Both the position numbers and the translations under genes were made by a program. DNA of 64,000 nucleotides, taken from contig JAUQQO010000028.1 in the NCBI GenBank assembly GCA_030549795.1, forward strand, positions 1 through 64,000, given 5' to 3'. This stretch comes from Pseudomonadota bacterium (lineage in GTDB: Bacteria; Pseudomonadota; Alphaproteobacteria; Geminicoccales; Geminicoccaceae). Under the pieces are notes generated by a model, which did not search any database, was not told the origin of the DNA, and saw only the letters and a list, made by a program, of their open reading frames with translations. Position 1 is the stretch's first letter, and every line of letters begins with the position of its first letter. Below, piece after piece: positions 1-64,000 of the stretch.

Positions 1-812
1 CGCTCGTTCAGATCGACATCCTGCCCGAGGAGATCGGCCGCACGGCGCGCGTTGCAGTCGGCATCTGTGCCGATGCGCAGCTCGCGCTTGCCGATCTTTC
101 CGCCGAGCTCGGACGGCCAGCGGTCGCTCGCGCGGCCTGGGTGCGCGAGGTCCAAGAGCGCATGGCGCGCTGGCAAGAGGAGGCGCAGCCGCGTCTTCTC
201 TCCGAGGAAAAGCCGATTTCGGTGGCGCGGCTCGTATACGAGATCGGCCGTGCGCTTCCCGAAGACGGGATTCTCGTCGCCGACGGCGGCTTCGCCGCCC
301 ATTGGGGGGCGCTGTTCTTCGACACCCGCCGCGCGGGGCGGCAGTTCATAGCCGATCGCGGCTTCGCCTCCATCGGCTACGGGCTGCCCGGGGCGATCGG
401 AGCGGCGCTGGCGGCGAACGGACGCCCGGTGGTGGCGCTTACGGGCGATGGTGGACTCAACATGAGTTTGGGCGAGCTCGAGACGGCGCGCCGCTGCGGG
501 GCCGTGTTCACCCTCGTGGTCGTGAACAACGCCGCCTCGGGTTACGTGAAGGCGCTGCAGCACGCCATGTACGGCGCCTATCAGTCGAGCGATCTTTTAG
601 AGCTCGACTATGCCGCGATCGCGCGGGCGATGGGCTGTGAGGGGATCCGGGTCGAGGATCCGGCCGCGCTCGCCCCCGCTCTCGCCCGGGGGCTCGCGGA
701 GCGCTCGGTGCCGACGGTGATCGATGTGCGCGTGACCCGCGATCCTTCGCGCATGCTTCCCGCGGCCGACAGCCGCGTACTCACGGTGCGCCCGGGCGAT
801 CGTCCGGTTTGA
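1..812 (+). CDS. Thiamine-diphosphate-dependent enzyme, C-terminal part (5' truncated by window edge)
   Basis: The reading frame is open from base 3 to the TGA at 810-812, so this is the C-terminal ~269 residues of a larger protein that begins outside the window. It carries the ThDP-binding signature of the acetolactate synthase/benzoylformate decarboxylase superfamily: GDGGLNMSLGELETA followed after about 25 residues by the NN pair (VVVNNAASGY). The preceding GFASIGYGLPGAIGAALA is typical of the same domain. Such enzymes decarboxylate or condense 2-oxo acids. The substrate cannot be told from this half, and the absence of an ilvN neighbour on this side argues weakly against a biosynthetic acetolactate synthase. 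Confidence 0.85.
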   Translation, partial: LVQIDILPEEIGRTARVAVGICADAQLALADLSAELGRPAVARAAWVREVQERMARWQEEAQPRLLSEEKPISVARLVYEIGRALPEDGILVADGGFAAHWGALFFDTRRAGRQFIADRGFASIGYGLPGAIGAALAANGRPVVALTGDGGLNMSLGELETARRCGAVFTLVVVNNAASGYVKALQHAMYGAYQSSDLLELDYAAIARAMGCEGIRVEDPAALAPALARGLAERSVPTVIDVRVTRDPSRMLPAADSRVLTVRPGDRPV

Positions 813-932
813 GAAGCGCGCTTTTGGCACGCCCGCTGCGTGGCTACCCCGTTGCCGGGAGCGATGCGGTACCGCCGAGCGCCGCCGGCGCACGCGAGCC
901 CGGCGCGCGGGCTGCGACGCCGGAGAGGGGGC

Positions 933-1664
933 TCAGTTCTCGGGGATGGCTTCGAGCGCGCCGCGGATCGAGGCCGCTTCGGCCAACAGGCTTTCGCTCG
1001 CGGCGCGCAGTTGTGCCAGCTGTTGGTCGGTGATGGCCTTAAGCCGCGCCTCGATGGCGTTGATGCTCTCGGCGATCGGGCGGCGGTCGGCGATCTGCGC
1101 TTCGATGCGGGCGAGCTCGGCGTGCGCGGCGGCCAGGCGGGCCTCGGTTGTCGCCAGTTCCTCGCGCCTTTGGGCGAGGAGCTCTTCCGTCTCGTTGAGT
1201 GTGGCGCGCAACTGAGCGATTTCGCCTTCGATCCGCGCCCTGCGCTCGTGGGCCTCGCCCTCCTCGCGGGCCAGCCGCTCGAGTTCCCGGCGGCGCGCGC
1301 TCAGCTTCTCTTCCGCTTCCGCGAGCTCCTGCCGGCGCAGGGCGAGCTGGCGCGAGGCTTCGAAGACCTGTTCTTGCAGCTCGGAGCGGCGGCGCTCGAG
1401 CGCCTCGGCTTCGCCGTGCAGTTGCCGTTCGGCCGCGAGCGTCTGGGTGAGCCGGTGCAGCTGCTCACTCGTCTGGTGGAGTTGATTGCGCGCTTGAGCG
1501 AGCTGGTCGCGCAGCCGCATCTCGGTGAGCGCCGCCTCTTCCTCGCGTCGGCGCAGAGCCGAGCGCGCGAGCAGCCAGAGCGCGAAGCCGAGCACGGTGA
1601 GGCCGGCGAGGCCGGCGAGCGTTGCTAAGATGAGCGGTGGAGCTGCGAGCAGCGTATCGAGCAC
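933..1664 (-). CDS. Membrane-anchored coiled-coil protein of unknown function
   Basis: 243 residues from a GTG start, preceded by a purine-rich GAGAGG. Residues ~8-35 form one hydrophobic segment (ILATLAGLAGLTVLGFALWL), followed by an almost uninterrupted Glu/Arg/Leu/Ala-rich heptad region to the C-terminus, so a bitopic protein with a long coiled coil is expected. The layout resembles the N-terminal half of RmuC proteins, but the RmuC nuclease-like domain is absent and no catalytic motif is visible. It is divergently transcribed from the TadE-like gene at 1872, with about 200 bp between. No function can be assigned. Confidence 0.6.
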   Translation of the reverse strand: MLDTLLAAPPLILATLAGLAGLTVLGFALWLLARSALRRREEEAALTEMRLRDQLAQARNQLHQTSEQLHRLTQTLAAERQLHGEAEALERRRSELQEQVFEASRQLALRRQELAEAEEKLSARRRELERLAREEGEAHERRARIEGEIAQLRATLNETEELLAQRREELATTEARLAAAHAELARIEAQIADRRPIAESINAIEARLKAITDQQLAQLRAASESLLAEAASIRGALEAIPEN

Positions 1665-1871
1665 GACCTCTCTACCCCTGGTATGGCCGAGCGTCCAAGG
1701 CCGGCTGTGGTGTGGTCGGGGGGCGCGCTACGCTCCTTAGCAGGAGCGCACCGGCCCGAGCGAGCGCGAAAAGCGCGCAGGATCGCACACGGGCAGTTTA
1801 CGGTTTGTTAAGGGAACTGTGGTACAAACACGGTCGATCGAAAGAGCCCGATCGAGGCCAAGGGGCCGCTT

Positions 1872-2513
1872 ATGGCATGGGTGCGCGCAAGGCTGCCCGT
1901 TCCGCTCGGCGAGTCGCCGCGGCTCGCGCGCTGTGCCGCTGTGCGCCGCCTCGGCGCGGCGCTTTCTGAGGATGCGCGCGGCGGTGCGGCGGTGGAGTTC
2001 GCGCTCGCCTTGCCGCTGCTCGTGCTGCTCGTGATCGGCATTTTCGAGTTCGCGGTTCTGCTCTTGAGCCAGTCGTTGTTGCAGGCGGCGGCGAGCGAGG
2101 CGGCGCGGACCGGCATCACGGGCGCCGCTGATGCGGGTCTGTCGCGCGAAGAGAGTATTCGGCGCGTCGTCGCGCGGATCGCCGGCCGGCTCGTACCGCC
2201 CGAGCGGGTAGAGCTCACCACCCTGGTCTATCCGAGCTTTGAGAGCATCGGTCGCCCGGAACCCTTTACCGATGTCAACGGCAACGGCCGCTTCGATGCG
2301 GGCGAGCCCTTTCATGATGTCAACGGCAACGGCCGCTGGGACGCGGATATGGGGCGGCCGGGTCTGGGCGGCCCCAACGATGTCGTGCTCTATAGGCTCT
2401 CTTACGAGTGGCGGCCGATGACCGCCTTGTTCCGCGGCATTTTGCCCGATGGGGGCCGGGTGGAGCTGCGCGCCGCTTTTCCGGTGCGCAACGAGCCGTT
2501 CCCGGCGGGTTGA
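1872..2513 (+). CDS. TadE/TadG-family minor pseudopilin with EF-hand-like loops
   Basis: 213 residues. The TadE-like signature GGAAVEFALALPLLVLL lies at residues 38-54, within a single transmembrane segment (~44-66). As in TadE-family minor pilins, a short basic N-terminal part precedes the hydrophobic segment and a periplasmic domain follows. Unusually, that domain carries DVNGNGRFDAGE (134-145) and DVNGNGRWD (149-157). The first fits the EF-hand/dockerin calcium loop at positions 1, 3, 5, 6, 8, 9 and 12; the second lacks the position-12 acid. The stop is 2 nt before the next tadE-like gene, so the two are cotranscribed. Its role is probably Flp pilus assembly, although the main tad locus lies about 5 kb downstream. 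Confidence 0.8.
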   Translation: MAWVRARLPVPLGESPRLARCAAVRRLGAALSEDARGGAAVEFALALPLLVLLVIGIFEFAVLLLSQSLLQAAASEAARTGITGAADAGLSREESIRRVVARIAGRLVPPERVELTTLVYPSFESIGRPEPFTDVNGNGRFDAGEPFHDVNGNGRWDADMGRPGLGGPNDVVLYRLSYEWRPMTALFRGILPDGGRVELRAAFPVRNEPFPAG

Positions 2514-2515
2514 GC

Positions 2516-3112
2516 ATGGCCACTCCGCGCGCCTTCAACGTCGATCAGGGCCTTCGCCGCCTGATGCGTCGGCTGCGTGCCTTGCTGCGGCAGGAGCGCG
2601 CGGCGGTGGCGGTGGAGGCGGCGGTCGTCGCACCCGTGCTCCTGTTGCTGTTCGTCGCAGCGGTCGATCTCGGCTGGCTTTACCTCGCACGGATGAAGAC
2701 CGAGCGCGCGGCGGCGGCGCTCGCCGATCTGACGGCGCGCGCGGGCGAACTGCGCGAAGCCGATTTTCGTGACACCTTCCGCGCCGCCGCCGGGGTGCTC
2801 GAGCCGCTCGACCTCTTCGCCGACGGGCGGGCCTTCATCTCAAACGTCGTGAACACCGTGGGTGTTCCAGTGGTGCTCTGGCAGCGCGCGACGCCGCCGG
2901 GCCTTGCGACCGCAAGTCGCGTCGGCACACCGGGCGGCGTCGCTACGCTCGCTGGTGGCCCGGCGCTGCGACCCGGTGAGGAGATCCTGGTCGGTGAGGC
3001 CGAGATGGAGGTGCGTCCCCTGATCGGTCTCGTGGTGCGAACCGCGACGCGCTTTTACGCGCGTGCGGTACAGCGCCCGCGCTTCGGCGCCGTCATCCTT
3101 CGCCCCGATTGA
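2516..3112 (+). CDS. Second TadE/TadG-like pilus assembly protein
   Basis: 198 residues. The ATG at 2516 is chosen because it sits 2 nt after the preceding stop and leaves a short basic N-terminus before the membrane segment. RAAVAVEAAVVAPVLLLLF (residues ~29-47) is the TadE-type motif; the rest is predicted periplasmic with no recognised motif. Pairing of two TadE-family genes is common around Flp pilus loci, where these minor pseudopilins are processed by the prepilin peptidase and are needed for pilus biogenesis. The family is clear; whether to call it TadF or TadG is not. Confidence 0.75.
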   Translation: MATPRAFNVDQGLRRLMRRLRALLRQERAAVAVEAAVVAPVLLLLFVAAVDLGWLYLARMKTERAAAALADLTARAGELREADFRDTFRAAAGVLEPLDLFADGRAFISNVVNTVGVPVVLWQRATPPGLATASRVGTPGGVATLAGGPALRPGEEILVGEAEMEVRPLIGLVVRTATRFYARAVQRPRFGAVILRPD

Positions 3113-3119
3113 AGCACCA

Positions 3120-3139
3120 CCGCCGCGCCTTCGCGGCGG
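3120..3139. other. GC-rich hairpin between tadE-like gene and upp
   Basis: A perfect 8-bp inverted repeat (CCGCCGCG/CGCGGCGG) with a cctt tetraloop begins 7 nt after the second tadE-like stop. There is no T-run on either side, so it is not a canonical intrinsic terminator. It may attenuate read-through into upp or stabilise the mRNA 3' end. Confidence 0.35.
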
Positions 3140-3238
3140 CACACAGCGATGGGCTCGCTTTTGGCGCGGCGCCGCGTTGCCAGCCGCCTTCGCCTCTTCT
3201 ATCGCAGCGATGCCCTTGACCCGAAGCGACCGCGCCCG

Positions 3239-3868
3239 ATGTCCCGTGTCGTCGTCATCGATCATCCCCTCGTCCAGCACAAGCTCGCGTTGTTGCGCAT
3301 GAAGCAGACGCCGACCGCCGAGTTCCGTCGGCTCGTGCGCGAGATCGCGCTTTTGTTGGGCTATGAGATCACCCGCGATCTGCCGCTCGCCCCGGTGCCG
3401 ATTGAGACCCCGCTTGAGGCCATGGAAGCGCGCATGCTCGCCGGCAAGAAGCTGTGCGTGGTGTCGATCCTGCGCGCCGGCAACGGCTTGCTTGAGGGCA
3501 TGCTCGAGCTCTTGCCCTCGGCGCGGGTGGGCCACATCGGCTTAAGGCGTGATCCCGCCACGCTGGCCCCGGTCGAATACTACTTCAAGGTGCCGCCCGA
3601 TATCGCCGAGCGACCGGTGATCGTGGTCGACCCCATGCTGGCCACCGCCAATTCGGCCGTGTGGGCGATTTCCCGGCTCAAAGGCGAGGGGGCGCGCGCG
3701 ATCAAGTTCGCTTGTCTTTTGGCCGCACCCGAGGGGCTCAAACGGATGAGCGAGGCGCATCCCGACGTCCCCATCTACACAGCCGCGGTCGATCGCGGGC
3801 TCGACGAGCACGGCTATATCCGCCCCGGGCTCGGCGATGCCGGCGACCGGCTGTTCGGTACGCGCTAG
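3239..3868 (+). CDS. upp: Uracil phosphoribosyltransferase
   Basis: 209 residues from the ATG at 3239, exactly the usual length of Upp; an upstream in-frame ATG at 3149 would add 30 unconserved residues. It converts uracil and PRPP to UMP in pyrimidine salvage. Visible family motifs are the N-terminal [34 protein letters not shown] around residue 80, the PRPP-binding loop [18 protein letters not shown], and the C-terminal uracil-binding [16 protein letters not shown]. The gene stands alone between the tadE-like pair and the GGDEF-like gene. Confidence 0.95.
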
Positions 3869-3920
3869 CCCGGCCGTTAAGGGAGCGTTGGGTTTTGGGG
3901 CTTAGAGTACGGAGGAGCTC

Positions 3921-5261
3921 GTGGTCGACCAACCGGTAAGGGTCCGCAGCGTGCTCCCCTGTCGCATCCTGGCCGGCCGTCCGGAGCTGTTCGAAGGGCT
4001 GGCTGGCCTGATCTCGAGCTTCGGATTGCCGACGCGGGTGAGCCCGCTCGGCAGCGGGCGTTCGGAGAACGCGGGAGAGCCCGGGCTCGAGCTCGTCGTG
4101 CTCGACGGCGAGGAGGAGGCGAGTGCGCTGCGGCGGCGGATCGCTCCCGAGCAGGCGCCCGGCCGGCCGTTGGTGGCGCTTTTGCGCAAGGGTCGGCCGC
4201 GTTTCGCCTCGCTTGCGCTCGCTTTGGGCTGCGAAGACGGGATCAGCTTTCCGCTCCTTGAAGAAGAGCTCGGTTTTCGGCTCGACACGCTCGTCACCTA
4301 CGCCCTTTTCCAACGCGAACTCAGGCTGCGCGAGCAGGTCTGTACCCGCTGGCCGGCTCCTGGTCGCAAGCCGGCACCGCCGCTTCTCGAGAGTGTCGAG
4401 GGCGACATGCTGCTCGTCGGTGCGCCCTCGCCCGTGCAGGTCAAGCTCGCCGAAGCCTTGCCGCTCAAGCGCATCGTCTTCGTGCGCAGCCCGCGCGCAG
4501 CCGCCGCGCGGCTGGCCGAGACCGCGCCCTTACTCGTCGTCTTTGCCGTCGACCGTGAGCTCGGCCTGGAGACGGCGGGAGCGGAGGAGCTCGCGCGCGC
4601 GGCCCGCCGCGCGCGGGTCGGCTGCGTGCTCGCCGCGCCCAGCGAAGTGGTCAGTGTCGCACGGGCGCGCGCACTCGGCTTCGATGACCGCATCGCCGCC
4701 GACGACACCCCCGAAGAGCTGCGTCTACGCTTGGGCTTCTGGTTGCGTTTCGTGCGCACCCGCCGCGCGCTTGCAGAGCTGTTGCGTCGTGCGCGCGGCG
4801 GCCCAGCGGTGGATGCCGAGACCGGCCTGTGGAGCCGGGCCATGGTGCTCGACTATCTGCACCTGCGGGAGAGCTATCCGGCTGGCCGCGCCCGGGCCTG
4901 TGCCGTGCTGCGCGTAGGCGGGCTGGCGCGGCTGGCCGAGCGACGCGGCCATCTCGCCGTCGCTGCGGCGCTCGCCGCGATCGGCGAGCGGCTCGGGCGC
5001 GCGGTGCGCGCCGAAGACCTCGTGGCTCATCTCGCCGAGGGGGCGTTTTGCGTGATCCTCCCCCCGACGCGCGCCCCCGATCCCGAGCCGCTCGCCGCGC
5101 GCTTGTGCGAACTCCTCGCGCGCCCCTTTTCCGTGGCGGGAGAGATCGAAACCCTTCCGGTGGCCGCCGTCTGCGGTCTGCTCGAGCGGCCGGCGGATGC
5201 ACCGCGCACGCTCGACCGCTGCCTGCGCGAAATCGAGCCGCGGTTGCGATGCGCGGCGTGA
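3921..5261 (+). CDS. PleD-like protein with degenerate GGDEF domain
   Basis: 446 residues from a GTG preceded by ggagga. The layout resembles PleD: two receiver-like regions (~15-125 and ~160-275), each without the normal acidic pocket and phosphorylatable Asp, then a GGDEF-type domain from ~290. The start of that domain is recognisable (DAETGLWSR at 298-306, counterpart of D-x-LTGL-x-NR), as is RAEDLVAHLAEGAFCVILP at 363-381, where the GG[DE]EF signature should be. Here it reads AEGAF, lacking the catalytic acidic pair, so diguanylate cyclase activity is not expected. The gene converges on phaB with only 5 nt between. Likely a c-di-GMP or nucleotide sensor, or an enzyme-dead scaffold. Confidence 0.7.
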   Translation: MVDQPVRVRSVLPCRILAGRPELFEGLAGLISSFGLPTRVSPLGSGRSENAGEPGLELVVLDGEEEASALRRRIAPEQAPGRPLVALLRKGRPRFASLALALGCEDGISFPLLEEELGFRLDTLVTYALFQRELRLREQVCTRWPAPGRKPAPPLLESVEGDMLLVGAPSPVQVKLAEALPLKRIVFVRSPRAAAARLAETAPLLVVFAVDRELGLETAGAEELARAARRARVGCVLAAPSEVVSVARARALGFDDRIAADDTPEELRLRLGFWLRFVRTRRALAELLRRARGGPAVDAETGLWSRAMVLDYLHLRESYPAGRARACAVLRVGGLARLAERRGHLAVAAALAAIGERLGRAVRAEDLVAHLAEGAFCVILPPTRAPDPEPLAARLCELLARPFSVAGEIETLPVAAVCGLLERPADAPRTLDRCLREIEPRLRCAA

Positions 5262-5266
5262 GGGCT

Positions 5267-5992
5267 TCAGATCATGTACATTCCGCCGTTGGCGGAAATC
5301 GTCGAACCGGTGATGAAGCCGGCCTCGTCGCTCACGAGGAAAAGCACGCAGCGCGCGACCTCTTCAGCGGTGCCCAGGCGGCCGACGGGAATGAGCGGAA
5401 GGATCCGTTCGGCAATGACCTTGGGATCGACGGCACGAACCATCTCGGTGTCGATGTAGCCCGGGCATACCGCGTTGACCGTGATGTTGTAGCGCGCGCC
5501 TTCAAGGGCCAAGGCTTTGACGAAGCCGAGGTCGCCCGCCTTTGAGGCCGAATAGTTGACCTGCCCGAATTGGCCTTTTTGGCCGTTGACGGAGGAGATC
5601 ACCACCACGCGGCCGAACTGGCGTTCGCGCATACCCGGCCACACCGGGTGCGTCATGTTGAAGAGGCCGTCGAGATTGGTGCGGATGACTTCGTCCCACT
5701 GCTGCCGGGTCATACGGTGGAAGGGGGCGTCGCGGGCGATGCCGGCATTGTTGACGAGCACATCGATCGGGCCGACCTCGGCCTCCACCTTGCGAACGCC
5801 GGCAACACAGGCGTCGTAGTCGGCGACGCTCCACTTGTAGATCGGAATTCCCGTCTCGGCGTGAAATTTCTGCGCCGCTTCGTCGTTGCCGGCATAAGTT
5901 GCGACCGTGGTGTAGCCGGCGCTCTTGAGTGCTTTGGCGATGGCGGCTCCGATCCCGCGGGTACCACCAGTGACCAATGCGACGCGTGCCAT
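5267..5992 (-). CDS. phaB: Acetoacetyl-CoA reductase (SDR family)
   Basis: 241 residues from the ATG at 5990-5992, which is preceded by GGGGAGGAAAA; an upstream in-frame start would add 27 non-conserved residues. Short-chain dehydrogenase features: the NADP-binding TGGTRGIG (8-15), NNAGI (81-85), and the catalytic Ser134, Tyr147 and Lys151 in [19 protein letters not shown]. The sequence between these is typical of PhaB. It reduces acetoacetyl-CoA to (R)-3-hydroxybutyryl-CoA for polyhydroxybutyrate. It follows phaA in the same direction; no phaC synthase is in the window. Confidence 0.95.
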
Positions 5993-6082
5993 TTTTCCTC
6001 CCCGGCTCTTGTGGGTCCGTCCTCGTCGCTCCTCGGTGGGCGGGCGGCCGACTGCCGCCTGCCGCCCGCCCATGCCCTGGGT

Positions 6083-7297
<1,215 letters not shown>

Positions 7298-7486
7298 TCA
7301 TCTAGGCAGCCCAGCGGGCGATAGGCAATCCCGACACGGGTGCGACCATTCGCGGATGGACGCCGCAGCTCTGGCACACCCCGGTATCGATGCCGCGCAG
7401 GGGGCGAGGGGCTTCACGCTTTCTTAAGGGTTGCGGGCCCACACTGCCCGGCGATGGGGCGACCTTACCGCCAGGAGTAACGGGCC

Positions 7487-7666
7487 ATGTCTTTCCTGCA
7501 CCGCTTTTTCGAAGACGAAGCCGGCGCCACCGCGATCGAGTATGGTCTCATCGCCGCACTCGTGTCGGTCGTGATCATCGCCGCGCTCAGCCTGCTCGGA
7601 GACAATTTGACCAACACCTTCAACTCGATCGCCACCTGCTTGGCTGATCCGCAGAACTGTAACTGA
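7487..7666 (+). CDS. flp: Flp-type major pilin
   Basis: A 59-residue protein with an aggag ribosome-binding site 9 nt before the ATG. It has the complete Flp prepilin signature: a short leader ending at Gly13, then ATAIEYG, giving cleavage after Gly13 with Glu at +5 and Tyr at +6, followed by a hydrophobic helix (LIAALVSVVIIAALSLLG). The C-terminus has two Cys (CLADPQNC) that could form a disulfide. It is the first gene of the tad/cpa locus and is separated from cpaA by a hairpin, as expected for a highly expressed pilin. The product is the subunit of an adhesive type IVb pilus. Confidence 0.93.
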   Translation: MSFLHRFFEDEAGATAIEYGLIAALVSVVIIAALSLLGDNLTNTFNSIATCLADPQNCN

Positions 7667-7713
7667 CGGGGCCGCGAACCGGCATCGGCACGCCTGCGGC
7701 GAAGCGCAGTGGA

Positions 7714-7731
7714 CCGCGGCACGCGCCGCGG
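7714..7731 (+). terminator. Stem-loop downstream of the pilin gene
   Basis: A perfect 7-bp stem CCGCGGC/GCCGCGG with an acgc loop, 47 nt after the flp stop and about 110 nt before cpaA. It lacks a T-run, so it would act as a weak terminator or an mRNA-stabilising 3' structure, allowing more flp message than cpa message. This role is inferred from position. Confidence 0.4.
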
Positions 7732-7840
7732 TCCCTCCGCCGAGTGCACGCCATGCCTCTGCGGCACTGCTTTACGTCCACAATTCTTAACCAAGCTAAG
7801 ACGCGCCAATCGAGCTGGTGGTACGCATGAGGGCCGTTCC

Positions 7841-8377
7841 GTGCTGAACTCTTTGGTCACACTGCTCTTTGCTGCGCCACTGGCTTTGATCCTCTTTTGG
7901 ATCATGCGGGAAGATGTACGCGCACGGCGCATTCCAAATGGCGCAGTGCTGGCGCTGTTCGCCCTTTGGCCCGTGCAGCTCCTCGCCTTCGACCGACCCG
8001 AACCGTGGTGGAGCGGGCCCGCGGCCTCCGCGATCGTGCTCACAGCTGGGCTCATTGCCTGGCACTTCAGGCTCTTGGGCGGTGGCGATGCCAAGCTCGC
8101 CGCCGCGCTTTCGGCTCTGATCGGACTTGAAGGTCTTTTGGGCTTTCTGCTCGCCACCGCGCTCTTAGGCGGTGTGCTCGCGCTCGGGCTGCTCGCGATC
8201 GCCCGCACAGCCCCAGCACTAGCCTTCCTCGAGGCGCGCTTTGTCCCCACCCGGTTGCGCGGGCGAGTTGCTCGCGTCTTGCCGCGGCGCGCGGGCGGAC
8301 GCCGGCTGACGGTGCCCTATGGCGTCGCGCTCGCGCTCGCAGCTGTCCTCGTGCTGGTTTGGCCGCCGCCGCGGTGA
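7841..8377 (+). CDS. cpaA: Flp prepilin peptidase (A24 family)
   Basis: 178 residues from a GTG with gaggg upstream; the longer in-frame N-terminus is Arg/Cys-rich and unlike the family. It is a multi-pass membrane aspartic peptidase that cleaves Flp and TadE-type leaders. Both family motifs are present: the first catalytic Asp in REDVRARRIPN and the second in GGGDAKLAAAL. Hydrophobic segments alternate through the protein. cpaB starts 12 nt downstream. Confidence 0.9.
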   Translation: MLNSLVTLLFAAPLALILFWIMREDVRARRIPNGAVLALFALWPVQLLAFDRPEPWWSGPAASAIVLTAGLIAWHFRLLGGGDAKLAAALSALIGLEGLLGFLLATALLGGVLALGLLAIARTAPALAFLEARFVPTRLRGRVARVLPRRAGGRRLTVPYGVALALAAVLVLVWPPPR

Positions 8378-8389
8378 GTGGAGGGTTCG

Positions 8390-9244
8390 ATGCGTCGCGT
8401 TTTGATCTCGTTGCTCGCGCTCGTGATCGCCGCGACGGCAGCATTCTACGCCCGCGCCTTGCTCGAACGGAAGGAAGAGCGCGTGAGCGCCGTGGCGGCG
8501 CCGCCGCCCGAGAAGGCGGTGTTGGTCGCTGCCGTCGATCTGCCGGCGGGCAGCTTCATCCAGCCCGGGACCGTGCGCTGGCAGCGCTGGCCCGATGTCG
8601 AGCTGCCGCCCTCTTATTTCGTCAAGGGCGTCCGCTCGGAAGAGGAGGTCATCGGCGCGGTGGTGCGCTACGCCGTCGCCAAGGGCCAGCCGCTTACCGA
8701 CAGCGGCATCGTCAAGCCGGGCGATCGCGGCTTTCTCGCCGCTGTGCTGACGCCGGGGATGCGCGCGGTCTCGGTGCCGGTCGACGAAGCCTCGGCGAAT
8801 GCCGGGCTCATCTTCCCCGGCGACCGTGTCGATCTCGTGCTCGCCCACACACTTCCGCGCGAAGGCGGACGGGAAGGCCATCGCCGAGTGGCCGAAACGG
8901 TGCTCGAGGACGTTCGGGTCTTGGCGATGGGCCGCCGTCTTAAGGGGCACGATGGGGACGAGGGAGCGATCCAGGCGCGCACCGTCACGCTCGAGGTGAC
9001 GCCGGAAGGGGCGGAGCGCGTCGCCCTTTTGACCGAACTCGGCAAGCTCTCCTTGAGCCTGCGCAGTCTTGCGAGCGGCGAGCGGTCGGACGGGGCGGCC
9101 AAGGGCGAACCCGTGCGGGTGACGTGGGACAGCGAGGTGAGCCAGGCGATCGGGGCCGGTGTGCGGGGGAAGGTGCAGGTGCTGCGCGGCGGGCGCAGAG
9201 CCGAAACCGTGGCGGTCGAGGAAGCGAGGGAGAGTGCGCGATGA
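8390..9244 (+). CDS. cpaB: Flp pilus assembly protein CpaB
   Basis: 284 residues; the ATG at 8390 follows a ggaggg site. An N-terminal signal/anchor (VLISLLALVIAATAAFYA) is followed by a SAF-like domain (VLVAAVDLPAGSFIQPGTVRW through GQPLTDSGIVKPGDRGFLAAVL) and the RcpC/CpaB C-terminal domain (AVLTPGMRAVSVPVDEASA, IFPGDRVDLVL). CpaB is a periplasmic or inner-membrane component of the Tad secretion machine. Its stop overlaps the cpaC start by 4 nt (ATGA), consistent with translational coupling. Confidence 0.92.
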   Translation: MRRVLISLLALVIAATAAFYARALLERKEERVSAVAAPPPEKAVLVAAVDLPAGSFIQPGTVRWQRWPDVELPPSYFVKGVRSEEEVIGAVVRYAVAKGQPLTDSGIVKPGDRGFLAAVLTPGMRAVSVPVDEASANAGLIFPGDRVDLVLAHTLPREGGREGHRRVAETVLEDVRVLAMGRRLKGHDGDEGAIQARTVTLEVTPEGAERVALLTELGKLSLSLRSLASGERSDGAAKGEPVRVTWDSEVSQAIGAGVRGKVQVLRGGRRAETVAVEEARESAR

Positions 9245-10662
9245 AGCGGGCGTTCGAAAACGCGGCCGGGCGTTGGGCGGTGCGGCTTGTAGTGGCGCTC
9301 TGCGCAGCGCTCGTGGCGCAGCCCGTGCTCAAGGCGCAAGCGGCCGAACTCGTATCGCCGACGGGAGAGCTCGAGCTCGAGGTGCGCAAGGGGCGGCTGT
9401 TGCGCTTGGCGACACCGGTGAGCGCGGTCTTCGTGGCCGACCCGGAGGTGGCTGATGTGCAAGCGCAATCCTCGACCATTCTCTACGTCTTCGGCCGTCG
9501 TGCCGGCACGACCACGCTCTATGCGGTCGACGACCGCCAGGAGGTGGTCCTGCGCCGAGAGGTGGTGGTGCGCCACAATCTCACCCGCCTGCGGCGGGTG
9601 CTCGCCGAGACTTTCCCCGACCATCCGCTCGAGCTGCAGTCGGTTGAAGGCGGCATCATCCTCTCCGGCACGCTGCCGAGTGCCACCGCGGCGCAGGAAG
9701 TGCGCGAGATCGCGAGCCGCTTTTTAGGTGAAAACGAAGCGATCGTGAACCGGCTGCAAGTCGCCGCGCCCACGCAGGTCAGTCTGCACGTGCGGGTGGC
9801 GGAGGTGTCGCGCGAGGCGATCAAGTTGTTCGGCATCAACTGGGAGACGCTGTTCACGCCCGGCGACTTCGTCTTCGGTTTCGTGACCGGTCGTCCGTTT
9901 TTCGAGCGCGCCACCGGTACGTTCAACCGACTGGTGGACCCCGCCGGCACGGCCGGCTCGCTCTTCGGCCGGTTCAGTTCTGGAAACACCGACATCAACG
10001 CGCTCATCGACGCGCTCGAGCGCGAGGGTCTCGTCACCGTGCTCGCGCAACCCAACCTCACGGCGCTTTCGGGTGAGACTGCGAGTTTTCTAGCCGGCGG
10101 CGAGTTCCCCGTACCGGTCGGCACCGACAACAACGAGATCAAGGTGGAGTTCAAGCAGTTCGGGATCAGCCTCGCCTTCACCCCGACCGTTCTGAGCCCG
10201 GATCGCATCAGCCTGCGCGTACGGCCGGAGGTGAGCGACATTTCCGAGAAAGGTGCGGTGCGGGTGCGCGATCTCGTCATCCCGGCGCTGTCGACCCGGC
10301 GTGCCGAAACCACAGTGGAAATTGGTTCAGGGCAGAGTTTCGCGATCGGTGGCCTGATTTCCAACACCACCCGCTCCAATCTCGAGAAATTTCCCGGTCT
10401 TGGAGATTTGCCGATCCTCGGGGCACTGTTCCGCTCGACCAACTTCAAGCGGAGCGAGAGCGAACTCGTGATCGTGGTGACACCTTATCTCGTCCGCCCT
10501 GTAGCGACAGCGGCACTCAAAACGCCGCTCGACAACTTCCGCCCGGCCACCGACCTCGAGCGTATCCTCGAAGGCCGGCTCGTGCGCGCGACTACGGCCC
10601 CCGGCGCACTGCGCGCGGGACGGCCGCGCCTGCACGGTGCAGCCGGCTTCGCGCTCGAGTGA
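9241..10662 (+). CDS. cpaC: Flp pilus outer-membrane secretin
   Basis: 473 residues from the ATG overlapping the cpaB stop. A cleavable signal peptide (VVALCAALVAQPVLKAQAAE) leads to an N-terminal pilus-assembly domain (GRLLRLATPVSAVFVADPEVADVQ and following), a BON-like segment with VEGGIILSGTLPSA, then the secretin core with SFLAGGEFPVPV and the C-terminal GGLISNTTRSNLEKFPGLGDLPILGALFRS and ELVIVVTPYLVRP. These are the hallmarks of the CpaC/RcpA secretin, which forms the outer-membrane channel for the Flp pilus. Confidence 0.94.
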   Translation: MKRAFENAAGRWAVRLVVALCAALVAQPVLKAQAAELVSPTGELELEVRKGRLLRLATPVSAVFVADPEVADVQAQSSTILYVFGRRAGTTTLYAVDDRQEVVLRREVVVRHNLTRLRRVLAETFPDHPLELQSVEGGIILSGTLPSATAAQEVREIASRFLGENEAIVNRLQVAAPTQVSLHVRVAEVSREAIKLFGINWETLFTPGDFVFGFVTGRPFFERATGTFNRLVDPAGTAGSLFGRFSSGNTDINALIDALEREGLVTVLAQPNLTALSGETASFLAGGEFPVPVGTDNNEIKVEFKQFGISLAFTPTVLSPDRISLRVRPEVSDISEKGAVRVRDLVIPALSTRRAETTVEIGSGQSFAIGGLISNTTRSNLEKFPGLGDLPILGALFRSTNFKRSESELVIVVTPYLVRPVATAALKTPLDNFRPATDLERILEGRLVRATTAPGALRAGRPRLHGAAGFALE

Positions 10663-10698
10663 TTCCGGGGCGCTTGTTTGGCGTGCGGAGATCGGTCC

Positions 10699-11379
10699 AT
10701 GCGCGCGACGACCCTCACGGTTCTCGGAACGATCCTGCTCGTGGGCTGTACGACGGTCGAGCCCTTCGACCTCGCGCCTGCGCGCGTGCCGGTGGTGCGC
10801 GAGGCGCGCTACGGTTTCGTGGTCCATTTCCCGACCGATCGCGCCGAGCCCGATGCTGTTGAGCGGGCACGGCTCGAGGCGTTCTTGGCCGGTCTGCCGC
10901 GCGTCGGGCGCTATCGCGCGATCGTGCACGGCCATGCCGACGAGCGCGCGAGCGACGCCTACAACCTCGCGCTCTCGCAACGGCGCGCGCGCTATGTCGC
11001 GGAGGCCTTGCGTCGGCAGGGGATCGAGCGGGTGGAGCTGGCTACCTCTGCCTTCGGCGAGCGCTACCCGGTCGACCCGCGCCATGGGGAAGAGGCCTGG
11101 GCGCGCAACCGGCGGGTGGAGATCGAGATCCGCCACTTCGTGGTGGATGCGCCCGAGTGCGGCGAGTGGGACCGCGCCACCGGGCTGCACGGCCAACGCC
11201 TCTTGCCGGAACTCGGTTGTGCGACGCTCGCCAATCTCGTCGCCATGGTGGCCGATCCCGCGGATCTCGCCGAGGGGCGTGCGCTCGCACCGGCGGACGG
11301 GGTGCGGGAAGCGGAGGCGGTCCAGCGCTACCGCAGCGACAAGGTCAAGCAGCTCGGCACGGAAAGGGTGGGGCCGTGA
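10699..11379 (+). CDS. cpaD: CpaD-family pilus lipoprotein with OmpA-like domain
   Basis: 226 residues from the ATG at 10699. The N-terminus is a lipoprotein signal (TLTVLGTILLVGCTTV, lipobox LVGC). Residues ~40-150 have an unusually clear OmpA/MotB pattern: HGHADERASDAYNLALSQRR and AWARNRRVEIEI. The C-terminal third is the CpaD signature: CGEWDRATG, LGCATLANLVAMVADPADL, GR and YRSDKVKQL. CpaD is thought to act with the CpaC secretin. The stop overlaps the cpaE GTG by 3 nt. The strong OmpA signature suggests peptidoglycan contact. Confidence 0.85.
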   Translation: MRATTLTVLGTILLVGCTTVEPFDLAPARVPVVREARYGFVVHFPTDRAEPDAVERARLEAFLAGLPRVGRYRAIVHGHADERASDAYNLALSQRRARYVAEALRRQGIERVELATSAFGERYPVDPRHGEEAWARNRRVEIEIRHFVVDAPECGEWDRATGLHGQRLLPELGCATLANLVAMVADPADLAEGRALAPADGVREAEAVQRYRSDKVKQLGTERVGP

Positions 11380-12587
11380 GTAGGGCACTCGCTCGCGACG
11401 GCATCGCCCAGGAGCGGCTGCAGCTGCGGGCCTTCGTCGCCGATGCGGAGACCCGCGCCGTGATCGCGCAGGTCGCAGGCGATCTCATGATCACCGGCGC
11501 CTCGATCCACAACGGGACGGTGCGTGATGCGATCACGGTGCTCGGTCGCGAGCGTTCGCCGCGCATCCTGATCGTCGACATCTCGACCTCCGAGCTGCCG
11601 CTTTCCGACATCGATGAGCTCGCGGAAGTGTGCGAGCCCGGTGTGAGCGTGATCGCCATCGGCGAGCGCAACGACGTGGGGCTGTTCCGCGAACTCATCC
11701 ACCACGGCATCACCGACTATCTCGTCAAACCGGTCACCGCCACGCTCTTGCAGCGCGCGCTCGTGCAGGCGGTGGAAGGGCAAGCCCCGCACCAGCGGCA
11801 GACCGGTCGCCTCGGCCGTATCGTCGCGGTGATGGGTGCGCGCGGCGGGGTGGGCGCCACCATGGTGGCGACCAGCCTCGCTTGGTCGATCGCGACCAGC
11901 CGGCACCGGCGGGTGGTGCTCTTCGATCTCGATCTGCAATTCGGCAGCGTCGCGCTCGCACTCGATCTCGATCCCGCCAATGGTCTGCGCGACGCGGTGG
12001 AGAATCCGAGCCGCATCGACGGGCTCTATCTCGACCGTACCCTCGTGCGGCACTCCGATACGCTTTACGTGCTCGGCGCTGAAGAGCCGCTCGATGATGT
12101 GGTGCGTGCCGATCGCGACGCCGTGGGGCTCTTGTTGCAGGAGCTACAGGCGAAGTTCCACTTCGTGATCGTCGATCTGCCGCGACAGATTTCGGTTGCG
12201 ACACAACAAGTCCTGCAGAGTGCGACCAATCTCGTTCTCGTAAGCGACCTCTCGCTCGCGGGCATGCGCGACACGCTGCGGATCGTGCAGCTCATGCACG
12301 CGCTCAACGTCGGCTGCACGGTCAACGTGGTCATCAACAAAGGTGGCGAGTACCGCGCGGGCGAGATCCCGAAGAGCGAGTTCGAGCGCGGAATCGGTCG
12401 CTCCGTCGATCTGGTTCTGCCCTTCGATGCGCGTCGCGTGTGCGCGGCGATCAACAGCGGGCGACCGGTGGCGAGCACGAGTGGGCCGGTGGCGGAACAG
12501 CTCCGCGAGCTCGCCGAGCGCATCTGCGGCAACAAGGCCGCCGGCCGCACCGGCCTCTTTAAGCGTCTTCTCGCGATGGTGCGCTAG
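11376..12587 (+). CDS. cpaE: CpaE/TadZ pilus localisation ATPase-like protein
   Basis: 403 residues from a GTG overlapping the cpaD stop. Residues ~15-135 form a receiver-like domain (acidic position LIVDIS near Asp68; VKP with Lys118). Residues ~146-403 are a MinD/ParA-type domain: GARGGVGATMVATSLAW (154-170) is the P-loop and LFDLDLQFGS follows. As in other CpaE/TadZ proteins the P-loop lacks the usual lysines (Arg for the signature Lys, Ala for the Walker Lys), so ATPase activity may be absent. It is thought to place the Tad machine at the pole. Confidence 0.92.
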   Translation: MSRALARDGIAQERLQLRAFVADAETRAVIAQVAGDLMITGASIHNGTVRDAITVLGRERSPRILIVDISTSELPLSDIDELAEVCEPGVSVIAIGERNDVGLFRELIHHGITDYLVKPVTATLLQRALVQAVEGQAPHQRQTGRLGRIVAVMGARGGVGATMVATSLAWSIATSRHRRVVLFDLDLQFGSVALALDLDPANGLRDAVENPSRIDGLYLDRTLVRHSDTLYVLGAEEPLDDVVRADRDAVGLLLQELQAKFHFVIVDLPRQISVATQQVLQSATNLVLVSDLSLAGMRDTLRIVQLMHALNVGCTVNVVINKGGEYRAGEIPKSEFERGIGRSVDLVLPFDARRVCAAINSGRPVASTSGPVAEQLRELAERICGNKAAGRTGLFKRLLAMVR

Positions 12588-12590
12588 GTC

Positions 12591-13976
12591 ATGTTCGGAC
12601 GACGCCCGATCACGCCTGCTCTCGAATCTAAACCGGCTTCTCCGCCCGCGGAGGGAGCGCTGGCTCCGCACGCCGGTGCCGCCCGGGCAGGCGGAGGAGA
12701 GCGGCGGAGCGACTATCTCAAATCCTCTTTCGCGCGGCTGCAGGCGGCGCTCTACGAGCGCATCGACGCGGCTGCAGCCGCGAAACTCCCGCGCGATGAG
12801 CTTCTGCGCCAGATCCAGGAGCTGATCGGGGAGATCGCGCTCGAGCAACGCCTTACGCTTTCCAGTCGCGATCAAGAACAGATCGGGCAGACGCTGGTTG
12901 ACGACATGGTCGGCCTGGGGCCGCTCGAGCCGCTTCTCCGCGACGATACGATTACCGATATCATGGTCAATGGGCCCTATCGCGTTTACATTGAACGACG
13001 GGGCAAGCTCGAGCTCACCGACGTTCAGTTCCGCGACCACGCCCATCTCATGAACGTGGCGCAGCGCATCGCCACCCGCGTCGGACGGCGGGTGGACGAG
13101 ACGAGCCCGATCTGCGACGCGCGCCTCGAGGACGGAAGCCGTGTCAACATCATCGCTCCGCCGCTTGCGATCGACGGCTGCGCGATTTCCATCCGCAAGT
13201 TCTCCCGAAAGTCGATTACCCTCGATACGATGGTCCGCCAGCAGAATATCAGCGAGCCGCTGGCCAAAGTCCTCAAGATCGCCGCGGCTTGCCGGCTCAA
13301 CATCGTCATCTCGGGCGGAACCGGCTCCGGCAAGACGACGATGCTCAACGCGCTCTCCCAGCTCATCGATCACGGCGAGCGCATCGTCACCATCGAAGAC
13401 GCAGCCGAACTGCAGCTGCAGCAGCCGCACGTGGTGCGGCTCGAGACCCGCCCGCCGAACCTCGAGGGTCAGGGCGAAGTCACCATGCGCGATCTCGTCA
13501 AGAACGCGCTACGCATGCGGCCGGATCGCATCATCTGCGGCGAGGTGCGCGGACCCGAAGCCCTCGACATGTTGCAGGCGATGAACACCGGGCACGACGG
13601 CTCGATGTGCACGCTGCACGCCAACACCCCGCGCGAGGCGATCACCCGCATCGAGAACATGGTCATGATGGCCACCGCCTCGCTGCCGACCAAGGCGATC
13701 CGCCAGCAGATCGTGGGGGCCGTCAACCTCATCATCCAAGTCGCGCGCATGCGCGACGGCGTGCGCCGCGTAACCCATGTCACCGAACTGGTCGGCATGG
13801 AAGGTGACGTCGTCACCACCCAGGACCTCTTCACTTACGAATACCAGGGAGAGGGCCGTGACGGATTGCTCATCGGCACCTTCAAAGCGCACCCGGTGCG
13901 TCCGCACTTCCTCAAGCGCGCCGCTTATTACGGCCTCGACCGCGCGCTCATGGCGGCGATGATGGGCACGCCATGA
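12591..13976 (+). CDS. cpaF: Tad secretion ATPase CpaF/TadA
   Basis: 461 residues, starting 3 nt after the cpaE stop. Motifs of the VirB11/TadA ATPase family: Walker [11 protein letters not shown] (241-250), Asp box [11 protein letters not shown], Walker [11 protein letters not shown] (312-321) and His box [13 protein letters not shown] (333-345). The first ~45 residues are Pro/Ala-rich and probably flexible, followed by the N-terminal helical domain. It is the cytoplasmic hexameric motor that drives Flp pilus polymerisation with TadB/TadC. Overlaps tadB by 4 nt. Confidence 0.96.
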
Positions 13977-14968
13977 TCCGCTCGCCCTCCCTTTTCGCCG
14001 CCGCGGCCCCCTGGCTTTTGCTCGTCTGCGGCGCGCTTTTCGCCCTTCTCCTCGCCGTTCCGGCGGCACCGGATCGCCGCTTGCGCCGCCGGATCGAACG
14101 GATACGCGCGCACGAGGTCGTCGGCCCGGCCCGCGCCGCCGTCGCGACCGCAAGCCTGAAGCGGAGCGAAAAGACGCTTTTGGGCGATCTCGGCGCGTCG
14201 CTTGCGCGTCTGGTGCCGCGTACGGCGGTTCTGCGTGCGCACCTCGACCGTGCGGGGCTCAACGTCGCGGTGAGCGATGTCCTGCTTGCCGCCGCCGGGG
14301 TCGGGGTCGTGGCCGCGCTCCTCGCGCATTGGCTTTTGGGCTTCGGCTGGCCGCTCGCGCTGCTTAGCGGTGTCTTCGCCGCGACTGCCGGGCCGACGGC
14401 GTGGTTGCGTCGCGCCATCGCGCGGCGCGAGGCCAAGTTCCTGGCCGCCTTTCCGGATGCGCTCGACCTCGTCGTGCGCGGCGTGAAATCGGGGTTGCCG
14501 GTGGTCGAGGCGCTCGAAGCGATCGCGCGCGAGATGAGCGAGCCGGTCGCTTCGGTGTTCGGCGAACTGTGCGCCAACCTGCGCATCGGGGTGACGCTGC
14601 AGGAAGCGTTGGCGCTCGCCTCCGACCGCATGGCGCTGCCCGAGTTCCGTTTCTTCGCGATCAGTCTGATCGTGCAGCAAGAAACGGGTGGCAATCTCGC
14701 CGAAATCCTGCACAACCTTTCTACCATGATCCGCCGCCGCCAACAGATGCGACTCAAAATCAAAGCTTTGTCGTCCGAGGCGAGAGCCTCGGCATTGATC
14801 ATCGGATCCTTGCCCTTCATCGCAGGAACCGCGATTTATTGGATAAACCCTGCCTATATCTCGAAACTGTTCGTCGATCCGCGCGGCTGGATGATGTTGA
14901 TTGCAGGCGGCGTGAGCATGGCTCTGGGTGCTGCCGTCATGGCCAAAATGGTGCGCTTCGACATATGA
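13973..14968 (+). CDS. tadB: Tad inner-membrane platform protein TadB
   Basis: 331 residues. Membrane segments lie near residues 8-30, 100-140 and at the C-terminal end. The T2SSF domain is visible in FLAAFPDALDLVVRGVKSG, VVEALEAIAREM, LPEFRFFAISLIVQQETGG and NLAEILHNLSTMIRRR. It is the inner-membrane platform that couples the CpaF motor to pilin. Its start overlaps the cpaF stop (ATGA) and its end overlaps the tadC start. Confidence 0.93.
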   Translation: MIRSPSLFAAAAPWLLLVCGALFALLLAVPAAPDRRLRRRIERIRAHEVVGPARAAVATASLKRSEKTLLGDLGASLARLVPRTAVLRAHLDRAGLNVAVSDVLLAAAGVGVVAALLAHWLLGFGWPLALLSGVFAATAGPTAWLRRAIARREAKFLAAFPDALDLVVRGVKSGLPVVEALEAIAREMSEPVASVFGELCANLRIGVTLQEALALASDRMALPEFRFFAISLIVQQETGGNLAEILHNLSTMIRRRQQMRLKIKALSSEARASALIIGSLPFIAGTAIYWINPAYISKLFVDPRGWMMLIAGGVSMALGAAVMAKMVRFDI

Positions 14969-15915
14969 TGGCGTTGTTGTCGAACCCGCAGACGCTCTTC
15001 GCCGCCCTTGTGGGCATCGCCACCTTCGCCGCCGTGCTCACCGTGTGGTTCGCGCTGCTCGAGCGCGACCGTGCGCGGGCGCGTCTGCGGCTCTTGCAGC
15101 GGCGCCGCGAAGAACTGCAGCAAAGCGCCGGATCGACGCGACGGCGTCGCACCCGCCAAAAGCTCGCCGAGCGGCTGGTGGCGCAGCTGCGTCTCGCGCG
15201 CAGTGGCGTCGACGAACGCCTGCGCGATCGCCTCGCACAGGCGGGCTTGCGCGCCCCAGCAGCCAAATCGGTCTATCTGTTGAGCAAGCTCGCGGGCCCG
15301 CTGCTCGCCGGGATGGTGGCGCTCCTCCTCGTCTACGGCCTTGGAATGGGCGGCAAATCCGCCACGACGCGGCTCGTGATCCTCGTGGGCGCCGTCGTCG
15401 CCGGGTTCTATTTGCCCGATCTCTATCTCTCCAATCGTGCCGCCAAACGCCGTCAAGCGCTCCAGCGCCAGCTGCCCGATGGTCTGGATTTGCTCGTGGT
15501 CTGTGCGGAAGCCGGCCTTTCCTTGGACGTAGCCTTGACCCGCGTCGCCGATGAGATCGGCAAGTCGGCTCCCGAGCTCGCCGAAGAATTCGGGCTTACC
15601 GCGGTCGAGCTCAACTTCATGCCCGAGCGCCGCCAGGCTCTTGTCAATCTCGGCCGCCGGGTCGATCTGCCGGCGATGCGCGGGGTGGTCAATACGCTGA
15701 TCCAAACCGAGCGCTATGGTACGCCGCTTGCACATTCCTTGCGCGTTCTCGCTTCCGAGTTTCGCGAAGAGCGGCTGTTGAAAGCCGAGGAACGGGCAGC
15801 GCGGCTTCCCGCGATTTTAACCGTGCCGATGATCGTCTTTATTCTACCGGCACTGTTCATCGTCCTGGTGGGACCGGCGATCCTCGACGTCTACGACAAT
15901 TTGATCAAGAAATAG
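14965..15915 (+). CDS. tadC: Tad inner-membrane platform protein TadC
   Basis: 316 residues, from the first of two adjacent ATGs (14965 or 14968) overlapping the tadB stop. A T2SSF domain is present: QLPDGLDLLVVCAEAGLSLD, VALTRVADEIGKSAPELAEEF, RRVDLPAMRGVVNTLIQTERYGTPLA and RAARLPAILTVPMIVFILPA. TadB and TadC together form the membrane platform. This is the last gene of the contiguous flp-cpa-tad block; a T-run terminator lies about 470 nt downstream. No tadD homologue is visible here. Confidence 0.93.
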   Translation: MMALLSNPQTLFAALVGIATFAAVLTVWFALLERDRARARLRLLQRRREELQQSAGSTRRRRTRQKLAERLVAQLRLARSGVDERLRDRLAQAGLRAPAAKSVYLLSKLAGPLLAGMVALLLVYGLGMGGKSATTRLVILVGAVVAGFYLPDLYLSNRAAKRRQALQRQLPDGLDLLVVCAEAGLSLDVALTRVADEIGKSAPELAEEFGLTAVELNFMPERRQALVNLGRRVDLPAMRGVVNTLIQTERYGTPLAHSLRVLASEFREERLLKAEERAARLPAILTVPMIVFILPALFIVLVGPAILDVYDNLIKK

Positions 15916-16387
15916 CCTTTTGGGCGGGGCAACGAGGTCGCGACAGCGCGGTTGCGGCCAAGCGGGAGCCGATGGGCCGGCAGAAGCCGCACCGCGCGGC
16001 TCGCGCGACGCGTGCAGAGAAAATCAGCAGCGCGCGCCCGAGCTTGTGGCGCTGCCAAGTCGCCGATCGCAACCTCAACGGGGCGGGCGCACGCAAAGCC
16101 GCACAAAAAAAACCGACAGCGTCTCCAGCTGCGCAAAAACACCGTATATCCTTAAACACATACAGCCTCAACCAAAAGTATATACCCGTACAGAAAGAAA
16201 AGGAAAAGAAAAGTGCGCGTTCCGCTGCGGCGTGAAGAAGGCGCAGACCCGCGCTCGATCGCCAAGTGTGCGGGTGCGAGCGCACGTTTTGAACCAAGGC
16301 GCGCGACAGCGCCGCCAGCGCGACCGCGAAGGGGCGGCGAAACGTTCTGGAGGAGTACGCGCGGTCCAAAGCGGCTAAAGGGCCATG

Positions 16388-16422
16388 GCGCCCCTGTGCC
16401 AGCTGCTCGCGGGCGCTTTTTT
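16388..16422 (+). terminator. Intrinsic terminator, plus strand
   Basis: A 6-bp GC stem (GCGCCC at 16388-16393 pairing with GGGCGC at 16411-16416) with a 17-nt loop is followed immediately by six T (16417-16422). This is the only hairpin found here with a clear plus-strand T-run. It would end transcription from tadC, or from an unannotated transcript starting in the AT-rich island. The long loop lowers confidence. Confidence 0.55.
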
Positions 16423-16425
16423 GCT

Positions 16426-16443
16426 CGATCGGCAGCCTTGCTT
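16426..16443. repeat. 18-bp direct repeat, copy 1
   Basis: The sequence cgatcggcagccttgctt occurs here and again at 16500-16517. Conservation resumes after a 2-nt mismatch (aa versus gc) with gcccg. It lies directly after the T-run terminator. Confidence 0.6.
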
Positions 16444-16499
16444 AAGCCCGCAAGCGCCGCGCGCATCGATATCGACAACCAGCACGGCCCATCTGTGCC

Positions 16500-16517
16500 C
16501 GATCGGCAGCCTTGCTT
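16500..16517. repeat. 18-bp direct repeat, copy 2
   Basis: Second exact copy of the 18-bp unit, starting 74 bp after copy 1. It is followed at 16518-16533 by a perfect 16-bp palindrome, GCGCCCGC/GCGGGCGC, that could act as a terminator or structured 3' end for gatB, which ends at 16543 on the minus strand. Confidence 0.6.
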
Positions 16518-16542
16518 GCGCCCGCGCGGGCGCCGGGCGGGC

Positions 16543-18000
16543 TCAGCTGAGGCCGAGCTTTTTGCGCAGCAGCGTGTTGACGAGTTCCGGGTTGGCGCGG
16601 CCGCCTGTGGCCTTCATCACTTGGCCGACGAACCAGCCGAGGACCTTGGGGTTCTTTTGGACGTTGGCGACTTGGGCGGGATTGTCGGCGAGCAGTCGGT
16701 CGACGATGGGCTCGATCGCTGCCGCGTCGGTTACCTGTTCCAGTCCCTTGGCCTCGACGATTTGGCGCGGTCGCGCACCGGTTTCAAACGCTTCCTGGAA
16801 GACCTCTTTGGCGATTTTGCCCGAGATTTTGCCTTCGGCGATGAGATCGAGGATTTCGCCCAGAGCCTCGGGAGGAAGCGGGCAGGCCTCGATGTCGAGG
16901 CCGCGGCGCGCGAGCGCGCCGAACAGCTCGTTGATCACCCAGTTCGCCGCCTGCTTGGCATCGCGGCCGCGCGCCAAGGCCTCGAAATAGTCGGCACACG
17001 CACGCTCGGCAACGAGCACGCCGGCATCGTAAGCGGACAGTCCGTATTCGCGCATAAAGCGTGCCTTTTTCGCATCCGGCAGTTCCGGCAGCTCGCGCCG
17101 CAGGCGTTCGATCAAGGCGTCGTCGAGCTCGAGCGGTAAGAGATCGGGATCGGGGAAGTAGCGGTAGTCGTGCGCTTCTTCCTTACTCCGCATCGAGCGG
17201 GTCTCGCCTTTGCTGGCATCGAACAGGCGGGTTTCCTGTTCGACGACACCACCGCTTTCAAGAAGCTCGACTTGCCGGCGCGCTTCATATTCGATTGCCT
17301 TGGCGATGAAGCGCATCGAGTTGACGTTTTTGATCTCGCAGCGGGTGCCCAAGCGCGTCTCGCCCACCCGACGGACCGAGACATTGGCATCGCAGCGCAG
17401 CGAGCCCTCCTCCATATTGCCGTCGCAGGTGCCGACATAGCGCAACAAGGAGCGCAGCTTTTTGAGGAACAGCGCCGCCTCTTCGGGGGCGCGGATGTCG
17501 GGTGCGGTGACGATCTCCATCAGCGCCACGCCGCACCGGTTGAGATCGACCAGGGTCACGCCTTCGCGGGTGCCGTGCAGCGACTTGCCGGCGTCCTGTT
17601 CGAGGTGCAGGCGGACGATGCCGATCTCCTTGGTGGTGCCGTCGGGGAGGTCGAGGATGACGCGGCCGCGGCCGACGATCGGGTGTTGGTACTGGCTGAT
17701 CTGATAGCCCTGCGGCAGATCCGGGTAAAAATAGTTCTTGCGCTCGAAAATCGAAACCTTGTTGATCTCGGCTTCAAGCGCGAGGCCGGTCTTGACCGCC
17801 TGTTCGACGCAGAAGCCGTTCAAGACCGGCAACATGCCGGGCATACCGGCATCTACGGGCGATACCTGGGTGTTGGGCTCGGCACCGAAGGTGGTCGCCG
17901 CGCCGCTGAAGAGCTTGGCCTTCGAGATCACTTGGGCGTGGATCTCGAGGCCGCACACCAGTTCCCACTCGCCCGTGCGGCCGCGGATCGTCCAGGCCAT
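16543..18000 (-). CDS. gatB: Asp-tRNA(Asn)/Glu-tRNA(Gln) amidotransferase subunit B
   Basis: 485 residues from the ATG at 17998-18000, 1 nt after the gatA stop. GatB motifs: [44 protein letters not shown] and [19 protein letters not shown], with a C-terminal YqeY/GatB tail domain. It binds and activates the mischarged tRNA in the GatCAB transamidation of Glu-tRNA(Gln) and/or Asp-tRNA(Asn). Order gatC-gatA-gatB, all on the minus strand and essentially contiguous. Confidence 0.97.
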
Positions 18001-18001
18001 C

Positions 18002-19480
18002 TTAGACCTCCACCGCACCCGGCGGCACGGCTGTAAATGCCGCCGCCTCTTCGAGCGCGCGCGCCACTTGGAAGATGGTCGCCTCGTCCCACGGCCGCCC
18101 GATCACCTGCAGCCCGAGCGGCAGCCCTTCGCGCGAGAGGCCGGCGGGGACCGAGATCCCCGGCAAGCCGGCGAGGTTCACAGGGACCGTGAACACGTCG
18201 TTGAGGTACATGGACACCGGATCCTCGCTCTTCTCGCCGATGCGGAAGGCAGCGGAGGGGGCGGTGGGTGTCAGCAGCGCGTCGCAGATTTCGAACACGC
18301 GACGGAAGTCGTCGACGATCTTACGCCGCACCTTCTGCGCTTTGAGATAATAGGCATCGTAATAGCCTGCCGAGAGCACATAGGTTCCGATGAGGATGCG
18401 TCGACGTACTTCCGCACCGAAACCTTCACCCCGGCTGCGCTTGTAAGTATCGACGAGGTCGCGACCGGCCACGCGCAGCCCGTAGCGCATGCCGTCATAG
18501 CGCGCGAGGTTGGACGAGGCCTCGGCCGGGGCGACGATGTAGTAGGTGGGAAGCGCATAGCGGGTGAGCGGTAAGGACACCTCGACGATCTCGGCCCCTT
18601 GTGCGCGCAACCATTCTGCGCCCCGGGCCCACAGCGCCTCGATCTCGGCCGGCATGCCGGGCACGCGGTACTCCTTGGGAATGCCGATCTTGAGGCCGCG
18701 CACGCGCGGGGCGAGCGAGGCCGGCCAATCCGGCACCGGCAAGTCGGCGGAGGTGCTGTCCTTGGGGTCGAAGCCGCTCATCGCCTGCAAGAGTAGCGCC
18801 GCATCCGCGACGGAGCGGGCGAAGGCGCCGGCCTGATCGAGCGAGCTCGCAAAGGCGACGATGCCCCAGCGCGAGCAGCGCCCATAGGTCGGTTTGATCC
18901 CGACGATGCCGCAAAAACTCGCTGGCTGGCGGATCGAGCCGCCGGTGTCGGTGCCGGTGGCAGCGGGGCACAGAAAGGCCGCCACGGCTGCCGCCGAGCC
19001 GCCCGAGCTGCCGCCGGGGACGAGACCGGGGCTCGCCCCGGGTGGGGTCCAGGGGTTGATCACCGGGCCGAAGGCGGAGGTGGTGTTCGACGAGCCCATG
19101 GCGAACTCGTCGAGGTTGGTTTTACCCAAGAGCACCGCGCCTTCCGCCCACAGCTTGGCGGTCACCGTGGATTCATAGAAGGGCACGAAGTTAGCGAGCA
19201 TGCGCGAGGCGGCGGTGGTGCGCACCCCCGCGGTGCAGAACAGGTCCTTAACCGCGATCGGCAGCCCTTCGAGCAGCCGGCCTTCACCGCGCGCTAAGCG
19301 CGCATCCGCGGCTTGCGCCATCGCGAGCGCCTTCTCCGGCGTTTCGGTGATGAAGGCGTTGAGCCGCCGGCCGCGCTCCATCGCCGCAAGGCAGCTCTGG
19401 GTGAGCTCGACCGCCGAGATCGCGCGTCGGCGCAAGAGTTCGCGCGCCTCGATGAGCCCCAGCCGATTGAGCCCGCTCAT
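18002..19480 (-). CDS. gatA: GatCAB amidotransferase subunit A (amidase)
   Basis: 492 residues; the ATG at 19478-19480 overlaps the gatC stop (ATGA). Amidase-signature Ser-cisSer-Lys triad residues are in [26 protein letters not shown] and [16 protein letters not shown]. GatA releases ammonia from glutamine for transfer to the misacylated tRNA. The [19 protein letters not shown] start fits the family, and extending upstream would add 59 Arg-rich residues. Confidence 0.97.
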
Positions 19481-19764
19481 TCGACCACCCGCGGCACCAC
19501 GAAATAGCCGTTCTCGCGCTCGGGCGCATTGGCGAGGATGGCCTCGCGGCAATTGCCGTCGGTCACCTCGTCGGCCCGCCAGCTGCGGTGGATGGGATGG
19601 ACGCTGCGCAACGGCTCCACCCCTTCGGTATCGACTTCCGCCAGCTGCTCGACCCAAGCAAGAATGCCGGACAGCTCGCCTGCGAGCTTGTCGAGTTCGT
19701 GCTCGGGAACGGCGATGCGCGCGAGCTCAGCCATGCGCGCGACGGTGGCCTTGTCGAGGGACAT
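19477..19764 (-). CDS. gatC: GatCAB amidotransferase subunit C
   Basis: 95 residues, typical length. Recognisable GatC features are the N-terminal [41 protein letters not shown] and the C-terminal [19 protein letters not shown]. GatC wraps around GatA and stabilises the complex. It is the first gene of the gatCAB operon, with a 54-bp gap to the Prim-Pol gene upstream on the same strand. Confidence 0.95.
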
Positions 19765-19818
19765 CTGCGTTCGTTCCTCGTCGGGGGACCGAAACTGTTG
19801 GTGCGGGCAGGGCGAGAG

Positions 19819-20712
19819 CTACACACTCGCAGGCGGGCTGGCAACCGAGCCGGGCTCACCTTCCTTGGAAGGTGCGGGTGCGCGCGCCGCCCGCTGTTGG
19901 GCGCGCGCCCGCGTCCGGCAGATGCTGGCGACGATCGCGTGCACCTCTTCTACCGGCAAGGGCGGCCGGCAGCGACCGAGGTTGAAGCCTTGGAGCAGTT
20001 CCTCGACCACTCCCGGCTCGAGCCCGTGGTGCAACAGCAGCCCGGCCAAGGAGGCGAGGCGGCTGTTGCGCTCGCCCTCTTTGAGCCCCTCGCGCAACAA
20101 CTGCCGCCACCAGCTGATGGGATGGCCGCGTCGGCGTTCGGGCTCGCGCACAAGCGAAGCGATCCACAGCGGAAGGGGTGCCGGCTCGCGCAGCTCGCCA
20201 TGTGCGCCGGGCAGAAAACGGTAGGGACGGCCGTTGGGATGGATCGAGGGCGGCGCCACCACATAGCCGCCTTCGGCTTTGAGATCGAGGCCGGGGCGCA
20301 GGCCGATGGCGCAGGCGATCGCGCAGCCCGCGTGGTGGAAGTAGAAGTGCCGCCCACCACCGCCGGTTTCGGCGGTGAGCGTGGGCGGCAAGCGGCCGTA
20401 GCAGGCCTCGAGGGCCGTAAGGCTGGCGCTGCCGCCCTTGGCCGGGTCGACGTCGAGCACGACGAGCTGGGAGATGGCGCCGGTGACGATGCCGAGGTTG
20501 GCCTCGGGCCAGCGCGTGAACCAGCCCTCGAGCTCATCCGTCGTCGGCAGGCGGTGCTGGAAGGGCTCCCAGCGCAGGAGCGGACGTTTCGCGCGCGGGA
20601 GCAAAGGAATCACCGACCAGCCGCGGGCTCGGTAGCGAAGCGCCCAGCGCAGGACGGGGTTGATCGCGAATGCGGCATGTGGGCTCATGTTCACTGTTTG
20701 TTCTAGCATCAT
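19819..20712 (-). CDS. Stand-alone bifunctional DNA primase/polymerase-like protein (Prim-Pol)
   Basis: 297 residues. The Prim-Pol (archaeo-eukaryotic primase) domain spans ~20-190: W/P-rich GWSVIPLLPRAKRPLLRWEP, metal-binding DVD in VVLDVDPAKGG (87-89), nucleotide-binding GGGGRHFYF (117-125) and LKAEGGYVVAPPS (144-156). A C-terminal helical segment (~200-275, with RNSRLASLAGLLLHHGL) resembles the PriCT domain. These proteins normally belong to phages, plasmids or integrated elements and are often fused to a helicase, absent here. It sits upstream of gatC on the same strand, divergent from ruvX. M1, M2 or M9 could be the true start. No other mobile genes are adjacent. Confidence 0.8.
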   Translation of the reverse strand: MMLEQTVNMSPHAAFAINPVLRWALRYRARGWSVIPLLPRAKRPLLRWEPFQHRLPTTDELEGWFTRWPEANLGIVTGAISQLVVLDVDPAKGGSASLTALEACYGRLPPTLTAETGGGGRHFYFHHAGCAIACAIGLRPGLDLKAEGGYVVAPPSIHPNGRPYRFLPGAHGELREPAPLPLWIASLVREPERRRGHPISWWRQLLREGLKEGERNSRLASLAGLLLHHGLEPGVVEELLQGFNLGRCRPPLPVEEVHAIVASICRTRARAQQRAARAPAPSKEGEPGSVASPPASV

Positions 20713-20833
20713 GGGGTGCCGACGTCAGCTCTCGTGATGACGCGAGGCCGTAGAGCCGCTAAGGTCGGGGGCGGAGAGCGCCGCGGGAAGGTTGGGTCGG
20801 CGCCAAGGAGGGGGAGCCCGCAATCTGCCGGTG

Positions 20834-21298
20834 ATGGACGCTGCGCGCTTCGCCGCTTCGCTGCCGCCGCACGGCTCGTTGCTCGCCATCGACGTGGGTC
20901 GACGGCGGCTTGGTCTTGCCGGGACCGATCTCGAGCGGCGCATGGTCACCCCGCTGTTTACGATTTCGCGCGGCCGTTGGCCCGACGATGTCGCCAAGAT
21001 CCGCCGCTGCGTCGAGGAGCGGACGGTGGTCGGTCTCGTGGTCGGCTGGCCGCTCAACATGGATGGCAGCGAGGGGCCGGCGTGCGCGGCGACGCGGCAG
21101 ATGGTCGATCAGCTCGACGCCGCCTTCGGCCTGCCGATCCTGTTGCAGGACGAGCGGCTCACCTCCTTCGCGGTCGAGCAGGCGATCCGCGAGGGTCGCC
21201 TGCCGCCGCCGAAAAAGGGCCAGCCGCTCGATCACTATGCCGCGGCGGTGATCCTCGAAGACGCGCTGCGGACGCTGCAGGCGTTGGTACAGAGTTGA
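20834..21298 (+). CDS. ruvX: Holliday-junction resolvase-like / 16S pre-rRNA nuclease YqgF
   Basis: 154 residues from the ATG at 20834, close to the usual YqgF length; an earlier in-frame start adds a Gly/Arg-rich stretch. RNase H-fold motifs: SLLAIDVGRRRLGLAG (first Asp), VVGWPLNMDGSEG (Glu/Asp strand), DERLTSFAVEQA and LDHYAAAVIL (final Asp). The family processes the 5' end of 16S rRNA and was earlier proposed as a Holliday-junction resolvase. Divergent from the Prim-Pol gene, with 121 bp between. Confidence 0.93.
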   Translation: MDAARFAASLPPHGSLLAIDVGRRRLGLAGTDLERRMVTPLFTISRGRWPDDVAKIRRCVEERTVVGLVVGWPLNMDGSEGPACAATRQMVDQLDAAFGLPILLQDERLTSFAVEQAIREGRLPPPKKGQPLDHYAAAVILEDALRTLQALVQS

Positions 21299-21499
21299 GC
21301 CACCTCCTTCTCGGTTGACCCGTTGGCCCGCGTGCGGGGGCGGTGCGGCTGAGCACGCTCCAGCTGCGCCCTCCGCCCGGAGAGCTGTTGTTCGGGGGCG
21401 AGGGGTTGTCGGCGCCCTGCGGCCTCGCGCGACAGCGCCCACTACCTTCTGGCGCGTCGGGCACGGCCCGACCTTCTGCGCAACCGTGAAGGGCAGGGG

Positions 21500-23395
21500 A
21501 TGGCGTCGCGCCTTGGGCTGCGCCATCTTCCTCGCCGCTTGTCCGATGCGGCAGCCGCCATGATCCAAGATCTCGTCACCCGCACCGCTGCGGCGCGCAG
21601 CTTCCTCGCCAAGGTATGGGCGCTTGCGCGACCCTATTGGTTCGCCCCCGAGAAGAGCGAGATTCGGCTGTTCGGGGTCCGGTTCTTAGTGCCCGAACGG
21701 TGGATCGCGCGCTTTTTGCTCGTCGCCATCCTCGGCATGAACTTTTTCCTGGTTTGGATGGCCAAGGAGCTCAACGCCTGGAACGCCAAATTCTTCAATG
21801 CGCTTCAAGAAAAAGACGGGGAGCGATTTTGGGAGCTGCTGTTCTCTCTCGACGGCTTTGAGGCATTCTTTTTCTCGTTTACGGGGCTTGTTTTCGTTTT
21901 CATTGTAGTTGCCGTCTACAGATTGTGGTTGCGTCAGCTTTTGACCATTCGATGGCGGCGTTGGATCACGGAAATCTATTTCGGCGATTGGCTGTCCGAT
22001 CGCACCTATTACCGCATGGAGCTGCTCAACCACGGCACCGACAATCCCGAGCAGCGCATCGAGCAGGACGTTGCCCAGTTCGCTTCACAAACGCTTATGA
22101 TCTTTTTCGGGCTCGTTTCGGAAATCGCCACGCTCGTCACCTTCACCCTCGTTCTGTGGAACCTTTCCGGCTCGCTTGTGCTGCCTCTGTTCGGCGGCAT
22201 CGAAATACCCGGCTTTATGGTCTGGGTCGCGCTCATCTACGCCATTGTGGGCTCGTTTCTCACCTGGTTCATCGGCCGGCGTCTTGTGCGCGTGAACTTC
22301 TTGCTCGAGCGCTACAATGCCGATTTCCGCTACCGCATGACCCGCATCCGCGAGAACGCCGAGAGCATCGCGCTCTACGGCGGCGAGCGCGACGAGCGCC
22401 GGCGCTTGTCCGAAGCCTTCGCCCGCATCTACGAGACCTGGTGGGAGTATATGAAGCTCAACAAGCGCCTCACCTGGCTCACCGTGTTCTACAACCAGGT
22501 CGCGCATGTCTTCCCGATCGTCGTCCAGGCCCCCCGCTATTTCGCGGGGGAAATCCCCTTGGGCGTTCTCACCCAAACCGCCGGCGCCTTCGGCCAGGTC
22601 CAAGGCTCGCTTTCCTGGTTTGTGGACAGTTTCTCCCAGCTCGCCGACTGGAAGGCGGTGGTCGACCGCTTGACCACCTTCGCCGAGACCATGACCAGGA
22701 TGAAAGAAATGGTCGAAAGCGAGCACGCCTTCACCAAAACGCACGAGACCCCGGCGCTCGAGCTCGAGGGAGTGGACGTGGCGCTGCCCGATGGCCGGCT
22801 CTTGCTCGAAAAGGTCGACCTCGTCATCCAGCCGGGCGAAGCGCTGGTGGTGCAGGGGCCTTCCGGGTCCGGCAAGACCACGCTCTTTCGCGTGCTCGCC
22901 GGGCTTTGGCCGTTCGGGCGCGGGCGGATCGATCTGCCGGCCGGTGCCCGCGTCCTCTTCTTGCCGCAAAAACCCTATCTGCCGATCGGCACGCTCAAAG
23001 AAGCGCTCGCCTATCCGGAAACCCCGGACCGCTATTCAACGAGCGAATACCGCGCCGCACTCGAGGCCTGCCGGCTGCCGCACCTCGTCGACCGCCTCGA
23101 GGAATCCGCCAACTGGTCGCTCGTGCTCTCTCCCGGCGAGCAGCAGCGCTTGGCCTTCGCCCGCGCTCTTCTCTATCGTCCCGATTGGCTGTTCTTGGAC
23201 GAGGCGAGCTCGGCTTTGGATGAGGCGACCGAGGCCCACATCTACCGCCTCATCCGCGAGCGTCTTCCCAACGCCACCATCGTCTCGATCGCGCACAAGC
23301 CGTCGGTTCTACGCTTCCACACGCGGCGGCTGCGCATCGAGCCGACCTCCCATCGGGTGATCAACGAGCCCCTCACCATGCCGGCCGGCGAGTGA
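21500..23395 (+). CDS. SbmA/YddA-type ABC transporter, fused permease and ATPase
   Basis: 631 residues. The N-terminal half is an SbmA/BacA-like membrane domain with about six hydrophobic segments and the family motif LTIRWRRWITEIYFGDWLSDRTYYRM...NPEQRIEQDV. The C-terminal half is an ABC ATPase: Walker A GPSGSGKTTLFRV, signature LSPGEQQRLAFAR, Walker B WLFLDEASSALDE, His switch IAHK. Homologues include YddA and Rv1819c-like importers or exporters of peptides or cobalamin; the substrate here is unknown. Start 21500 has an agggcagggg-like site; an ATG at 21560 is a credible alternative because the intervening 20 residues are Arg-rich. Confidence 0.85.
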   Translation: MASRLGLRHLPRRLSDAAAAMIQDLVTRTAAARSFLAKVWALARPYWFAPEKSEIRLFGVRFLVPERWIARFLLVAILGMNFFLVWMAKELNAWNAKFFNALQEKDGERFWELLFSLDGFEAFFFSFTGLVFVFIVVAVYRLWLRQLLTIRWRRWITEIYFGDWLSDRTYYRMELLNHGTDNPEQRIEQDVAQFASQTLMIFFGLVSEIATLVTFTLVLWNLSGSLVLPLFGGIEIPGFMVWVALIYAIVGSFLTWFIGRRLVRVNFLLERYNADFRYRMTRIRENAESIALYGGERDERRRLSEAFARIYETWWEYMKLNKRLTWLTVFYNQVAHVFPIVVQAPRYFAGEIPLGVLTQTAGAFGQVQGSLSWFVDSFSQLADWKAVVDRLTTFAETMTRMKEMVESEHAFTKTHETPALELEGVDVALPDGRLLLEKVDLVIQPGEALVVQGPSGSGKTTLFRVLAGLWPFGRGRIDLPAGARVLFLPQKPYLPIGTLKEALAYPETPDRYSTSEYRAALEACRLPHLVDRLEESANWSLVLSPGEQQRLAFARALLYRPDWLFLDEASSALDEATEAHIYRLIRERLPNATIVSIAHKPSVLRFHTRRLRIEPTSHRVINEPLTMPAGE

Positions 23396-23400
23396 GGCAC

Positions 23401-23880
23401 TCAGCGCGCATCGGCGAGAAAGCGCCCCAAGACGACCACCGGCTGCTCTCGGTAGCCGATCCGGCGGTAAAAGGCGGTGGTGGCGGCGTTCTCGGCGCGC
23501 ACCAAGAGTTGAACCTTGGGAACGCCACGGGCGGCGAGCCAGCCTTCGGCGGCGCGCACCATGGCGCGCCCGATGCCGCGCCGGCGCACCTCGGGCTCAA
23601 CTGCAAGATAATAAAGCCAGCCACGGTGGCCGTCGTGACCGACCATCACCGTAGCGATCGGACGGCCGTCGCACATCCCGACCAAGAGCTCGGAATTCTC
23701 TTTCCCGGCCGCGCGCGCGATGTCTTCGCGGGGCGGATTCCACGGGCGGACGAGGCCGCAACGGTGCCAGAGTGCGATCACCGCCTCAACCTCGGCCTGG
23801 GTGATCGGACGGATGAAAACCTCCGCGCCGCACGCTTGTGCGTGCTGCGCCGGCTCGGCTCGCGGTGGGTTTTGGCGCAT
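23401..23880 (-). CDS. GNAT-family N-acetyltransferase (YpeA-like)
   Basis: 159 residues from the ATG at 23878-23880; a longer version from 23973 would add an Arg-rich tail that does not look like the family. The acetyl-CoA-binding motif A is GWLYYLAVEPEVRRRGIGRAMV, preceded by TVMVGHDGHRG and VIALWHRCGLVRPWN, which closely match the YpeA subgroup, and followed by RAENAATTAFYRRIGY. The substrate is unknown. Converges on the ABC transporter with 5 nt between. Confidence 0.85.
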   Translation of the reverse strand: MRQNPPRAEPAQHAQACGAEVFIRPITQAEVEAVIALWHRCGLVRPWNPPREDIARAAGKENSELLVGMCDGRPIATVMVGHDGHRGWLYYLAVEPEVRRRGIGRAMVRAAEGWLAARGVPKVQLLVRAENAATTAFYRRIGYREQPVVVLGRFLADAR

Positions 23881-23966
23881 CTCTGTAAGCCCGCCGATCA
23901 ACGCGCGTATGGCCGCTTTTCGCGCCCGCGCGCGGTGGCGTCGATAGGGTGTGATGCCGATTTTAC

Positions 23967-23994
23967 TTGACAATGTTCCTATACATCTGTCAAC
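23967..23994. promoter_or_regulatory. Inverted repeat in AT-rich divergent intergenic region
   Basis: TTGACA (23967-23972) and its complement TGTCAA (23989-23994) are separated by 16 nt in an AT-rich stretch between the divergent GNAT gene and the gene starting at 24027. Each arm equals a sigma-70 -35 box, one per strand, but no convincing -10 lies at 16-18 nt for either. Could be paired promoters or a dyad operator. Confidence 0.35.
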
Positions 23995-24026
23995 ATTCCG
24001 CTAGGACGACGAACGGGAGTGCCGCC

Positions 24027-24911
24027 GTGGCCGCGACTGAAGCGCCCCAACTCCGCCGCCGAGGCGGCGGACCCAGAACAGCGGAAGGCAAAGCGCGCGC
24101 GAAGATGAACGCGCTGCGACACGGGTTGCGCGCGCAGGGCTTCGCGCTCCTCCCACACGAGGACGAAGAAGCCTTTCGTGCTCTGGTCGACGAGCTCCGC
24201 CGCGCGCTTAAGCCAGCGGACGCGGCGGAGGCCGTCTATGTCGATGCGATCGCCATCGCCATTTGGCGCGAGCGCCGCGCCGATCGTCTTGAGGCGGAAG
24301 TGCTCGCCGACATCGCGCCCGCGGAAGAGGGGCGCAGCTGCGGCAGCGATCTGCGCGGCGAGGCGGCGCGCGCGAGCCTGGCGACGATCCTGCGCTACCG
24401 CAGCGCGGCGCAGCTCGAGCACCGCCGGGCGCTCGCCATGCTCGCCGAGCACCGGCGCCTGCGCGCTGCGCGCACGAACGAACTGAACGCCGCGGCGACC
24501 GCGGGGGAGCGGGCGCACCGACCGGCAGCCGCACCCGAAGCACGGAATATGGCGGAGATCCGGGATGACACGAACGAACTTGGGGAACCTTCCCCACCAC
24601 CGGATCGTCTTCCCGAGACGGTCTTGATCGAGCCGCGCGAAGAGGATCGGCTGCGCCTCAATCCCTTGGACAGCAACCGCGCCCGCGCGCTCGGCCGTGA
24701 TCCCGATCTCGTCTTACCCGTACCCGGCCTCGAGCCGCGGCTTTGGCCCAAGGCGCAGGACCGGGCGGTGGAAGGTCCCTATCCGCCCGGTCATCCCCAG
24801 CCGTATCGGCGAATCCCGGGACTACCTTGGGACGCGTGGTGGGACCACCAGCACCTTTTGTCCGAGAAGCCGCTGCGTGTGGGGGAGGTGCTGTCGGCGC
24901 GCGCCGCGTGA
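24027..24911 (+). CDS. Conserved protein of the 'GPRTAEGKARAKMNALRHGL' type, function unknown
   Basis: 294 residues from a GTG preceded by gggag. The N-terminal motif GGPRTAEGKARAKMNALRHGL recurs in many bacterial hypothetical proteins, often present in several copies per genome. It is followed by a helical region of about 130 residues rich in Arg, Ala, Glu and Leu, then a Pro-rich acidic segment, and a C-terminal part with WPKAQDRAVEGPYPPG and WDAWWDHQHLL. No catalytic motif is recognised. The basic N-terminus suggests nucleic-acid binding, but that is a guess. Confidence 0.6.
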   Translation: MAATEAPQLRRRGGGPRTAEGKARAKMNALRHGLRAQGFALLPHEDEEAFRALVDELRRALKPADAAEAVYVDAIAIAIWRERRADRLEAEVLADIAPAEEGRSCGSDLRGEAARASLATILRYRSAAQLEHRRALAMLAEHRRLRAARTNELNAAATAGERAHRPAAAPEARNMAEIRDDTNELGEPSPPPDRLPETVLIEPREEDRLRLNPLDSNRARALGRDPDLVLPVPGLEPRLWPKAQDRAVEGPYPPGHPQPYRRIPGLPWDAWWDHQHLLSEKPLRVGEVLSARAA

Positions 24912-24985
24912 GGGCGAAGCGATCGGCGCCGCACGCGCCGAGGGGCCGCTTGCCGCACGCCGCGTTTCCACTTTAGGCTTCGGCC

Positions 24986-25870
24986 ATGCCCATCGACACG
25001 CTCGCCTTCGCGCGCAAGCTCGAGGCCGCGGGCACACCGCGGTCGCAAGCGGAAGCCTTGGCGGAAGCGTTGCGTGAGGCCGAACAGCAGTTCTGGGGCG
25101 AACTCGCGACCAAGGCTGATCTCGCCCTCATCAGAGCCGATCTCGCCCACCTGCAGCAGGAGGTCGCCGCGCTGCGGGCGGAGACGGAGGCGCTCGAAGG
25201 GCGGATCGAGTTCACGCTCGCTCGGCTCGAAGAGCGCATCGAGGCCAAACGCGCGGGCTTCGAAGAGCGGATACGCGGTGAGCTGCGCAGCCTCGAGGAG
25301 GGGACCGAATCGAGGCTCGTCCAGCTCGAGGAACGAATCGAGGCCAAACGCGCAGCCTTCGAAGAGCGGATACGCGGTGAGCTGCGCAACCTCGAGGAGC
25401 GCATCGAGGCCAAACGCGCGGGCTTCGAAGAGCGGATACGCGGCGAGCTGGGCAACCTCGAGGAGGGGACCGAATCGAGGCTCGTCCAGCTCGAGGAGCG
25501 GATCGAAGCAAAGCGCGCGGGCTTCGAAGAGCGGATACGCGGTGAGCTGCGCAGCCTCGAAGAGCGCATCGAGGCCAAGCGTGTGGGCTTCGAAGAGCGG
25601 ATACGCGGCGAGCTGCGCAGCCTCGAAGAGCGCATCGAGGCCGAGCTCACCGAGCTCGAGCAGCGCGTGGACGGCAAGCTCCGCAGCCTCGAGGAGCGCA
25701 TCGAGGCCAAACGCGCGGGCTTCGAAGAGCGGATACGCGGCGAGCTGCGCAGCCTCGAAGAGCGGGTGGATGCCAAGCTCACTCAGCTCGAGCAGCGGAT
25801 GACGATACGGCTCGGTGGCATGATCGCGGCAGCGGTGGCGATCGTCGCCGCGCTCGTTCGGCTTCTTTGA
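24986..25870 (+). CDS. DUF1640-like coiled-coil protein with hendecad repeats and C-terminal anchor
   Basis: 294 residues. The N-terminus (DTLAFARKLEAAGTPRSQAE, ALAEALREA, then ATKADLALIRADL) and the C-terminal membrane helix (MIAAAVAIVAALVRLL) match the bacterial DUF1640/CCDC90-like layout, which usually spans 100-200 residues. Here the middle (81-278) is expanded into near-identical 22- and 11-residue units of the form LEERIEAKRAGFEERIRGELRS, giving a long hendecad coiled coil anchored at the inner membrane by its C-terminus. Function is unknown for the bacterial family. The near-identical DNA repeats make copy number likely to vary between strains. Confidence 0.75.
   Translation: MPIDTLAFARKLEAAGTPRSQAEALAEALREAEQQFWGELATKADLALIRADLAHLQQEVAALRAETEALEGRIEFTLARLEERIEAKRAGFEERIRGELRSLEEGTESRLVQLEERIEAKRAAFEERIRGELRNLEERIEAKRAGFEERIRGELGNLEEGTESRLVQLEERIEAKRAGFEERIRGELRSLEERIEAKRVGFEERIRGELRSLEERIEAELTELEQRVDGKLRSLEERIEAKRAGFEERIRGELRSLEERVDAKLTQLEQRMTIRLGGMIAAAVAIVAALVRLL
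25226..25819 (+). repeat. Intragenic 33/66-nt tandem repeats
   Basis: Codons 81-278 consist of 11-residue (33-nt) modules. Six 66-nt double units (LEERIEAKR-type) are interspersed with 33-nt units (LEEGTESRLVQ twice, and LEERIEAELTE, LEQRVDGKLRS, LEERVDAKLTQ, LEQRMTIRLGG). Several copies are nearly identical at the DNA level (cttcgaagagcggatacgcg recurs six times), implying recent expansion. Confidence 0.9.
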
Positions 25871-25922
25871 TCGCGCGCTGCGCGCGCGGGCGCCAGCGCA
25901 GCTGGACGGGAGATGAAACGAA

Positions 25923-25949
25923 CGAGGGCCGGCTGGCGGCCGGCCCTCG
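25923..25949. terminator. Strong bidirectional hairpin between convergent genes
   Basis: A perfect 11-bp stem CGAGGGCCGGC/GCCGGCCCTCG with a tggcg loop lies between the end of the coiled-coil gene (25870, plus) and the end of the binding-protein gene (25972, minus). No clear T-run follows on plus; on minus it is followed by TTCGTTTC, a weak T-rich tail. A shared terminator is the simplest reading. Confidence 0.65.
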
Positions 25950-25971
25950 CGGGGAAGACGGAGCGGGCTGC

Positions 25972-27306
25972 TCAGGCGCGTTCGCGGTAGTAGCGCTCGG
26001 CCCGCCGGGCGGCCGCCTTGGCGGCGTCTTTGGGGCTCATGCGGCCAGAGGCGGCATTGGCGAACATCTCGACCACGACATAGTCGGCGAGCGTAGCCGC
26101 CGAGGCATAGCCGAGGGAGCCGCGATAGCCGTAATATTGAAGATTGGCCGGGATGTGGCGGAACGGGGCGAGCTTGGGGTCCGCGTCCCAGAACGGCAAT
26201 TGTTCGAACACCTTGAGCGAAGGCTGCCAGTAACCGATGCAGGCCGTCTGCCAGGCACCGTATTGTTCGGCCTCCATCATATGGAGGAGATAGGCCTTGG
26301 CGGCATTGGGATATTTGCAGTGCTTGAAGATGAACGCGCTCACCACGGCTGCCGTGGCGGTGGGTTTGCCCGAGGGGCCGATGGGTGGAATGGCGTGGTC
26401 GGTATCGTCGGCGATCGCCTGGACCTTGGGGTCCTTGCTGTTCTTGGCTGCGAAGTAGATCGAGATCCCGTTGTGAGTCCAGCTGATTTCATCGGCCAGG
26501 AACGCTTTGTTGTTACTGGGGTCGAGCCAGGAAAGCGTGCCCGGAATGAAGGTTTGGTAGAGTTCACGCGCATATTCGAGCGCGGCATACGTCTCCGGGC
26601 TATCGAGGATCACGCGGTTCTTCTCGTCGACGACCGCCGCCCCGAAGCCCCAGAGGATCCAATGCCAGGTGTTGCCGTCGCCCACCGCGTTGCCGAGCGC
26701 GAGGCCGCCCGGCTTGCCGGCCGCCTTGAGCTTGCGCGCCATGTCCAGCATGCCGGGAAAGTCGGTGGGGAACTTCTCATAGCCGACCTTTTTGAGCCAG
26801 GAAGTGCGGAAGGTCATGGCGCCGCCGCCCACCCCGACCGGGATGGCGAGCCAGCGGCCGTCGCGGATGCAATATTTGGTCGGAGTCGGATACCAGCCTC
26901 CGTAGCGCTCGCCCAAATACTTGGCGATATCGTCCAAGGGGATGACTTTGTCCGGGTATTGGTGCGGGTCGTCGTACCATCCCATGACGATATCGGGACC
27001 GCTGCCGATGCTCGCCGAGACCGCCATCTTGGGACGGATGTCTTCCCAGCTCTCCCAGTCGATCTTGACTTCCACTCCGGTCTTTTGGGTGAACTTGGCG
27101 GTGTTCGCTTTCCACACGTCCTCGTCCGGCTGCACGAATTTGGACGGGCGCATCAGGCGTAGGCTCGCGCCCTTCTCGATCTTGAGATCCGGTGCGGGGA
27201 CGTCCTTGATCGGCAGTTGCGCCAAGACGTCGCGACCCCAGAAGTTGGCGAGCGCGAAGGCACTGGCACTTAAGGCGAGGGTGTCGCGCCGGGTGTATCG
27301 CAGCAT
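25972..27306 (-). CDS. Tat-exported family-1 ABC solute-binding protein (orphan)
   Basis: 444 residues. The N-terminus has a twin-arginine-type signal, TRRDTLALSASAFALA, then a periplasmic binding protein of the extracellular solute-binding family 1 (sugar/oligosaccharide type): FTQKTGVEVKIDWESWEDIRPKM, GPDIVMGWYDDPHQYPDKVIPLDDI, YPTPTKYCIRDGRWLAIPVGVGG. It should deliver a carbohydrate-like or polyol solute to an ABC permease, but no MalF/MalG-type permease or ATPase is adjacent. It is divergent from the livK-like gene and shares a 251-bp intergenic region with it. Confidence 0.85.
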   Translation of the reverse strand: MLRYTRRDTLALSASAFALANFWGRDVLAQLPIKDVPAPDLKIEKGASLRLMRPSKFVQPDEDVWKANTAKFTQKTGVEVKIDWESWEDIRPKMAVSASIGSGPDIVMGWYDDPHQYPDKVIPLDDIAKYLGERYGGWYPTPTKYCIRDGRWLAIPVGVGGGAMTFRTSWLKKVGYEKFPTDFPGMLDMARKLKAAGKPGGLALGNAVGDGNTWHWILWGFGAAVVDEKNRVILDSPETYAALEYARELYQTFIPGTLSWLDPSNNKAFLADEISWTHNGISIYFAAKNSKDPKVQAIADDTDHAIPPIGPSGKPTATAAVVSAFIFKHCKYPNAAKAYLLHMMEAEQYGAWQTACIGYWQPSLKVFEQLPFWDADPKLAPFRHIPANLQYYGYRGSLGYASAATLADYVVVEMFANAASGRMSPKDAAKAAARRAERYYRERA

Positions 27307-27336
27307 CGGGTCGGGCCTCCCGTCGGGATGTTCGAA

Positions 27337-27357
27337 GGCGCCGGACCACCCGGCGCC
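27337..27357. promoter_or_regulatory. Hairpin in the 5' leader of the orphan binding-protein gene
   Basis: An 8-bp stem GGCGCCGG/CCGGCGCC with a 5-nt loop begins 30 nt upstream of the minus-strand start at 27306. It has no T-run on either strand. Possible leader regulatory element; position is the only evidence. Confidence 0.3.
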
Positions 27358-27521
27358 CGTCGCTCAGCCAACAATGACGCGCCGATCCCGGCCGTGCAAC
27401 AGCGTGCCCTGCAACCGTCCCGTACGCTGCGACAGGAAAAAAACAGACTCTCGGGCACGGCGCGCGGTTGGAGGAAAAGGCGCCGCCCTTTATCGCCAAG
27501 TGGCCCTCATCCAGGCAGGAG

Positions 27522-27538
27522 GCTGCGCAAGGCGCAGC
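27522..27538 (+). promoter_or_regulatory. Hairpin next to the ribosome-binding site of the livK-like gene
   Basis: GCTGCGC-aag-GCGCAGC forms a perfect 7-bp stem ending 19 nt before the ATG at 27558, immediately upstream of the strong ggaggtgaagg site. It may protect the 5' end or modulate initiation. Confidence 0.35.
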
Positions 27539-27557
27539 AAGATCAGGGAGGTGAAGG

Positions 27558-28811
27558 ATGCAAAGCAAGCTCCTCATGTCCTCGGCCGTACTCGCCGCCG
27601 TCCTCTTGAGCGGGGCGGCGAGCGCGCAACAAAAGATCCGCATCGGCGTCACCGCGACGCTTGAGGGCACCTACACGGTCCTCGGCGAGGACGGCATGCG
27701 CGGGTTCGAGCTCGCGCTGCGCAAGTGGAACCGCAAGGCGGGCGGCAAAGATCTCGAGATCATCGTCGCCTCCACCGACGCCACGCCCGATTCGGCGATC
27801 CGCGCCGTGCGCAAGCTGGTCGAGCAGGACAAGGTCGATCTCGTCATCAGCCCGCTTTCCGGCTCCGAAGGCATCGCCGTGCGCGACTATGCGCACACGC
27901 AGCCGCAAATGACCTTCATCAACGCCGCCTCCGGGGCGATGGAGACGACCTTCGTCAACCCCGCCCCCAACTTCTTCCGCTGGAACATGGACGGCGCGCA
28001 GTGGCAGGCCGGCCTCGGTAGCTACATCTACAACGAAAAAGGCTACCGCAAGATCGCCACGGTCGGAGAAGACTACTCCTTCGTCTATACCCAGGTGTTC
28101 GGCCTCGCGGTCGAATTCTGCGGTCTGGGTGGCCAGATCACGCAGCGCTTCTGGGTACCGCTCGGCACCAAGGACTTCGCTTCGATCATCGCCGCCCTGC
28201 CCGATGATGTCGATGCCATCTATCTCGGGCTCGGCGGCGCCGATGCGGTGAACTTCCTCAACCAGTACGCCCAGGCGGGTGGCAACGCCAAGATCGTCGG
28301 CGGCTCGATCATGGTCGACCAGACCGTGCTCTCCTCCAAGGGGCGGGCCAAGGAGATCCTCAAAGGAGCGGTCGCCGCCTCCGGTGTCGCCGATACCTGG
28401 GAGGATCCGCGCTGGCAGGCGTTCGTGAAGGCCTACCGCGAGGCTTTCCCGCCCGAGAAGCGATTCGCCTCACCGTCCTTGCTCGCCGTGAACTACTACA
28501 ATTCGGCTTCGGCGACCTTCACCACCTTGGATCTGATTGGCGGTGACCTTTCCGACGGCCACAAGAAATTCCGCGAGACGATGGCCAAACTCGAGCTCGA
28601 TGCGCCGAACGGTAAGATCCGTCTCGATCACAATCGGCAAGCGATCGGCACCAACTTCGTCACCGAAGTGGTCGAGGACGCGCAGGGCAATCTCGTGAGC
28701 AAAGTCGTGAAAGTGGTCGAGAACGTCAACCAGACGCTCGGTCTTCCGCTCGAGAAGTTCAAAGCTCTCGGCCTGCCCAGCCGGACGACGCCGGAATGCC
28801 GGAAATACTGA
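27558..28811 (+). CDS. Branched-chain-amino-acid-type ABC solute-binding protein
   Basis: 417 residues, with a strong gggaggtgaagg site before the ATG. A Sec signal peptide (LMSSAVLAAVLLSGAASAQ) precedes a LivJ/LivK-type periplasmic binding domain: KIRIGVTATLEGTYTVLGED, VDLVISPLSGSEGIAVRDYA, PNFFRWNMDGAQWQAGLG, ATVGEDYSFVYTQVFG, DAIYLGLGGADAVNF. Such proteins bind amino acids, amides, aromatic acids or other small polar compounds. It is probably the receptor for the LivHMGF-like transporter encoded from 30995, and is the first gene of the large plus-strand cluster. Confidence 0.9.
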   Translation: MQSKLLMSSAVLAAVLLSGAASAQQKIRIGVTATLEGTYTVLGEDGMRGFELALRKWNRKAGGKDLEIIVASTDATPDSAIRAVRKLVEQDKVDLVISPLSGSEGIAVRDYAHTQPQMTFINAASGAMETTFVNPAPNFFRWNMDGAQWQAGLGSYIYNEKGYRKIATVGEDYSFVYTQVFGLAVEFCGLGGQITQRFWVPLGTKDFASIIAALPDDVDAIYLGLGGADAVNFLNQYAQAGGNAKIVGGSIMVDQTVLSSKGRAKEILKGAVAASGVADTWEDPRWQAFVKAYREAFPPEKRFASPSLLAVNYYNSASATFTTLDLIGGDLSDGHKKFRETMAKLELDAPNGKIRLDHNRQAIGTNFVTEVVEDAQGNLVSKVVKVVENVNQTLGLPLEKFKALGLPSRTTPECRKY

Positions 28812-28845
28812 GCCGTTCGCCCGGGGGCTGACGCGGGGCTCGGCT

Positions 28846-29982
28846 GTGATGAGCCTCATCCGCCATCTCACCCGCATCCATTTCGGTGAGGAGGTGGCGG
28901 CGGAAGCGATCGCAGCCGAGCTCGCCCGCCACGGGATCCGCCGCACGCTCGTGCTCGTCGACGGCGACCATGCCGAGCGCGTGCGCGTCGACGTCCTCCC
29001 GGCCTTGCCGGCTGCCGTCCGCCGACAGCTGGTGGTGGTCGCGACGGGAAGCGGCTGGCCCGAGGCGTCGACCCTGTTCGGCCTTGCCCGTCTCTTCCGC
29101 CGGTCGGGCTGTGACGGCATCCTCGCTGCCGGTGGGCGCGCGACCATCGAGCTCGCCAAGCTCGTGGCGGTCGTGGCGGGCGGGGTGGCCTCGCTCGACC
29201 AGCTCGCCGATCCGGCGCGGGCGCTTGTGTGTGCGCGTGCCCGTGTGCCCCTCATCGCTCTCGCAACCGGTGCCGGCAGCGGAGCGGAAGCGAGCTGCAC
29301 GGCGGCACTCGCCGATGAAGAGGGGCTGCCGGTTCGCCTGTGCGGGGAACATCTCGTCGCCGCGGCGGCGATCTTCGATCCCCTCCTCACTCTCGGGCTC
29401 GATGCGAGCGCGACTGCCGCTTTTGCCTTCGAGGCGCTCGCCCGCTGTGTGGAGGCGGTGGCCGCACCCGGCTATGACCCGCCCGCGCAGGCGGTGGCGC
29501 TCGATGGGATGGCGCGGATCGTCGCCGCTCTACCGGCGGCACTCGAGAACCCCGGCGATCGGCGGGCGCGCTGCGAGCTCATGGCGGGGGCTCTCGCCGC
29601 CGGCCTCGCCGGCTACCGCGGCCAGGGCGGGTTCGAGGCCGCGGCCTGGGCGCTGGCGCGCTTAGCCCGGCCCGCGCCGGCGCGCGGTGCGCTCGCCGCG
29701 GTGCTCTTGCCGCATCTGCTCGCCTTCAACGCGCCGGCGCTCGGCGAGCGTGGGCGGGCCCTGGCGCGCGCCCTCGCCGGCACCGAGCAGGGTGATCCGG
29801 CCGAAACGGTCGCCCGTCTCGCCGAGCGCTGCGGGCTGCCCCGACGCTTAAGCGAGCTCGGCATCGGCTTTGAGCTCCTCGAGCGCGCTTCGCTGCAGGC
29901 CGAGCGCGATCCTGCGAGCGGGACCAATCCGCGGCCGATCGCGCGCGCACACTATCAGGCTCTCTTCACCCAAGTGATCTGA
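28846..29982 (+). CDS. Iron-containing alcohol dehydrogenase homologue lacking metal ligands
   Basis: 378 residues. The overall pattern is that of the Fe-ADH/maleylacetate reductase superfamily: GGRATIELAKLVAV (96-109, counterpart of GGGS-x2-D-x-AK), ATGAGSGAEAS (140-150), a region aligning with the DAL-x-H-x-I-E helix, ARCELMAGALAAGLA and LLPHLLAFN. The four metal ligands Asp, His, His, His are replaced by Glu196, Arg200, Glu264 and Arg280. A metal-dependent hydride transfer like FucO is therefore unlikely; it may be a metal-free reductase, a different activity, or a ligand-binding relic. It follows the binding-protein gene by 34 nt. Confidence 0.7.
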   Translation: MMSLIRHLTRIHFGEEVAAEAIAAELARHGIRRTLVLVDGDHAERVRVDVLPALPAAVRRQLVVVATGSGWPEASTLFGLARLFRRSGCDGILAAGGRATIELAKLVAVVAGGVASLDQLADPARALVCARARVPLIALATGAGSGAEASCTAALADEEGLPVRLCGEHLVAAAAIFDPLLTLGLDASATAAFAFEALARCVEAVAAPGYDPPAQAVALDGMARIVAALPAALENPGDRRARCELMAGALAAGLAGYRGQGGFEAAAWALARLARPAPARGALAAVLLPHLLAFNAPALGERGRALARALAGTEQGDPAETVARLAERCGLPRRLSELGIGFELLERASLQAERDPASGTNPRPIARAHYQALFTQVI

Positions 29983-30075
29983 GCGGCTTCTTTTCGACCG
30001 TGCTTGTCCGTGCGCACCACCCTCCCCCATAAAAGTTCGCAAAAGCGGAAGACGCCAACGAACAGGGAGGCAATC

Positions 30076-30900
30076 ATGAGCGACGCGCTCGCCATCTGGC
30101 ATGGCGATTTCGGTCGGGCCTGCCTTTACCGGCTCGATCGGCCGATCCTCACCCATGCCCATCGCGAGGGCCATCTCATCTTCTTTCTCGACGGCGCGCC
30201 GGCCACCCTTGTGGTCGATGGCGAGCCCTGCCGGACCGACCGCGAGAGTGCGATCGCCATAAACCCTTGGGAGCCGCACGCTCACGAGCCGCATCGCCTC
30301 GGGGCCGCCGGTCTGTTCCTCGTGCTCTACGTGCGACCCGCCTGGTTCTTGGAAGCGAGCCGGCAGGCGAGCGGCGCGCTCGCCTTTGGGGCGCGTCGGA
30401 TCGAACTGTCGGGTGCCGTAGCACGGGCGGCCGAGCGGGTCGCCTCGGGCCTGCTCGAGCCGCTCTCGAGCGGATGGCTGGCGGCGCGGCTGCGCGATCT
30501 CGTCCAGGGTTGCTTCGATCAGTCCTGGCAATGGCGTCCCAATCCGCCACCCTTGCCGCCCAAGGCCGTGTTTCTCGACTTTCGGGTGCGCAAGGCTTTA
30601 AAAGCGATAGCTCGGCGCATGAGCGACGACATATGCTTCGATGATATTGCCCGCGAGGCTGGCTTATCGCGGCCGCACTTCTACAAAATGTTCAAAGACC
30701 AGCTCGGAGTAACGCCGCGGATCTATCGCAACGTGCTGCGCGTCGAACATGCGCTCGATCGGCTGATGTTTACTCGGCTCTCGGTCACCGACATCGCCGA
30801 AGAACTCGGCTTCGCTTGCCAGAGCAGCTTCACCCGCTTCTTCGCCGCCAACGTCGGCCTGTCCCCGAGCATCTATCGGGAGCGGGCGCGCGTGATCTAG
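30076..30900 (+). CDS. AraC-family transcriptional regulator
   Basis: 274 residues from the ATG at 30076, preceded by agggagg. An N-terminal cupin-like sensor region (THAHREGHLIFFLDG, INPWEPHAHEPH) precedes the two-HTH AraC domain (~180-274): MSDDICFDDIAREAGLSRPHFYKMFKDQLGVTP and LSVTDIAEELGFACQSSFTRFFAANVGLSP. It sits inside the cluster between the binding-protein and permease genes and is the only regulator in it, so it is the natural candidate to control the pathway in response to its substrate. Confidence 0.9.
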   Translation: MSDALAIWHGDFGRACLYRLDRPILTHAHREGHLIFFLDGAPATLVVDGEPCRTDRESAIAINPWEPHAHEPHRLGAAGLFLVLYVRPAWFLEASRQASGALAFGARRIELSGAVARAAERVASGLLEPLSSGWLAARLRDLVQGCFDQSWQWRPNPPPLPPKAVFLDFRVRKALKAIARRMSDDICFDDIAREAGLSRPHFYKMFKDQLGVTPRIYRNVLRVEHALDRLMFTRLSVTDIAEELGFACQSSFTRFFAANVGLSPSIYRERARVI

Positions 30901-30994
30901 CGCGTTTTAAAAGACTCGCCGTTATGGCGCCTCAGCCCGCAGCGCGCCACACTTCCGCTTGAGCAACCGCTTAGCGACGGGGAGGCTCGAGGCG

Positions 30995-32056
30995 GTGGCG
31001 CGCGTTCGGTTCGCGAACGCGGAAAGCACAAACGGGCGCAGTGCGCTTGCGGCATGGATCGAGCGCCGACCGCTGGCGGCACTGATGATCGCGCTTGCGA
31101 TCGTGATCTTCTTGTGGCTCGTGTTCGCCGACTGGTCGGATGAGCTCGAGCGCTGGCTCGGCCGCAAGCGCGTCTTCGTGAGCGCGCTTCTCAACGGGAT
31201 CACGCTCGGCGGGCTCTATTTCCTGGTCGCCGCCGGCTTTACCTTGATCTTTGGCCTTATGCGCAATGTCAACCTCGCGCATGGCTCGCTCTATCTCTTC
31301 GGCGGTTACCTCGGCTACACGACCGTTCAAGCCACGGGCCTCTGGCTGCCGGCCTTCCTCGTCGCCTTCGTGCTCGTAGGCCTTGCGGGTCTGCTCCTGC
31401 AAGTGCTGATCTTCCGCCACATGGAAGGTGAAGAGCTGCGTCAGACGCTGGTAACCATCGGTCTTTCGATCGTCTTTGCGGATCTCATGCTGTGGGTGTG
31501 GGGCGGTGACTTCTACCAGATCCCGACCCCGGACTGGCTCGCAGGTCCCATCGAGTTGCCGATCATTTTGGACGTGCGGCCGAATGGCGAGCCGATCTAT
31601 CTGCGCTATCCACGCGTGCGCTTGGTCATCTTCCTCGCTTCGGTTGTGCTCGGGCTCGTCTTGTGGCTCGCGATCAACCGCACGCGGGTGGGCATGCTCA
31701 TCCGCGCCGGGGTCGACGACCGCGCGATGCTCGCCGCCTCCGGTGTGCCGGTCCAGCTCCTCTTCGCGCTCGTCTTCGCCTTCGGTGCCGGGCTCGCCGG
31801 CATGGCGGGGATCGTCGGCGGCACCTTCCAGTCGCTGTCGCCCGGGGAGGATACCCGCTTTCTTCTCGCCTCGCTCGTGGTGGTGATCGTAGGCGGCATG
31901 GGCTCCATTCCCGGAGCGGCGCTGGGTGCGCTATTGATCGGCCTCGCCGAACAGTTCGGCTCTGTTTACGTGCCGACCTACGCCATCGTCTTCAGCTTCT
32001 TGATCATGGTCCTGGTCCTCGCCTTCCGGCCCCAGGGCCTCCTTGCCCTGCGCTGA
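30995..32056 (+). CDS. livH: LivH-type ABC permease
   Basis: 353 residues from a GTG with ggggagg 9 nt upstream (a TTG at 30959 is an alternative). An extra N-terminal membrane helix (LAALMIALAIVIFLWLVFA) precedes the canonical LivH core: LLNGITLGGLYFLVAAGFTLIFGLMRNVNLAHGSLY, LRQTLVTIGLSIVFADLM, NRTRVGMLIRAGVDDRAMLAASGV. It is an inner-membrane subunit of a branched-chain-amino-acid-type (HAAT) importer. LivM follows with a 4-nt gap. Confidence 0.92.
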   Translation: MARVRFANAESTNGRSALAAWIERRPLAALMIALAIVIFLWLVFADWSDELERWLGRKRVFVSALLNGITLGGLYFLVAAGFTLIFGLMRNVNLAHGSLYLFGGYLGYTTVQATGLWLPAFLVAFVLVGLAGLLLQVLIFRHMEGEELRQTLVTIGLSIVFADLMLWVWGGDFYQIPTPDWLAGPIELPIILDVRPNGEPIYLRYPRVRLVIFLASVVLGLVLWLAINRTRVGMLIRAGVDDRAMLAASGVPVQLLFALVFAFGAGLAGMAGIVGGTFQSLSPGEDTRFLLASLVVVIVGGMGSIPGAALGALLIGLAEQFGSVYVPTYAIVFSFLIMVLVLAFRPQGLLALR

Positions 32057-32060
32057 AGCC

Positions 32061-33116
32061 ATGGCCGCGGTTCGCGCGCGTGCGACCCCTTCCGCAGATG
32101 CCAAATACGAGGCTGCGCGCACCGGCGGCATTCCCGCTGCGGGATGGCTGCTCGCGCTCGTCCTCGTCATGATGCCGGCGATCGCCTCCGACTTCTTCCT
32201 CGTCCAGGTCTTCGGCTGGGCGTTTATCCTCGGCACGATCGCTCTCTCCTTGCAGTTTCTGGCCGGCTACGGTGGCATGGTGAGCCTCGTGCAGATGACC
32301 GTGGCCGGCTTCGCCGGCTACATGGTGGCGATTTTGGGCACTTCCGGGCTCACCCAGATCAGCTTGGGTTGGCCGTTCTGGCTCGCGGTGCCCGTAGCGA
32401 TTTTATTAGGCGTCCTCTTCGGCACCGTCTCGGGTGCCCTTGCCGTGCGCACGGCCGGCATCTACACGATCATGATCACGCTCGCGATCGCCGCCGCCTT
32501 CTTCTACTTCACGCGGCAAAACGAGACGGTCTTCGGCGGTTTTCTCGGCTTCAACGGCGTGCGCGCGCCGGTCTTTTGGGGGATCGATTGGCGCGCGCCG
32601 GTGCCCTTTTACTACCTCTGCTTGGGTTGGGCGGCGATCAGTTGGGGTCTCGTCGTTTGGGTGGCGCGCGCTCCCTTCGGCTTGGCGCTGCAGGGGATCC
32701 GCGACAATGCGCGGCGGATGGCGGCCTTGGGCTTCAACGTCACCGCCCACCGCATCGCCGCTTACGCCTTCGCCGCCTTTCTGGCCGCCCCGGCGGGTGT
32801 GCTCTTGACCTGGCTCAACGGCCAGATCGCACCCGGCACGGTCGGTATCGGCCCGGTGATCGACATCCTCGTCATCGCCGTGATCGGCGGTCTCGGCCGG
32901 CCGATCGGACCGTTCATCGGGGCGCTTCTCTACGTTCTCTTGCGCCTCTTCGCCATGGATCTGCTCGTAGCCCTAGGGCTCTCGGGCCAACGCTTCCAAC
33001 TCATCATCGGCTTGGGCTTTCTTTTGACCGTGCTCTTCTCGCCTGATGGCGTCTTGGGTCTGTGGGAGCGGTGGATTCGCCCGCGGCTGGTCGGCCGCGC
33101 CGGGGGAGGGCGCTGA
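32061..33116 (+). CDS. livM: LivM-type ABC permease
   Basis: 351 residues from the ATG at 32061. Multi-pass protein with the LivM core: VFGWAFILGTIALSLQFLAGYGGMVSLVQMTVAGFAGY, AVRTAGIYTIMITLAIAAAFFYF, FGLALQGIRDNARRMAALGFNV and IDILVIAVIGGLGRPIGPFIGA. Second membrane subunit of the HAAT-family importer. Its TGA overlaps the livG ATG. Confidence 0.92.
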   Translation: MAAVRARATPSADAKYEAARTGGIPAAGWLLALVLVMMPAIASDFFLVQVFGWAFILGTIALSLQFLAGYGGMVSLVQMTVAGFAGYMVAILGTSGLTQISLGWPFWLAVPVAILLGVLFGTVSGALAVRTAGIYTIMITLAIAAAFFYFTRQNETVFGGFLGFNGVRAPVFWGIDWRAPVPFYYLCLGWAAISWGLVVWVARAPFGLALQGIRDNARRMAALGFNVTAHRIAAYAFAAFLAAPAGVLLTWLNGQIAPGTVGIGPVIDILVIAVIGGLGRPIGPFIGALLYVLLRLFAMDLLVALGLSGQRFQLIIGLGFLLTVLFSPDGVLGLWERWIRPRLVGRAGGGR

Positions 33117-33904
33117 TGGCGACCGCGATCGCCGAGCGGCTGTCCGCTACGGGACAAGTGAACGCGCTCGAGCTCAGAGGCGTGACCAAATATTTCGGTG
33201 CTCTTGCCGCACTTTCGGATGTCACGCTGAGCGTGCGCCCCGGTGAGCGGCGGGCGATCTTGGGCTCGAACGGTGCCGGTAAGACGACGCTTCTCAACTG
33301 TATCACGGGAGACTTTTTCCCAACATCGGGTACCATTCGCTTTTTCGGTGAAGACGTCACCACCTTCCCGGCGCACGAGCGAATCCGCCGCGGGCTCAGG
33401 CGCACCTACCAGATCTCGCTTCTCTTCGGTGGGCTTTCCGTTCTCGACAATGTCTATCTCGCCTGCCTCGGCGTCTCGCGCGGGCGCTTTTCCTTCCTTC
33501 GCCCGCGCCGCGGCGACCCGCTGCTCGAGAGCGCCCGCGCGCTCGTCCACGCCGTCCACCTCGATGCGGTCGCCGACAAAAAGGTTGCAGAACTGGCGCA
33601 CGGCCAACAGCGCCAGCTCGAAGTCGCCCTCGCACTCGCCGGCGCGCCCCGCTTTCTCCTCTTCGACGAGCCGGCAGCCGGGCTGTCGCCGGCCGAGCGC
33701 GGCGAGCTCGTAGCGATCCTCAACAGCCTGCCATCGCACATCGGCTATGTGATCATCGAGCACGACATGGACGTGGCGCTGAGGGTGGTCGAGAGCGTCA
33801 CGCTCATGCACGAGGGGCGGATCTTCAAAGAGGGTACGCCCGCCGAGATCGAAAGCGACCCCGAAGTGCAAGAGCTCTATCTGGGCCACCGCCATGCCGC
33901 GTGA
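33116..33904 (+). CDS. livG: LivG-type ABC ATPase
   Basis: 262 residues; the ATG overlaps the livM stop. Walker A GSNGAGKTTLLNC, Q-loop LRRTYQISLLFGGLSV, signature-like LAHGQQRQLEVALALA, Walker B FLLFDEPAAGLSP, His switch IIEHDMDVAL. The signature is LAHGQQRQ rather than LSxGxQ, as is common in LivG proteins. It overlaps the start of the LivF fusion gene by 11 nt. Confidence 0.93.
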   Translation: MATAIAERLSATGQVNALELRGVTKYFGALAALSDVTLSVRPGERRAILGSNGAGKTTLLNCITGDFFPTSGTIRFFGEDVTTFPAHERIRRGLRRTYQISLLFGGLSVLDNVYLACLGVSRGRFSFLRPRRGDPLLESARALVHAVHLDAVADKKVAELAHGQQRQLEVALALAGAPRFLLFDEPAAGLSPAERGELVAILNSLPSHIGYVIIEHDMDVALRVVESVTLMHEGRIFKEGTPAEIESDPEVQELYLGHRHAA

Positions 33905-36143
33905 GAACCGGGTCCGAGCCGGCACACCGGTGCTCGCCGTCAAAGGCTTGCACGTCTATTACGGGCGCTCGCACGCCCTGCAAGGCGTCGATCTCGTGCT
34001 CGATTCCGGCGTGCTCGGCGTGGTCGGCCGCAACGGCATGGGTAAGACCACGCTGTGCAAGGCGATCATGGGGCTCGTCCCGATCGCTTCGGGTTCGATC
34101 CGCTTTAAAGGCCAAGAGCTCGTCGGCCTCAACACCACCGAGATCGCGCGCGCCGGGATCGGCTATGTGCCGCAGGGTCGGCGTCTGTGGCGCTCGCTCA
34201 CCGTCGAAGAGCATCTCGTGTTGGTTGCCGGCCGCGGCCGGCGGCGCGGGGCGTGGACGGTCGAGCGGATCTTCGAGACCTTCCCGCGTTTGGCCGAACG
34301 CCGCCGCAACACCGGGGCCCAGCTCTCGGGCGGCGAACAACAGATGCTGGCGATCGCGCGGGCGCTTTTGCGCGATCCCGAGCTTTTGGTCATGGACGAG
34401 CCGACCGAGGGCCTCGCACCAGTGGTCGTCGAGCAGGTGGAAGAGCTGCTTCACCGGCTCGGTGAAAGCGGCGAGATGGCGATCCTCGTGGTCGAGCAGA
34501 ATTTGGCGGTGGCCACCGCGGTCGCCGAACGCGTCGCGATCATGGTCAACGGCCGCGTCTATCGGGTGATGGACAGCGCCCGACTCGCCGCCGACCGCGA
34601 GCTGCAGCAGCGGCTGTTGGGCGTCGGCCGCCACGCGCATGAGGACCTCGAGGCTCCGCGCAGCGAGCCGCTCGCTTACGAGGTCGAGCCGTCCGCATCG
34701 GCGTCGGCGCGCTCGAGCCGCGCGCGCGGGCCGCAAAAGGTGTGGATCTCCAACCCCACCCCGCCCACCCGCTGGTCGCCGCCTGCGAGTCTTGCCCGCA
34801 TCGAGGCGACCGCCCGGGTGCGTTCCGAACGCGAGGGGTGGGAGGAGCGCGAGCGGGCGCGCGCGCCTACACCCTTGCGGCCGCTCGCCGCCCCGGGCGA
34901 GGCGGTCGTGCTCGTGGTCGGCACCCTCGACACCAAGGGGGTCGAGCTGCGCTTTATCCGCGATGAGATCCGCGCTGCCGGCCTTAAAACCCGGCTCGTC
35001 GATCTCTCGACCTCGGGCAAACCCTCTTCGGCCGACGTCACCCCGCAGGAGATCGCGCTCTACCATCCCCACGGCCCCAACGCGGTCTTCACCGGGGACC
35101 GCGGCCGCGCGGTGGCGGCCATGGCCGAGGCCTTCGTGCAGTGGATCCGCCGCCAAGAGGGGATCGCCGGCATCATCGCGGCGGGCGGCTCGGGTGGCAC
35201 GGCGATGGCCACCCCGGCGATGCGCGCGCTGCCGGTGGGGGTGCCCAAGGTCATGGTCTCGACCATGGTCGCAGGCGACGTTCGGCGCTTCGTCGAGGCC
35301 TCCGACATCATGCTCGTGCCGGCGGTGACCGATGTCGCCGGGCTCAACCGGATCAGCCGCGAGATCTTGGGCAATGCCGCCCATGCGCTCGTCGGCATGG
35401 TCAAACACCGGCTCGAGAGCCGGCGGGCGATCGCGCGCGGCCCGGCGCGGGCCGATCTGCCGGCTGTGGGCCTCACCATGTTCGGCGTCACCACACCCGC
35501 TGTGCGGCGGATCACGGATGCGCTCGCCGGCGAGGTCGACTGCCTTGTGTTCCACGCCACGGGCATCGGCGGCATGGCGATGGAAAAGCTGGTCGAGGGC
35601 GGTCAGCTGATCGGCGCCATCGACCTCACCACGACCGAGATCGCCGATCTCTTGGTGGGCGGCGTGCTCGCCTGCAGCGAGGACCGCTTGGGCGCCTTCA
35701 TTCGCACCCGCACACCTTACATTGGCTCCTGCGGTGCTCTCGACATGGTCAACTTCGGCCCGCCCGAGACCGTTCCGGCGCGCTTCGAGGGGCGGCTGTT
35801 CTATCGCCACAATCCACAAGTCACGCTCATGCGCACAACTGCCGAGGAATGCGCGCGCATCGGGCGCTGGATCGGCGAGAAATTGAACCAGATGGACGGG
35901 CCGGTTCACTTCTTCTTGCCCGAAGGGGGCTTTTCGGCGCTCGATGCACCGGGGCAACCCTTCTTCGACCCCGAGGCCGATCGCGCGCTCTTCGCAGCGC
36001 TCGAGAGCACGGTGCGCGCGACGGCGAGCCGCCGGCTCACGCGCCTGCCCTATCACATCAACGATCCGGCCTTTGGCGATGCGGTCGTACGCACCTTCCG
36101 CGGCGAGTTCGGGGCGGTTTTACGGCGACGGGCAGCGAGGTGA
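33894..36143 (+). CDS. LivF-type ABC ATPase fused to a Tm-1-like (UPF0261) domain
   Basis: 749 residues, about three times normal LivF length. Residues 10-245 are a complete LivF ATPase (Walker [10 protein letters not shown] 45-53, signature LSGGEQQML 144-152, Walker [14 protein letters not shown] 164-176). A Pro/Arg/Ser-rich linker (~247-335) leads to a full UPF0261/Tm-1-like domain (335-749) with its hallmark [13 protein letters not shown] (342-354), [19 protein letters not shown] and [15 protein letters not shown]. In the tomato resistance protein Tm-1 this domain binds ATP and is joined to a TIM barrel like the one encoded next here. Fusion to a transporter ATPase ties the two activities together. 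No frame break is present. Confidence 0.88.
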
Positions 36144-36145
36144 GC

Positions 36146-37012
36146 ATGGGGCGGATGGCGCGCGCAGCGGTTCTCGAGGCGCTTAGGGCCAAGCGGGCCC
36201 GCGGCGAGCCGATCATCGGCGGGGGAGCGGGCACCGGCATCTCGGCCAAAGCCGAAGAGGCGGGCGGGATCGACCTCATCATCCTCTACAACTCCGGTCG
36301 CTTCCGCATGGCAGGGCGAGGCTCGCTCGCCGGGCTCATGCCCTATGGCGATGCCAATGCGATCGTGCTCGAGCTCGCCCGCGAAGTGTTGCCGATCGTC
36401 ACCCGCACGCCGGTGTTGGCCGGGGTGTGCGCGAGCGATCCCTTCCGGGACATCGACCTGTTCTTAGACGAGCTCGCTCGGCTCGGCTTTTCGGGAGTGC
36501 AGAACTTCCCGACCGTCGGCCTCATCGACGGCACCTTCCGCCAGCATCTCGAAGAGACCGGGATGGGCTATGGCTGCGAGGTCGCGCTCGTGCGCCGCGC
36601 CCGGGCCAAGGATCTGTTGACGACACCTTACGTGTTTTCGGCCGAAGATGCGCGCGCCATGGCCGAGGCGGGGGCCGATCTCATCGTCTGCCACCTCGGT
36701 CTTACGGTGGGCGGCACGATCGGTGCCAAATCGGCACTTCCGCTCGCCGAGGCACCGGCGCTCGTCGATGCCTGGGCGCAAGCGGCGCGGGCGATCCGCC
36801 CGGAGATCCTCGTGCTCGTCCACGGTGGGCCGGTTGCCACGCCTGAGCAGGCCCGCTTCGTGCTCGAGCGCAGCCGGCATTGCGACGGTTTTTACGGGGC
36901 CTCCTCGATCGAGCGCCTGCCGGTCGAGCGGGCCATCGCCGAAGAAGTCCGCAAGTTCAAAACGATCCGCCTGGCCCATTCGGGCATGGCACAGGGAGGC
37001 GAGGGCGCATGA
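36146..37012 (+). CDS. Phosphoenolpyruvate-hydrolase-family TIM-barrel protein
   Basis: 288 residues from the ATG at 36146, 2 nt after the fusion gene stop. Family features: [81 protein letters not shown] and [19 protein letters not shown]. The family (PEP hydrolase-like) matches the C-terminal half of plant Tm-1 proteins, whose N-terminal half matches the UPF0261 domain just upstream. The reaction is not established. Its TGA overlaps the flotillin ATG. Confidence 0.85.
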
Positions 37013-40000
37013 GCGCGCAAGCGTGGGGTCAATTGATCTTGTGGTTGATCGTCGCGATCATCGTCATCGCGGTCGTCGTCTATTTCCTCAACCTGCTCTA
37101 TAAACGATCTTCGAAAGAAGTCTCGTTCGTTCGCACCGGTCTTTTCGGCGAAAAGGTGGTCATCAACGGCGGCGCCTTCGTCTTCCCGTTCGTGCACGAG
37201 ATCACGCCCGTCAATATGAACGTCCTGCAGCTGCAGGTGGTGCGCGCCCGCGAAGACGCGCTCATCACCAAGGATCGCATGCGGGTGGACGTCGAAGCCG
37301 AGTTCTACGTGCGCGTGGCACCGACCAAGGAGGCAGTGGCGCTGGCTGCTGCCACCCTCGGCAGAAAGAGCCTCGAGCCCGAGCGGTTGCACGCGCTGCT
37401 CTCGGGCAAGCTCGTCTCGGCGCTGCGCTCGGCCGCCTCTGAAATGACCATGCAGGAGATGCACGAGAAACGGGCCGAATATGTGGCGCGGGTGCGCGCC
37501 ACCTGCGAGGAAGCGCTGCGGCAAAATGGACTCGTCTTGGAATCGGTTGCGATCACCGATCTCGATCAGACCGATCTCGAATATTTCAATCCCTCCAACC
37601 GCTTCGACGCCGAGGGTCTGACGCGGCTGATCGAGGAGATCGAATCGAAGCGCAAGCTTCGCAACGACATCGAACAAGAGACGATGATCGCGATCCGCCT
37701 GCGCAATCTCGAAGCCGAAAAGCAGGCACTCGCGATCGAGAAAGAGAGCGAAGCGGCGCGCCTTGAACAGCAGCGCGAGATCGAGTTCCGCCGCGCGCTG
37801 CAGCGGGCGGAAGTGGCGCGCGAGCGGGCGCTGCGCGAAACGGAAGCGGAAGAAGCGGCGATCGCCGCCAAAGAAGCGGTCGAAAAAGCGCGCATCGCGC
37901 AAGAGCGGGCGATCTTGGAAGCGCGCATCGAGGCCGAGCGTGCGACCCGCGAGCGCGAGATCGAGCGGCAAAAGGCGCTCGAAGCGGCGGAGATCGCGGC
38001 CAAAGAGGCGATCGAGCGGGCCCGCATCGCGCAAGAGCTCGAGCTCGCAGAAGCGCGCATCGCCGCCGAGGAAGAGACGCGCAGACGGGAGATCGAGCGC
38101 GAACGCGCCCTCGAAGCGGCGGCGATCGCGGCCAAAGAGGCGGTCGAAAAGGCGCGCATCGCGCAAGAACTCGAGGTCGAGCAGGCGCGCATCCGAAGCG
38201 AAGAAGAAACGCGCCGGCTCGAGATCGAACGGCAAAAAGTGCTCGAAGCGGCCGAGATCGAAGCGCGCGAGGTGACCGAGAAGGCGCGCATTGCGCAAGA
38301 AAAGGCCATTACTGATGCCCGTATTGCCAGCGAAGAGGCGATCCGGCAGCGCGAGATCGAGCGGCAAAAGGCGATCGAGGCGGCGGAGATCGAGGCGCGC
38401 GAGACGATCGAGCGGCTGCGCATCCTCGAAGCCGGACGCATCGCCGCCGAGCGTATCGCCACCGATCGCCGCACCCGCGAACTCGAGATCGAGCGCCAGC
38501 AGGCCCTCGAAGCGGCCGAGATCGCCGCTTCCCAGGCGGTGGAGGCGGCGCGGATCGCGCGCGAGAAGCTCTTGGCCGCCGAGCGCATCGCCGCCGAGCA
38601 GGAGACGCGGCTGCGCGAGATCGCCCGTGCGCGCGAGCTCGAGCGCGAGCAGATCGCCGCCAAAGAGGCGGTGGAAGCGGCGCGCATCGCACAAGAAGAG
38701 AAGGTGCGCCGGCTCGAAATCGCCCGCAACGAGGCGCTCGATCTCGCCGAGATCACCGCCCGCGAGGCGACCGAAAAGGCGCGCATCGCGCAAGAAAAAG
38801 CCATCGCCGCCGAGCGCGCGGCGAGCCAAGCGGCGATCCGGGAGGCGGAGCTCGCCGCCGAAGAAGCAGTGGAGGCGGCGCGCATCGCGCAGGCGCAGCG
38901 CCTTGCGCTCGAGCGCATCACCGCCGAGATCGCCACCCGGCTCAAGGAGATCGAGCGGCTCGGCCGGCTCGAGACGGCGGAAGTCGACACCCGCAAGGAG
39001 ATCGAAGCGGCGCGGATCAAGGCCGAGCGCGAGCTCGCGCGCGAGCGGGTGGCGCGCGAAGAAGAAGTGCGCTTGCTCGAGATCGCCCGCAACCGCGCCC
39101 TCGATGAGGCGGAAGTGGCGGCCCGCGAGGCGGTCGAAAAAGCGCGCATCGCGCAAGAGAAGACGCTCGCCGCCGAGCGCATCGCTGCCGAGCAGGAGAC
39201 GCGAGCGCGCGAGATCGAGCGCGCGAAGCTCTTAGAAGCCGCGGATCTCGCCCGCCGGCACGCGGTCGAGCAGCAGCGCATCGCCGTTGAGCTCGCGCTC
39301 GAAGAGGAGCGGCTCAATTCCGAGCGCACCCGAAGGGTGCTCGAGATCGAGCGCGATCGGGCGGTGGAGGAAGCGCTCGAGCACAAAGTGGTCCAGCTCA
39401 CCGCCAAGCGCATCGAGCGCACCGAAGCCGAGCGCAAGGTCAAGGAAGCCGAACTCGCGGTGCGCCGGGAGCTGCAAAAACTCGAGGTCGGGGTCGAGCA
39501 GGCGGTGGAGGCAGCGCGCATCGAACGACGCCGCACCCTCGAACAGCTCGAGGTGGCGCGCGCGCAGGCGCTGCAAGAAGCCGAAATCGCCGCGCGGGAA
39601 GAGGTGGAGCGGGCGCGCATCGCCGCCGAGCGCGGGCTCGATGAAGCCCGCATCGCGCGCGAACGCGATCTCAGAAAGCTCGAAATCGAGCGCGAGCGCG
39701 ACGTCGATCTCGCCGCCAAAGAGCGCGCGATCGCGCTGTTTTTGAAAACAGTGGAGGAAGCGGCGGCCAAGATCGAAGCCGAAGCCGCTCTTGCGCGCGC
39801 GGTTGAAGCCGAAGAGCACACCAAGACGGTGCGCGAGACCGAAGCCGCCAAGCGGCGGCGCACGGTGGAGCTGTTGATCGCCGAACTCGAAGCGGAAGCG
39901 AAGAAGATCGCGGCCGATGCCGAGCGCGTGCGCGCCGCGGTGGAAGCGGAAGCGCAGCGGCTGATGAACGAGGCGGAAAATGTGCTCACCGATGCCGCCC

Positions 40001-40374
40001 GCCAGTCGATCTTCCGCCGCCGGCTGCTCGAGCGCATCGAGGGGATCGTGCGCGAGAGCGTGCGCCCGCTCGAGAAGATCGAGGGCATCAAGATCGTCCA
40101 GCTCGACGGGCTCGGGGCGGCAAACGGCGGCGAGCGCCGCAACACCACCGACGAGGTAATCGAGGCGGCGCTGCGCTATCGCGTGCAGGCGCCGATGATC
40201 GACGCGCTCTTAAAAGACATCGGCATCGAAGGCGGCAGCCTCGCCCGCATGGGCGGGCTCATCCGCGAGGCGCGCGATCTCGACGCCATCCGCCGCGAGG
40301 CGGAAAAGGACAAGGCCAAACGCGAAGCACAAGAGCGCGCCCAAAGCGGCGAAGCCGGCACGGGAGGCGCATAA
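37009..40374 (+). CDS. Giant flotillin/SPFH protein with 44-residue hendecad repeats
   Basis: 1121 residues, about twice a normal flotillin. One N-terminal membrane helix ([23 protein letters not shown]), then an SPFH/band-7 domain (~35-230; [44 protein letters not shown]). From ~235 to ~1000 lies an unbroken charged coiled coil, of which 281-786 is built of 44-, 33- and 11-residue multiples; the C-terminus (~1030-1121) resembles other flotillin tails ([18 protein letters not shown]). Flotillins organise membrane microdomains. Placement between transporter and Mo-hydroxylase genes, with overlapping starts and stops, suggests a scaffold for this pathway (inference). Confidence 0.88.
37849..39366 (+). 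repeat. 132-nt (44-residue) coding repeats in the flotillin gene
   Basis: Residues 281-544 are six consecutive 44-residue units beginning E-x-A-x-I-x-A and containing ARIAQ..E, A-x-E and REIER. They continue with a 33-residue unit (545-577), a 77-residue stretch (578-654), and three more 44-residue units (655-698, 699-742, 743-786). All lengths are multiples of 11, the hallmark of right-handed hendecad coiled coils. Confidence 0.88.
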
Positions 40375-40815
40375 ATGGCGCGCGTGTACGTCTCGAGCGT
40401 CATCGGCGCGCCGGTTGCGCGGGTGTGGGCGCGGATCCGCGACTTCAACGGCCTGCCCAGCTGGCATCCGGCGATCGCGGACAGCCGCATCGAAAACGGC
40501 GAACCGCCCGATCGGGTGGGCTGCGTGCGCGACTTCCGGCTGCGCAACGGTGATCGTATCCGCGAGCAATTGTTGGGACTTTCGGATTACGAATACTTCG
40601 TGACTTACTCCATCCTCGAAAGTCCCATGCCGTTGTCGGACTATGTCGCCACCTTGCGCCTCACTCCCGTCACCGACGGCGATCGCACCTTCGCCGAATG
40701 GACCGCCGAGTTCGTGTGCGATCCGAGCCGCGAGGAAGAGCTCGTAGGCCTGATCGGCCGGCAGGTGTTCCAGGCCGGGTTCGATGCCTTGAAGCGGATC
40801 TTCGGGGCCGGCTGA
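40375..40815 (+). CDS. SRPBCC-family protein, copy 1
   Basis: 146 residues; the ATG follows the flotillin TAA directly. A START/Bet v1-like (SRPBCC, polyketide-cyclase-2 type) pattern is seen: VYVSSVIGAPVARVWARIRDFNGLPSWHPAIADSRIE, VGCVRDFRLRNGD, LLGLSDYEYFVTYSIL. Relatives include CoxG, which anchors CO dehydrogenase at the membrane, and small-ligand carriers or cyclases. Its position just before the Mo-hydroxylase subunits supports a CoxG-like or substrate-binding role. Overlaps copy 2 by 1 nt. Confidence 0.82.
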   Translation: MARVYVSSVIGAPVARVWARIRDFNGLPSWHPAIADSRIENGEPPDRVGCVRDFRLRNGDRIREQLLGLSDYEYFVTYSILESPMPLSDYVATLRLTPVTDGDRTFAEWTAEFVCDPSREEELVGLIGRQVFQAGFDALKRIFGAG

Positions 40816-41261
40816 TGATCCAGGTCGTCTCGAGCACGATCCTCGATGCCCCGAGCGAGCGGGTGTGGTCGATCTTGCGCGACTTCAACGGGCACGACCG
40901 CTGGCACCCGCTCGTTGCGGAGAGCCGCATCGAGCGCAACGACCCGGCGGACCGCGTGGGTTGCGTGCGGCGCTTTCGCTTGCGCGACGGTGCCGAGCTG
41001 CGCGAGCTGCTCTTGGCGCTCTCGGATCTCGAGCAGAGCTTTACCTATTGTCTGCTCGACACGCCGGTGCCGCTCTTCAACTATGTGGCAACTGTGCGCC
41101 TACTTCCGGTGACCGACGGGAACCGCACCTTTTGGACCTGGCACGCGCGTTTCACCACCCGCCCGGGGGAGGAGGAGGCGATGCGGCGACTGGTCCGCGA
41201 GGAGGTCCAAGCCGCGGGCATGACCGCCATCAGGCGGCTGCTCGAAGCCGGGGAGGGGTGA
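40815..41261 (+). CDS. SRPBCC-family protein, copy 2
   Basis: 148 residues, clearly paralogous to copy 1: SSTILDAPSERVWSILRDFNGHDRWHPLVAESRIERND, DRVGCVRRFRLRDGA, LLALSDLEQSFTYCLLDTPVPLFNYVATVRLLPVTDG. The ATG overlaps the copy 1 stop (TGATG). Tandem duplication with divergence suggests either a heterodimer or two ligand specificities. The FAD-subunit gene follows with a 3-nt gap. Confidence 0.82.
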   Translation: MIQVVSSTILDAPSERVWSILRDFNGHDRWHPLVAESRIERNDPADRVGCVRRFRLRDGAELRELLLALSDLEQSFTYCLLDTPVPLFNYVATVRLLPVTDGNRTFWTWHARFTTRPGEEEAMRRLVREEVQAAGMTAIRRLLEAGEG

Positions 41262-41264
41262 GCC

Positions 41265-42083
41265 GTGCCGCTTCAGCTGCGCACGACCGACACGCTTTCC
41301 GAAGCGGCCGCCCTGCTCGCTTCCGAACGCGCTGCCCGCTTTCTGGGCGGCGGGACGCTGCTTATGCGGGCGGTCAACGAGGGCGACGTCTCCTTCTCGG
41401 TGATCGTGCGCACCCGCGATCCCGCCTTCGCGCGCATGCGCACGGCCGGTACCCGGATCGAGCTCGGCGCCGGGGTGCGGATGGCCCAGATCCTCGCTTC
41501 GCGCGATCTCGCCTTCTTGCACCCGGCGGCGCGGGCGATCGGCGGGCCGGCGGTGCGCAGCATGGCGACGATCGGCGGCAATCTCTTCGCCGAACACCCT
41601 TACGGCGATTTCACGGTGGCACTGCTTGCCCTCGACGCACGGGTCCAACTCGCGAGCAGCCTCGGGGTGCGCGAGCTGGCGCTCGAGGAATTCTTGCGCG
41701 CGCGCGGGCGATCCGAGCGGGTGCTGGTAAGCGGGGTGAGCTTCGAGCGGCCGGCGGATCCGAGCGCCTTCCGCTTCCACAAGATGACCCGCACCCATCC
41801 TAAGGGAGCCGCGGTGCTCACCATCGCCGCACTCGTCCCGCTCATCGGTGGGCGCATCGTCGGGGCGCGCGTCGCCTATGGGGCCATGGCGCCGACACCG
41901 ATGCGCGCGCGTGCGGTGGAGCGGGCGCTCGAGGGGCGGCCGCTGACCGCCGAGGGTATCGCCGCAGCGGTGGCAGTAGCCGCCGAGGGCACCGATCCGC
42001 CTACCGATGCGCTGGCCTCTTCCTGGTACCGCCGTCGGGTGATCGGGGTGATGCTGCGGCGGCTTTTGCTGGGCGAGACGTGA
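41265..42083 (+). CDS. Molybdenum hydroxylase FAD subunit (CoxM/XdhB-like)
   Basis: 272 residues from a GTG. FAD-binding motifs of the CO dehydrogenase/xanthine dehydrogenase medium subunit: FLGGGTLL (27-33) and MATIGGNLFAEHPYGD (100-115), plus FHKMTRTHPKGAAVLTIAALV and the C-terminal SSWYRRRVIGVMLRRLL. It transfers electrons from the 2Fe-2S subunit to an acceptor. Order FAD, 2Fe-2S, large subunit matches coxM-coxS-coxL. Confidence 0.92.
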   Translation: MPLQLRTTDTLSEAAALLASERAARFLGGGTLLMRAVNEGDVSFSVIVRTRDPAFARMRTAGTRIELGAGVRMAQILASRDLAFLHPAARAIGGPAVRSMATIGGNLFAEHPYGDFTVALLALDARVQLASSLGVRELALEEFLRARGRSERVLVSGVSFERPADPSAFRFHKMTRTHPKGAAVLTIAALVPLIGGRIVGARVAYGAMAPTPMRARAVERALEGRPLTAEGIAAAVAVAAEGTDPPTDALASSWYRRRVIGVMLRRLLLGET

Positions 42084-42092
42084 GGAAAGGCC

Positions 42093-42569
42093 ATGGCAAC
42101 GGCGGTGGAATTTACGCTCAACGGCAACGCGGTGGCGGCGATCGCCGAGCCGGGCGAGACTTTGCTGTCGGTGTTGCGCAACCGGCTCGGTGACACCTCG
42201 CCCAAGGCCGGCTGTCTGCAGGGGACCTGCGGGGCCTGCACCGTACTGGTCGACGGCGAGCCCGTCCTCTCCTGTCTTCTGCTCGCAGATGCGGCAGCCG
42301 GCCGGCACGTCGAAACCGTGCGCGGTCTCGCCCAGGGACCGCAACTCCATCCCTTACAAGAGGCCTTCATGGAGCGCTTCGCCGCCCAGTGCGGCTTTTG
42401 CACACCGGGCATGCTCATGGCCGCCAAAGCTCTGCTCGATCACAACCGCAACCCCACCCGGGCCGAGGTGATCGAGGCGATCTCCGGCAATGTGTGCCGC
42501 TGCACCGGCTACCTGCCGATCATCGAGGCGATCCTCGAGGCGGCACGGCGCTTATCGGCGCGAGGGTGA
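42093..42569 (+). CDS. Molybdenum hydroxylase 2Fe-2S subunit (CoxS-like)
   Basis: 158 residues, with gaggaaagg upstream of the ATG. All eight cluster Cys are present: the plant-type [2Fe-2S] set Cys41, Cys46, Cys49, Cys61 (GCLQGTCGACTVLVDG) and the second cluster Cys100, Cys103, Cys135, Cys137 (QCGFCTPG, NVCRCTGY). It passes electrons from the Mo centre to FAD. Confidence 0.96.
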   Translation: MATAVEFTLNGNAVAAIAEPGETLLSVLRNRLGDTSPKAGCLQGTCGACTVLVDGEPVLSCLLLADAAAGRHVETVRGLAQGPQLHPLQEAFMERFAAQCGFCTPGMLMAAKALLDHNRNPTRAEVIEAISGNVCRCTGYLPIIEAILEAARRLSARG

Positions 42570-42575
42570 CCCACC

Positions 42576-44249
42576 ATGCGCATCCGCAAGGAAATGTTCG
42601 CCGACGAGCGCAGGGATGATCTCGTGCTCATCGGCAAACCGATACGCCGGCAGGACATCGAGGGGCACGTTACCGGCCGCACCCAATTCTTCGACGACCA
42701 TCTCGTGCCCGGGCTGCTCCACATCCGTTGCGTGCGCAGCAGCGAGCACCACGCTCGCATCCGCGCCGTCGATACCCGCGAAGCCGAACGGGTAGCGGGC
42801 GTGCGGCGAATCCTGCGCTATGCCGATCTGCCCAAAAAAGCGCACAACATCTTGACGATCTTCAACTTCGGCATCGACGACGAACCGGCGCTCGCCGATG
42901 GCAAGGTGCGTTACCGCGGCGAGCCGATCGTGGCGATCGTAGCCGAATCCCTGCGTGCCGCCGATGAGGCGGTGGCCAAGGTGCGCGTCGATTACGAGCC
43001 GTTACCGGCGGTCTTCGACGTCGAAGAAGCGCTTAAGCCCGATGCGCCGCTCGTCAACGAATACATCGGGCGCAACTGGTTCCGCTATTGGGGCGACTAC
43101 GATTGCCAACAAATCCGCTTCGGGGACGTCGAGGCCGGCTTTCGCCAAGCCGATCTCGTGATCGAGGGGCGCTATCAGATGTCGCCTATCGAACACGCCC
43201 CGCTCGAGACCAACGGCTGCATCGTGGTGCCGGGTGAGGACGGACGCTTCACCGTCTACACCTGCACCCAGGGGCTGCACTTCTCGCTCGACAACGTGGC
43301 CGCCCAGCTCAAGCTCGACACCAACCGGCTGCATTTCATCGGCGGCACGGTGGGCGGTGGTTTCGGCGGCAAGGTGGACACGGTGGTCGAGCCGCTCGCC
43401 GTGCTCGCCGCCATGCTCACCGGCCGGCCGGTGCGCTACGTGTTCAGCCGGGCCGAAGAAATGCAAGTATCGAGCCCGCGCGGCGCCGAGCGCGTGTACA
43501 TCACCGACGGGGTCACCCGCGATGGGCGCATTCTCGCGCGCAAGATCGTCCACTATCACGACGCGGGCGCCTATTCGCGGCTCTCCACCTACGGCACGAT
43601 CAAGTCCGCCGCCCACCATCCCGGCCCCTATTACATCCCCAACGTCTGGGTCGACAGCTTCTGCGTCTTTACCAACCGCACGCCCTCTTCGGCGATGCGC
43701 GGCTTTGGGGTCACGGGCGGCGACTTCGCGCTCGAATCGCACATGGACGTGGTGGCGCGGGCCATCGGCATGGACCCTTTGGAGTTCCGCATCAAGAACG
43801 CCTACCGCGACGGCGATATGAAGGCGCATCGCAAACTCACGGAAGGTGCGGCGCTCATCGAATGCATCCAGGTGGCAGCGGAGCTCGCCCATTGGCCGCT
43901 TTCGGAGGAGGCGCGGCGGGCCTCCTCGCGCATCGGAGGCGGCGGCGAGCGGGCGCAGATCCCGCCGACGCCCAAGGCGCGCACGCGGCTTGCCGAGCCG
44001 CGCGCGCGGAGCGCTGCCTTGGAGGCGCGGCGCACCGCAGCGGCTGGGCCGTCTCGAGCCATCACCCCACCGCCCGCTTGGACCGGCGGTGGCGAGCCCA
44101 CGGCCGGGCGGGAGCGGGTGGAGGCGGAGCGGCTTCGCACCGCAGAGCCGAGCGCCCCGCCCGAGCAACGCCCGCCCGAGCCGCCGCGTCCGACCCACAG
44201 CCACGGGGCGCTGCGCTTTTCCTCGGTCTTCGGCTCCCGCCGGCGCTAG
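42576..44249 (+). CDS. Molybdenum hydroxylase large subunit, N-terminal half (split gene)
   Basis: 557 residues. Residues 1-446 correspond to the first half of a CoxL/XdhA large subunit: GKPIRRQDIEGHVTGRTQF, VRYRGEPIVAIVAES, GGGFGGK (260-266) and SSAMRGFGVTGGDFALESHMD (371-391). The active-site loop AMRGFG resembles xanthine dehydrogenase-type enzymes, not the Cys-containing AYRCSFR loop of form-I CO dehydrogenase. Residues 447-557 are a Pro/Ala/Arg-rich, probably disordered tail foreign to the family. A TAG then ends the frame; the second half begins 12 nt later in the same frame. Confidence 0.88.
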   Translation: MRIRKEMFADERRDDLVLIGKPIRRQDIEGHVTGRTQFFDDHLVPGLLHIRCVRSSEHHARIRAVDTREAERVAGVRRILRYADLPKKAHNILTIFNFGIDDEPALADGKVRYRGEPIVAIVAESLRAADEAVAKVRVDYEPLPAVFDVEEALKPDAPLVNEYIGRNWFRYWGDYDCQQIRFGDVEAGFRQADLVIEGRYQMSPIEHAPLETNGCIVVPGEDGRFTVYTCTQGLHFSLDNVAAQLKLDTNRLHFIGGTVGGGFGGKVDTVVEPLAVLAAMLTGRPVRYVFSRAEEMQVSSPRGAERVYITDGVTRDGRILARKIVHYHDAGAYSRLSTYGTIKSAAHHPGPYYIPNVWVDSFCVFTNRTPSSAMRGFGVTGGDFALESHMDVVARAIGMDPLEFRIKNAYRDGDMKAHRKLTEGAALIECIQVAAELAHWPLSEEARRASSRIGGGGERAQIPPTPKARTRLAEPRARSAALEARRTAAAGPSRAITPPPAWTGGGEPTAGRERVEAERLRTAEPSAPPEQRPPEPPRPTHSHGALRFSSVFGSRRR

Positions 44250-44261
44250 GGAAGACGAGCC

Positions 44262-45269
44262 ATGGCCAAGCACCGCGGTCGCGGCGTCGCCTCGGTCAAC
44301 TATCCGATCGGGATGAACCTCGGCGGCGATCCGAGCCAGGCGCTCGTGCACGCCACACCGACCGGCAAGTTCGTCGTCACCCTCTCTTCGATCGACCTCG
44401 GGCAGGGGATGAAGTCGGTCACCCGCCAGCTCGCCGCCGAAACGCTCGGGGTGCCGATCGAGGACGTGCACGTCGATACCGGCGATTCCGACACCGGGCC
44501 GCACTGTATGGGCAGTTTCGCCTCGCGCGGAACGCATCGTGCCGGCAATGCGGTGATCGCCGCAGCGCGCGAGGCGCGTGAAGTGCTCTTGGAAGTGGCA
44601 GCCGAAGAGCTCGAAGTCGATCCGCGCGATCTCGAGCTCGACGGGCGCGGTAACGTGCGCGTGAAGGGTGCGCCTGCGCGCACGATCAGCGTGCGCGAGG
44701 TGGCGCAAGCGGCGCATTTTCGCCGCGGCAAGTCGATCTCGGGCCGCGGCATGTTCCTCGTCCCGCCCTCCGATGTCGATCCCGAGACCGGCGCCATGCG
44801 GCCGGTCACCACTTACGCCCACGCCTGCATGATCGTCGAAGTCGAAGTCGATGACGAGACCGGAGAAGTGACGGTACTGTCGATCAAAGCCGCCTACGAG
44901 ATCGGGCGCGCACTCAACATCGGCCTCGTCGAGCAGCAATTGGTGGGCGGGGCGTGGATGGGCATCTCGCACGCGCTCTTCGAGACGGTGGAACCCTATT
45001 ATCCCGACCGCGCGCATGGGCCGGTCGATTTCAATACCTACCTCATGCCGGGGCCGGGCGACATGTGCCCGGTCGAGATCGAGATCATCGAGCGTCCGGC
45101 CCTCGATGGGCCCTATGGGGCCAAAGGCATCGGGGAGATGTGCGCGACCCCGCCCATCCCGGCGATCGCCAATGCGATCGAAGACGCCATCGGCGTGCGC
45201 ATCACCGAGATGCCCTTTACGCCCGAGAAGATCTTGCGCGCCCTCGATGCCAAGCGGGCGGCTCGGTGA
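44262..45269 (+). CDS. Molybdenum hydroxylase large subunit, C-terminal half (split gene)
   Basis: 335 residues from an ATG with ggaagacg upstream. It contains the second Mo-binding half of CoxL/XdhA: RGRGVASVNYPIGMNLGGD, LSSIDLGQGMKSVTRQLAAETLG, MGSFASRGTHRAGNAV, and GPYGAKGIGEMCATPP with the catalytic Glu292. Alone it would lack half of the cofactor site, so it must assemble with the upstream product. All key residues are conserved, so this looks like a functional two-polypeptide subunit rather than a pseudogene. Overlaps the MoxR-like gene by 1 nt. Confidence 0.88.
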   Translation: MAKHRGRGVASVNYPIGMNLGGDPSQALVHATPTGKFVVTLSSIDLGQGMKSVTRQLAAETLGVPIEDVHVDTGDSDTGPHCMGSFASRGTHRAGNAVIAAAREAREVLLEVAAEELEVDPRDLELDGRGNVRVKGAPARTISVREVAQAAHFRRGKSISGRGMFLVPPSDVDPETGAMRPVTTYAHACMIVEVEVDDETGEVTVLSIKAAYEIGRALNIGLVEQQLVGGAWMGISHALFETVEPYYPDRAHGPVDFNTYLMPGPGDMCPVEIEIIERPALDGPYGAKGIGEMCATPPIPAIANAIEDAIGVRITEMPFTPEKILRALDAKRAAR

Positions 45270-46150
45270 TGGCGCCCGCACCGGCGATCTTCGGTCTTGA
45301 AAGCCCGCAGGCGCTCGCCCGCGCGCTAACCGATGCCTTCTACCTCGCGGATGAAGAGCTCGCGACCGCCGCGTGGCTCGCCCTTGCCCTCGGCAAGCCC
45401 CTGCTCCTCGAAGGGGCGCCGGGGGTGGGCAAGACGGAGGCGGCAAAAGCGCTCGCCGCAATCCTCGGACGCGGCCTTGTGCGGCTGCAATGCTACGAGG
45501 GGATCGATGCCGCGCACGCGCTCTACGAGTGGAACCACCCGCGCCAGCTCGTGGAGCTGCGCCGTGCCCAAGACCGACCGATCGACATCTGGAGCGATGA
45601 GTTCTTGATCGAACGGCCGCTGCTCGCTGTACTGCGGCGCCCGCGCGAGCTCGTGCTCTTGGTCGACGAAGTCGATCGCTCGGATCAAGAATTCGAGGCC
45701 TTGCTGCTCGAGTTCCTCTCCGATTTCACCATCTCCATTCCCGAGCGGGGTACCTTGCGCGCGAGCGAGCGCCCGGTGGTGATCTTGACCTCCAACCGCA
45801 CGCGCGAGCTGCACGAGGCGCTCCGCCGCCGCTGCGTGTACCATTGGATCGACTATCCCACGCCCGAACAGGAAGCGCGCATCATCATGCTGCGCGCTTC
45901 ACAGGTGGCGGAGCGCACCGCGCGCGCGGTTGCGCGCGCCGTTGCACGGCTGCGCAGCGAACCGCTCGTCAAGCCACCCGGCATCGCGGAAGCGGTGGAG
46001 TGGGCTCAGGCGATCGAGCTGTTGCTCGCGGGCGGCACGGCCTGGCCCGAGGCCTTTCGCCGCGCGCTCGGCGTGGCCATCAAGGACGAAGAGGACCTCG
46101 CCCATGTGCGAGCGCGGCTCGATGCCGTGCTCGAGGAGCGTGAGCGGTGA
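45269..46150 (+). CDS. MoxR-family AAA+ ATPase (CoxD-like)
   Basis: 293 residues; the ATG overlaps the preceding TGA. AAA+ motifs: Walker A GAPGVGKTE (49-57), Walker B LVDEVDR (131-137), sensor-1 ILTSNRT, arginine finger region ALRRRCVYHWIDYPTPEQE. In the carboxydotrophic cox cluster CoxD is the ATPase that helps mature the active site of the Mo enzyme together with CoxE. The adjacent VWA gene makes the same pairing here. Overlaps the next gene by 4 nt. Confidence 0.9.
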   Translation: MAPAPAIFGLESPQALARALTDAFYLADEELATAAWLALALGKPLLLEGAPGVGKTEAAKALAAILGRGLVRLQCYEGIDAAHALYEWNHPRQLVELRRAQDRPIDIWSDEFLIERPLLAVLRRPRELVLLVDEVDRSDQEFEALLLEFLSDFTISIPERGTLRASERPVVILTSNRTRELHEALRRRCVYHWIDYPTPEQEARIIMLRASQVAERTARAVARAVARLRSEPLVKPPGIAEAVEWAQAIELLLAGGTAWPEAFRRALGVAIKDEEDLAHVRARLDAVLEERER

Positions 46151-47280
46151 GCGGTGCGCGCTTGTGGCCGCCGCCGCTGCCGCGGGCTGCCGAGCCCTTT
46201 TTGGACTTTGCGCATCTGTTGCGCGGCCACGGCTTTGCTGTCGCACCCGAGCAGCTGGTGTCGTTTTTGGCCGCGATCGAGCTTTTGGGCCCGCGCTCGA
46301 TCGTGGATGTGCGCCGCGCTGCGGTTGCCACGCTCGCACCTCCGCGGGAGCGCATCGAGGAGTTCAACGCCCTCTTCGATGCCTTTTTCTTCGGCCGCGC
46401 GCCGATCGCCCAAGAGGAGGAGCGCGAAGAGGACGAGCCCTTGCGCGTGGAAGAGGAAGGCCCCGGTTCGTTGGCGGAGCTCGCGGTGGTGGAAGGAGAG
46501 GCGAGCGGCCACGCGGCAAGCCCGCTCGAATCGACATCGCTTCGGCGGTTTCGCGCGAGCGCGAGCACAGCCTTCCTCGAGCGCTTTCGGCGCCAGGCCC
46601 TCAAGCGCCTCCCGCGGCGGCGAAGTGCGCTGCTTATGCGCTCAAAGCGCGGCCCGATCCTGGACCTTGCTCGCACCTTAAGACGCGCGCAGGCGCGCGC
46701 AGGCGAGCCGATCGCTTTGTTCTGGCGGACGCGGCGGACAAGGCAGCGCCGGATTGTGCTGTTGATCGATGTCTCGGCCTCGATGAAGGAGCACACCGAG
46801 ACCAATCTGCGGTTTGCGCACGCGCTTGCGCGCGCTGCCCAGCGCATCGAGGTGCTCACCTTCGGTACCCGCTTGACGCGCATCACCCGCGCCATGCGGC
46901 GGCCGCTTCTCACACAAGCCCTCGAGCGTGCCGCGCGCACCGTGCGCGATTGGGACGGCGGCACCCGTATCGGCGAAGCGCTCGAGGCGCTGTTGCGGGT
47001 GCCGCGCCTTGTGGGCTTCCTGCGCGGGGCCCTCGTGCTCGTGGTCTCCGATGGGCTCGAGCGCGGCGATCCCGAGCGCTTGGTCGGGGCTGTGCGCCGG
47101 CTGCGCCGCCTCGCCTGGCGGCTCGTGTGGCTCTCGCCTTTGGCCGCGACCCCCGGCTACGTTCCCGCGACTGCCGCCATGGCCGCGATTCGTCCGCTGC
47201 TGCACGCGCTGTTGCCGGCGGGCGGGCTCGATTCCTTGTGCCGGCAAGTGCTCGCGCTCGCTCGTGAGGTGCCGCGATGA
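46147..47280 (+). CDS. VWA-domain protein (CoxE-like)
   Basis: 377 residues from a GTG overlapping the CoxD-like stop. An N-terminal helical part with a Glu-rich acidic stretch (~89-106) is followed by a C-terminal von Willebrand A-like domain with the MIDAS motif DVSAS (208-212), GGTRIGEALEALL and VLVVSDGLERGDPE. CoxE-type proteins partner with MoxR ATPases in metal-centre assembly. Ends with a 4-nt overlap on the amidohydrolase ATG. Confidence 0.9.
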   Translation: MSGARLWPPPLPRAAEPFLDFAHLLRGHGFAVAPEQLVSFLAAIELLGPRSIVDVRRAAVATLAPPRERIEEFNALFDAFFFGRAPIAQEEEREEDEPLRVEEEGPGSLAELAVVEGEASGHAASPLESTSLRRFRASASTAFLERFRRQALKRLPRRRSALLMRSKRGPILDLARTLRRAQARAGEPIALFWRTRRTRQRRIVLLIDVSASMKEHTETNLRFAHALARAAQRIEVLTFGTRLTRITRAMRRPLLTQALERAARTVRDWDGGTRIGEALEALLRVPRLVGFLRGALVLVVSDGLERGDPERLVGAVRRLRRLAWRLVWLSPLAATPGYVPATAAMAAIRPLLHALLPAGGLDSLCRQVLALAREVPR

Positions 47281-48167
47281 TCTACCTCGTCGACGCGCAT
47301 TTCCACATCTGGCGGCAGGCCGATCTGCCCTGGCTTGTGGGTCCGATGCAGCCGCGCATCTTCGGCGCTTACGAGCCGCTGCGGCGCGATTATCCGATCG
47401 AGGAATATCTCCGCGATGTGGCGGATATGGGTGTCGGGCGCGCGGTCTATGTGCAGGCGAACTGGGATCCGGCGCGTGCTCTCGAGGAAGTGCTCTTTGT
47501 CGAGGCCGAGGCCGCGCGCGCGGCTTTTCCGGTGGCGATCACGGCTTTTGCCGACCTTACGGTTGCAGATGCCACCGCTGCGCTCGAAGCCCTGGCCCGG
47601 CACCGCTCGGTGCGGGCCATCCGCTGCCAACTGCACTGGCACCCCAACCCGCAATACCGCTTCGCGCCGCGCCCCGATCTCGCCGCCGATCCGCGCCTGA
47701 TCGCCAATGTGGCTAAGCTCGCCCGCTTCGGCTTCGCCTTCGAACTCCAGCTCTTCGCCCTGCAGGCGGAAAGCGGGCTCAAGCTCGTGCACGCCTGCCC
47801 CGATGTCACCTTCATTCTCGTGCACGCGCTCATGCGGGAAGAGGAGACGCCGGAAGGGATCGCCCGCTGGCGGCGAGCGCTCGCACGGTTCGCCGCGGCG
47901 CCTAATGTCGTGGTCAAGCTCTCGGGGCTCAACACGTTCGTACGGCGGCTCGATCCACCGCTGATCGCCGACATCACCCGCACGGTGGTCGATCTCTTCG
48001 GGCCCGAGCGCTGTCTTTGGGGCTCGAACTTCCCGATTGAGAAGATGTGGACCGATTACCGCGCGCTTCTCCAGGCGCAGCGCGCTGCTCTCGCCGATCT
48101 GCCGCAAGCCGCGCAAGAGGCGATCTTCGCCAAGACCGCAGAACGCGTCTACCGTCTGCAGAACTGA
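47277..48167 (+). CDS. Amidohydrolase-2 / COG3618-type metal-dependent hydrolase
   Basis: 296 residues. N-terminal metal motif VDAHFHIW (His8, His10), VYVQANWDPARALEE, IRCQLHWHPNPQY, VVKLSGL and the C-terminal LWGSNFPIEKM with the conserved GSNFP. COG3618 members hydrolyse lactones or cyclic intermediates (for example pyrone dicarboxylate or sugar lactones). In this cluster it would act downstream of the Mo hydroxylase. Substrate unknown. Confidence 0.85.
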   Translation: MIYLVDAHFHIWRQADLPWLVGPMQPRIFGAYEPLRRDYPIEEYLRDVADMGVGRAVYVQANWDPARALEEVLFVEAEAARAAFPVAITAFADLTVADATAALEALARHRSVRAIRCQLHWHPNPQYRFAPRPDLAADPRLIANVAKLARFGFAFELQLFALQAESGLKLVHACPDVTFILVHALMREEETPEGIARWRRALARFAAAPNVVVKLSGLNTFVRRLDPPLIADITRTVVDLFGPERCLWGSNFPIEKMWTDYRALLQAQRAALADLPQAAQEAIFAKTAERVYRLQN

Positions 48168-48183
48168 GAGGGGAGGCTCTTCG

Positions 48184-49032
48184 ATGCCACTCGAGATCAA
48201 AATTTTAGACTATGGCGATATCGAGCTCGAATCGAGCTTTCTCGTTCTGGGGCGCGATTGCGGCCGCACGCGCCGCGTACCCACGCTCGGCTTTCTCATC
48301 TTGGGCGGGCCGTGGCCGGTTCTCGTCGACACCGGCTACCGCTCGAATGCGATCATGGAGACGCTCGGGATGCGCGGGCTCCAGTTCCACGAGAATTTGA
48401 TCGAGAACCAGCTCGCCCGCCACGGCCTCAAACTGAGCGACATCCGCTACATCCTACACACCCATCTCCACATCGACCACGCGGGTAAGGACGACCTCTT
48501 TCCCATGTCGACTACGGTGGTGGTCAATCGCCGCGAGCTCGAATACTCGGTCTCGGGTCTCATGCATCCGCAATATCCCGCTCCCGACATCAAACATCTG
48601 ATCGATCGCCTGCACACCAAGAACGCCTTGCGACTGCTCGATCTCGAGCTCAGCGGTCCGATCGAGATCTTCCCCGGCCTTTATTGCGAGGCGGCGGGAG
48701 CCCACACCGAGGGCTCGATGAACGTGCACGTCCACACCGCCGACGGTGTGGCGACGATTTGCGGCGACGTGATCTACGATTTCAACGATCAAATCATCGA
48801 ACCGTTCCGCATCACCCAAGAAATGGAACCACAAGTCACCGGCAATCACGGCACGAGCAAACGCCAGGAAAAAGCGGCGATCAAAAAGCTGCTCGCCAAC
48901 GCGCGCTATTTGTTGCCGGTGCACGACCGTCCGGCCAAGATCGAGGGCGGCCGGGTGGTGGGCCGGCTGCACGATCAGGTACCGGGTCCCGTCGTCTCCT
49001 CGCTGCCATCGCGGCCCTGGTTCCCAGCTTGA
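48184..49032 (+). CDS. Metallo-beta-lactamase-fold hydrolase (AHL-lactonase-like)
   Basis: 282 residues from the ATG at 48184, after a gggaggct site. The zinc motif HTHLHIDHAG (92-101) matches HxHxDH; further ligands are probably in GAHTEGSMNVHV and CGDVIYDFNDQ. The overall pattern resembles N-acyl-homoserine-lactone lactonases and other MBL-fold lactonases or amidases. As part of the catabolic run, a second lactone or cyclic-amide opening step is plausible. Confidence 0.85.
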   Translation: MPLEIKILDYGDIELESSFLVLGRDCGRTRRVPTLGFLILGGPWPVLVDTGYRSNAIMETLGMRGLQFHENLIENQLARHGLKLSDIRYILHTHLHIDHAGKDDLFPMSTTVVVNRRELEYSVSGLMHPQYPAPDIKHLIDRLHTKNALRLLDLELSGPIEIFPGLYCEAAGAHTEGSMNVHVHTADGVATICGDVIYDFNDQIIEPFRITQEMEPQVTGNHGTSKRQEKAAIKKLLANARYLLPVHDRPAKIEGGRVVGRLHDQVPGPVVSSLPSRPWFPA

Positions 49033-49043
49033 AGGGAGGGGCG

Positions 49044-50630
49044 ATGGTGCACGAGCTCCGCGCCCCGGCCTTCCGCGAGCTGATCGATCCGGCAGAACCG
49101 GTCGAACAGCTCGCCACCGGCTTTACGTTCACCGAAGGACCGGTCTGGCACCCGATCGAGCACTATCTCCTCTTTTCGGATATGCCGGCGGACGTGCGCC
49201 GGCGTTGGAGCCCCGCGGAAGGGGTGATCGAGGTCGCCCGCCCGTCGAACAAGGGCAACGGGCTCACCTTCGATGCCGAGCTCAACCTCATCGTCTGCGA
49301 ACATGCGACGAGCGCGCTCGTGCGCATCCGCCGCGACGGACGCCGTGAAGTGCTCGCTTCGCACTTCGAGGGCAAAGAGCTCAACAGCCCCAACGATGTC
49401 TGTGTGCGCTCGGACGGTTCGATCTACTTCACCGATCCCTGGTACGGCAGGATGCCGGTCTATGGGATCGAGCGGCCGCGCGTTCTCGGCTTTCAAGGCG
49501 TCTATCGCGTCGTTCCCGGCAAGCCGCCCGAGCTTTTGGTCGCGCGCTATCTCTTCGATCAGCCCAACGGGCTGTGCTTTTCCCCCGATGAGCGCCTGCT
49601 TTTCGTCAACGACACCGAGCAAGCCCTGATCCGGGTCTTTGAAGTGCGCGCCGACGGCACGCTCGGCTCCGGACGCATCTTCGCTTCCGGGATCCGCTCC
49701 GAACTCGAGCCGGGCGTGCCCGATGGGATGAAGTGCGACGAGCGCGGCAACATCTGGTGCACGGGGCCGGGAGGCGTGTGGGTGTTCGACCCCGAGGGCC
49801 GCCATCTCGGGATCCTGCGGGTGCCGGAACTCGTCGCCAACCTGGCCTGGGGCGGGCCCGACTGGCATACGCTCTTCTTGACCGCCTCGCGTTCGCTCTA
49901 TGCCGTGCGCACCAAAGTCGGCCCGCGCCGCGAGCCCTTCATGCGCGCAGCCGCACCGCGCGCACTGGCCAGCACCCCGCACCCGGCGCGGGCCGCCGTG
50001 CGGGCCATCCACGTCGAGGAGGGCTTCGTCCTCGATCCCGCCCGCTGCGCGCTCCTCATCCAGGACATGCAAAACGATGTGGTCATGGAGGGCGGCGCCT
50101 TCGCCGCCTCCGGTGCTCCGCAGCACTGCCGCGAGCAGAACGCCATCGCCAATATCGCCCGCCTTGCGGCGCACTGTCGGGCGATCGGGGTGCCGGTGAT
50201 CCACATCTGGTTCGTGGTCGAACCCGGCGCTCCTGGCCTTACGCTCAACTGCCCGCTCTTCGAGGGTCTCGTTGCGGCCAAGGGACTGGTGCGCGGAACT
50301 TGGGGGGCGGCCCCGGTCGCCGGCCTCGAGCCGCAGCCGGGCGATTTCCTGGTCGAGAAGATGCGCATGAGCGCGTGGGAGGGCACCAAGCTCGAGACCA
50401 TCCTCAAAGCGCTCGGCCGCGACATCCTCATCAACACCGGGGCCTGGACGAACATGGCGATCGAGCACACCGCGCGCACCGGCGCCGACAAGGGTTATGT
50501 GATAGTGGTGCCGGAAGATGCCTGTGCCACCATGAACGCCGATTGGCACCGCGCATCGATCGACTATGCGCTCAAAAACGTCGCGGCGGTGACCACCACC
50601 GATGCGGTGATCCACGCGCTCGGCGGCTAG
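49044..50630 (+). CDS. SMP-30/gluconolactonase fused to an isochorismatase-like domain lacking Cys
   Basis: 528 residues from an ATG after gaagggaggg. Residues ~20-295 are an SMP-30/gluconolactonase beta-propeller (FTFTEGPVWHPIEHYLLFSD with Glu31, SPNDVCVRSDGSIYFTDPW, QPNGLCFSPDE, PDGMKCDERGNIWCTGPGG). Residues ~330-528 are an isochorismatase-like cysteine hydrolase with Asp341 (LLIQDMQND) and Lys439 (VEKMRMSAWEGT). The nucleophile position in GAWTNMAIEHTAR is Ala472 where the family has Cys. So the propeller may be active while the second domain is probably not a normal cysteine amidase. The frame is intact across the junction. Confidence 0.85.
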   Translation: MVHELRAPAFRELIDPAEPVEQLATGFTFTEGPVWHPIEHYLLFSDMPADVRRRWSPAEGVIEVARPSNKGNGLTFDAELNLIVCEHATSALVRIRRDGRREVLASHFEGKELNSPNDVCVRSDGSIYFTDPWYGRMPVYGIERPRVLGFQGVYRVVPGKPPELLVARYLFDQPNGLCFSPDERLLFVNDTEQALIRVFEVRADGTLGSGRIFASGIRSELEPGVPDGMKCDERGNIWCTGPGGVWVFDPEGRHLGILRVPELVANLAWGGPDWHTLFLTASRSLYAVRTKVGPRREPFMRAAAPRALASTPHPARAAVRAIHVEEGFVLDPARCALLIQDMQNDVVMEGGAFAASGAPQHCREQNAIANIARLAAHCRAIGVPVIHIWFVVEPGAPGLTLNCPLFEGLVAAKGLVRGTWGAAPVAGLEPQPGDFLVEKMRMSAWEGTKLETILKALGRDILINTGAWTNMAIEHTARTGADKGYVIVVPEDACATMNADWHRASIDYALKNVAAVTTTDAVIHALGG

Positions 50631-50674
50631 CTCGGCGGAGCAAGGCAGCAGCGGCGGTCTAAGAGGAGGGGACG

Positions 50675-51454
50675 ATGAGCGAAGCCATGACGGTGCGCGC
50701 TCGGCTCGCGCGGGGCGAGAGGGTGGTTGGGACCATGGTCTTCGAGCTCTTCACCCCCGGCCTCCCGGCTATCCTCACCGCTGCCGGGCTCGACTTCGCG
50801 GTGCTCGACACCGAGCACAGCGGGGTGGGCATCGACACGCTTAAGACCCTCTTCGCCTGTGGCCGCGGCCTTCCGCTCGAGCTCTACGTGCGCGTGCCGG
50901 AAAAGTCCTATGCCGCGGTGGCAACGGTGATGGATGCCGGGGCCAAGGGGATCCTCGTGCCCATGCTGGAGACGCCGGAGGAAGCACGCGCGCTCGTCGA
51001 ATGGGTGCGCTATCGGCCCGAGGGCAAGCGCGGCTGCGCCTTCGGCATGGCCCACGACGATTATCGCGTCCACGATGTCGTCGCCTATATGGCGGAAGCC
51101 AACCGCCGCAATCTGGTCATGGGCCTTATTGAGACCCGAAAAGGCATCGCGAATGTGGAGGCGATCGCCGCCACGCCGGGATTGGATGTCCTGTGGCTCG
51201 GTCATTTCGATCTGACCAACGACATGGGGATCACCGGCCAATTCGACCATCCCGAGTTCTGGGCGGCGGTCGATCGGTTGGTGGCCGCGGCGCGCGCCCA
51301 CGGCAAGGTGCTCGCTGCCGCCGACGCCAACCCCGACTATCTCGCCAAGCTCGCAGCCAAGGGCTTTCGCATGCTCGGCTTCGGCCCCGACATCGCGGTC
51401 TTGCGCGAGGGGTTGCGGCAAGGAGCCGAGCGGCTGCGCACGCTCGCACGATAG
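50675..51454 (+). CDS. HpcH/HpaI-family class II aldolase
   Basis: 259 residues, with aagaggagggg before the ATG (an internal Met at 50687 is possible). Motifs: FAVLDTEHSGVGIDTLK with catalytic His48, AKGILVPMLETPEEAR, RGCAFGMAHDDYR, metal ligands Glu153 (GLIETRKG) and Asp179 (LWLGHFDLTND). The family cleaves 4-hydroxy-2-oxo acids to pyruvate and an aldehyde at the end of many aromatic or heterocycle pathways. It is the last gene of the plus-strand cluster and supports a catabolic role for it. Confidence 0.92.
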   Translation: MSEAMTVRARLARGERVVGTMVFELFTPGLPAILTAAGLDFAVLDTEHSGVGIDTLKTLFACGRGLPLELYVRVPEKSYAAVATVMDAGAKGILVPMLETPEEARALVEWVRYRPEGKRGCAFGMAHDDYRVHDVVAYMAEANRRNLVMGLIETRKGIANVEAIAATPGLDVLWLGHFDLTNDMGITGQFDHPEFWAAVDRLVAAARAHGKVLAAADANPDYLAKLAAKGFRMLGFGPDIAVLREGLRQGAERLRTLAR

Positions 51455-51679
51455 CTTTGGGTCCGCGCGCCGCCAGCGGGCGCGGTGCTCTGCCGGGTCG
51501 AGCGCGCCGGAAGCCGCGTGCTCGGTGCAAGGCCGGCTCATCGCGCCTTGCGCCGCTGCAGCCGTCGGGCGCCCAATCGGGCGTGCGGGCGGTGCACGCG
51601 CCAGCTGAGCGCGCGCTTAAAGCGTTTGCGCTCGCCACCGAGCCGCCGGTTGGACGTGGTTTAGGGGTGTGGATCGAAG

Positions 51680-51755
51680 TGGTGCTGCCGACTGGAATCG
51701 AACCAGCGACCCCGTCCTTACCAAGGACGTGCTCTACCGACTGAGCTACGGCAGC
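51680..51755 (-). tRNA. tRNA-Thr (anticodon GGU)
   Basis: 76 nt on the minus strand, read from 51755 down to 51680. Acceptor GCTGCCG pairs with CGGCAGC, followed by discriminator A and an encoded CCA. The D-arm is GCTCAGTCGGTAGAGC, the anticodon stem is CGTCC/GGACG with loop TTGGTAA (anticodon GGT at 51722-51720), and the T-arm contains TTCGATT. It lies between the catabolic cluster and the housekeeping block. Confidence 0.96.
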
Positions 51756-51845
51756 CCGAAGCGACCGCTTGCGGCGCGGCCAGCCATGCCATACTCGAAG
51801 CGCGGCTGCAAGCCGTCTACGGTTTTGCGCCCGCCCTCACAACGC

Positions 51846-52037
51846 ATGAGCGATCGCCGACCATCTTCTTCCACCCCGCACCATGAGGAGGAAGCGCGCC
51901 CGGTCCCCGGGACGCGGCGCGACCCCGAGCGCGCGCGCAAGCTCGCCGAAGCCCTGCGCGCCAACCTGCGCCGGCGCAAAGAACAAGCGCGCGCCCGCAA
52001 AGCCGAGGGCAAGGACCGCGAACCGAACCCCCGTTGA
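51846..52037 (+). CDS. Small basic conserved protein upstream of dcd
   Basis: 63 residues from the ATG at 51846. The N-terminus is Ser/Pro/His-rich; the C-terminal half is highly basic and helical (DPERARKLAEALRANLRRRK, then EQARARKAEGKDRE). Similar small proteins with a 'KLAEALRANLRRRKEQARAR' segment are widespread in alphaproteobacteria near murA/hisD, but none has a known function. Coding is supported by that conservation and by position; confidence is moderate because of the short length. Confidence 0.6.
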   Translation: MSDRRPSSSTPHHEEEARPVPGTRRDPERARKLAEALRANLRRRKEQARARKAEGKDREPNPR

Positions 52038-52087
52038 GGTAGGATCAGCGAACGCTTACATCCAGCCCGTCGCACGTGAGGCCCGCG

Positions 52088-52642
52088 ATGCCGATCATGC
52101 CCGACCACTGGATCCGCAAGATGGCGCTCGAACACGGCATGATCGAGCCGTTCGTCGACCGCCAGACCCGCGATGGCTGCATCAGCTACGGGCTATCGTC
52201 CTACGGCTATGACGCGCGGCTGGCGCCCGAGTTCAAAATCTTCACCAATGTCGACAACGCCATCGTCGATCCCAAAAATTTCTCGGCCCAGAGCTTCGTC
52301 GAGCGCGAGGGACCCTATTGCGTGGTCCCCCCCAACAGTTTCGCGCTCGCCCGCACGATCGAATATTTCCGTATCCCGCGCGACGTTCTCGTCATCTGTC
52401 TCGGCAAGAGCACCTATGCGCGCTGCGGGATCATCGTCAACGTCACCCCGCTCGAGCCGGAGTGGGAAGGCCACGTCACCCTCGAGATCTCCAACACGAC
52501 GCCTTTGCCCGCGCGCATCTACGCCGAAGAGGGGATCTGTCAGTTCCTGTTCTTGAAGGGCGAGAGCCCACCCGAGATCTCGTACAAGGACCGCGGCGGC
52601 AAGTATATGCGCCAACGCGGGGTGACCTTGCCGAGACTTTAG
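52088..52642 (+). CDS. dcd: dCTP deaminase
   Basis: 184 residues from the ATG at 52088, with gtgagg 6 nt upstream; other in-frame starts at 52076 (GTG) and 52097 are possible. Dcd motifs: [52 protein letters not shown] and [11 protein letters not shown]. It converts dCTP to dUTP, feeding dTMP synthesis. The murA gene begins 11 nt downstream. Confidence 0.95.
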
Positions 52643-52653
52643 AAGAGGCGGCG

Positions 52654-53919
<1,266 letters not shown>

Positions 53920-53938
53920 ATGCGCAGGCGAAGGAACC

Positions 53939-54421
53939 ATGATGCCGACCAAGCTCAAGCTCAAAGCGGCGGATCCCGAAGACCTGGCGGTGATCTCCGC
54001 GTGCCTTCAAGACGCCCGTATCCCCTTGCGCGAGATGGCCTATTTGGCGCACGAGCGCCGCTTCGCGGCGGCGTTCACCCGCTACCGGCGCGAGTGCTTG
54101 CCCGATCCGTCGCGCTGTGAAGGGCTCACCGAATGCCTCTCCGCCCTCGTCTTCGAGGACGTGGCGGAAGTGAAGTATCGCGGGCTCGATCCCAACGACC
54201 TCGATCGCGAGCTCGTGCTGCTCACCATCGCCACCGAGCCGGGAAAGGAACATCTCATCCACATCGATCTGGTGTTCGAAGGGGACGTGTGGATCCAGTT
54301 GCGAACCGATTCCATCCGCTGCCGGCTCGACGACTTCGGCGATCCGGTGCCCTGTACCAAGACCCCCTGCGATCACTTCGCGCAACCGATCTTCGCTGAG
54401 ACGGCGGGCGATGCCTCTTAA
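53939..54421 (+). CDS. DUF2948 family protein
   Basis: 160 residues. Matches the alphaproteobacterial DUF2948 pattern: LKLKAADPEDLAVISACLQDA, REMAYLAHERRFAAAFTRYR, LVFEDVAEVKYRGLD, LLTIATEPGKEHLIHIDLVFEG, IRCRLDDFGDPVPCTKTPCDH. No function is known for the family. It is almost always found between murA and hisD, as here; its stop overlaps the hisD start by 11 nt. Confidence 0.88.
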   Translation: MMPTKLKLKAADPEDLAVISACLQDARIPLREMAYLAHERRFAAAFTRYRRECLPDPSRCEGLTECLSALVFEDVAEVKYRGLDPNDLDRELVLLTIATEPGKEHLIHIDLVFEGDVWIQLRTDSIRCRLDDFGDPVPCTKTPCDHFAQPIFAETAGDAS

Positions 54422-55709
54422 GCTGGATGCCCGCGACCCGAGCTTTCAAGCCGCCTTCGACCGTCTCGTCGTAAGCCGTCGCGCCGAAAGCGAAAACCTT
54501 CGCGCTGCGGTCGCAGAGATCCTGGCGCGCGTGCGCACCGAAGGCGATCGGGCGCTCATCGAGCTCACCCGCCGCTTCGATCGGGTCGAACTCTCCCCCG
54601 CCAGCGTGCGGATCCCCAACGAAGCGCTCGCACAGGCGCGCGATGGCTTGGATCGCGAACTGCGCGCCGCGCTCGAGCTCGCCGCCGAGCGCATCCATGC
54701 CTTCCACGCCCGTCAGATGCCCGCCGATCTCGACTATGAAGACGCGCTTGGGGTGCGGCTGGGCCTGCGCTGGCAGCCGATCCAGGCGGTGGGGCTCTAT
54801 GTGCCGGGCGGCACCGCTGCCTATCCCTCTTCGGTGCTCATGAACGCCATCCCGGCCAAAGTGGCGGGCTGCCGGCGGCTCGTGATGACGGTGCCGACCC
54901 CAGAGGGGAAGGTGAACGAAGCGGTGCTCGCCGCCGCGGCCATCGCGGGGGTCGACGAAGTCTACCGCATCGGTGGGGCGCAGGCGATCGCTGCCCTTGC
55001 CTTCGGCACCGAGACGATCGCAGCGGTCGACAAGATCGTCGGCCCCGGTAACCAGTGGGTGGCGGAAGCCAAGCGCCAGGTCTTCGGCCAGGTCGGGATC
55101 GACACCATCGCCGGCCCCTCGGAAGTGGTCGTGGTGGCCGACCACAGCGCCGATCCCAACTGGATCGCCGCCGATCTCTTGGCTCAGGCCGAGCACGACG
55201 AGCAGGCCCAGGCGATTTTGATCACCGATGATGGGCAGCTGGCAGCGGCGGTGGCCGAGGCGGTCGCGCAGCAGCTCGCTGAGCTCGAGCGCGCCGCCGT
55301 CGCCCGTGCCTCGTGGGAGGCGCACGGGGCGATCATCCTTCTGCCCACGCTCGAGGATGCACCAGCGCTCGTCGATCGGCTCGCTCCCGAGCATCTGCAG
55401 CTGTGCGTGCGCGATCCTGCGGCCCTGGCGGCGCGCATCCGTTGCGCCGGGGCGATCTTTTTGGGCCATCACACGCCGGAAGTCATCGGCGATTACGTGG
55501 GCGGGCCCAACCACGTGCTGCCCACCGGGCGCAGCGCCCGCTTCGCCTCCGGTCTTTCGGTGTTCGACTTTTTGACCCGCACCACGCTCCTTGGCTGTTC
55601 CGAGACCGCGCTGCGGGCGCTCGCGCCCGCTGCGATCGCTCTTGCGCGCGCCGAAGGGCTCGGCGCGCACGCCCGTTCCGTGGCCCTGCGGCTCGGAGCG
55701 CGGCAGTGA
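54411..55709 (+). CDS. hisD: Histidinol dehydrogenase
   Basis: 432 residues. Zn-dependent two-step oxidation of histidinol to histidine, last steps of His biosynthesis. Motifs: [95 protein letters not shown] and the C-terminal [14 protein letters not shown]. Starts inside the DUF2948 gene end and overlaps the UPF0262 GTG by 4 nt. Confidence 0.97.
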
Positions 55710-56179
55710 AGGGCGAGCGCGACATCGTCGCGATCGAGCTCGACACCAAGAGCATCGTCCGCTGGTCGCCCGATGTCGAGCACGAGCGGGCGGTGGCCGT
55801 GTTCGACCTGCTCGAGGCCAACCGCTTCCGGCCGCGCGTGGGACCGGCCGGGCCCTATCGCCTCAAGCTCTCGTTGCGGGAAAGCACGCTCGTCTTCGAC
55901 CTCGAGCCGATCAACGGCGGCGAGCGCTTCGAAATCGAGCTCTCGATGCGTCCTTTGCGGCGCGTGGTCAAGGATTATTTCTTGATCTGCGAGAGTTACT
56001 TTCAGGCCATCAAGGGCGCCACCCCTTCGCGCATCGAGACGATCGATATGGCTCGGCGCGGCATCCACAATGAAGGAGCGAGTCTGTTGAGCGAAGCGCT
56101 CGAGGACAAGGTCGAGCTCGATCACGACACGGCGCGGCGGCTGTTCACCCTTGTGTGCGTGCTGCACATCCGTGGCTGA
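55706..56179 (+). CDS. UPF0262 family protein
   Basis: 157 residues from a GTG overlapping the hisD stop (GTGA). Family pattern: [109 protein letters not shown] (read in segments). UPF0262 is an alphaproteobacterial family of unknown function, regularly located between hisD and the LMW phosphatase, as found here. Confidence 0.92.
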
Positions 56180-56194
56180 AGTCGGCCGCCTGCG

Positions 56195-56638
56195 ATGTCC
56201 GAGCTGCCAGCGAGCGTGCTCTTTGTCTGTTCGCTCAACAGTGTGCGCTCGCCGATGGCCGAAGTGATTCTCAAGTCCCTGCACGGACGCCGGATCTTCG
56301 TGCAGAGCGCCGGCGTGCGGCGCGGCGAACTCGACCCGCTTGCGGTGGAAGCGATGGACGAGGTCGGGCTCGATCTCACCCGCCATCGCCCCAAGACCTT
56401 GGACGAACTCGAAGACGGCTTTTTCGATCTCATCATCACCCTCTCGCCGGAAGCGCATCACCGCGCGCTCGAATGCACACGCGAGAGTGCCTGCGTGGTC
56501 GAGTTCTGGCGGGTTCCCGATCCCACCCTCGTCGAGGGCAGCCGCGAGCAGCGGCTGTGGGCCTACCGCCAGCTGCGCGATCTCTTGTTCGCGCGCATCC
56601 GCGAACGCTTTCCGCCGCTGCCGGCGCCGGGCTCATGA
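56195..56638 (+). CDS. Low-molecular-weight phosphatase / arsenate-reductase-like protein
   Basis: 147 residues. The P-loop C-x5-R-S is CSLNSVRS (Cys12 to Arg18) and the general-acid DP pair is at Asp109-Pro110 (RVPDPTLVEG). The fold is that of LMW protein-tyrosine phosphatases and thioredoxin-type arsenate reductases. In this conserved alphaproteobacterial locus its substrate is unknown, so 'arsenate reductase' would be over-specific. It converges on the lipoprotein gene, the two coding ends overlapping by 6 nt. Confidence 0.88.
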   Translation: MSELPASVLFVCSLNSVRSPMAEVILKSLHGRRIFVQSAGVRRGELDPLAVEAMDEVGLDLTRHRPKTLDELEDGFFDLIITLSPEAHHRALECTRESACVVEFWRVPDPTLVEGSREQRLWAYRQLRDLLFARIRERFPPLPAPGS

Positions 56639-57208
56639 AACGCGCGTTACGGCATGGCCGTTGCGGGTGCGGGTGTCGGCCGGCAGCGCCGCTGGACCGC
56701 CCTCAAGCCAGCGGCCCACCGCTGCCGCCACGGTGGCAGCGAAGGCGATGGCAAGATCGAGAAGCCCCTTGGCGCCGAGCACGGGCGGCGAACCCGGAGC
56801 ATAGCGTTGAAGCGCCACGAAGCGCTGCAGGACCGCGTCGTTGGGATCGACGAGCTCGAACCGGCCGGCGAGCGTGCGCAGCTGCGAAGACAGCCCCACG
56901 GTCACGAACGGGCTGGCGTCGTCGACCAGTTCGCCGCGCAAAAGGACCGCGTCCTCGGGCCGCCGCCCTCCGCTCTCCTCGCGGGCTTCGAGCACACCCG
57001 CTGTGCGCGCGAGCGCTTCGATGAGCGCGGCGCGGAAGACCGGCAGGAGAGGGCCGAGATGCCCCACGGGCGTATCGAGGCGCCCGACGTAAACGCGGCG
57101 GAAGCGATCGCCGGGCGCGAAGGGACGCGGAGTTGCGGGTTCGAGAGCACAGCCGGCTAGCGCCAACAATGCGAAAACCGACAGGCGACGGCGGAAAAGA
57201 TCGGTCAT
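56633..57208 (-). CDS. Putative lipoprotein, possible ABC-type auxiliary component
   Basis: 191 residues from the ATG at 57206-57208, chosen because it places a lipoprotein signal at the N-terminus ([20 protein letters not shown], lipobox LAGC). The mature part has [37 protein letters not shown] and [20 protein letters not shown]. This loosely resembles outer-membrane or periplasmic lipoproteins with an ABC-transport auxiliary or LptE-like pattern, but no family is certain. Single gene on the minus strand inside the housekeeping block. Confidence 0.65.
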
Positions 57209-57307
57209 CGGTGCCCGTTGCGGGCGCCCTGCCTTGACCGCGCGGCTTGCACACACCATGAGAAAGACGCCGCGACCATACGCGGCACCATGCGAACGGG
57301 AGCAGGA

Positions 57308-57526
57308 ATGGCGAAAGAGGATCTGATCGAATTCACGGGCACTGTAACCGAGGTCTTGCCGAACGCGATGTTTCGCGTCAAGCTCGAAAACGATCACGAA
57401 ATCCTTGCTCATACCTCCGGTAGAATGCGAAAGAATCGCATCCGCGTTCTAGCCGGAGATAAGGTCACGGTCGAGATGACGCCTTACGACCTCACGCGCG
57501 GACGGATCACCTATCGTTTCAAGTAA
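57308..57526 (+). CDS. infA: Translation initiation factor IF-1
   Basis: 72 residues starting [20 protein letters not shown], the exact length and sequence type of bacterial IF-1. A single S1/OB-fold domain with [40 protein letters not shown] and [11 protein letters not shown]. Binds the ribosomal A site during initiation. Upstream in-frame codons are ignored because they precede the conserved start. maf follows by 7 nt. Confidence 0.98.
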
Positions 57527-57533
57527 GCAACAG

Positions 57534-58130
57534 TTGGGGGGCGAGCGCATACCCCTCGTTCTCGCATCCTCGTCCCCTCGTCGTCTCGCGCTGTTGCGGC
57601 AGGTCGGTATCGAGCCCGACCGCATCGAGCCGCCCGAGGTCGACGAAACGCCCTTACCTCGCGAGTTGCCGCGTTCTTACGCGCGCAGGCTCGCCCGCGC
57701 CAAAGCACTCGCCGTGCGCAGGCGGCTGGGTGAGGAGCCGGCGTGGATCATCGCCGCCGACACCGTCGTGGCCTGCGGCCGTCGCATCCTGCCCAAGGCG
57801 ATGGACCGCGAGACCGCCGCTGCTTGCCTTGCGCTCCTCTCCGGGCGCCGGCATCGCGTCTTGGGCGGGGTGTGCGTGCTCGCTCCAGACGGGCGCAGCG
57901 CCGAGCGGCTGGTGACCACCATCGTCAAGATGAAGCGGCTCTCGGCCGAGGAACAGGCGCGCTATCTCGCGAGCGAGGAATGGCACGGCAAGGCCGGCGG
58001 CTATGCCATCCAGGGCCGTGCCGCGCTGTTCGTGCCGGCGATCAACGGCTCTTATGCGAATGTCGTGGGCCTGCCGGTGTGCGAAGCGGTGGCTCTTCTT
58101 ACGGGATTGGGATGGCAATGGCCGAAATGA
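57534..58130 (+). CDS. maf: Maf-family nucleotide pyrophosphatase
   Basis: 198 residues from a TTG start. Family motifs: PLVLASSSPRRLALLRQVGI, IIAADTVVACGRRILPKAMD and GKAGGYAIQGRAALFVPAINGSYANVVGLPV. Maf proteins hydrolyse non-canonical or modified NTPs. The TTG start is accepted because it leaves the conserved SSPRR motif at the usual distance; no good ribosome-binding site is visible. The stop overlaps the RNase start. Confidence 0.92.
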   Translation: MGGERIPLVLASSSPRRLALLRQVGIEPDRIEPPEVDETPLPRELPRSYARRLARAKALAVRRRLGEEPAWIIAADTVVACGRRILPKAMDRETAAACLALLSGRRHRVLGGVCVLAPDGRSAERLVTTIVKMKRLSAEEQARYLASEEWHGKAGGYAIQGRAALFVPAINGSYANVVGLPVCEAVALLTGLGWQWPK

Positions 58131-59515
58131 GCCGGCTCGTGGTCGAATCCACGGGCTTTGGAGTGCGCGGAGCGCTGCTGGCCGGTGAGCGGCTGATCGA
58201 GGTGGCGGATGTCGACGCCCACGGCGCGCAGATCGCCGACCGGTTGTTCTTGGGGCGGGTGAGCGCGGTCGACCGCACGCTCAACGCCGCCTTCATCGAC
58301 ATCGGCCTCGCACAGCCGGCACTACTCGCCGCCAAAGACGCCCGCTTCGCCAAAGGGGTCCGCGAGCGCGCACCGATCGCCAAGCTCGTGCGCGAGGGCG
58401 AACGGCTGATCGTGCAGGGCGTGCGCGAGCCGGTCGAGGACAAGGGCGGTCGGGTCACCACCGACCTTCGCCTCATGGGCTTCCACCTCTTGTGGCGGCC
58501 GCATGGCTTCGGCCCCGAAACCGGTCCTGCGCGCGGGGCCGAGCGTCAGGCGCTTCGCGACCGCAGCGCGCACTTGTTTCCCGACCGCTGCGTGAGCCTG
58601 CGCCGTCACGCCACGCAGGTGAAAGACGACGTGTTGCGCGCCGAGCTCGCCCGCCTCGAGGAGCGCTGGCGCCAACTCTTGGCCGAGGCGGAGGCGAAGC
58701 GGCGACCGGGGCCGCTTTCGGGCGGCGACCATCCGCTCGAGATGCTGTTGCGCGAGCTCCTCGCCCCCAATCTCAAGGAGGTGGCGGTGGCTGATCCCGA
58801 GCTCGCGGCGCGGGCGCGCGGGCTCCTCGAAGGCCCCCTTGCTCCCCACGGCATCGCGCTCGTCCGGCTCGACCCCGCGCGGAGCGCCTTCGAGCAGACG
58901 GGTGTGGCCGAGCAGCTCGAGCAGGTGCTCGCGCGCGAGATCGCGATCCCGGGTGGTGGACGGCTGATCGTCGAGCCGACCGCGGCCTTGGTGGCGATCG
59001 ACGTCGACGGCGGCAATCGCGCGCCGCTCGAGGTCGACCTCGCCGCCGCGCAAGAGATCGCGCGCATCCTTCGCGTGCGCAATCTCGGCGGCACGATCGT
59101 GGTCGATTTCGTCGACCTGCCCTCGCGCAACGAGCAGGCCCGGCTCACCCAGGCCCTCGCCAAAGCGTTCCGCGACGATCCGGCGCCGGTCCAGATCCAC
59201 CCCATGACGCCTACGGGTCTCGTCGAGATCGTGCGCGCGCGCCGAGGCCGCGCACTCGACCAGCTCCTGCGGCGCCCCTGCCCGAGCTGCGGCGGAAGCG
59301 GGCGGGTGCCCTCGTTGCGCGCTCAAGCCGAGGCGCTCTTCGGCATGCTCGCACGCCAAGGACCGGCGCGCGTGCGCGCCGCACCCGATCTCGCGCGCTA
59401 TCTTGAAACCGATGCGGCAACGGTGTGGGCGTCGTTTGCCGGACGCGCGGATCTCGTGCGCGATTCCGCCCTAGCACCGGGTGAGTTCCGCGCGGAGCCC
59501 CTCTATGGCGGATGA
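58127..59515 (+). CDS. rng: Ribonuclease E/G family protein
   Basis: 463 residues from the ATG overlapping the maf stop (ATGs at 58112 and 58118 are alternatives). An S1-like N-terminal domain (DRLFLGRVSAVDRTLNAAFIDIG), the catalytic DNase I-like domain with Asp292 (VAIDVDGGN) and Asp327 (IVVDFVDLPSR), and a Zn-link CPSCGGSG (385-392, of the CPxCxG type) are present. Its length, without the long RNase E tail, fits RNase G. It processes 16S rRNA and mRNA. yacG follows with an 11-nt overlap. Confidence 0.92.
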   Translation: MSRLVVESTGFGVRGALLAGERLIEVADVDAHGAQIADRLFLGRVSAVDRTLNAAFIDIGLAQPALLAAKDARFAKGVRERAPIAKLVREGERLIVQGVREPVEDKGGRVTTDLRLMGFHLLWRPHGFGPETGPARGAERQALRDRSAHLFPDRCVSLRRHATQVKDDVLRAELARLEERWRQLLAEAEAKRRPGPLSGGDHPLEMLLRELLAPNLKEVAVADPELAARARGLLEGPLAPHGIALVRLDPARSAFEQTGVAEQLEQVLAREIAIPGGGRLIVEPTAALVAIDVDGGNRAPLEVDLAAAQEIARILRVRNLGGTIVVDFVDLPSRNEQARLTQALAKAFRDDPAPVQIHPMTPTGLVEIVRARRGRALDQLLRRPCPSCGGSGRVPSLRAQAEALFGMLARQGPARVRAAPDLARYLETDAATVWASFAGRADLVRDSALAPGEFRAEPLYGG

Positions 59516-59717
59516 ACCCGAGCCCATGCGTCGGCCGCGGCTCTGTCCTTTGTGCCAGCGCCCGAGCGATCCCCGCTTTCGGCCCTTTTGTTCGGCGCGC
59601 TGTCGCGACCAGGACCTTCTCGCCTGGCTCGAGGAACGCTACGCGGTGCCGGTGCTCGAAGCGGAAGCGGACGAGCGCGGAGAACCGGCGGCAAGGGACG
59701 AAGACGAGGAGCATTAG
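59505..59717 (+). CDS. yacG: YacG-type zinc-finger protein (DNA gyrase inhibitor)
   Basis: 70 residues from the ATG at 59505. Four Cys form the YacG zinc knuckle: CPLCQRP and PFCSARCRDQDL, followed by an acidic C-terminal tail (DEDEEH). E. coli YacG binds GyrB and inhibits gyrase. The gene overlaps the RNase G end, matching the usual alphaproteobacterial order maf-rng-yacG. Confidence 0.9.
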   Translation: MADEPEPMRRPRLCPLCQRPSDPRFRPFCSARCRDQDLLAWLEERYAVPVLEAEADERGEPAARDEDEEH

Positions 59718-59778
59718 GCGCAAAAGCGCGTGCGCAGCCCAAAACGCTCCGGCCAACCGAGCTGGGCTCGAGCTGCGC

Positions 59779-60231
59779 TTAAAGCTCGACCACCGGGCCC
59801 ATGATCTGGCGCAGATAGGCTCGGCCGTGCTGCGAGACGCGGTAGCGACCGCGCGCGACTACGAACACTTTCTTGGCGAGCTGCGCCTGTTTCACGCACT
59901 GCGAGGGGTTGCCGATCTTGTAGCCGTGCTCGACCAGTCGGCGGCTCGCTTCGGCAGTAGCGAAGCTCTCATCGGGATTGTGCTTTTGCACCCAAAAGCC
60001 GGCTGCGAGCATGCGGTCGACATCGGTGGCGTTGTTCGGCAAGTGCTGGATGAAGGCTCCGAACGTCGGGGGCGGATCGTCACCCCCGTTCGCCTTTTCA
60101 ACAGCCGCCACCGGCGCCGAGCCCATGAGCTGCTCGAGCCGGGCGAGTTGGCTCTCGACGAAGCCGAGCGGCCCTTCGATTTCGAACTCGCGCTGAGCGA
60201 AATTGATACGGATACGCGCCCGCTCTTCCAA
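59779..60231 (-). CDS. Conserved protein of unknown function
   Basis: 150 residues. The N-terminus has a short strand-like IRINFAQREFEIEGPLGFVESQLARLEQLM; a Gly/Asp/Pro linker follows (~47-56), and the C-terminal ~90 residues look like a winged-helix-type domain (FATAEASRRLVEHGYKIGNPSQCVKQAQLAKKVFVV, read in segments, then GRYRVSQHGRAYLRQ). Similar proteins occur as hypotheticals in other bacteria. Convergent with yacG; followed upstream by the thioesterase gene on the same strand. No function claimed. Confidence 0.65.
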   Translation of the reverse strand: MEERARIRINFAQREFEIEGPLGFVESQLARLEQLMGSAPVAAVEKANGGDDPPPTFGAFIQHLPNNATDVDRMLAAGFWVQKHNPDESFATAEASRRLVEHGYKIGNPSQCVKQAQLAKKVFVVARGRYRVSQHGRAYLRQIMGPVVEL

Positions 60232-60290
60232 ACCCGCTTCTCCTCGCCTCTTTTACGAGAAATGGAGGGCGGAGGGCGGATCAACAAGTC

Positions 60291-60740
60291 TCAAGAGCTG
60301 GAATCGGAAACGAGCAAGCGACAAAGCGCGGCGCGGATGGCAGGCGGGATGGGCACTGGCCGCTGGCTCGCGCGGTCGACGAAGACGTGCACGAAATGAC
60401 CATCGGCCACCGCCTTGGGCTCGTTCTGCTTGAAGATGCCGACCTCGTAGCGGCAGGAAGAATTGCCGAGATGCGCCACTTTGATGCCGGCTTCGATGCG
60501 GTCGGGAAAGACGAGCGGGGCGTGGAAGCGGCAGCCGGAATCGACGGCGAAACCCACAACCGGGCTCTTCCACGGATCGAGCCCGCCCTCGCGCATGAGA
60601 TAATGGGCGATCGCCGTATCGAAATAGCTGTAATAGATCACATTGTTGACGTGACCGTAGATATCCATATCGAGCCAGCGGGTCTCGAGCGGGACCCAAA
60701 AGCGATAATCGGCACGCTCGGTCGGCGGTCGGCGGCTCAC
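60291..60740 (-). CDS. Acyl-CoA thioesterase, hotdog fold (4HBT/YbgC-like)
   Basis: 149 residues from a GTG that overlaps the aminopeptidase stop (GTGA). The hotdog active-site motif is TRWLDMDIYGHVNNVIYYSYFDTA, with Asp in the 4HBT position and HVNN. Further family pattern: DSGCRFHAPLVFPDRIEAGIKV, YEVGIF. It hydrolyses acyl-CoA thioesters of unknown chain. Cotranscribed with the upstream aminopeptidase. Confidence 0.85.
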   Translation of the reverse strand: MSRRPPTERADYRFWVPLETRWLDMDIYGHVNNVIYYSYFDTAIAHYLMREGGLDPWKSPVVGFAVDSGCRFHAPLVFPDRIEAGIKVAHLGNSSCRYEVGIFKQNEPKAVADGHFVHVFVDRASQRPVPIPPAIRAALCRLLVSDSSS

Positions 60741-62146
60741 CGTTTCGATTCCCTGTCTTCGTTACTCCAGCCGGTTGCGCAGCGGCGCTCGATCAGCTCT
60801 AAGAGTGCCCGCAAGCCGGTCGCTTCTCCGCCCTTGGGCCGGCCCGGCCGGTTGTCGTCGTTCCAGGCGAAGATGTCGAGATGTGCCCAAGCGCGGTGTT
60901 CGCTTACGAATTCCTTCAAAAACAGGGCGGCGGTGATGGCACCAGCGAAGTTCTTGTGGCTGGCATTGGCGATATCGGCGATGCGGCTCTCGAGATATTT
61001 GCGATAGGGCCTATGGAGCGGCAGGCGCCACAAGGGTTCGCCTACCCGCTCGCCCGCTGCGAGGAGTTCGGCGGCAAGCGCATCATCGGGGGTGAAGAGG
61101 GCGGGGAGCTCGGGACCCAAGGCGACGCGCGCAGCCCCGGTGAGAGTGGCAGCATCGAGCAGGAGATCGGGCTCTTCGCGGTCGGCCTCATAGAGCGCAT
61201 CGGCGAGGATCAGGCGTCCTTCGGCATCGGTGTTGTTGATCTCGACTGAGAGTCCTTTGCGCGTGCGCAACACATCGCCGGGACGGAAGGCGCGGCTGCC
61301 GATCGCATTCTCGACTGCCGGGACGAGTACCCGCAGCTGCACGGGAAGACCCAAGCCGGCAATGGCGCGCGCAAGGCCCAGCATCACCGCCGCGCCGCCC
61401 ATGTCCTTTTTCATAAGGAGCATGGCCGAGGACGGTTTGATGTCGAGACCACCCGTATCAAAACAGACGCCCTTGCCGACGAGCGTGATCTTGGGCGCAC
61501 CCGGCTCGCCCCACTTAAGCTCGATCAGCCGCGGCGGCCGCGGACTCGCAGCTCCCACCGCGTAGATCAGCGGATAGCCGGACTCGAGCAGGGCTTCGCC
61601 GACGATGCTCGAGAAGCTCGCGCCCATCTCAAGGGCGAGTTCGGCTGCTGCCGCCTCGAGCTCGGCCGGGCCGAGGTCGTTGGCGGGGGTGTTGATGAGA
61701 TCACGGGCAAAGCGCACCGCGCGGGCGATCGTCTCGGCGCGGGTGCGCGCTGGCGCATCGGCTACGACGAGCGCCGGCAGCGCCTCGCTTGGCTTGCGGT
61801 AGCGCTCGAAACGGTAGAGCGCGAGCGCCCAGCCCAAAGCGGCATCGGCCGCATCGAGCAAGCCCAAGGGATCCTCCAGGCGCCAGGCGCCCGCCGGCAC
61901 GGCGGTGGCGATCGCCGCTACGTCCCAAAGCGTAGCCGGTTCAGGGACGAGCGCGAGCGCGGCCGCAATCGCCCCATCCGCGCCCGGCAAGAGCACGGTC
62001 TTGCCGGCTTCGGCCGAAAAGCCGAGCGAGGACAGCCAGCTACGGCGGCTCGCCGGCTGCTCCTGGAGCCATTCGCCGTAGCGCGCCACCGAAACGATGT
62101 GGATGGGGCGGCTTGAGCGCGCATCGGCGAGGAGGAGGTTGTTCAT
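60737..62146 (-). CDS. Leucyl aminopeptidase (M17 family)
   Basis: 469 residues from the ATG at 62144-62146. The M17 signature NTDAEGRLILADAL is intact, and the dinuclear metal site is seen in VGKGVCFDTGGLDIKPSSAMLLMKKDMGGAA (read in segments). The N-terminal ~160 residues are the less-conserved domain. Cytoplasmic peptide turnover. Its start lies 17 nt from the valS stop, so it is probably cotranscribed with valS on the minus strand. Confidence 0.92.
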   Translation of the reverse strand: MNNLLLADARSSRPIHIVSVARYGEWLQEQPASRRSWLSSLGFSAEAGKTVLLPGADGAIAAALALVPEPATLWDVAAIATAVPAGAWRLEDPLGLLDAADAALGWALALYRFERYRKPSEALPALVVADAPARTRAETIARAVRFARDLINTPANDLGPAELEAAAAELALEMGASFSSIVGEALLESGYPLIYAVGAASPRPPRLIELKWGEPGAPKITLVGKGVCFDTGGLDIKPSSAMLLMKKDMGGAAVMLGLARAIAGLGLPVQLRVLVPAVENAIGSRAFRPGDVLRTRKGLSVEINNTDAEGRLILADALYEADREEPDLLLDAATLTGAARVALGPELPALFTPDDALAAELLAAGERVGEPLWRLPLHRPYRKYLESRIADIANASHKNFAGAITAALFLKEFVSEHRAWAHLDIFAWNDDNRPGRPKGGEATGLRALLELIERRCATGWSNEDRESKR

Positions 62147-62163
62147 GGCCGGCTCCGCGCGCC

Positions 62164-64000
62164 TCATGCGATGCGGGCGAGCGCCGCTTCCAGCCGCTCG
62201 CGGCTGCGCGCGAGCGCGCTCAACCGCTCGCGGTTCTCTTCCACCACCTCGGCCGGGGCGCGGGCGAGGAAGGAGGCATCGGCGAGGCGGCGCGCGAGCC
62301 GATCGAGCTCGGCACGGGTCTTCTCGAGCTCGCGCTCGAGCCGCGCGCGCTCGCGCTCGAGGTCGACGACTTCGCCCACGGGCATGGCAAAGGTCGCCTC
62401 ATCCACCACGACCAAAATGGCGCGCTGCGGCACCGGCCGCTCCTCGGGATCGATGGCGGCGATGCGGGCGAGCCGCTCGAAGGCCTCGCGGTGACGCGCG
62501 AGCCGGGCGAGGGTGGTGGGCGAGGCCCCGTTCTGCAAGAGCGTAAGCCGCGCCGAAGGGGGCACGTTGAGCTCGCTCCGCGCGGTGCGAATAGCGCTGA
62601 TCGCGCGCACGAGCCAGCTGAGCTCCTCAGCTGCGGCGGGATCGAAGAAGGGTTCTTTCTCCTCGGGCCAGGGAGCGAGGATGAGGAGCCCCCCGGGAGC
62701 GCCGAAGAGCGCCCGCCACAACTCTTCGGTGACGAAGGGCGCCATCGGGTGCAGGAGATGGAGGATGCGGGCGAGCACGAAGCCGGCGGTGGCCTGGGCT
62801 TCGGCGCGCGCCTCCGCATCCGCGCCGGCGAACACGGGCTTGGCGAGCTCGATCCACCAGTCGCAGAAGGTGTCCCAAACGAAATGGTAAAGCGCGAGCG
62901 TGGCCTCGCTCAACCGGTATTCGAGCAGTGCTTCGGTGACGCGGCGGGTGAGCATCGAGAGCTCGCCCAAGATCCAGCGGTTGAGCGGCGCCCGGCAGCG
63001 GGCGGGGGCGAAGTCGGGATCGAGCCTGAGCCCGTTGAGTTCGGCGAAGCGGGCGGCGTTCCACAGCTTGGTGACGAAGTTGCGCCACCCCTCGACCCGG
63101 CTTTCGCCGAAGCGCACATCGCGGCCCTGCTCGGTGGCGGCGAGCAGCGCAAGGCGCAGGGCATCGGCGCCGTAGCTGTCGATCAAGGCGAGCGGGTCGA
63201 CGACGTTGCCCAAGGTCTTGGACATCTTCTTGCCGCGCTCATCGCGCACGAGGCCGTGGATGTAGACGTCGCGGAACGGCACCTCGCCCATGCAGAAAAG
63301 GCCCAACATCATCATCCGTGCGACCCAGAAGAAGATGATGTCGAAGCCGGTGACGAGCACGCTCGTGGGATAGAATTTCTCGAGCTCGGGGGTGCGATCC
63401 GGCCAGCCCAGGGTCGAAAACGGCCACAGCGCGGATGAGAACCAGGTGTCGAGCACGTCGGGGTCGCGCTCAAGCGGCACATCATGGCCATAGTGGGCGC
63501 GCGCAAGTGCGCGCGCTTCGGCTTCATCTTCGGCGACGATGATGTGTCCATCGGGGCCGTACCAGGCCGGAATTTGATGCCCCCACCAGAGCTGACGCGA
63601 GATGCACCAGGGCTGGATCGCCTCCAGCCAGTTGAAAAAGGTGGTCTCCCACATCTTGGGGACGAAGCGGGTGCGCCCCTCGCGCACGGCGGCGATGGCG
63701 CGCTCGGCGAGCCCTTTGACCTCGCAGAACCACTGATCGGTCAAAAAGGGCTCAAGCGGTGTGCCCGAGCGGTCGCCATAGGGCACGACGTGACGCCAGG
63801 GCTCGACCTTGACGAGAAAGCCCTCTGCTTCCAGCTCGGCGACGATGCGCGCGCGCGCCTCAAATCGGTCGAGGCCGCGGTAGCGCTCGGGCACATTGTC
63901 GTTGAGCCGGCCGCGGGTATCGAAGATGGCAATAGCCTCCAGGCCGTGCCGCCGGCCGACCGCGAAGTCGTTGAAGTCGTGGGCCGGGGTGATCTTGACC
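62164..64000 (-). CDS. valS: Valyl-tRNA synthetase, C-terminal part (cut by window edge)
   Basis: The frame is open to the window end (first whole codon at 63999), giving about 612 residues of the C-terminal part. Class I features: KITPAHDFNDFAVGRRHG at the edge of the editing domain, the CP2-core SRQLWWGHQIPAWYG, DVLDTWFSSALWPFSTLGWP, the KMSKS-type loop GKKMSKTLGNVVDPL, an anticodon-binding helical domain, and the C-terminal Val-type coiled coil (LERERARLERELEKTRAELDRL). The HIGH motif lies outside the window. Charges tRNA(Val). Confidence 0.96.
   Translation of the reverse strand, partial: VKITPAHDFNDFAVGRRHGLEAIAIFDTRGRLNDNVPERYRGLDRFEARARIVAELEAEGFLVKVEPWRHVVPYGDRSGTPLEPFLTDQWFCEVKGLAERAIAAVREGRTRFVPKMWETTFFNWLEAIQPWCISRQLWWGHQIPAWYGPDGHIIVAEDEAEARALARAHYGHDVPLERDPDVLDTWFSSALWPFSTLGWPDRTPELEKFYPTSVLVTGFDIIFFWVARMMMLGLFCMGEVPFRDVYIHGLVRDERGKKMSKTLGNVVDPLALIDSYGADALRLALLAATEQGRDVRFGESRVEGWRNFVTKLWNAARFAELNGLRLDPDFAPARCRAPLNRWILGELSMLTRRVTEALLEYRLSEATLALYHFVWDTFCDWWIELAKPVFAGADAEARAEAQATAGFVLARILHLLHPMAPFVTEELWRALFGAPGGLLILAPWPEEKEPFFDPAAAEELSWLVRAISAIRTARSELNVPPSARLTLLQNGASPTTLARLARHREAFERLARIAAIDPEERPVPQRAILVVVDEATFAMPVGEVVDLERERARLERELEKTRAELDRLARRLADASFLARAPAEVVEENRERLSALARSRERLEAALARIA

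Follow-up and report, generated by a model that had tools for sequence, protein, structure and literature searches.

The gene cluster at positions 27558–51454 of the window (the whole stretch of 64,000 nucleotides that was analysed) is real and forms part of a system that is strongly conserved and apparently not yet described. About twenty neighbouring genes stay together in similar order across many bacteria of soil and roots, and we are highly confident that the cluster is one functional unit. The original prediction had proposed such a unit, joining uptake, a membrane scaffold, a molybdenum (Mo) hydroxylase and hydrolases, and the conserved gene order supports it. That prediction also saw a catabolic route here; catabolism is the likeliest sense of the gene content, and we consider such a use probable. 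The chances are about even that the cluster encodes a conserved uptake-and-oxidation system on a membrane scaffold, with the enzyme docked by a C-terminal tail of MoN, the N-terminal half of its large subunit.

Organization of the cluster

The cluster comprises 21 open frames, LivK to HpcH, which all lie on the plus strand as predicted. The accompanying statement that most genes overlap by 1–11 nt was too strong: overlaps occur at 7 of the 20 junctions, and the gap is at most 16 nt at 16 of them. Scans with sigma-70-type consensus promoters and for terminators gave no site above shuffled sequences that bears on a single transcription unit. The original prediction did not recognise the combination as a described pathway, and we likewise did not find it described in the available portions of open-licence PMC papers.

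The importer and its Tm-1-type parts

Pfam identifies all parts of a HAAT/Liv importer, as predicted: a LivK-type periplasmic binding protein of 417 residues (27558–28811; Peripla_BP_6, with HAAT-type binding proteins among its PDB matches), a LivH-type permease (30959–32056, TTG start uncertain; BPD_transp_2), a LivM-type permease (32061–33116; BPD_transp_2), a LivG-type ATPase (33116–33904; ABC_tran and BCA_ABC_TP_C) and a LivF-type ATPase (33894–36143; ABC_tran at residues 38–171). The importer would bring in a small organic compound; its matches to urea and branched-chain NCBIfam models are below cut-off, as is every NCBIfam match of the binding protein and the oxidase. The predicted AraC-type regulator (30076–30900; HTH_18) is also found by Pfam, with a weak cupin match below cut-off. 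An overlooked gene (28849–29982) encodes an iron-containing alcohol dehydrogenase (Fe-ADH), 4-hydroxybutyrate-dehydrogenase-like below cut-off (NF058672, 221 bits against 500). It is patchy in relatives, with matches in G159, G561 and G542 but not in the G131, G148 and G271 stretches.

Two further features had been overlooked. LivF continues into a fused, complete UPF0261 protein of Tm-1 type (about 34905–36098; UPF0261 at residues 338–506, UPF0261_C at 523–735), which corresponds to the N-terminal half of Tm-1 and matches Tm-1 structures 3wry and 3wrw. Directly after it lies a gene for a PEP_hydrolase-like TIM barrel of 288 residues (36146–37012; PF09370, 6e-124; 2p10, Mll9387), a homologue of the C-terminal half of Tm-1. 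UPF0261 and PEP_hydrolase are both present in the window and at 51 of the 53 loci with full flanks; the type-B loci of G290 and G353 are without PEP hydrolase. According to the available part of one paper, the UPF0261 and TIM-barrel halves co-evolve in bacteria (PMC5028733). Since UPF0261 is fused to LivF and may work with the adjoining TIM barrel, we propose a cytosolic step tethered to the importer.

The long flotillin and the SRPBCC pair

The predicted giant flotillin (37009–40374, 1121 residues) is borne out by Pfam, with an N-terminal SPFH/Band_7 domain, a C-terminal Flot domain and between them a coiled coil with an 11/44-residue period. It is the sole PF15975 match in its genome. Common bacterial flotillins in our class sample are mostly frames of 540–620 residues, about half its length. 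A further frame of 956 residues in G001 has a flotillin match below cut-off. According to the accessible text, human flotillin builds a basket on the membrane that measures 32 nm in width and 22 nm in height and whose helical wall is one layer thick (PMC11260169); the very long periodic coiled coil would give a tall basket at the membrane, its height being extrapolated.

Two SRPBCC proteins follow, of 146 (40375–40815) and 148 residues (40815–41261). They had been called CoxG-like, a label that Pfam does not bear out: both match Polyketide_cyc2 (PF10604), and at E 0.001 Pfam lists only Polyketide_cyc2 and Polyketide_cyc for the pair, and no COXG. The model of the first (pLDDT 95.7) has XoxI, YPO0625 and plant PYR/PYL receptors as structural neighbours; because this fold is broad, we draw no substrate from them. 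The role of the pair may lie in handling a quinone or a hydrophobic ligand.

A Mo hydroxylase with a split large subunit

The Mo hydroxylase is encoded by an FAD subunit (41265–42083; FAD_binding_5 and CO_deh_flav_C), a [2Fe-2S] subunit (42093–42569; Fer2 and Fer2_2), MoN with its C-terminal extension (42576–44249; Ald_Xan_dh_C and MoCoBD_1) and MoC, the C-terminal half of the large subunit (44262–45269; MoCoBD_2). With 2Fe-2S, FAD, MoCoBD_1 and MoCoBD_2 domains all encoded in this cluster, it is predicted by domain content to be a hydroxylase of the xanthine-oxidase family. A KGxGE stretch, the Glu of which we take to be catalytic, is present in 85 of 85 MoC loci. Pfam also confirms the maturation genes, a CoxD/MadB-type AAA+ ATPase (45269–46150; AAA_5, NF047784 below cut-off) and a CoxE-type VWA protein (46147–47280; VWA_CoxE), whose products would mature the hydroxylase.

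The original prediction had named a split Mo hydroxylase, and this split is not peculiar to the locus. Homologues are split too: the large subunit is two genes, divided at the MoCoBD_1/MoCoBD_2 border, in 78 of the 78 loci that match both, a count that includes locus L030 with its partial, 38% identical N-part. The split is old and of NdhL/NdhM type rather than local, and we reject a local frameshift or assembly error. A mobile insertion as the cause of split or tail is also rejected, because homologues are likewise split; in addition, the DNA at 43850–44280 is unique in the genome at E 0.001 (218 first-look candidates, of which 40 were scored, gave the self-match only).

The C-terminal peptide of MoN

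MoN ends in a Pro-rich, variable linker (43920–44213) and a conserved C-terminal peptide of the type RFSSVFGTRRR (44214–44246). Both are at pLDDT below 50 (residues 469–557) in a model of MoN without MoC that contains further low-confidence stretches. The peptide occurs in 78 of 82 loci with a mean pairwise identity of 80% over 15 diverse rows, compared with 37% among the aligned linkers and 71% in the core. It combines a basic end with hydrophobic residues, and SS and G inside it are near-invariant. Among the 82 rows, L016 and L040 seem to represent one and the same contig, of 60564 bases in each case; L148, whose tail end differs (SSLSGFRRR), is outside them, and L025 was left out of the alignment for wrong coordinates. 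None of the 20 other cluster genes carries the same C-terminal peptide in the same loci. Its DNA pattern occurs once in each of five of six genus genomes, G240 being the exception. G240 seems to hold the same contig as L030, a locus from the window's genus with a tail-less N-fragment of 223 residues, 38% identical to MoN, directly before an 88%-identical MoC. This N-part may be a divergent N-half or reflect a chimeric contig, and it was retained in all counts.

Five loci without a local flotillin lack the peptide, and a PF15975 match is altogether missing from three of these five genomes and from G196. In the tree, the tail arises once, inside the flotillin-bearing lineage: the tailed rows form one side of a branch whose support (88/87) is moderate. 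The order of the paralogs in the tree is unsure: three rows (L006, L003 and L113) have very long branches, with a long-branch warning, and the root serves for drawing alone. L043, placed just outside the tailed clade, has the flotillin platform and no tail, and the tail is therefore not essential; in G290 and G353 the Mo genes are tail-less and the platform lies at another locus. Since tail and flotillin share one history, their association represents few independent events.

The hydrolases

Pfam supports the predicted hydrolase genes, namely an Amidohydrolase_2 family hydrolase (47277–48167; PF04909, nearest NCBIfam model L-fucono-1,5-lactonase, far below cut-off), a lactonase-like hydrolase of metallo-beta-lactamase (MBL) fold (48184–49032; PF00753, AHL- and pyridoxo-lactonase models below cut-off) and an SMP-30 lactonase-like protein (49044–50630). 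The HxHxDH motif of the MBL protein is found in 68 of 69 loci, the single miss being a cut contig. The nearest chains of the SMP-30 part (SGL, residues 29–282) are named gluconolactonase (3e5z and 3dr2), and its fusion to an isochorismatase-like domain (residues 335–520) had been overlooked. Isochorismatase-like cysteine amidohydrolases of RutB type use an Asp-Lys-Cys triad. In an alignment with RutB, Asp and Lys are present in 68 of 68 sequences, and the Cys column holds Ser in 67 and Ala in the window; with the catalytic Cys absent, the domain is not predicted to be a RutB-type cysteine amidohydrolase.

Every NCBIfam match of the hydrolases is below cut-off for a named substrate. Of the proposed ring-opening or lactone hydrolases, ring-opening is just one reading; for the Amidohydro_2 and MBL proteins the nearest NCBIfam models are lactonases, far below cut-off. 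The last frame, an HpcH/HpaI-type aldolase (50675–51454; NCBIfam only, best HpaI, below cut-off), is a neighbour rather than a conserved member: just 2 of the 80 relatives that were fetched have it, both of them closely akin to the window; in G131 it lies 1.3 kb from its neighbour. Because HpcH is not conserved, the proposed end of the pathway in a pyruvate-releasing aldolase is unsupported.

Conservation and distribution

Of 53 relatives with full flanks, 49 have the 14-gene block from LivF::UPF0261 to SMP30::isochorismatase both complete and colinear; 43 of the 53 are Bradyrhizobium, as are 56 of the 80 fetched loci. G561 has all 20 genes from LivK to SMP30::isochorismatase in the window's order, and G271 lacks only Fe-ADH from this run. 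Gene order is also kept in G131 (Fe-ADH missing), G148 (Fe-ADH missing, the contig stopping inside the Amidohydro_2 gene) and G159 (without MBL and HpcH). Together with the 14-gene block, this makes the arrangement more than a product of chance. Among 398 genomes of the phylum, a match spanning both LivF and UPF0261 parts occurs in 14, and the fusion and MoC share one contig, 9–10 kb apart, in 11.

Independent scattering of the genes had been named as the outcome that would speak against the prediction. Some relatives do carry one half only: the platform half in G028 and the Mo half in G399, G500 and G554. Three Gammaproteobacteria-labelled genomes have the cluster split into two loci and retain both halves, with a Mo locus without flotillin and the long flotillin, PEP hydrolase and both SRPBCC genes elsewhere. 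In six genomes the transporter::UPF0261–flotillin–SRPBCC platform occurs at a locus without split Mo genes, and in three of three such genomes tested with Pfam, SRPBCC2 is fused to a zinc-ADH-type reductase. Across relatives, a platform of Liv importer, LivF::UPF0261, long flotillin and two SRPBCC proteins is combined with exchangeable enzymes.

Proposed mechanism and alternatives

We infer that the MoN peptide is a docking peptide, which on its flexible linker would hold the oxidase at the flotillin basket. The Mo hydroxylase would oxidise the imported substrate and the lactonase-like hydrolases would open the product. The peptide could instead bind the membrane or another cluster protein, and we lean slightly towards the broader statement that the MoN tail holds the enzyme at flotillin or membrane.

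A rather unlikely alternative is an ordinary catabolic operon for one compound, with flotillin as a generic membrane organiser and the tail as a neutral or solubility extension. Such an operon would fit the facts that every single family is already known, that flotillins are common (in 32 of 240 class genomes) and that the tail is missing in relatives keeping the rest of the Mo module. It accounts less well for a tail tip more conserved than the enzyme core while the linker drifts, for a flotillin longer than usual (five of five class-sample frames of at least 900 residues above the family cut-off lie in LivF::UPF0261 clusters) and for the unlinked genomes that keep both halves.

We consider it unlikely that the flotillin basket stands over the importer as a membrane-attached catabolic compartment, loaded with enzymes by a C-terminal cargo peptide of the RFSSVFGTRRR type. 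The imported substrate would then be oxidised inside or at the basket before reaching the cytosol, and the platform would be reused with the Mo hydroxylase, with SRPBCC::reductase and other hydrolases, or with an aldehyde dehydrogenase. Such a compartment, if true, would be scaffold-based and distinct from encapsulins and shell-protein microcompartments.

The basic end and hydrophobic residues of the tail would also suit an amphipathic membrane anchor that, without involvement of flotillin, takes the oxidase to the quinone pool, and according to the available text of one study, electron transfer from CO dehydrogenase probably depends on contact with the membrane (PMC4240915). The near-invariant SS and G exceed an anchor's needs, however, and tail-less type-D loci have no flotillin at the locus; we regard such an anchor as improbable. 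It is very improbable that the CoxD/CoxE maturation pair recognises the tail as a tag. The pair adjoins in all tailed loci on contigs that reach far enough but is also kept in the five tail-less loci (67–71% identity for CoxD, 45–48% for CoxE) and in tail-less L043, where it presumably acts on a MoN that has no tail.

Docking of the oxidase at the scaffold is our preferred reading. The flotillin is a fixed part of one gene cluster that also encodes a transporter, a redox enzyme and a candidate docking peptide of eleven codons, which opens the recruitment of clients by a bacterial flotillin to a direct test. UPF0261/Tm-1 proteins gain a clear genomic partner in the importer ATPase, a link that we did not find in the available parts of open-licence PMC literature naming UPF0261. 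Bradyrhizobium is a genus of root symbionts; many of its genomes carry the cluster, and the substrate may therefore be a compound important in soil or near roots.

Comparison with known systems

The best solved match for both halves of the large subunit is 3hrd (3hrd_A, NdhL, for MoN; 3hrd_B, NdhM, for MoC), which we take to be the nicotinate dehydrogenase NdhLMFS of Eubacterium barkeri, with a large subunit in two chains as here. The NdhL chain has 425 residues compared with 557 in MoN and so leaves no room for a MoN-type tail. We know of no flotillin or SRPBCC context for NdhLMFS, and the neighbouring genes here give no hint of nicotinate as the substrate.

Aerobic CO dehydrogenase (coxMSLDEFG) has FAD, Fe-S and Mo subunits and CoxD- and CoxE-type genes in common with the cluster. 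CoxL carries an AYXCSFR active-site loop, which is absent here; MRGFG is found in 82 of 82 loci, and the oxidase falls far below the cut-offs of CoxL NCBIfam models. Here, in contrast to cox, the large subunit is split and the SRPBCC pair is Polyketide_cyc2 rather than COXG; CoxF was not recognised among the 21 genes. For Oligotropha CoxG, which has an SRPBCC-type site, a role in bringing CO dehydrogenase to the membrane was proposed from mutants, according to the accessible part of the report (PMC4240915).

Variant C of the cluster, with Fe-ADH, MBL hydrolase and aldehyde dehydrogenase, resembles the Blc/Att gamma-butyrolactone operon at the level of families; the counterparts by family would be BlcB, BlcC and BlcA, respectively. 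To our knowledge, the blc operon has no flotillin or SRPBCC gene. Tomato Tm-1 and plant Tm-1-like proteins have both halves found here, but in plants UPF0261 and the TIM barrel form one fused protein, whereas here LivF is the fusion partner of UPF0261 and a gene of its own encodes the TIM barrel.

Flotillins are known mostly for a general role in organising membrane microdomains, and few fixed clients of theirs are known. The window's flotillin has the same SPFH (Band_7) and Flot domains as those of functional membrane microdomains, but it is about twice as long as common bacterial flotillins of the class sample and is fixed in one cluster with a transporter and an oxidase.

Gene content and conservation of the cluster

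The genome that contains the window comprises 3.16 Mb, and the window is part of its contig C52. Positions 27558–51454 hold 21 genes, all on the plus strand, which Pfam and NCBIfam assign, in order, to LivK, Fe-ADH, AraC, LivH, LivM, LivG, LivF::UPF0261 (the importer ATPase fused to a Tm-1-type domain), PEP hydrolase, flotillin, two SRPBCC proteins, the FAD and Fe-S subunits, MoN and MoC (the N- and C-terminal halves of the split Mo hydroxylase large subunit), CoxD-type, CoxE-type, Amidohydro_2, MBL, SMP30::isochorismatase (likewise one fused gene) and HpcH. Genes overlap at 7 of the 20 junctions, and at 16 of the 20 the spacing is at most 16 nt. A tRNA-Thr gene (GGT; minus strand, 51680–51755) lies directly past the cluster and marks a possible boundary.

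The MoC query matches 5 of 240 genomes of the class, 6/6 of the genus and 16 of 398 of the phylum, the window's genome being included each time (genomes of these samples carry G-numbers, fetched loci or stretches of relatives L-numbers). The closest named relatives fetched are Geminicoccaceae MAGs, and MoC is 96% identical to that of isolate SKYB19, a figure that refers to a named collection which may omit the record of the window itself. From this collection, the best 80 of 565 relatives were taken, 56 of them from Bradyrhizobium.

In G561, the full run of 20 genes, LivK to SMP30::isochorismatase, is conserved in the order of the window, and G271 has the same stretch in the same order, complete except for Fe-ADH. 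Only Fe-ADH is missing in G131, where HpcH lies 1.3 kb downstream. G148 is also without Fe-ADH, and its contig stops inside the Amidohydro_2 gene; G159 is without MBL and HpcH. In 49 of the 53 fully flanked named loci, a block of 14 genes from LivF::UPF0261 to SMP30::isochorismatase (matches of at least 40% identity) is kept on one strand and in one order, although 43 of the 53 are Bradyrhizobium, so that the loci do not amount to 53 independent events. The four exceptions are L043, which is complete but reordered, L070, which is without Amidohydro_2, and L057 and L077, from which several genes are absent. Neither HpcH nor Fe-ADH belongs to the conserved gene set.

A platform and a second module

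A match to the LivF::UPF0261 query that spans both parts was found in 14/398 phylum genomes. Eleven of these 14 carry MoC on the same contig, 9–10 kb away; in G290 and G353 MoC is on a separate contig, and G028 has no MoC. Conversely, MoC is present and the fusion absent in G399, G500 and G554.

We distinguish four arrangements, type A being that of the window. Type B loci (G028, G105, G079, G122, G290 and G353) consist of LivHMKG, LivF::UPF0261, flotillin and two SRPBCC genes, and the type A split Mo genes are absent there; at the G122 locus, the opposite strand encodes an unsplit Mo enzyme. PEP hydrolase is absent from the loci of G290 and G353. All three type B genomes tested, G105, G028 and G122, carry SRPBCC2 as a fusion with a zinc-ADH-type reductase, which is a direct link between SRPBCC2 and a redox enzyme; the fused genes of the variant clusters are L111:12336–13805, L114:7521–8993 and L113:8155–9609. 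Amidohydrolase, alpha/beta hydrolase and FAA hydrolase genes are found in the G105 neighbourhood, and amidohydrolase and aspartate-dehydrogenase-like genes in that of G028. In G079, a second, stand-alone pair of UPF0261 and PEP hydrolase adjoins the platform locus (L115:697–2814).

Type C is represented by a single genome, G542, with a 967-aa flotillin, two SRPBCC-like frames, MBL and an aldehyde dehydrogenase. The C-terminal part of its LivF (gene at L154:7644–9701) is unrecognised by Pfam and, in our reading, resembles a decayed UPF0261; the fetched stretch contains no PEP hydrolase and no Mo genes. Type D loci (G500, G353, G399, G290 and G554) comprise AraC, one SRPBCC, FAD, Fe-S, MoN, MoC, CoxD, CoxE and Amidohydro_2, with a different importer nearby in 4/5 and flotillin at the locus in 0/5. 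The importer, UPF0261, flotillin and SRPBCC genes thus form a platform, and the Mo hydroxylase, CoxD/CoxE and Amidohydro_2 a second module.

Three loci labelled Gammaproteobacteria (L041, L048 and L077) have the Mo genes without flotillin, and a long flotillin is encoded elsewhere in the genome (open frames of 1291, 979 and 946 aa, respectively). In all three stretches fetched, this distant flotillin adjoins PEP hydrolase and both SRPBCC genes, and two of the three also contain the LivF::UPF0261 fusion. No FAD gene was found at the Mo locus of L077; an FAD homologue is located at the second, flotillin-bearing locus (L190). That these genomes retain both halves, though unlinked, argues for a joint function.

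In the MoN/MoC tree, L041, L048, L057 and L077, all Gammaproteobacteria-labelled MAGs, form one clade inside an otherwise alphaproteobacterial tree. The L038 contig, labelled Terriglobia (Acidobacteriota), is placed deep within the alphaproteobacterial clade, reflecting mis-binning or transfer.

The C-terminal tail of MoN

MoN ends in an extension whose terminal peptide we propose to be a docking tag. It consists of a variable Pro/Ala/Arg-rich linker of 61–106 residues (15 rows) and the end-peptide RFSSVFGTRRR or a close variant: RxSSLLGTRRR in the Gammaproteobacteria-labelled loci, RFSSISG[TL]RRR in L065 and L018, and SSLSGFRRR in L148. Over 15 diverse rows, identity is 80% for the last 11 residues, 71% for the core and 37% for the linker. 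In an AlphaFold2 model of MoN alone (26-row alignment; mean pLDDT 70.1), residues 469–557 have pLDDT below 50, and some core stretches score low too.

The end-peptide terminates MoN in 78/82 loci and is missing in L043, L020, L021 and L030. L030 belongs to the window's genus; its MoC is 88% identical, and the preceding tail-less MoN-like fragment (L030:1–674) only 38% identical to MoN; this is either a chimeric contig or an N-half that is divergent or paralogous. In the same loci, the peptide terminates no other of the cluster genes, 20 of which were compared. A degenerate DNA pattern for the end-peptide occurs once in each of five of the six genus genomes and not in G240, whose assembly apparently includes the L030 contig; the reversed-pattern control gave one occurrence, in one of the six.

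The tail is absent from all five type D loci, which retain CoxD/CoxE. A search with PF15975 for flotillin gave no match in G399, G500, G554 and G196. G290 and G353 are tail-less, yet have flotillin at their type B locus. We calculated a tree from the MoN core and MoC (45 rows, tail excluded; midpoint root, long paralog branches), in which the tailed rows lie on one side of a branch with support 88/87. L043 is the nearest to this branch, followed by type D; G196 is more distant, in the direction of the unsplit paralogs. Given these positions, a single origin of the tail is most likely, at a time when the Mo module was already part of the flotillin platform. A docking peptide would be expected to leave such a history; as a single event, however, the history is no proof.

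Hydrolases

The MBL motif HxHxDH is kept in 68/69 loci and the HxHxW start motif of Amidohydro_2 in 72/76, cut loci being scored as misses. In the isochorismatase domain (within 49044–50630), Asp and Lys of the triad are present in 68/68 loci, and the catalytic Cys column, located from a RutB alignment, holds Ser in 67/68 and Ala in the window. A classical amidase is unlikely, and the domain appears to be a non-cysteine member conserved for another role.

Among NCBIfam models, MBL and Amidohydro_2 come closest to lactonases, with scores below cut-off; for the SMP-30 part, the closest chains are named gluconolactonase. A lactone intermediate is thus no more than a fair guess.

The MBL hydrolase (48184–49032) shares 95–98% identity with its counterparts in the closely related L026, L027 (a cut piece) and L028, compared with 63–96% for the other cluster genes of these loci. 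This excess reflects either stronger constraint or recent exchange.

Proposed mechanism and comparison with known systems

We propose that the Liv system imports the substrate and that a UPF0261/PEP-hydrolase step takes place at the importer. The Mo hydroxylase would then oxidise the compound, with tail and flotillin, as putative docking element and scaffold, keeping the enzyme near the membrane. During oxidation the SRPBCC proteins may carry a ligand or quinone; for CoxG of Oligotropha, a membrane-recruiting role is proposed (PMC4240915). The product would then be hydrolysed. Our literature search of open-licence PMC papers returned no paper on this gene combination.

All 78 loci giving both matches encode MoN and MoC in two separate frames, and so do the five type D loci and G196. 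The nearest solved structures are NdhL (3hrd_A) for MoN and NdhM (3hrd_B) for MoC, the two parts of the likewise split large subunit of nicotinate dehydrogenase. Because the halves are separate both in relatives and in this enzyme, the split is an old feature, of an already known kind. The motif MRGFG, present in 82/82 loci, and the low scores of the CoxL models (NCBIfam) count against CO dehydrogenase.

The flotillin (1121 aa) has Band_7 at residues 42–194 and Flot at 958–1073. The strongest repeat period of the middle part is 44 residues in 7/7 loci examined, and period 11 is within the top five in six of the seven. Its length is 917–1155 aa in 66 complete loci, counted from the first aligned residue. 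In the class sample, 32/240 genomes have a flotillin match, usually of 540–620 aa (frames stop to stop); the five frames of at least 900 aa over cut-off (G000, G131, G148, G159 and G028) are all in LivF::UPF0261 clusters, and G001 has a 956-aa frame with a match below cut-off. The human flotillin basket measures 32 nm across and 22 nm in height, and its helical wall consists of a single layer (PMC11260169). The coil of the cluster flotillin is longer: about 700 residues, at a rise of 0.15 nm each, could reach up to about 105 nm if they formed one continuous helix. By analogy, this coil should give a taller basket wall.
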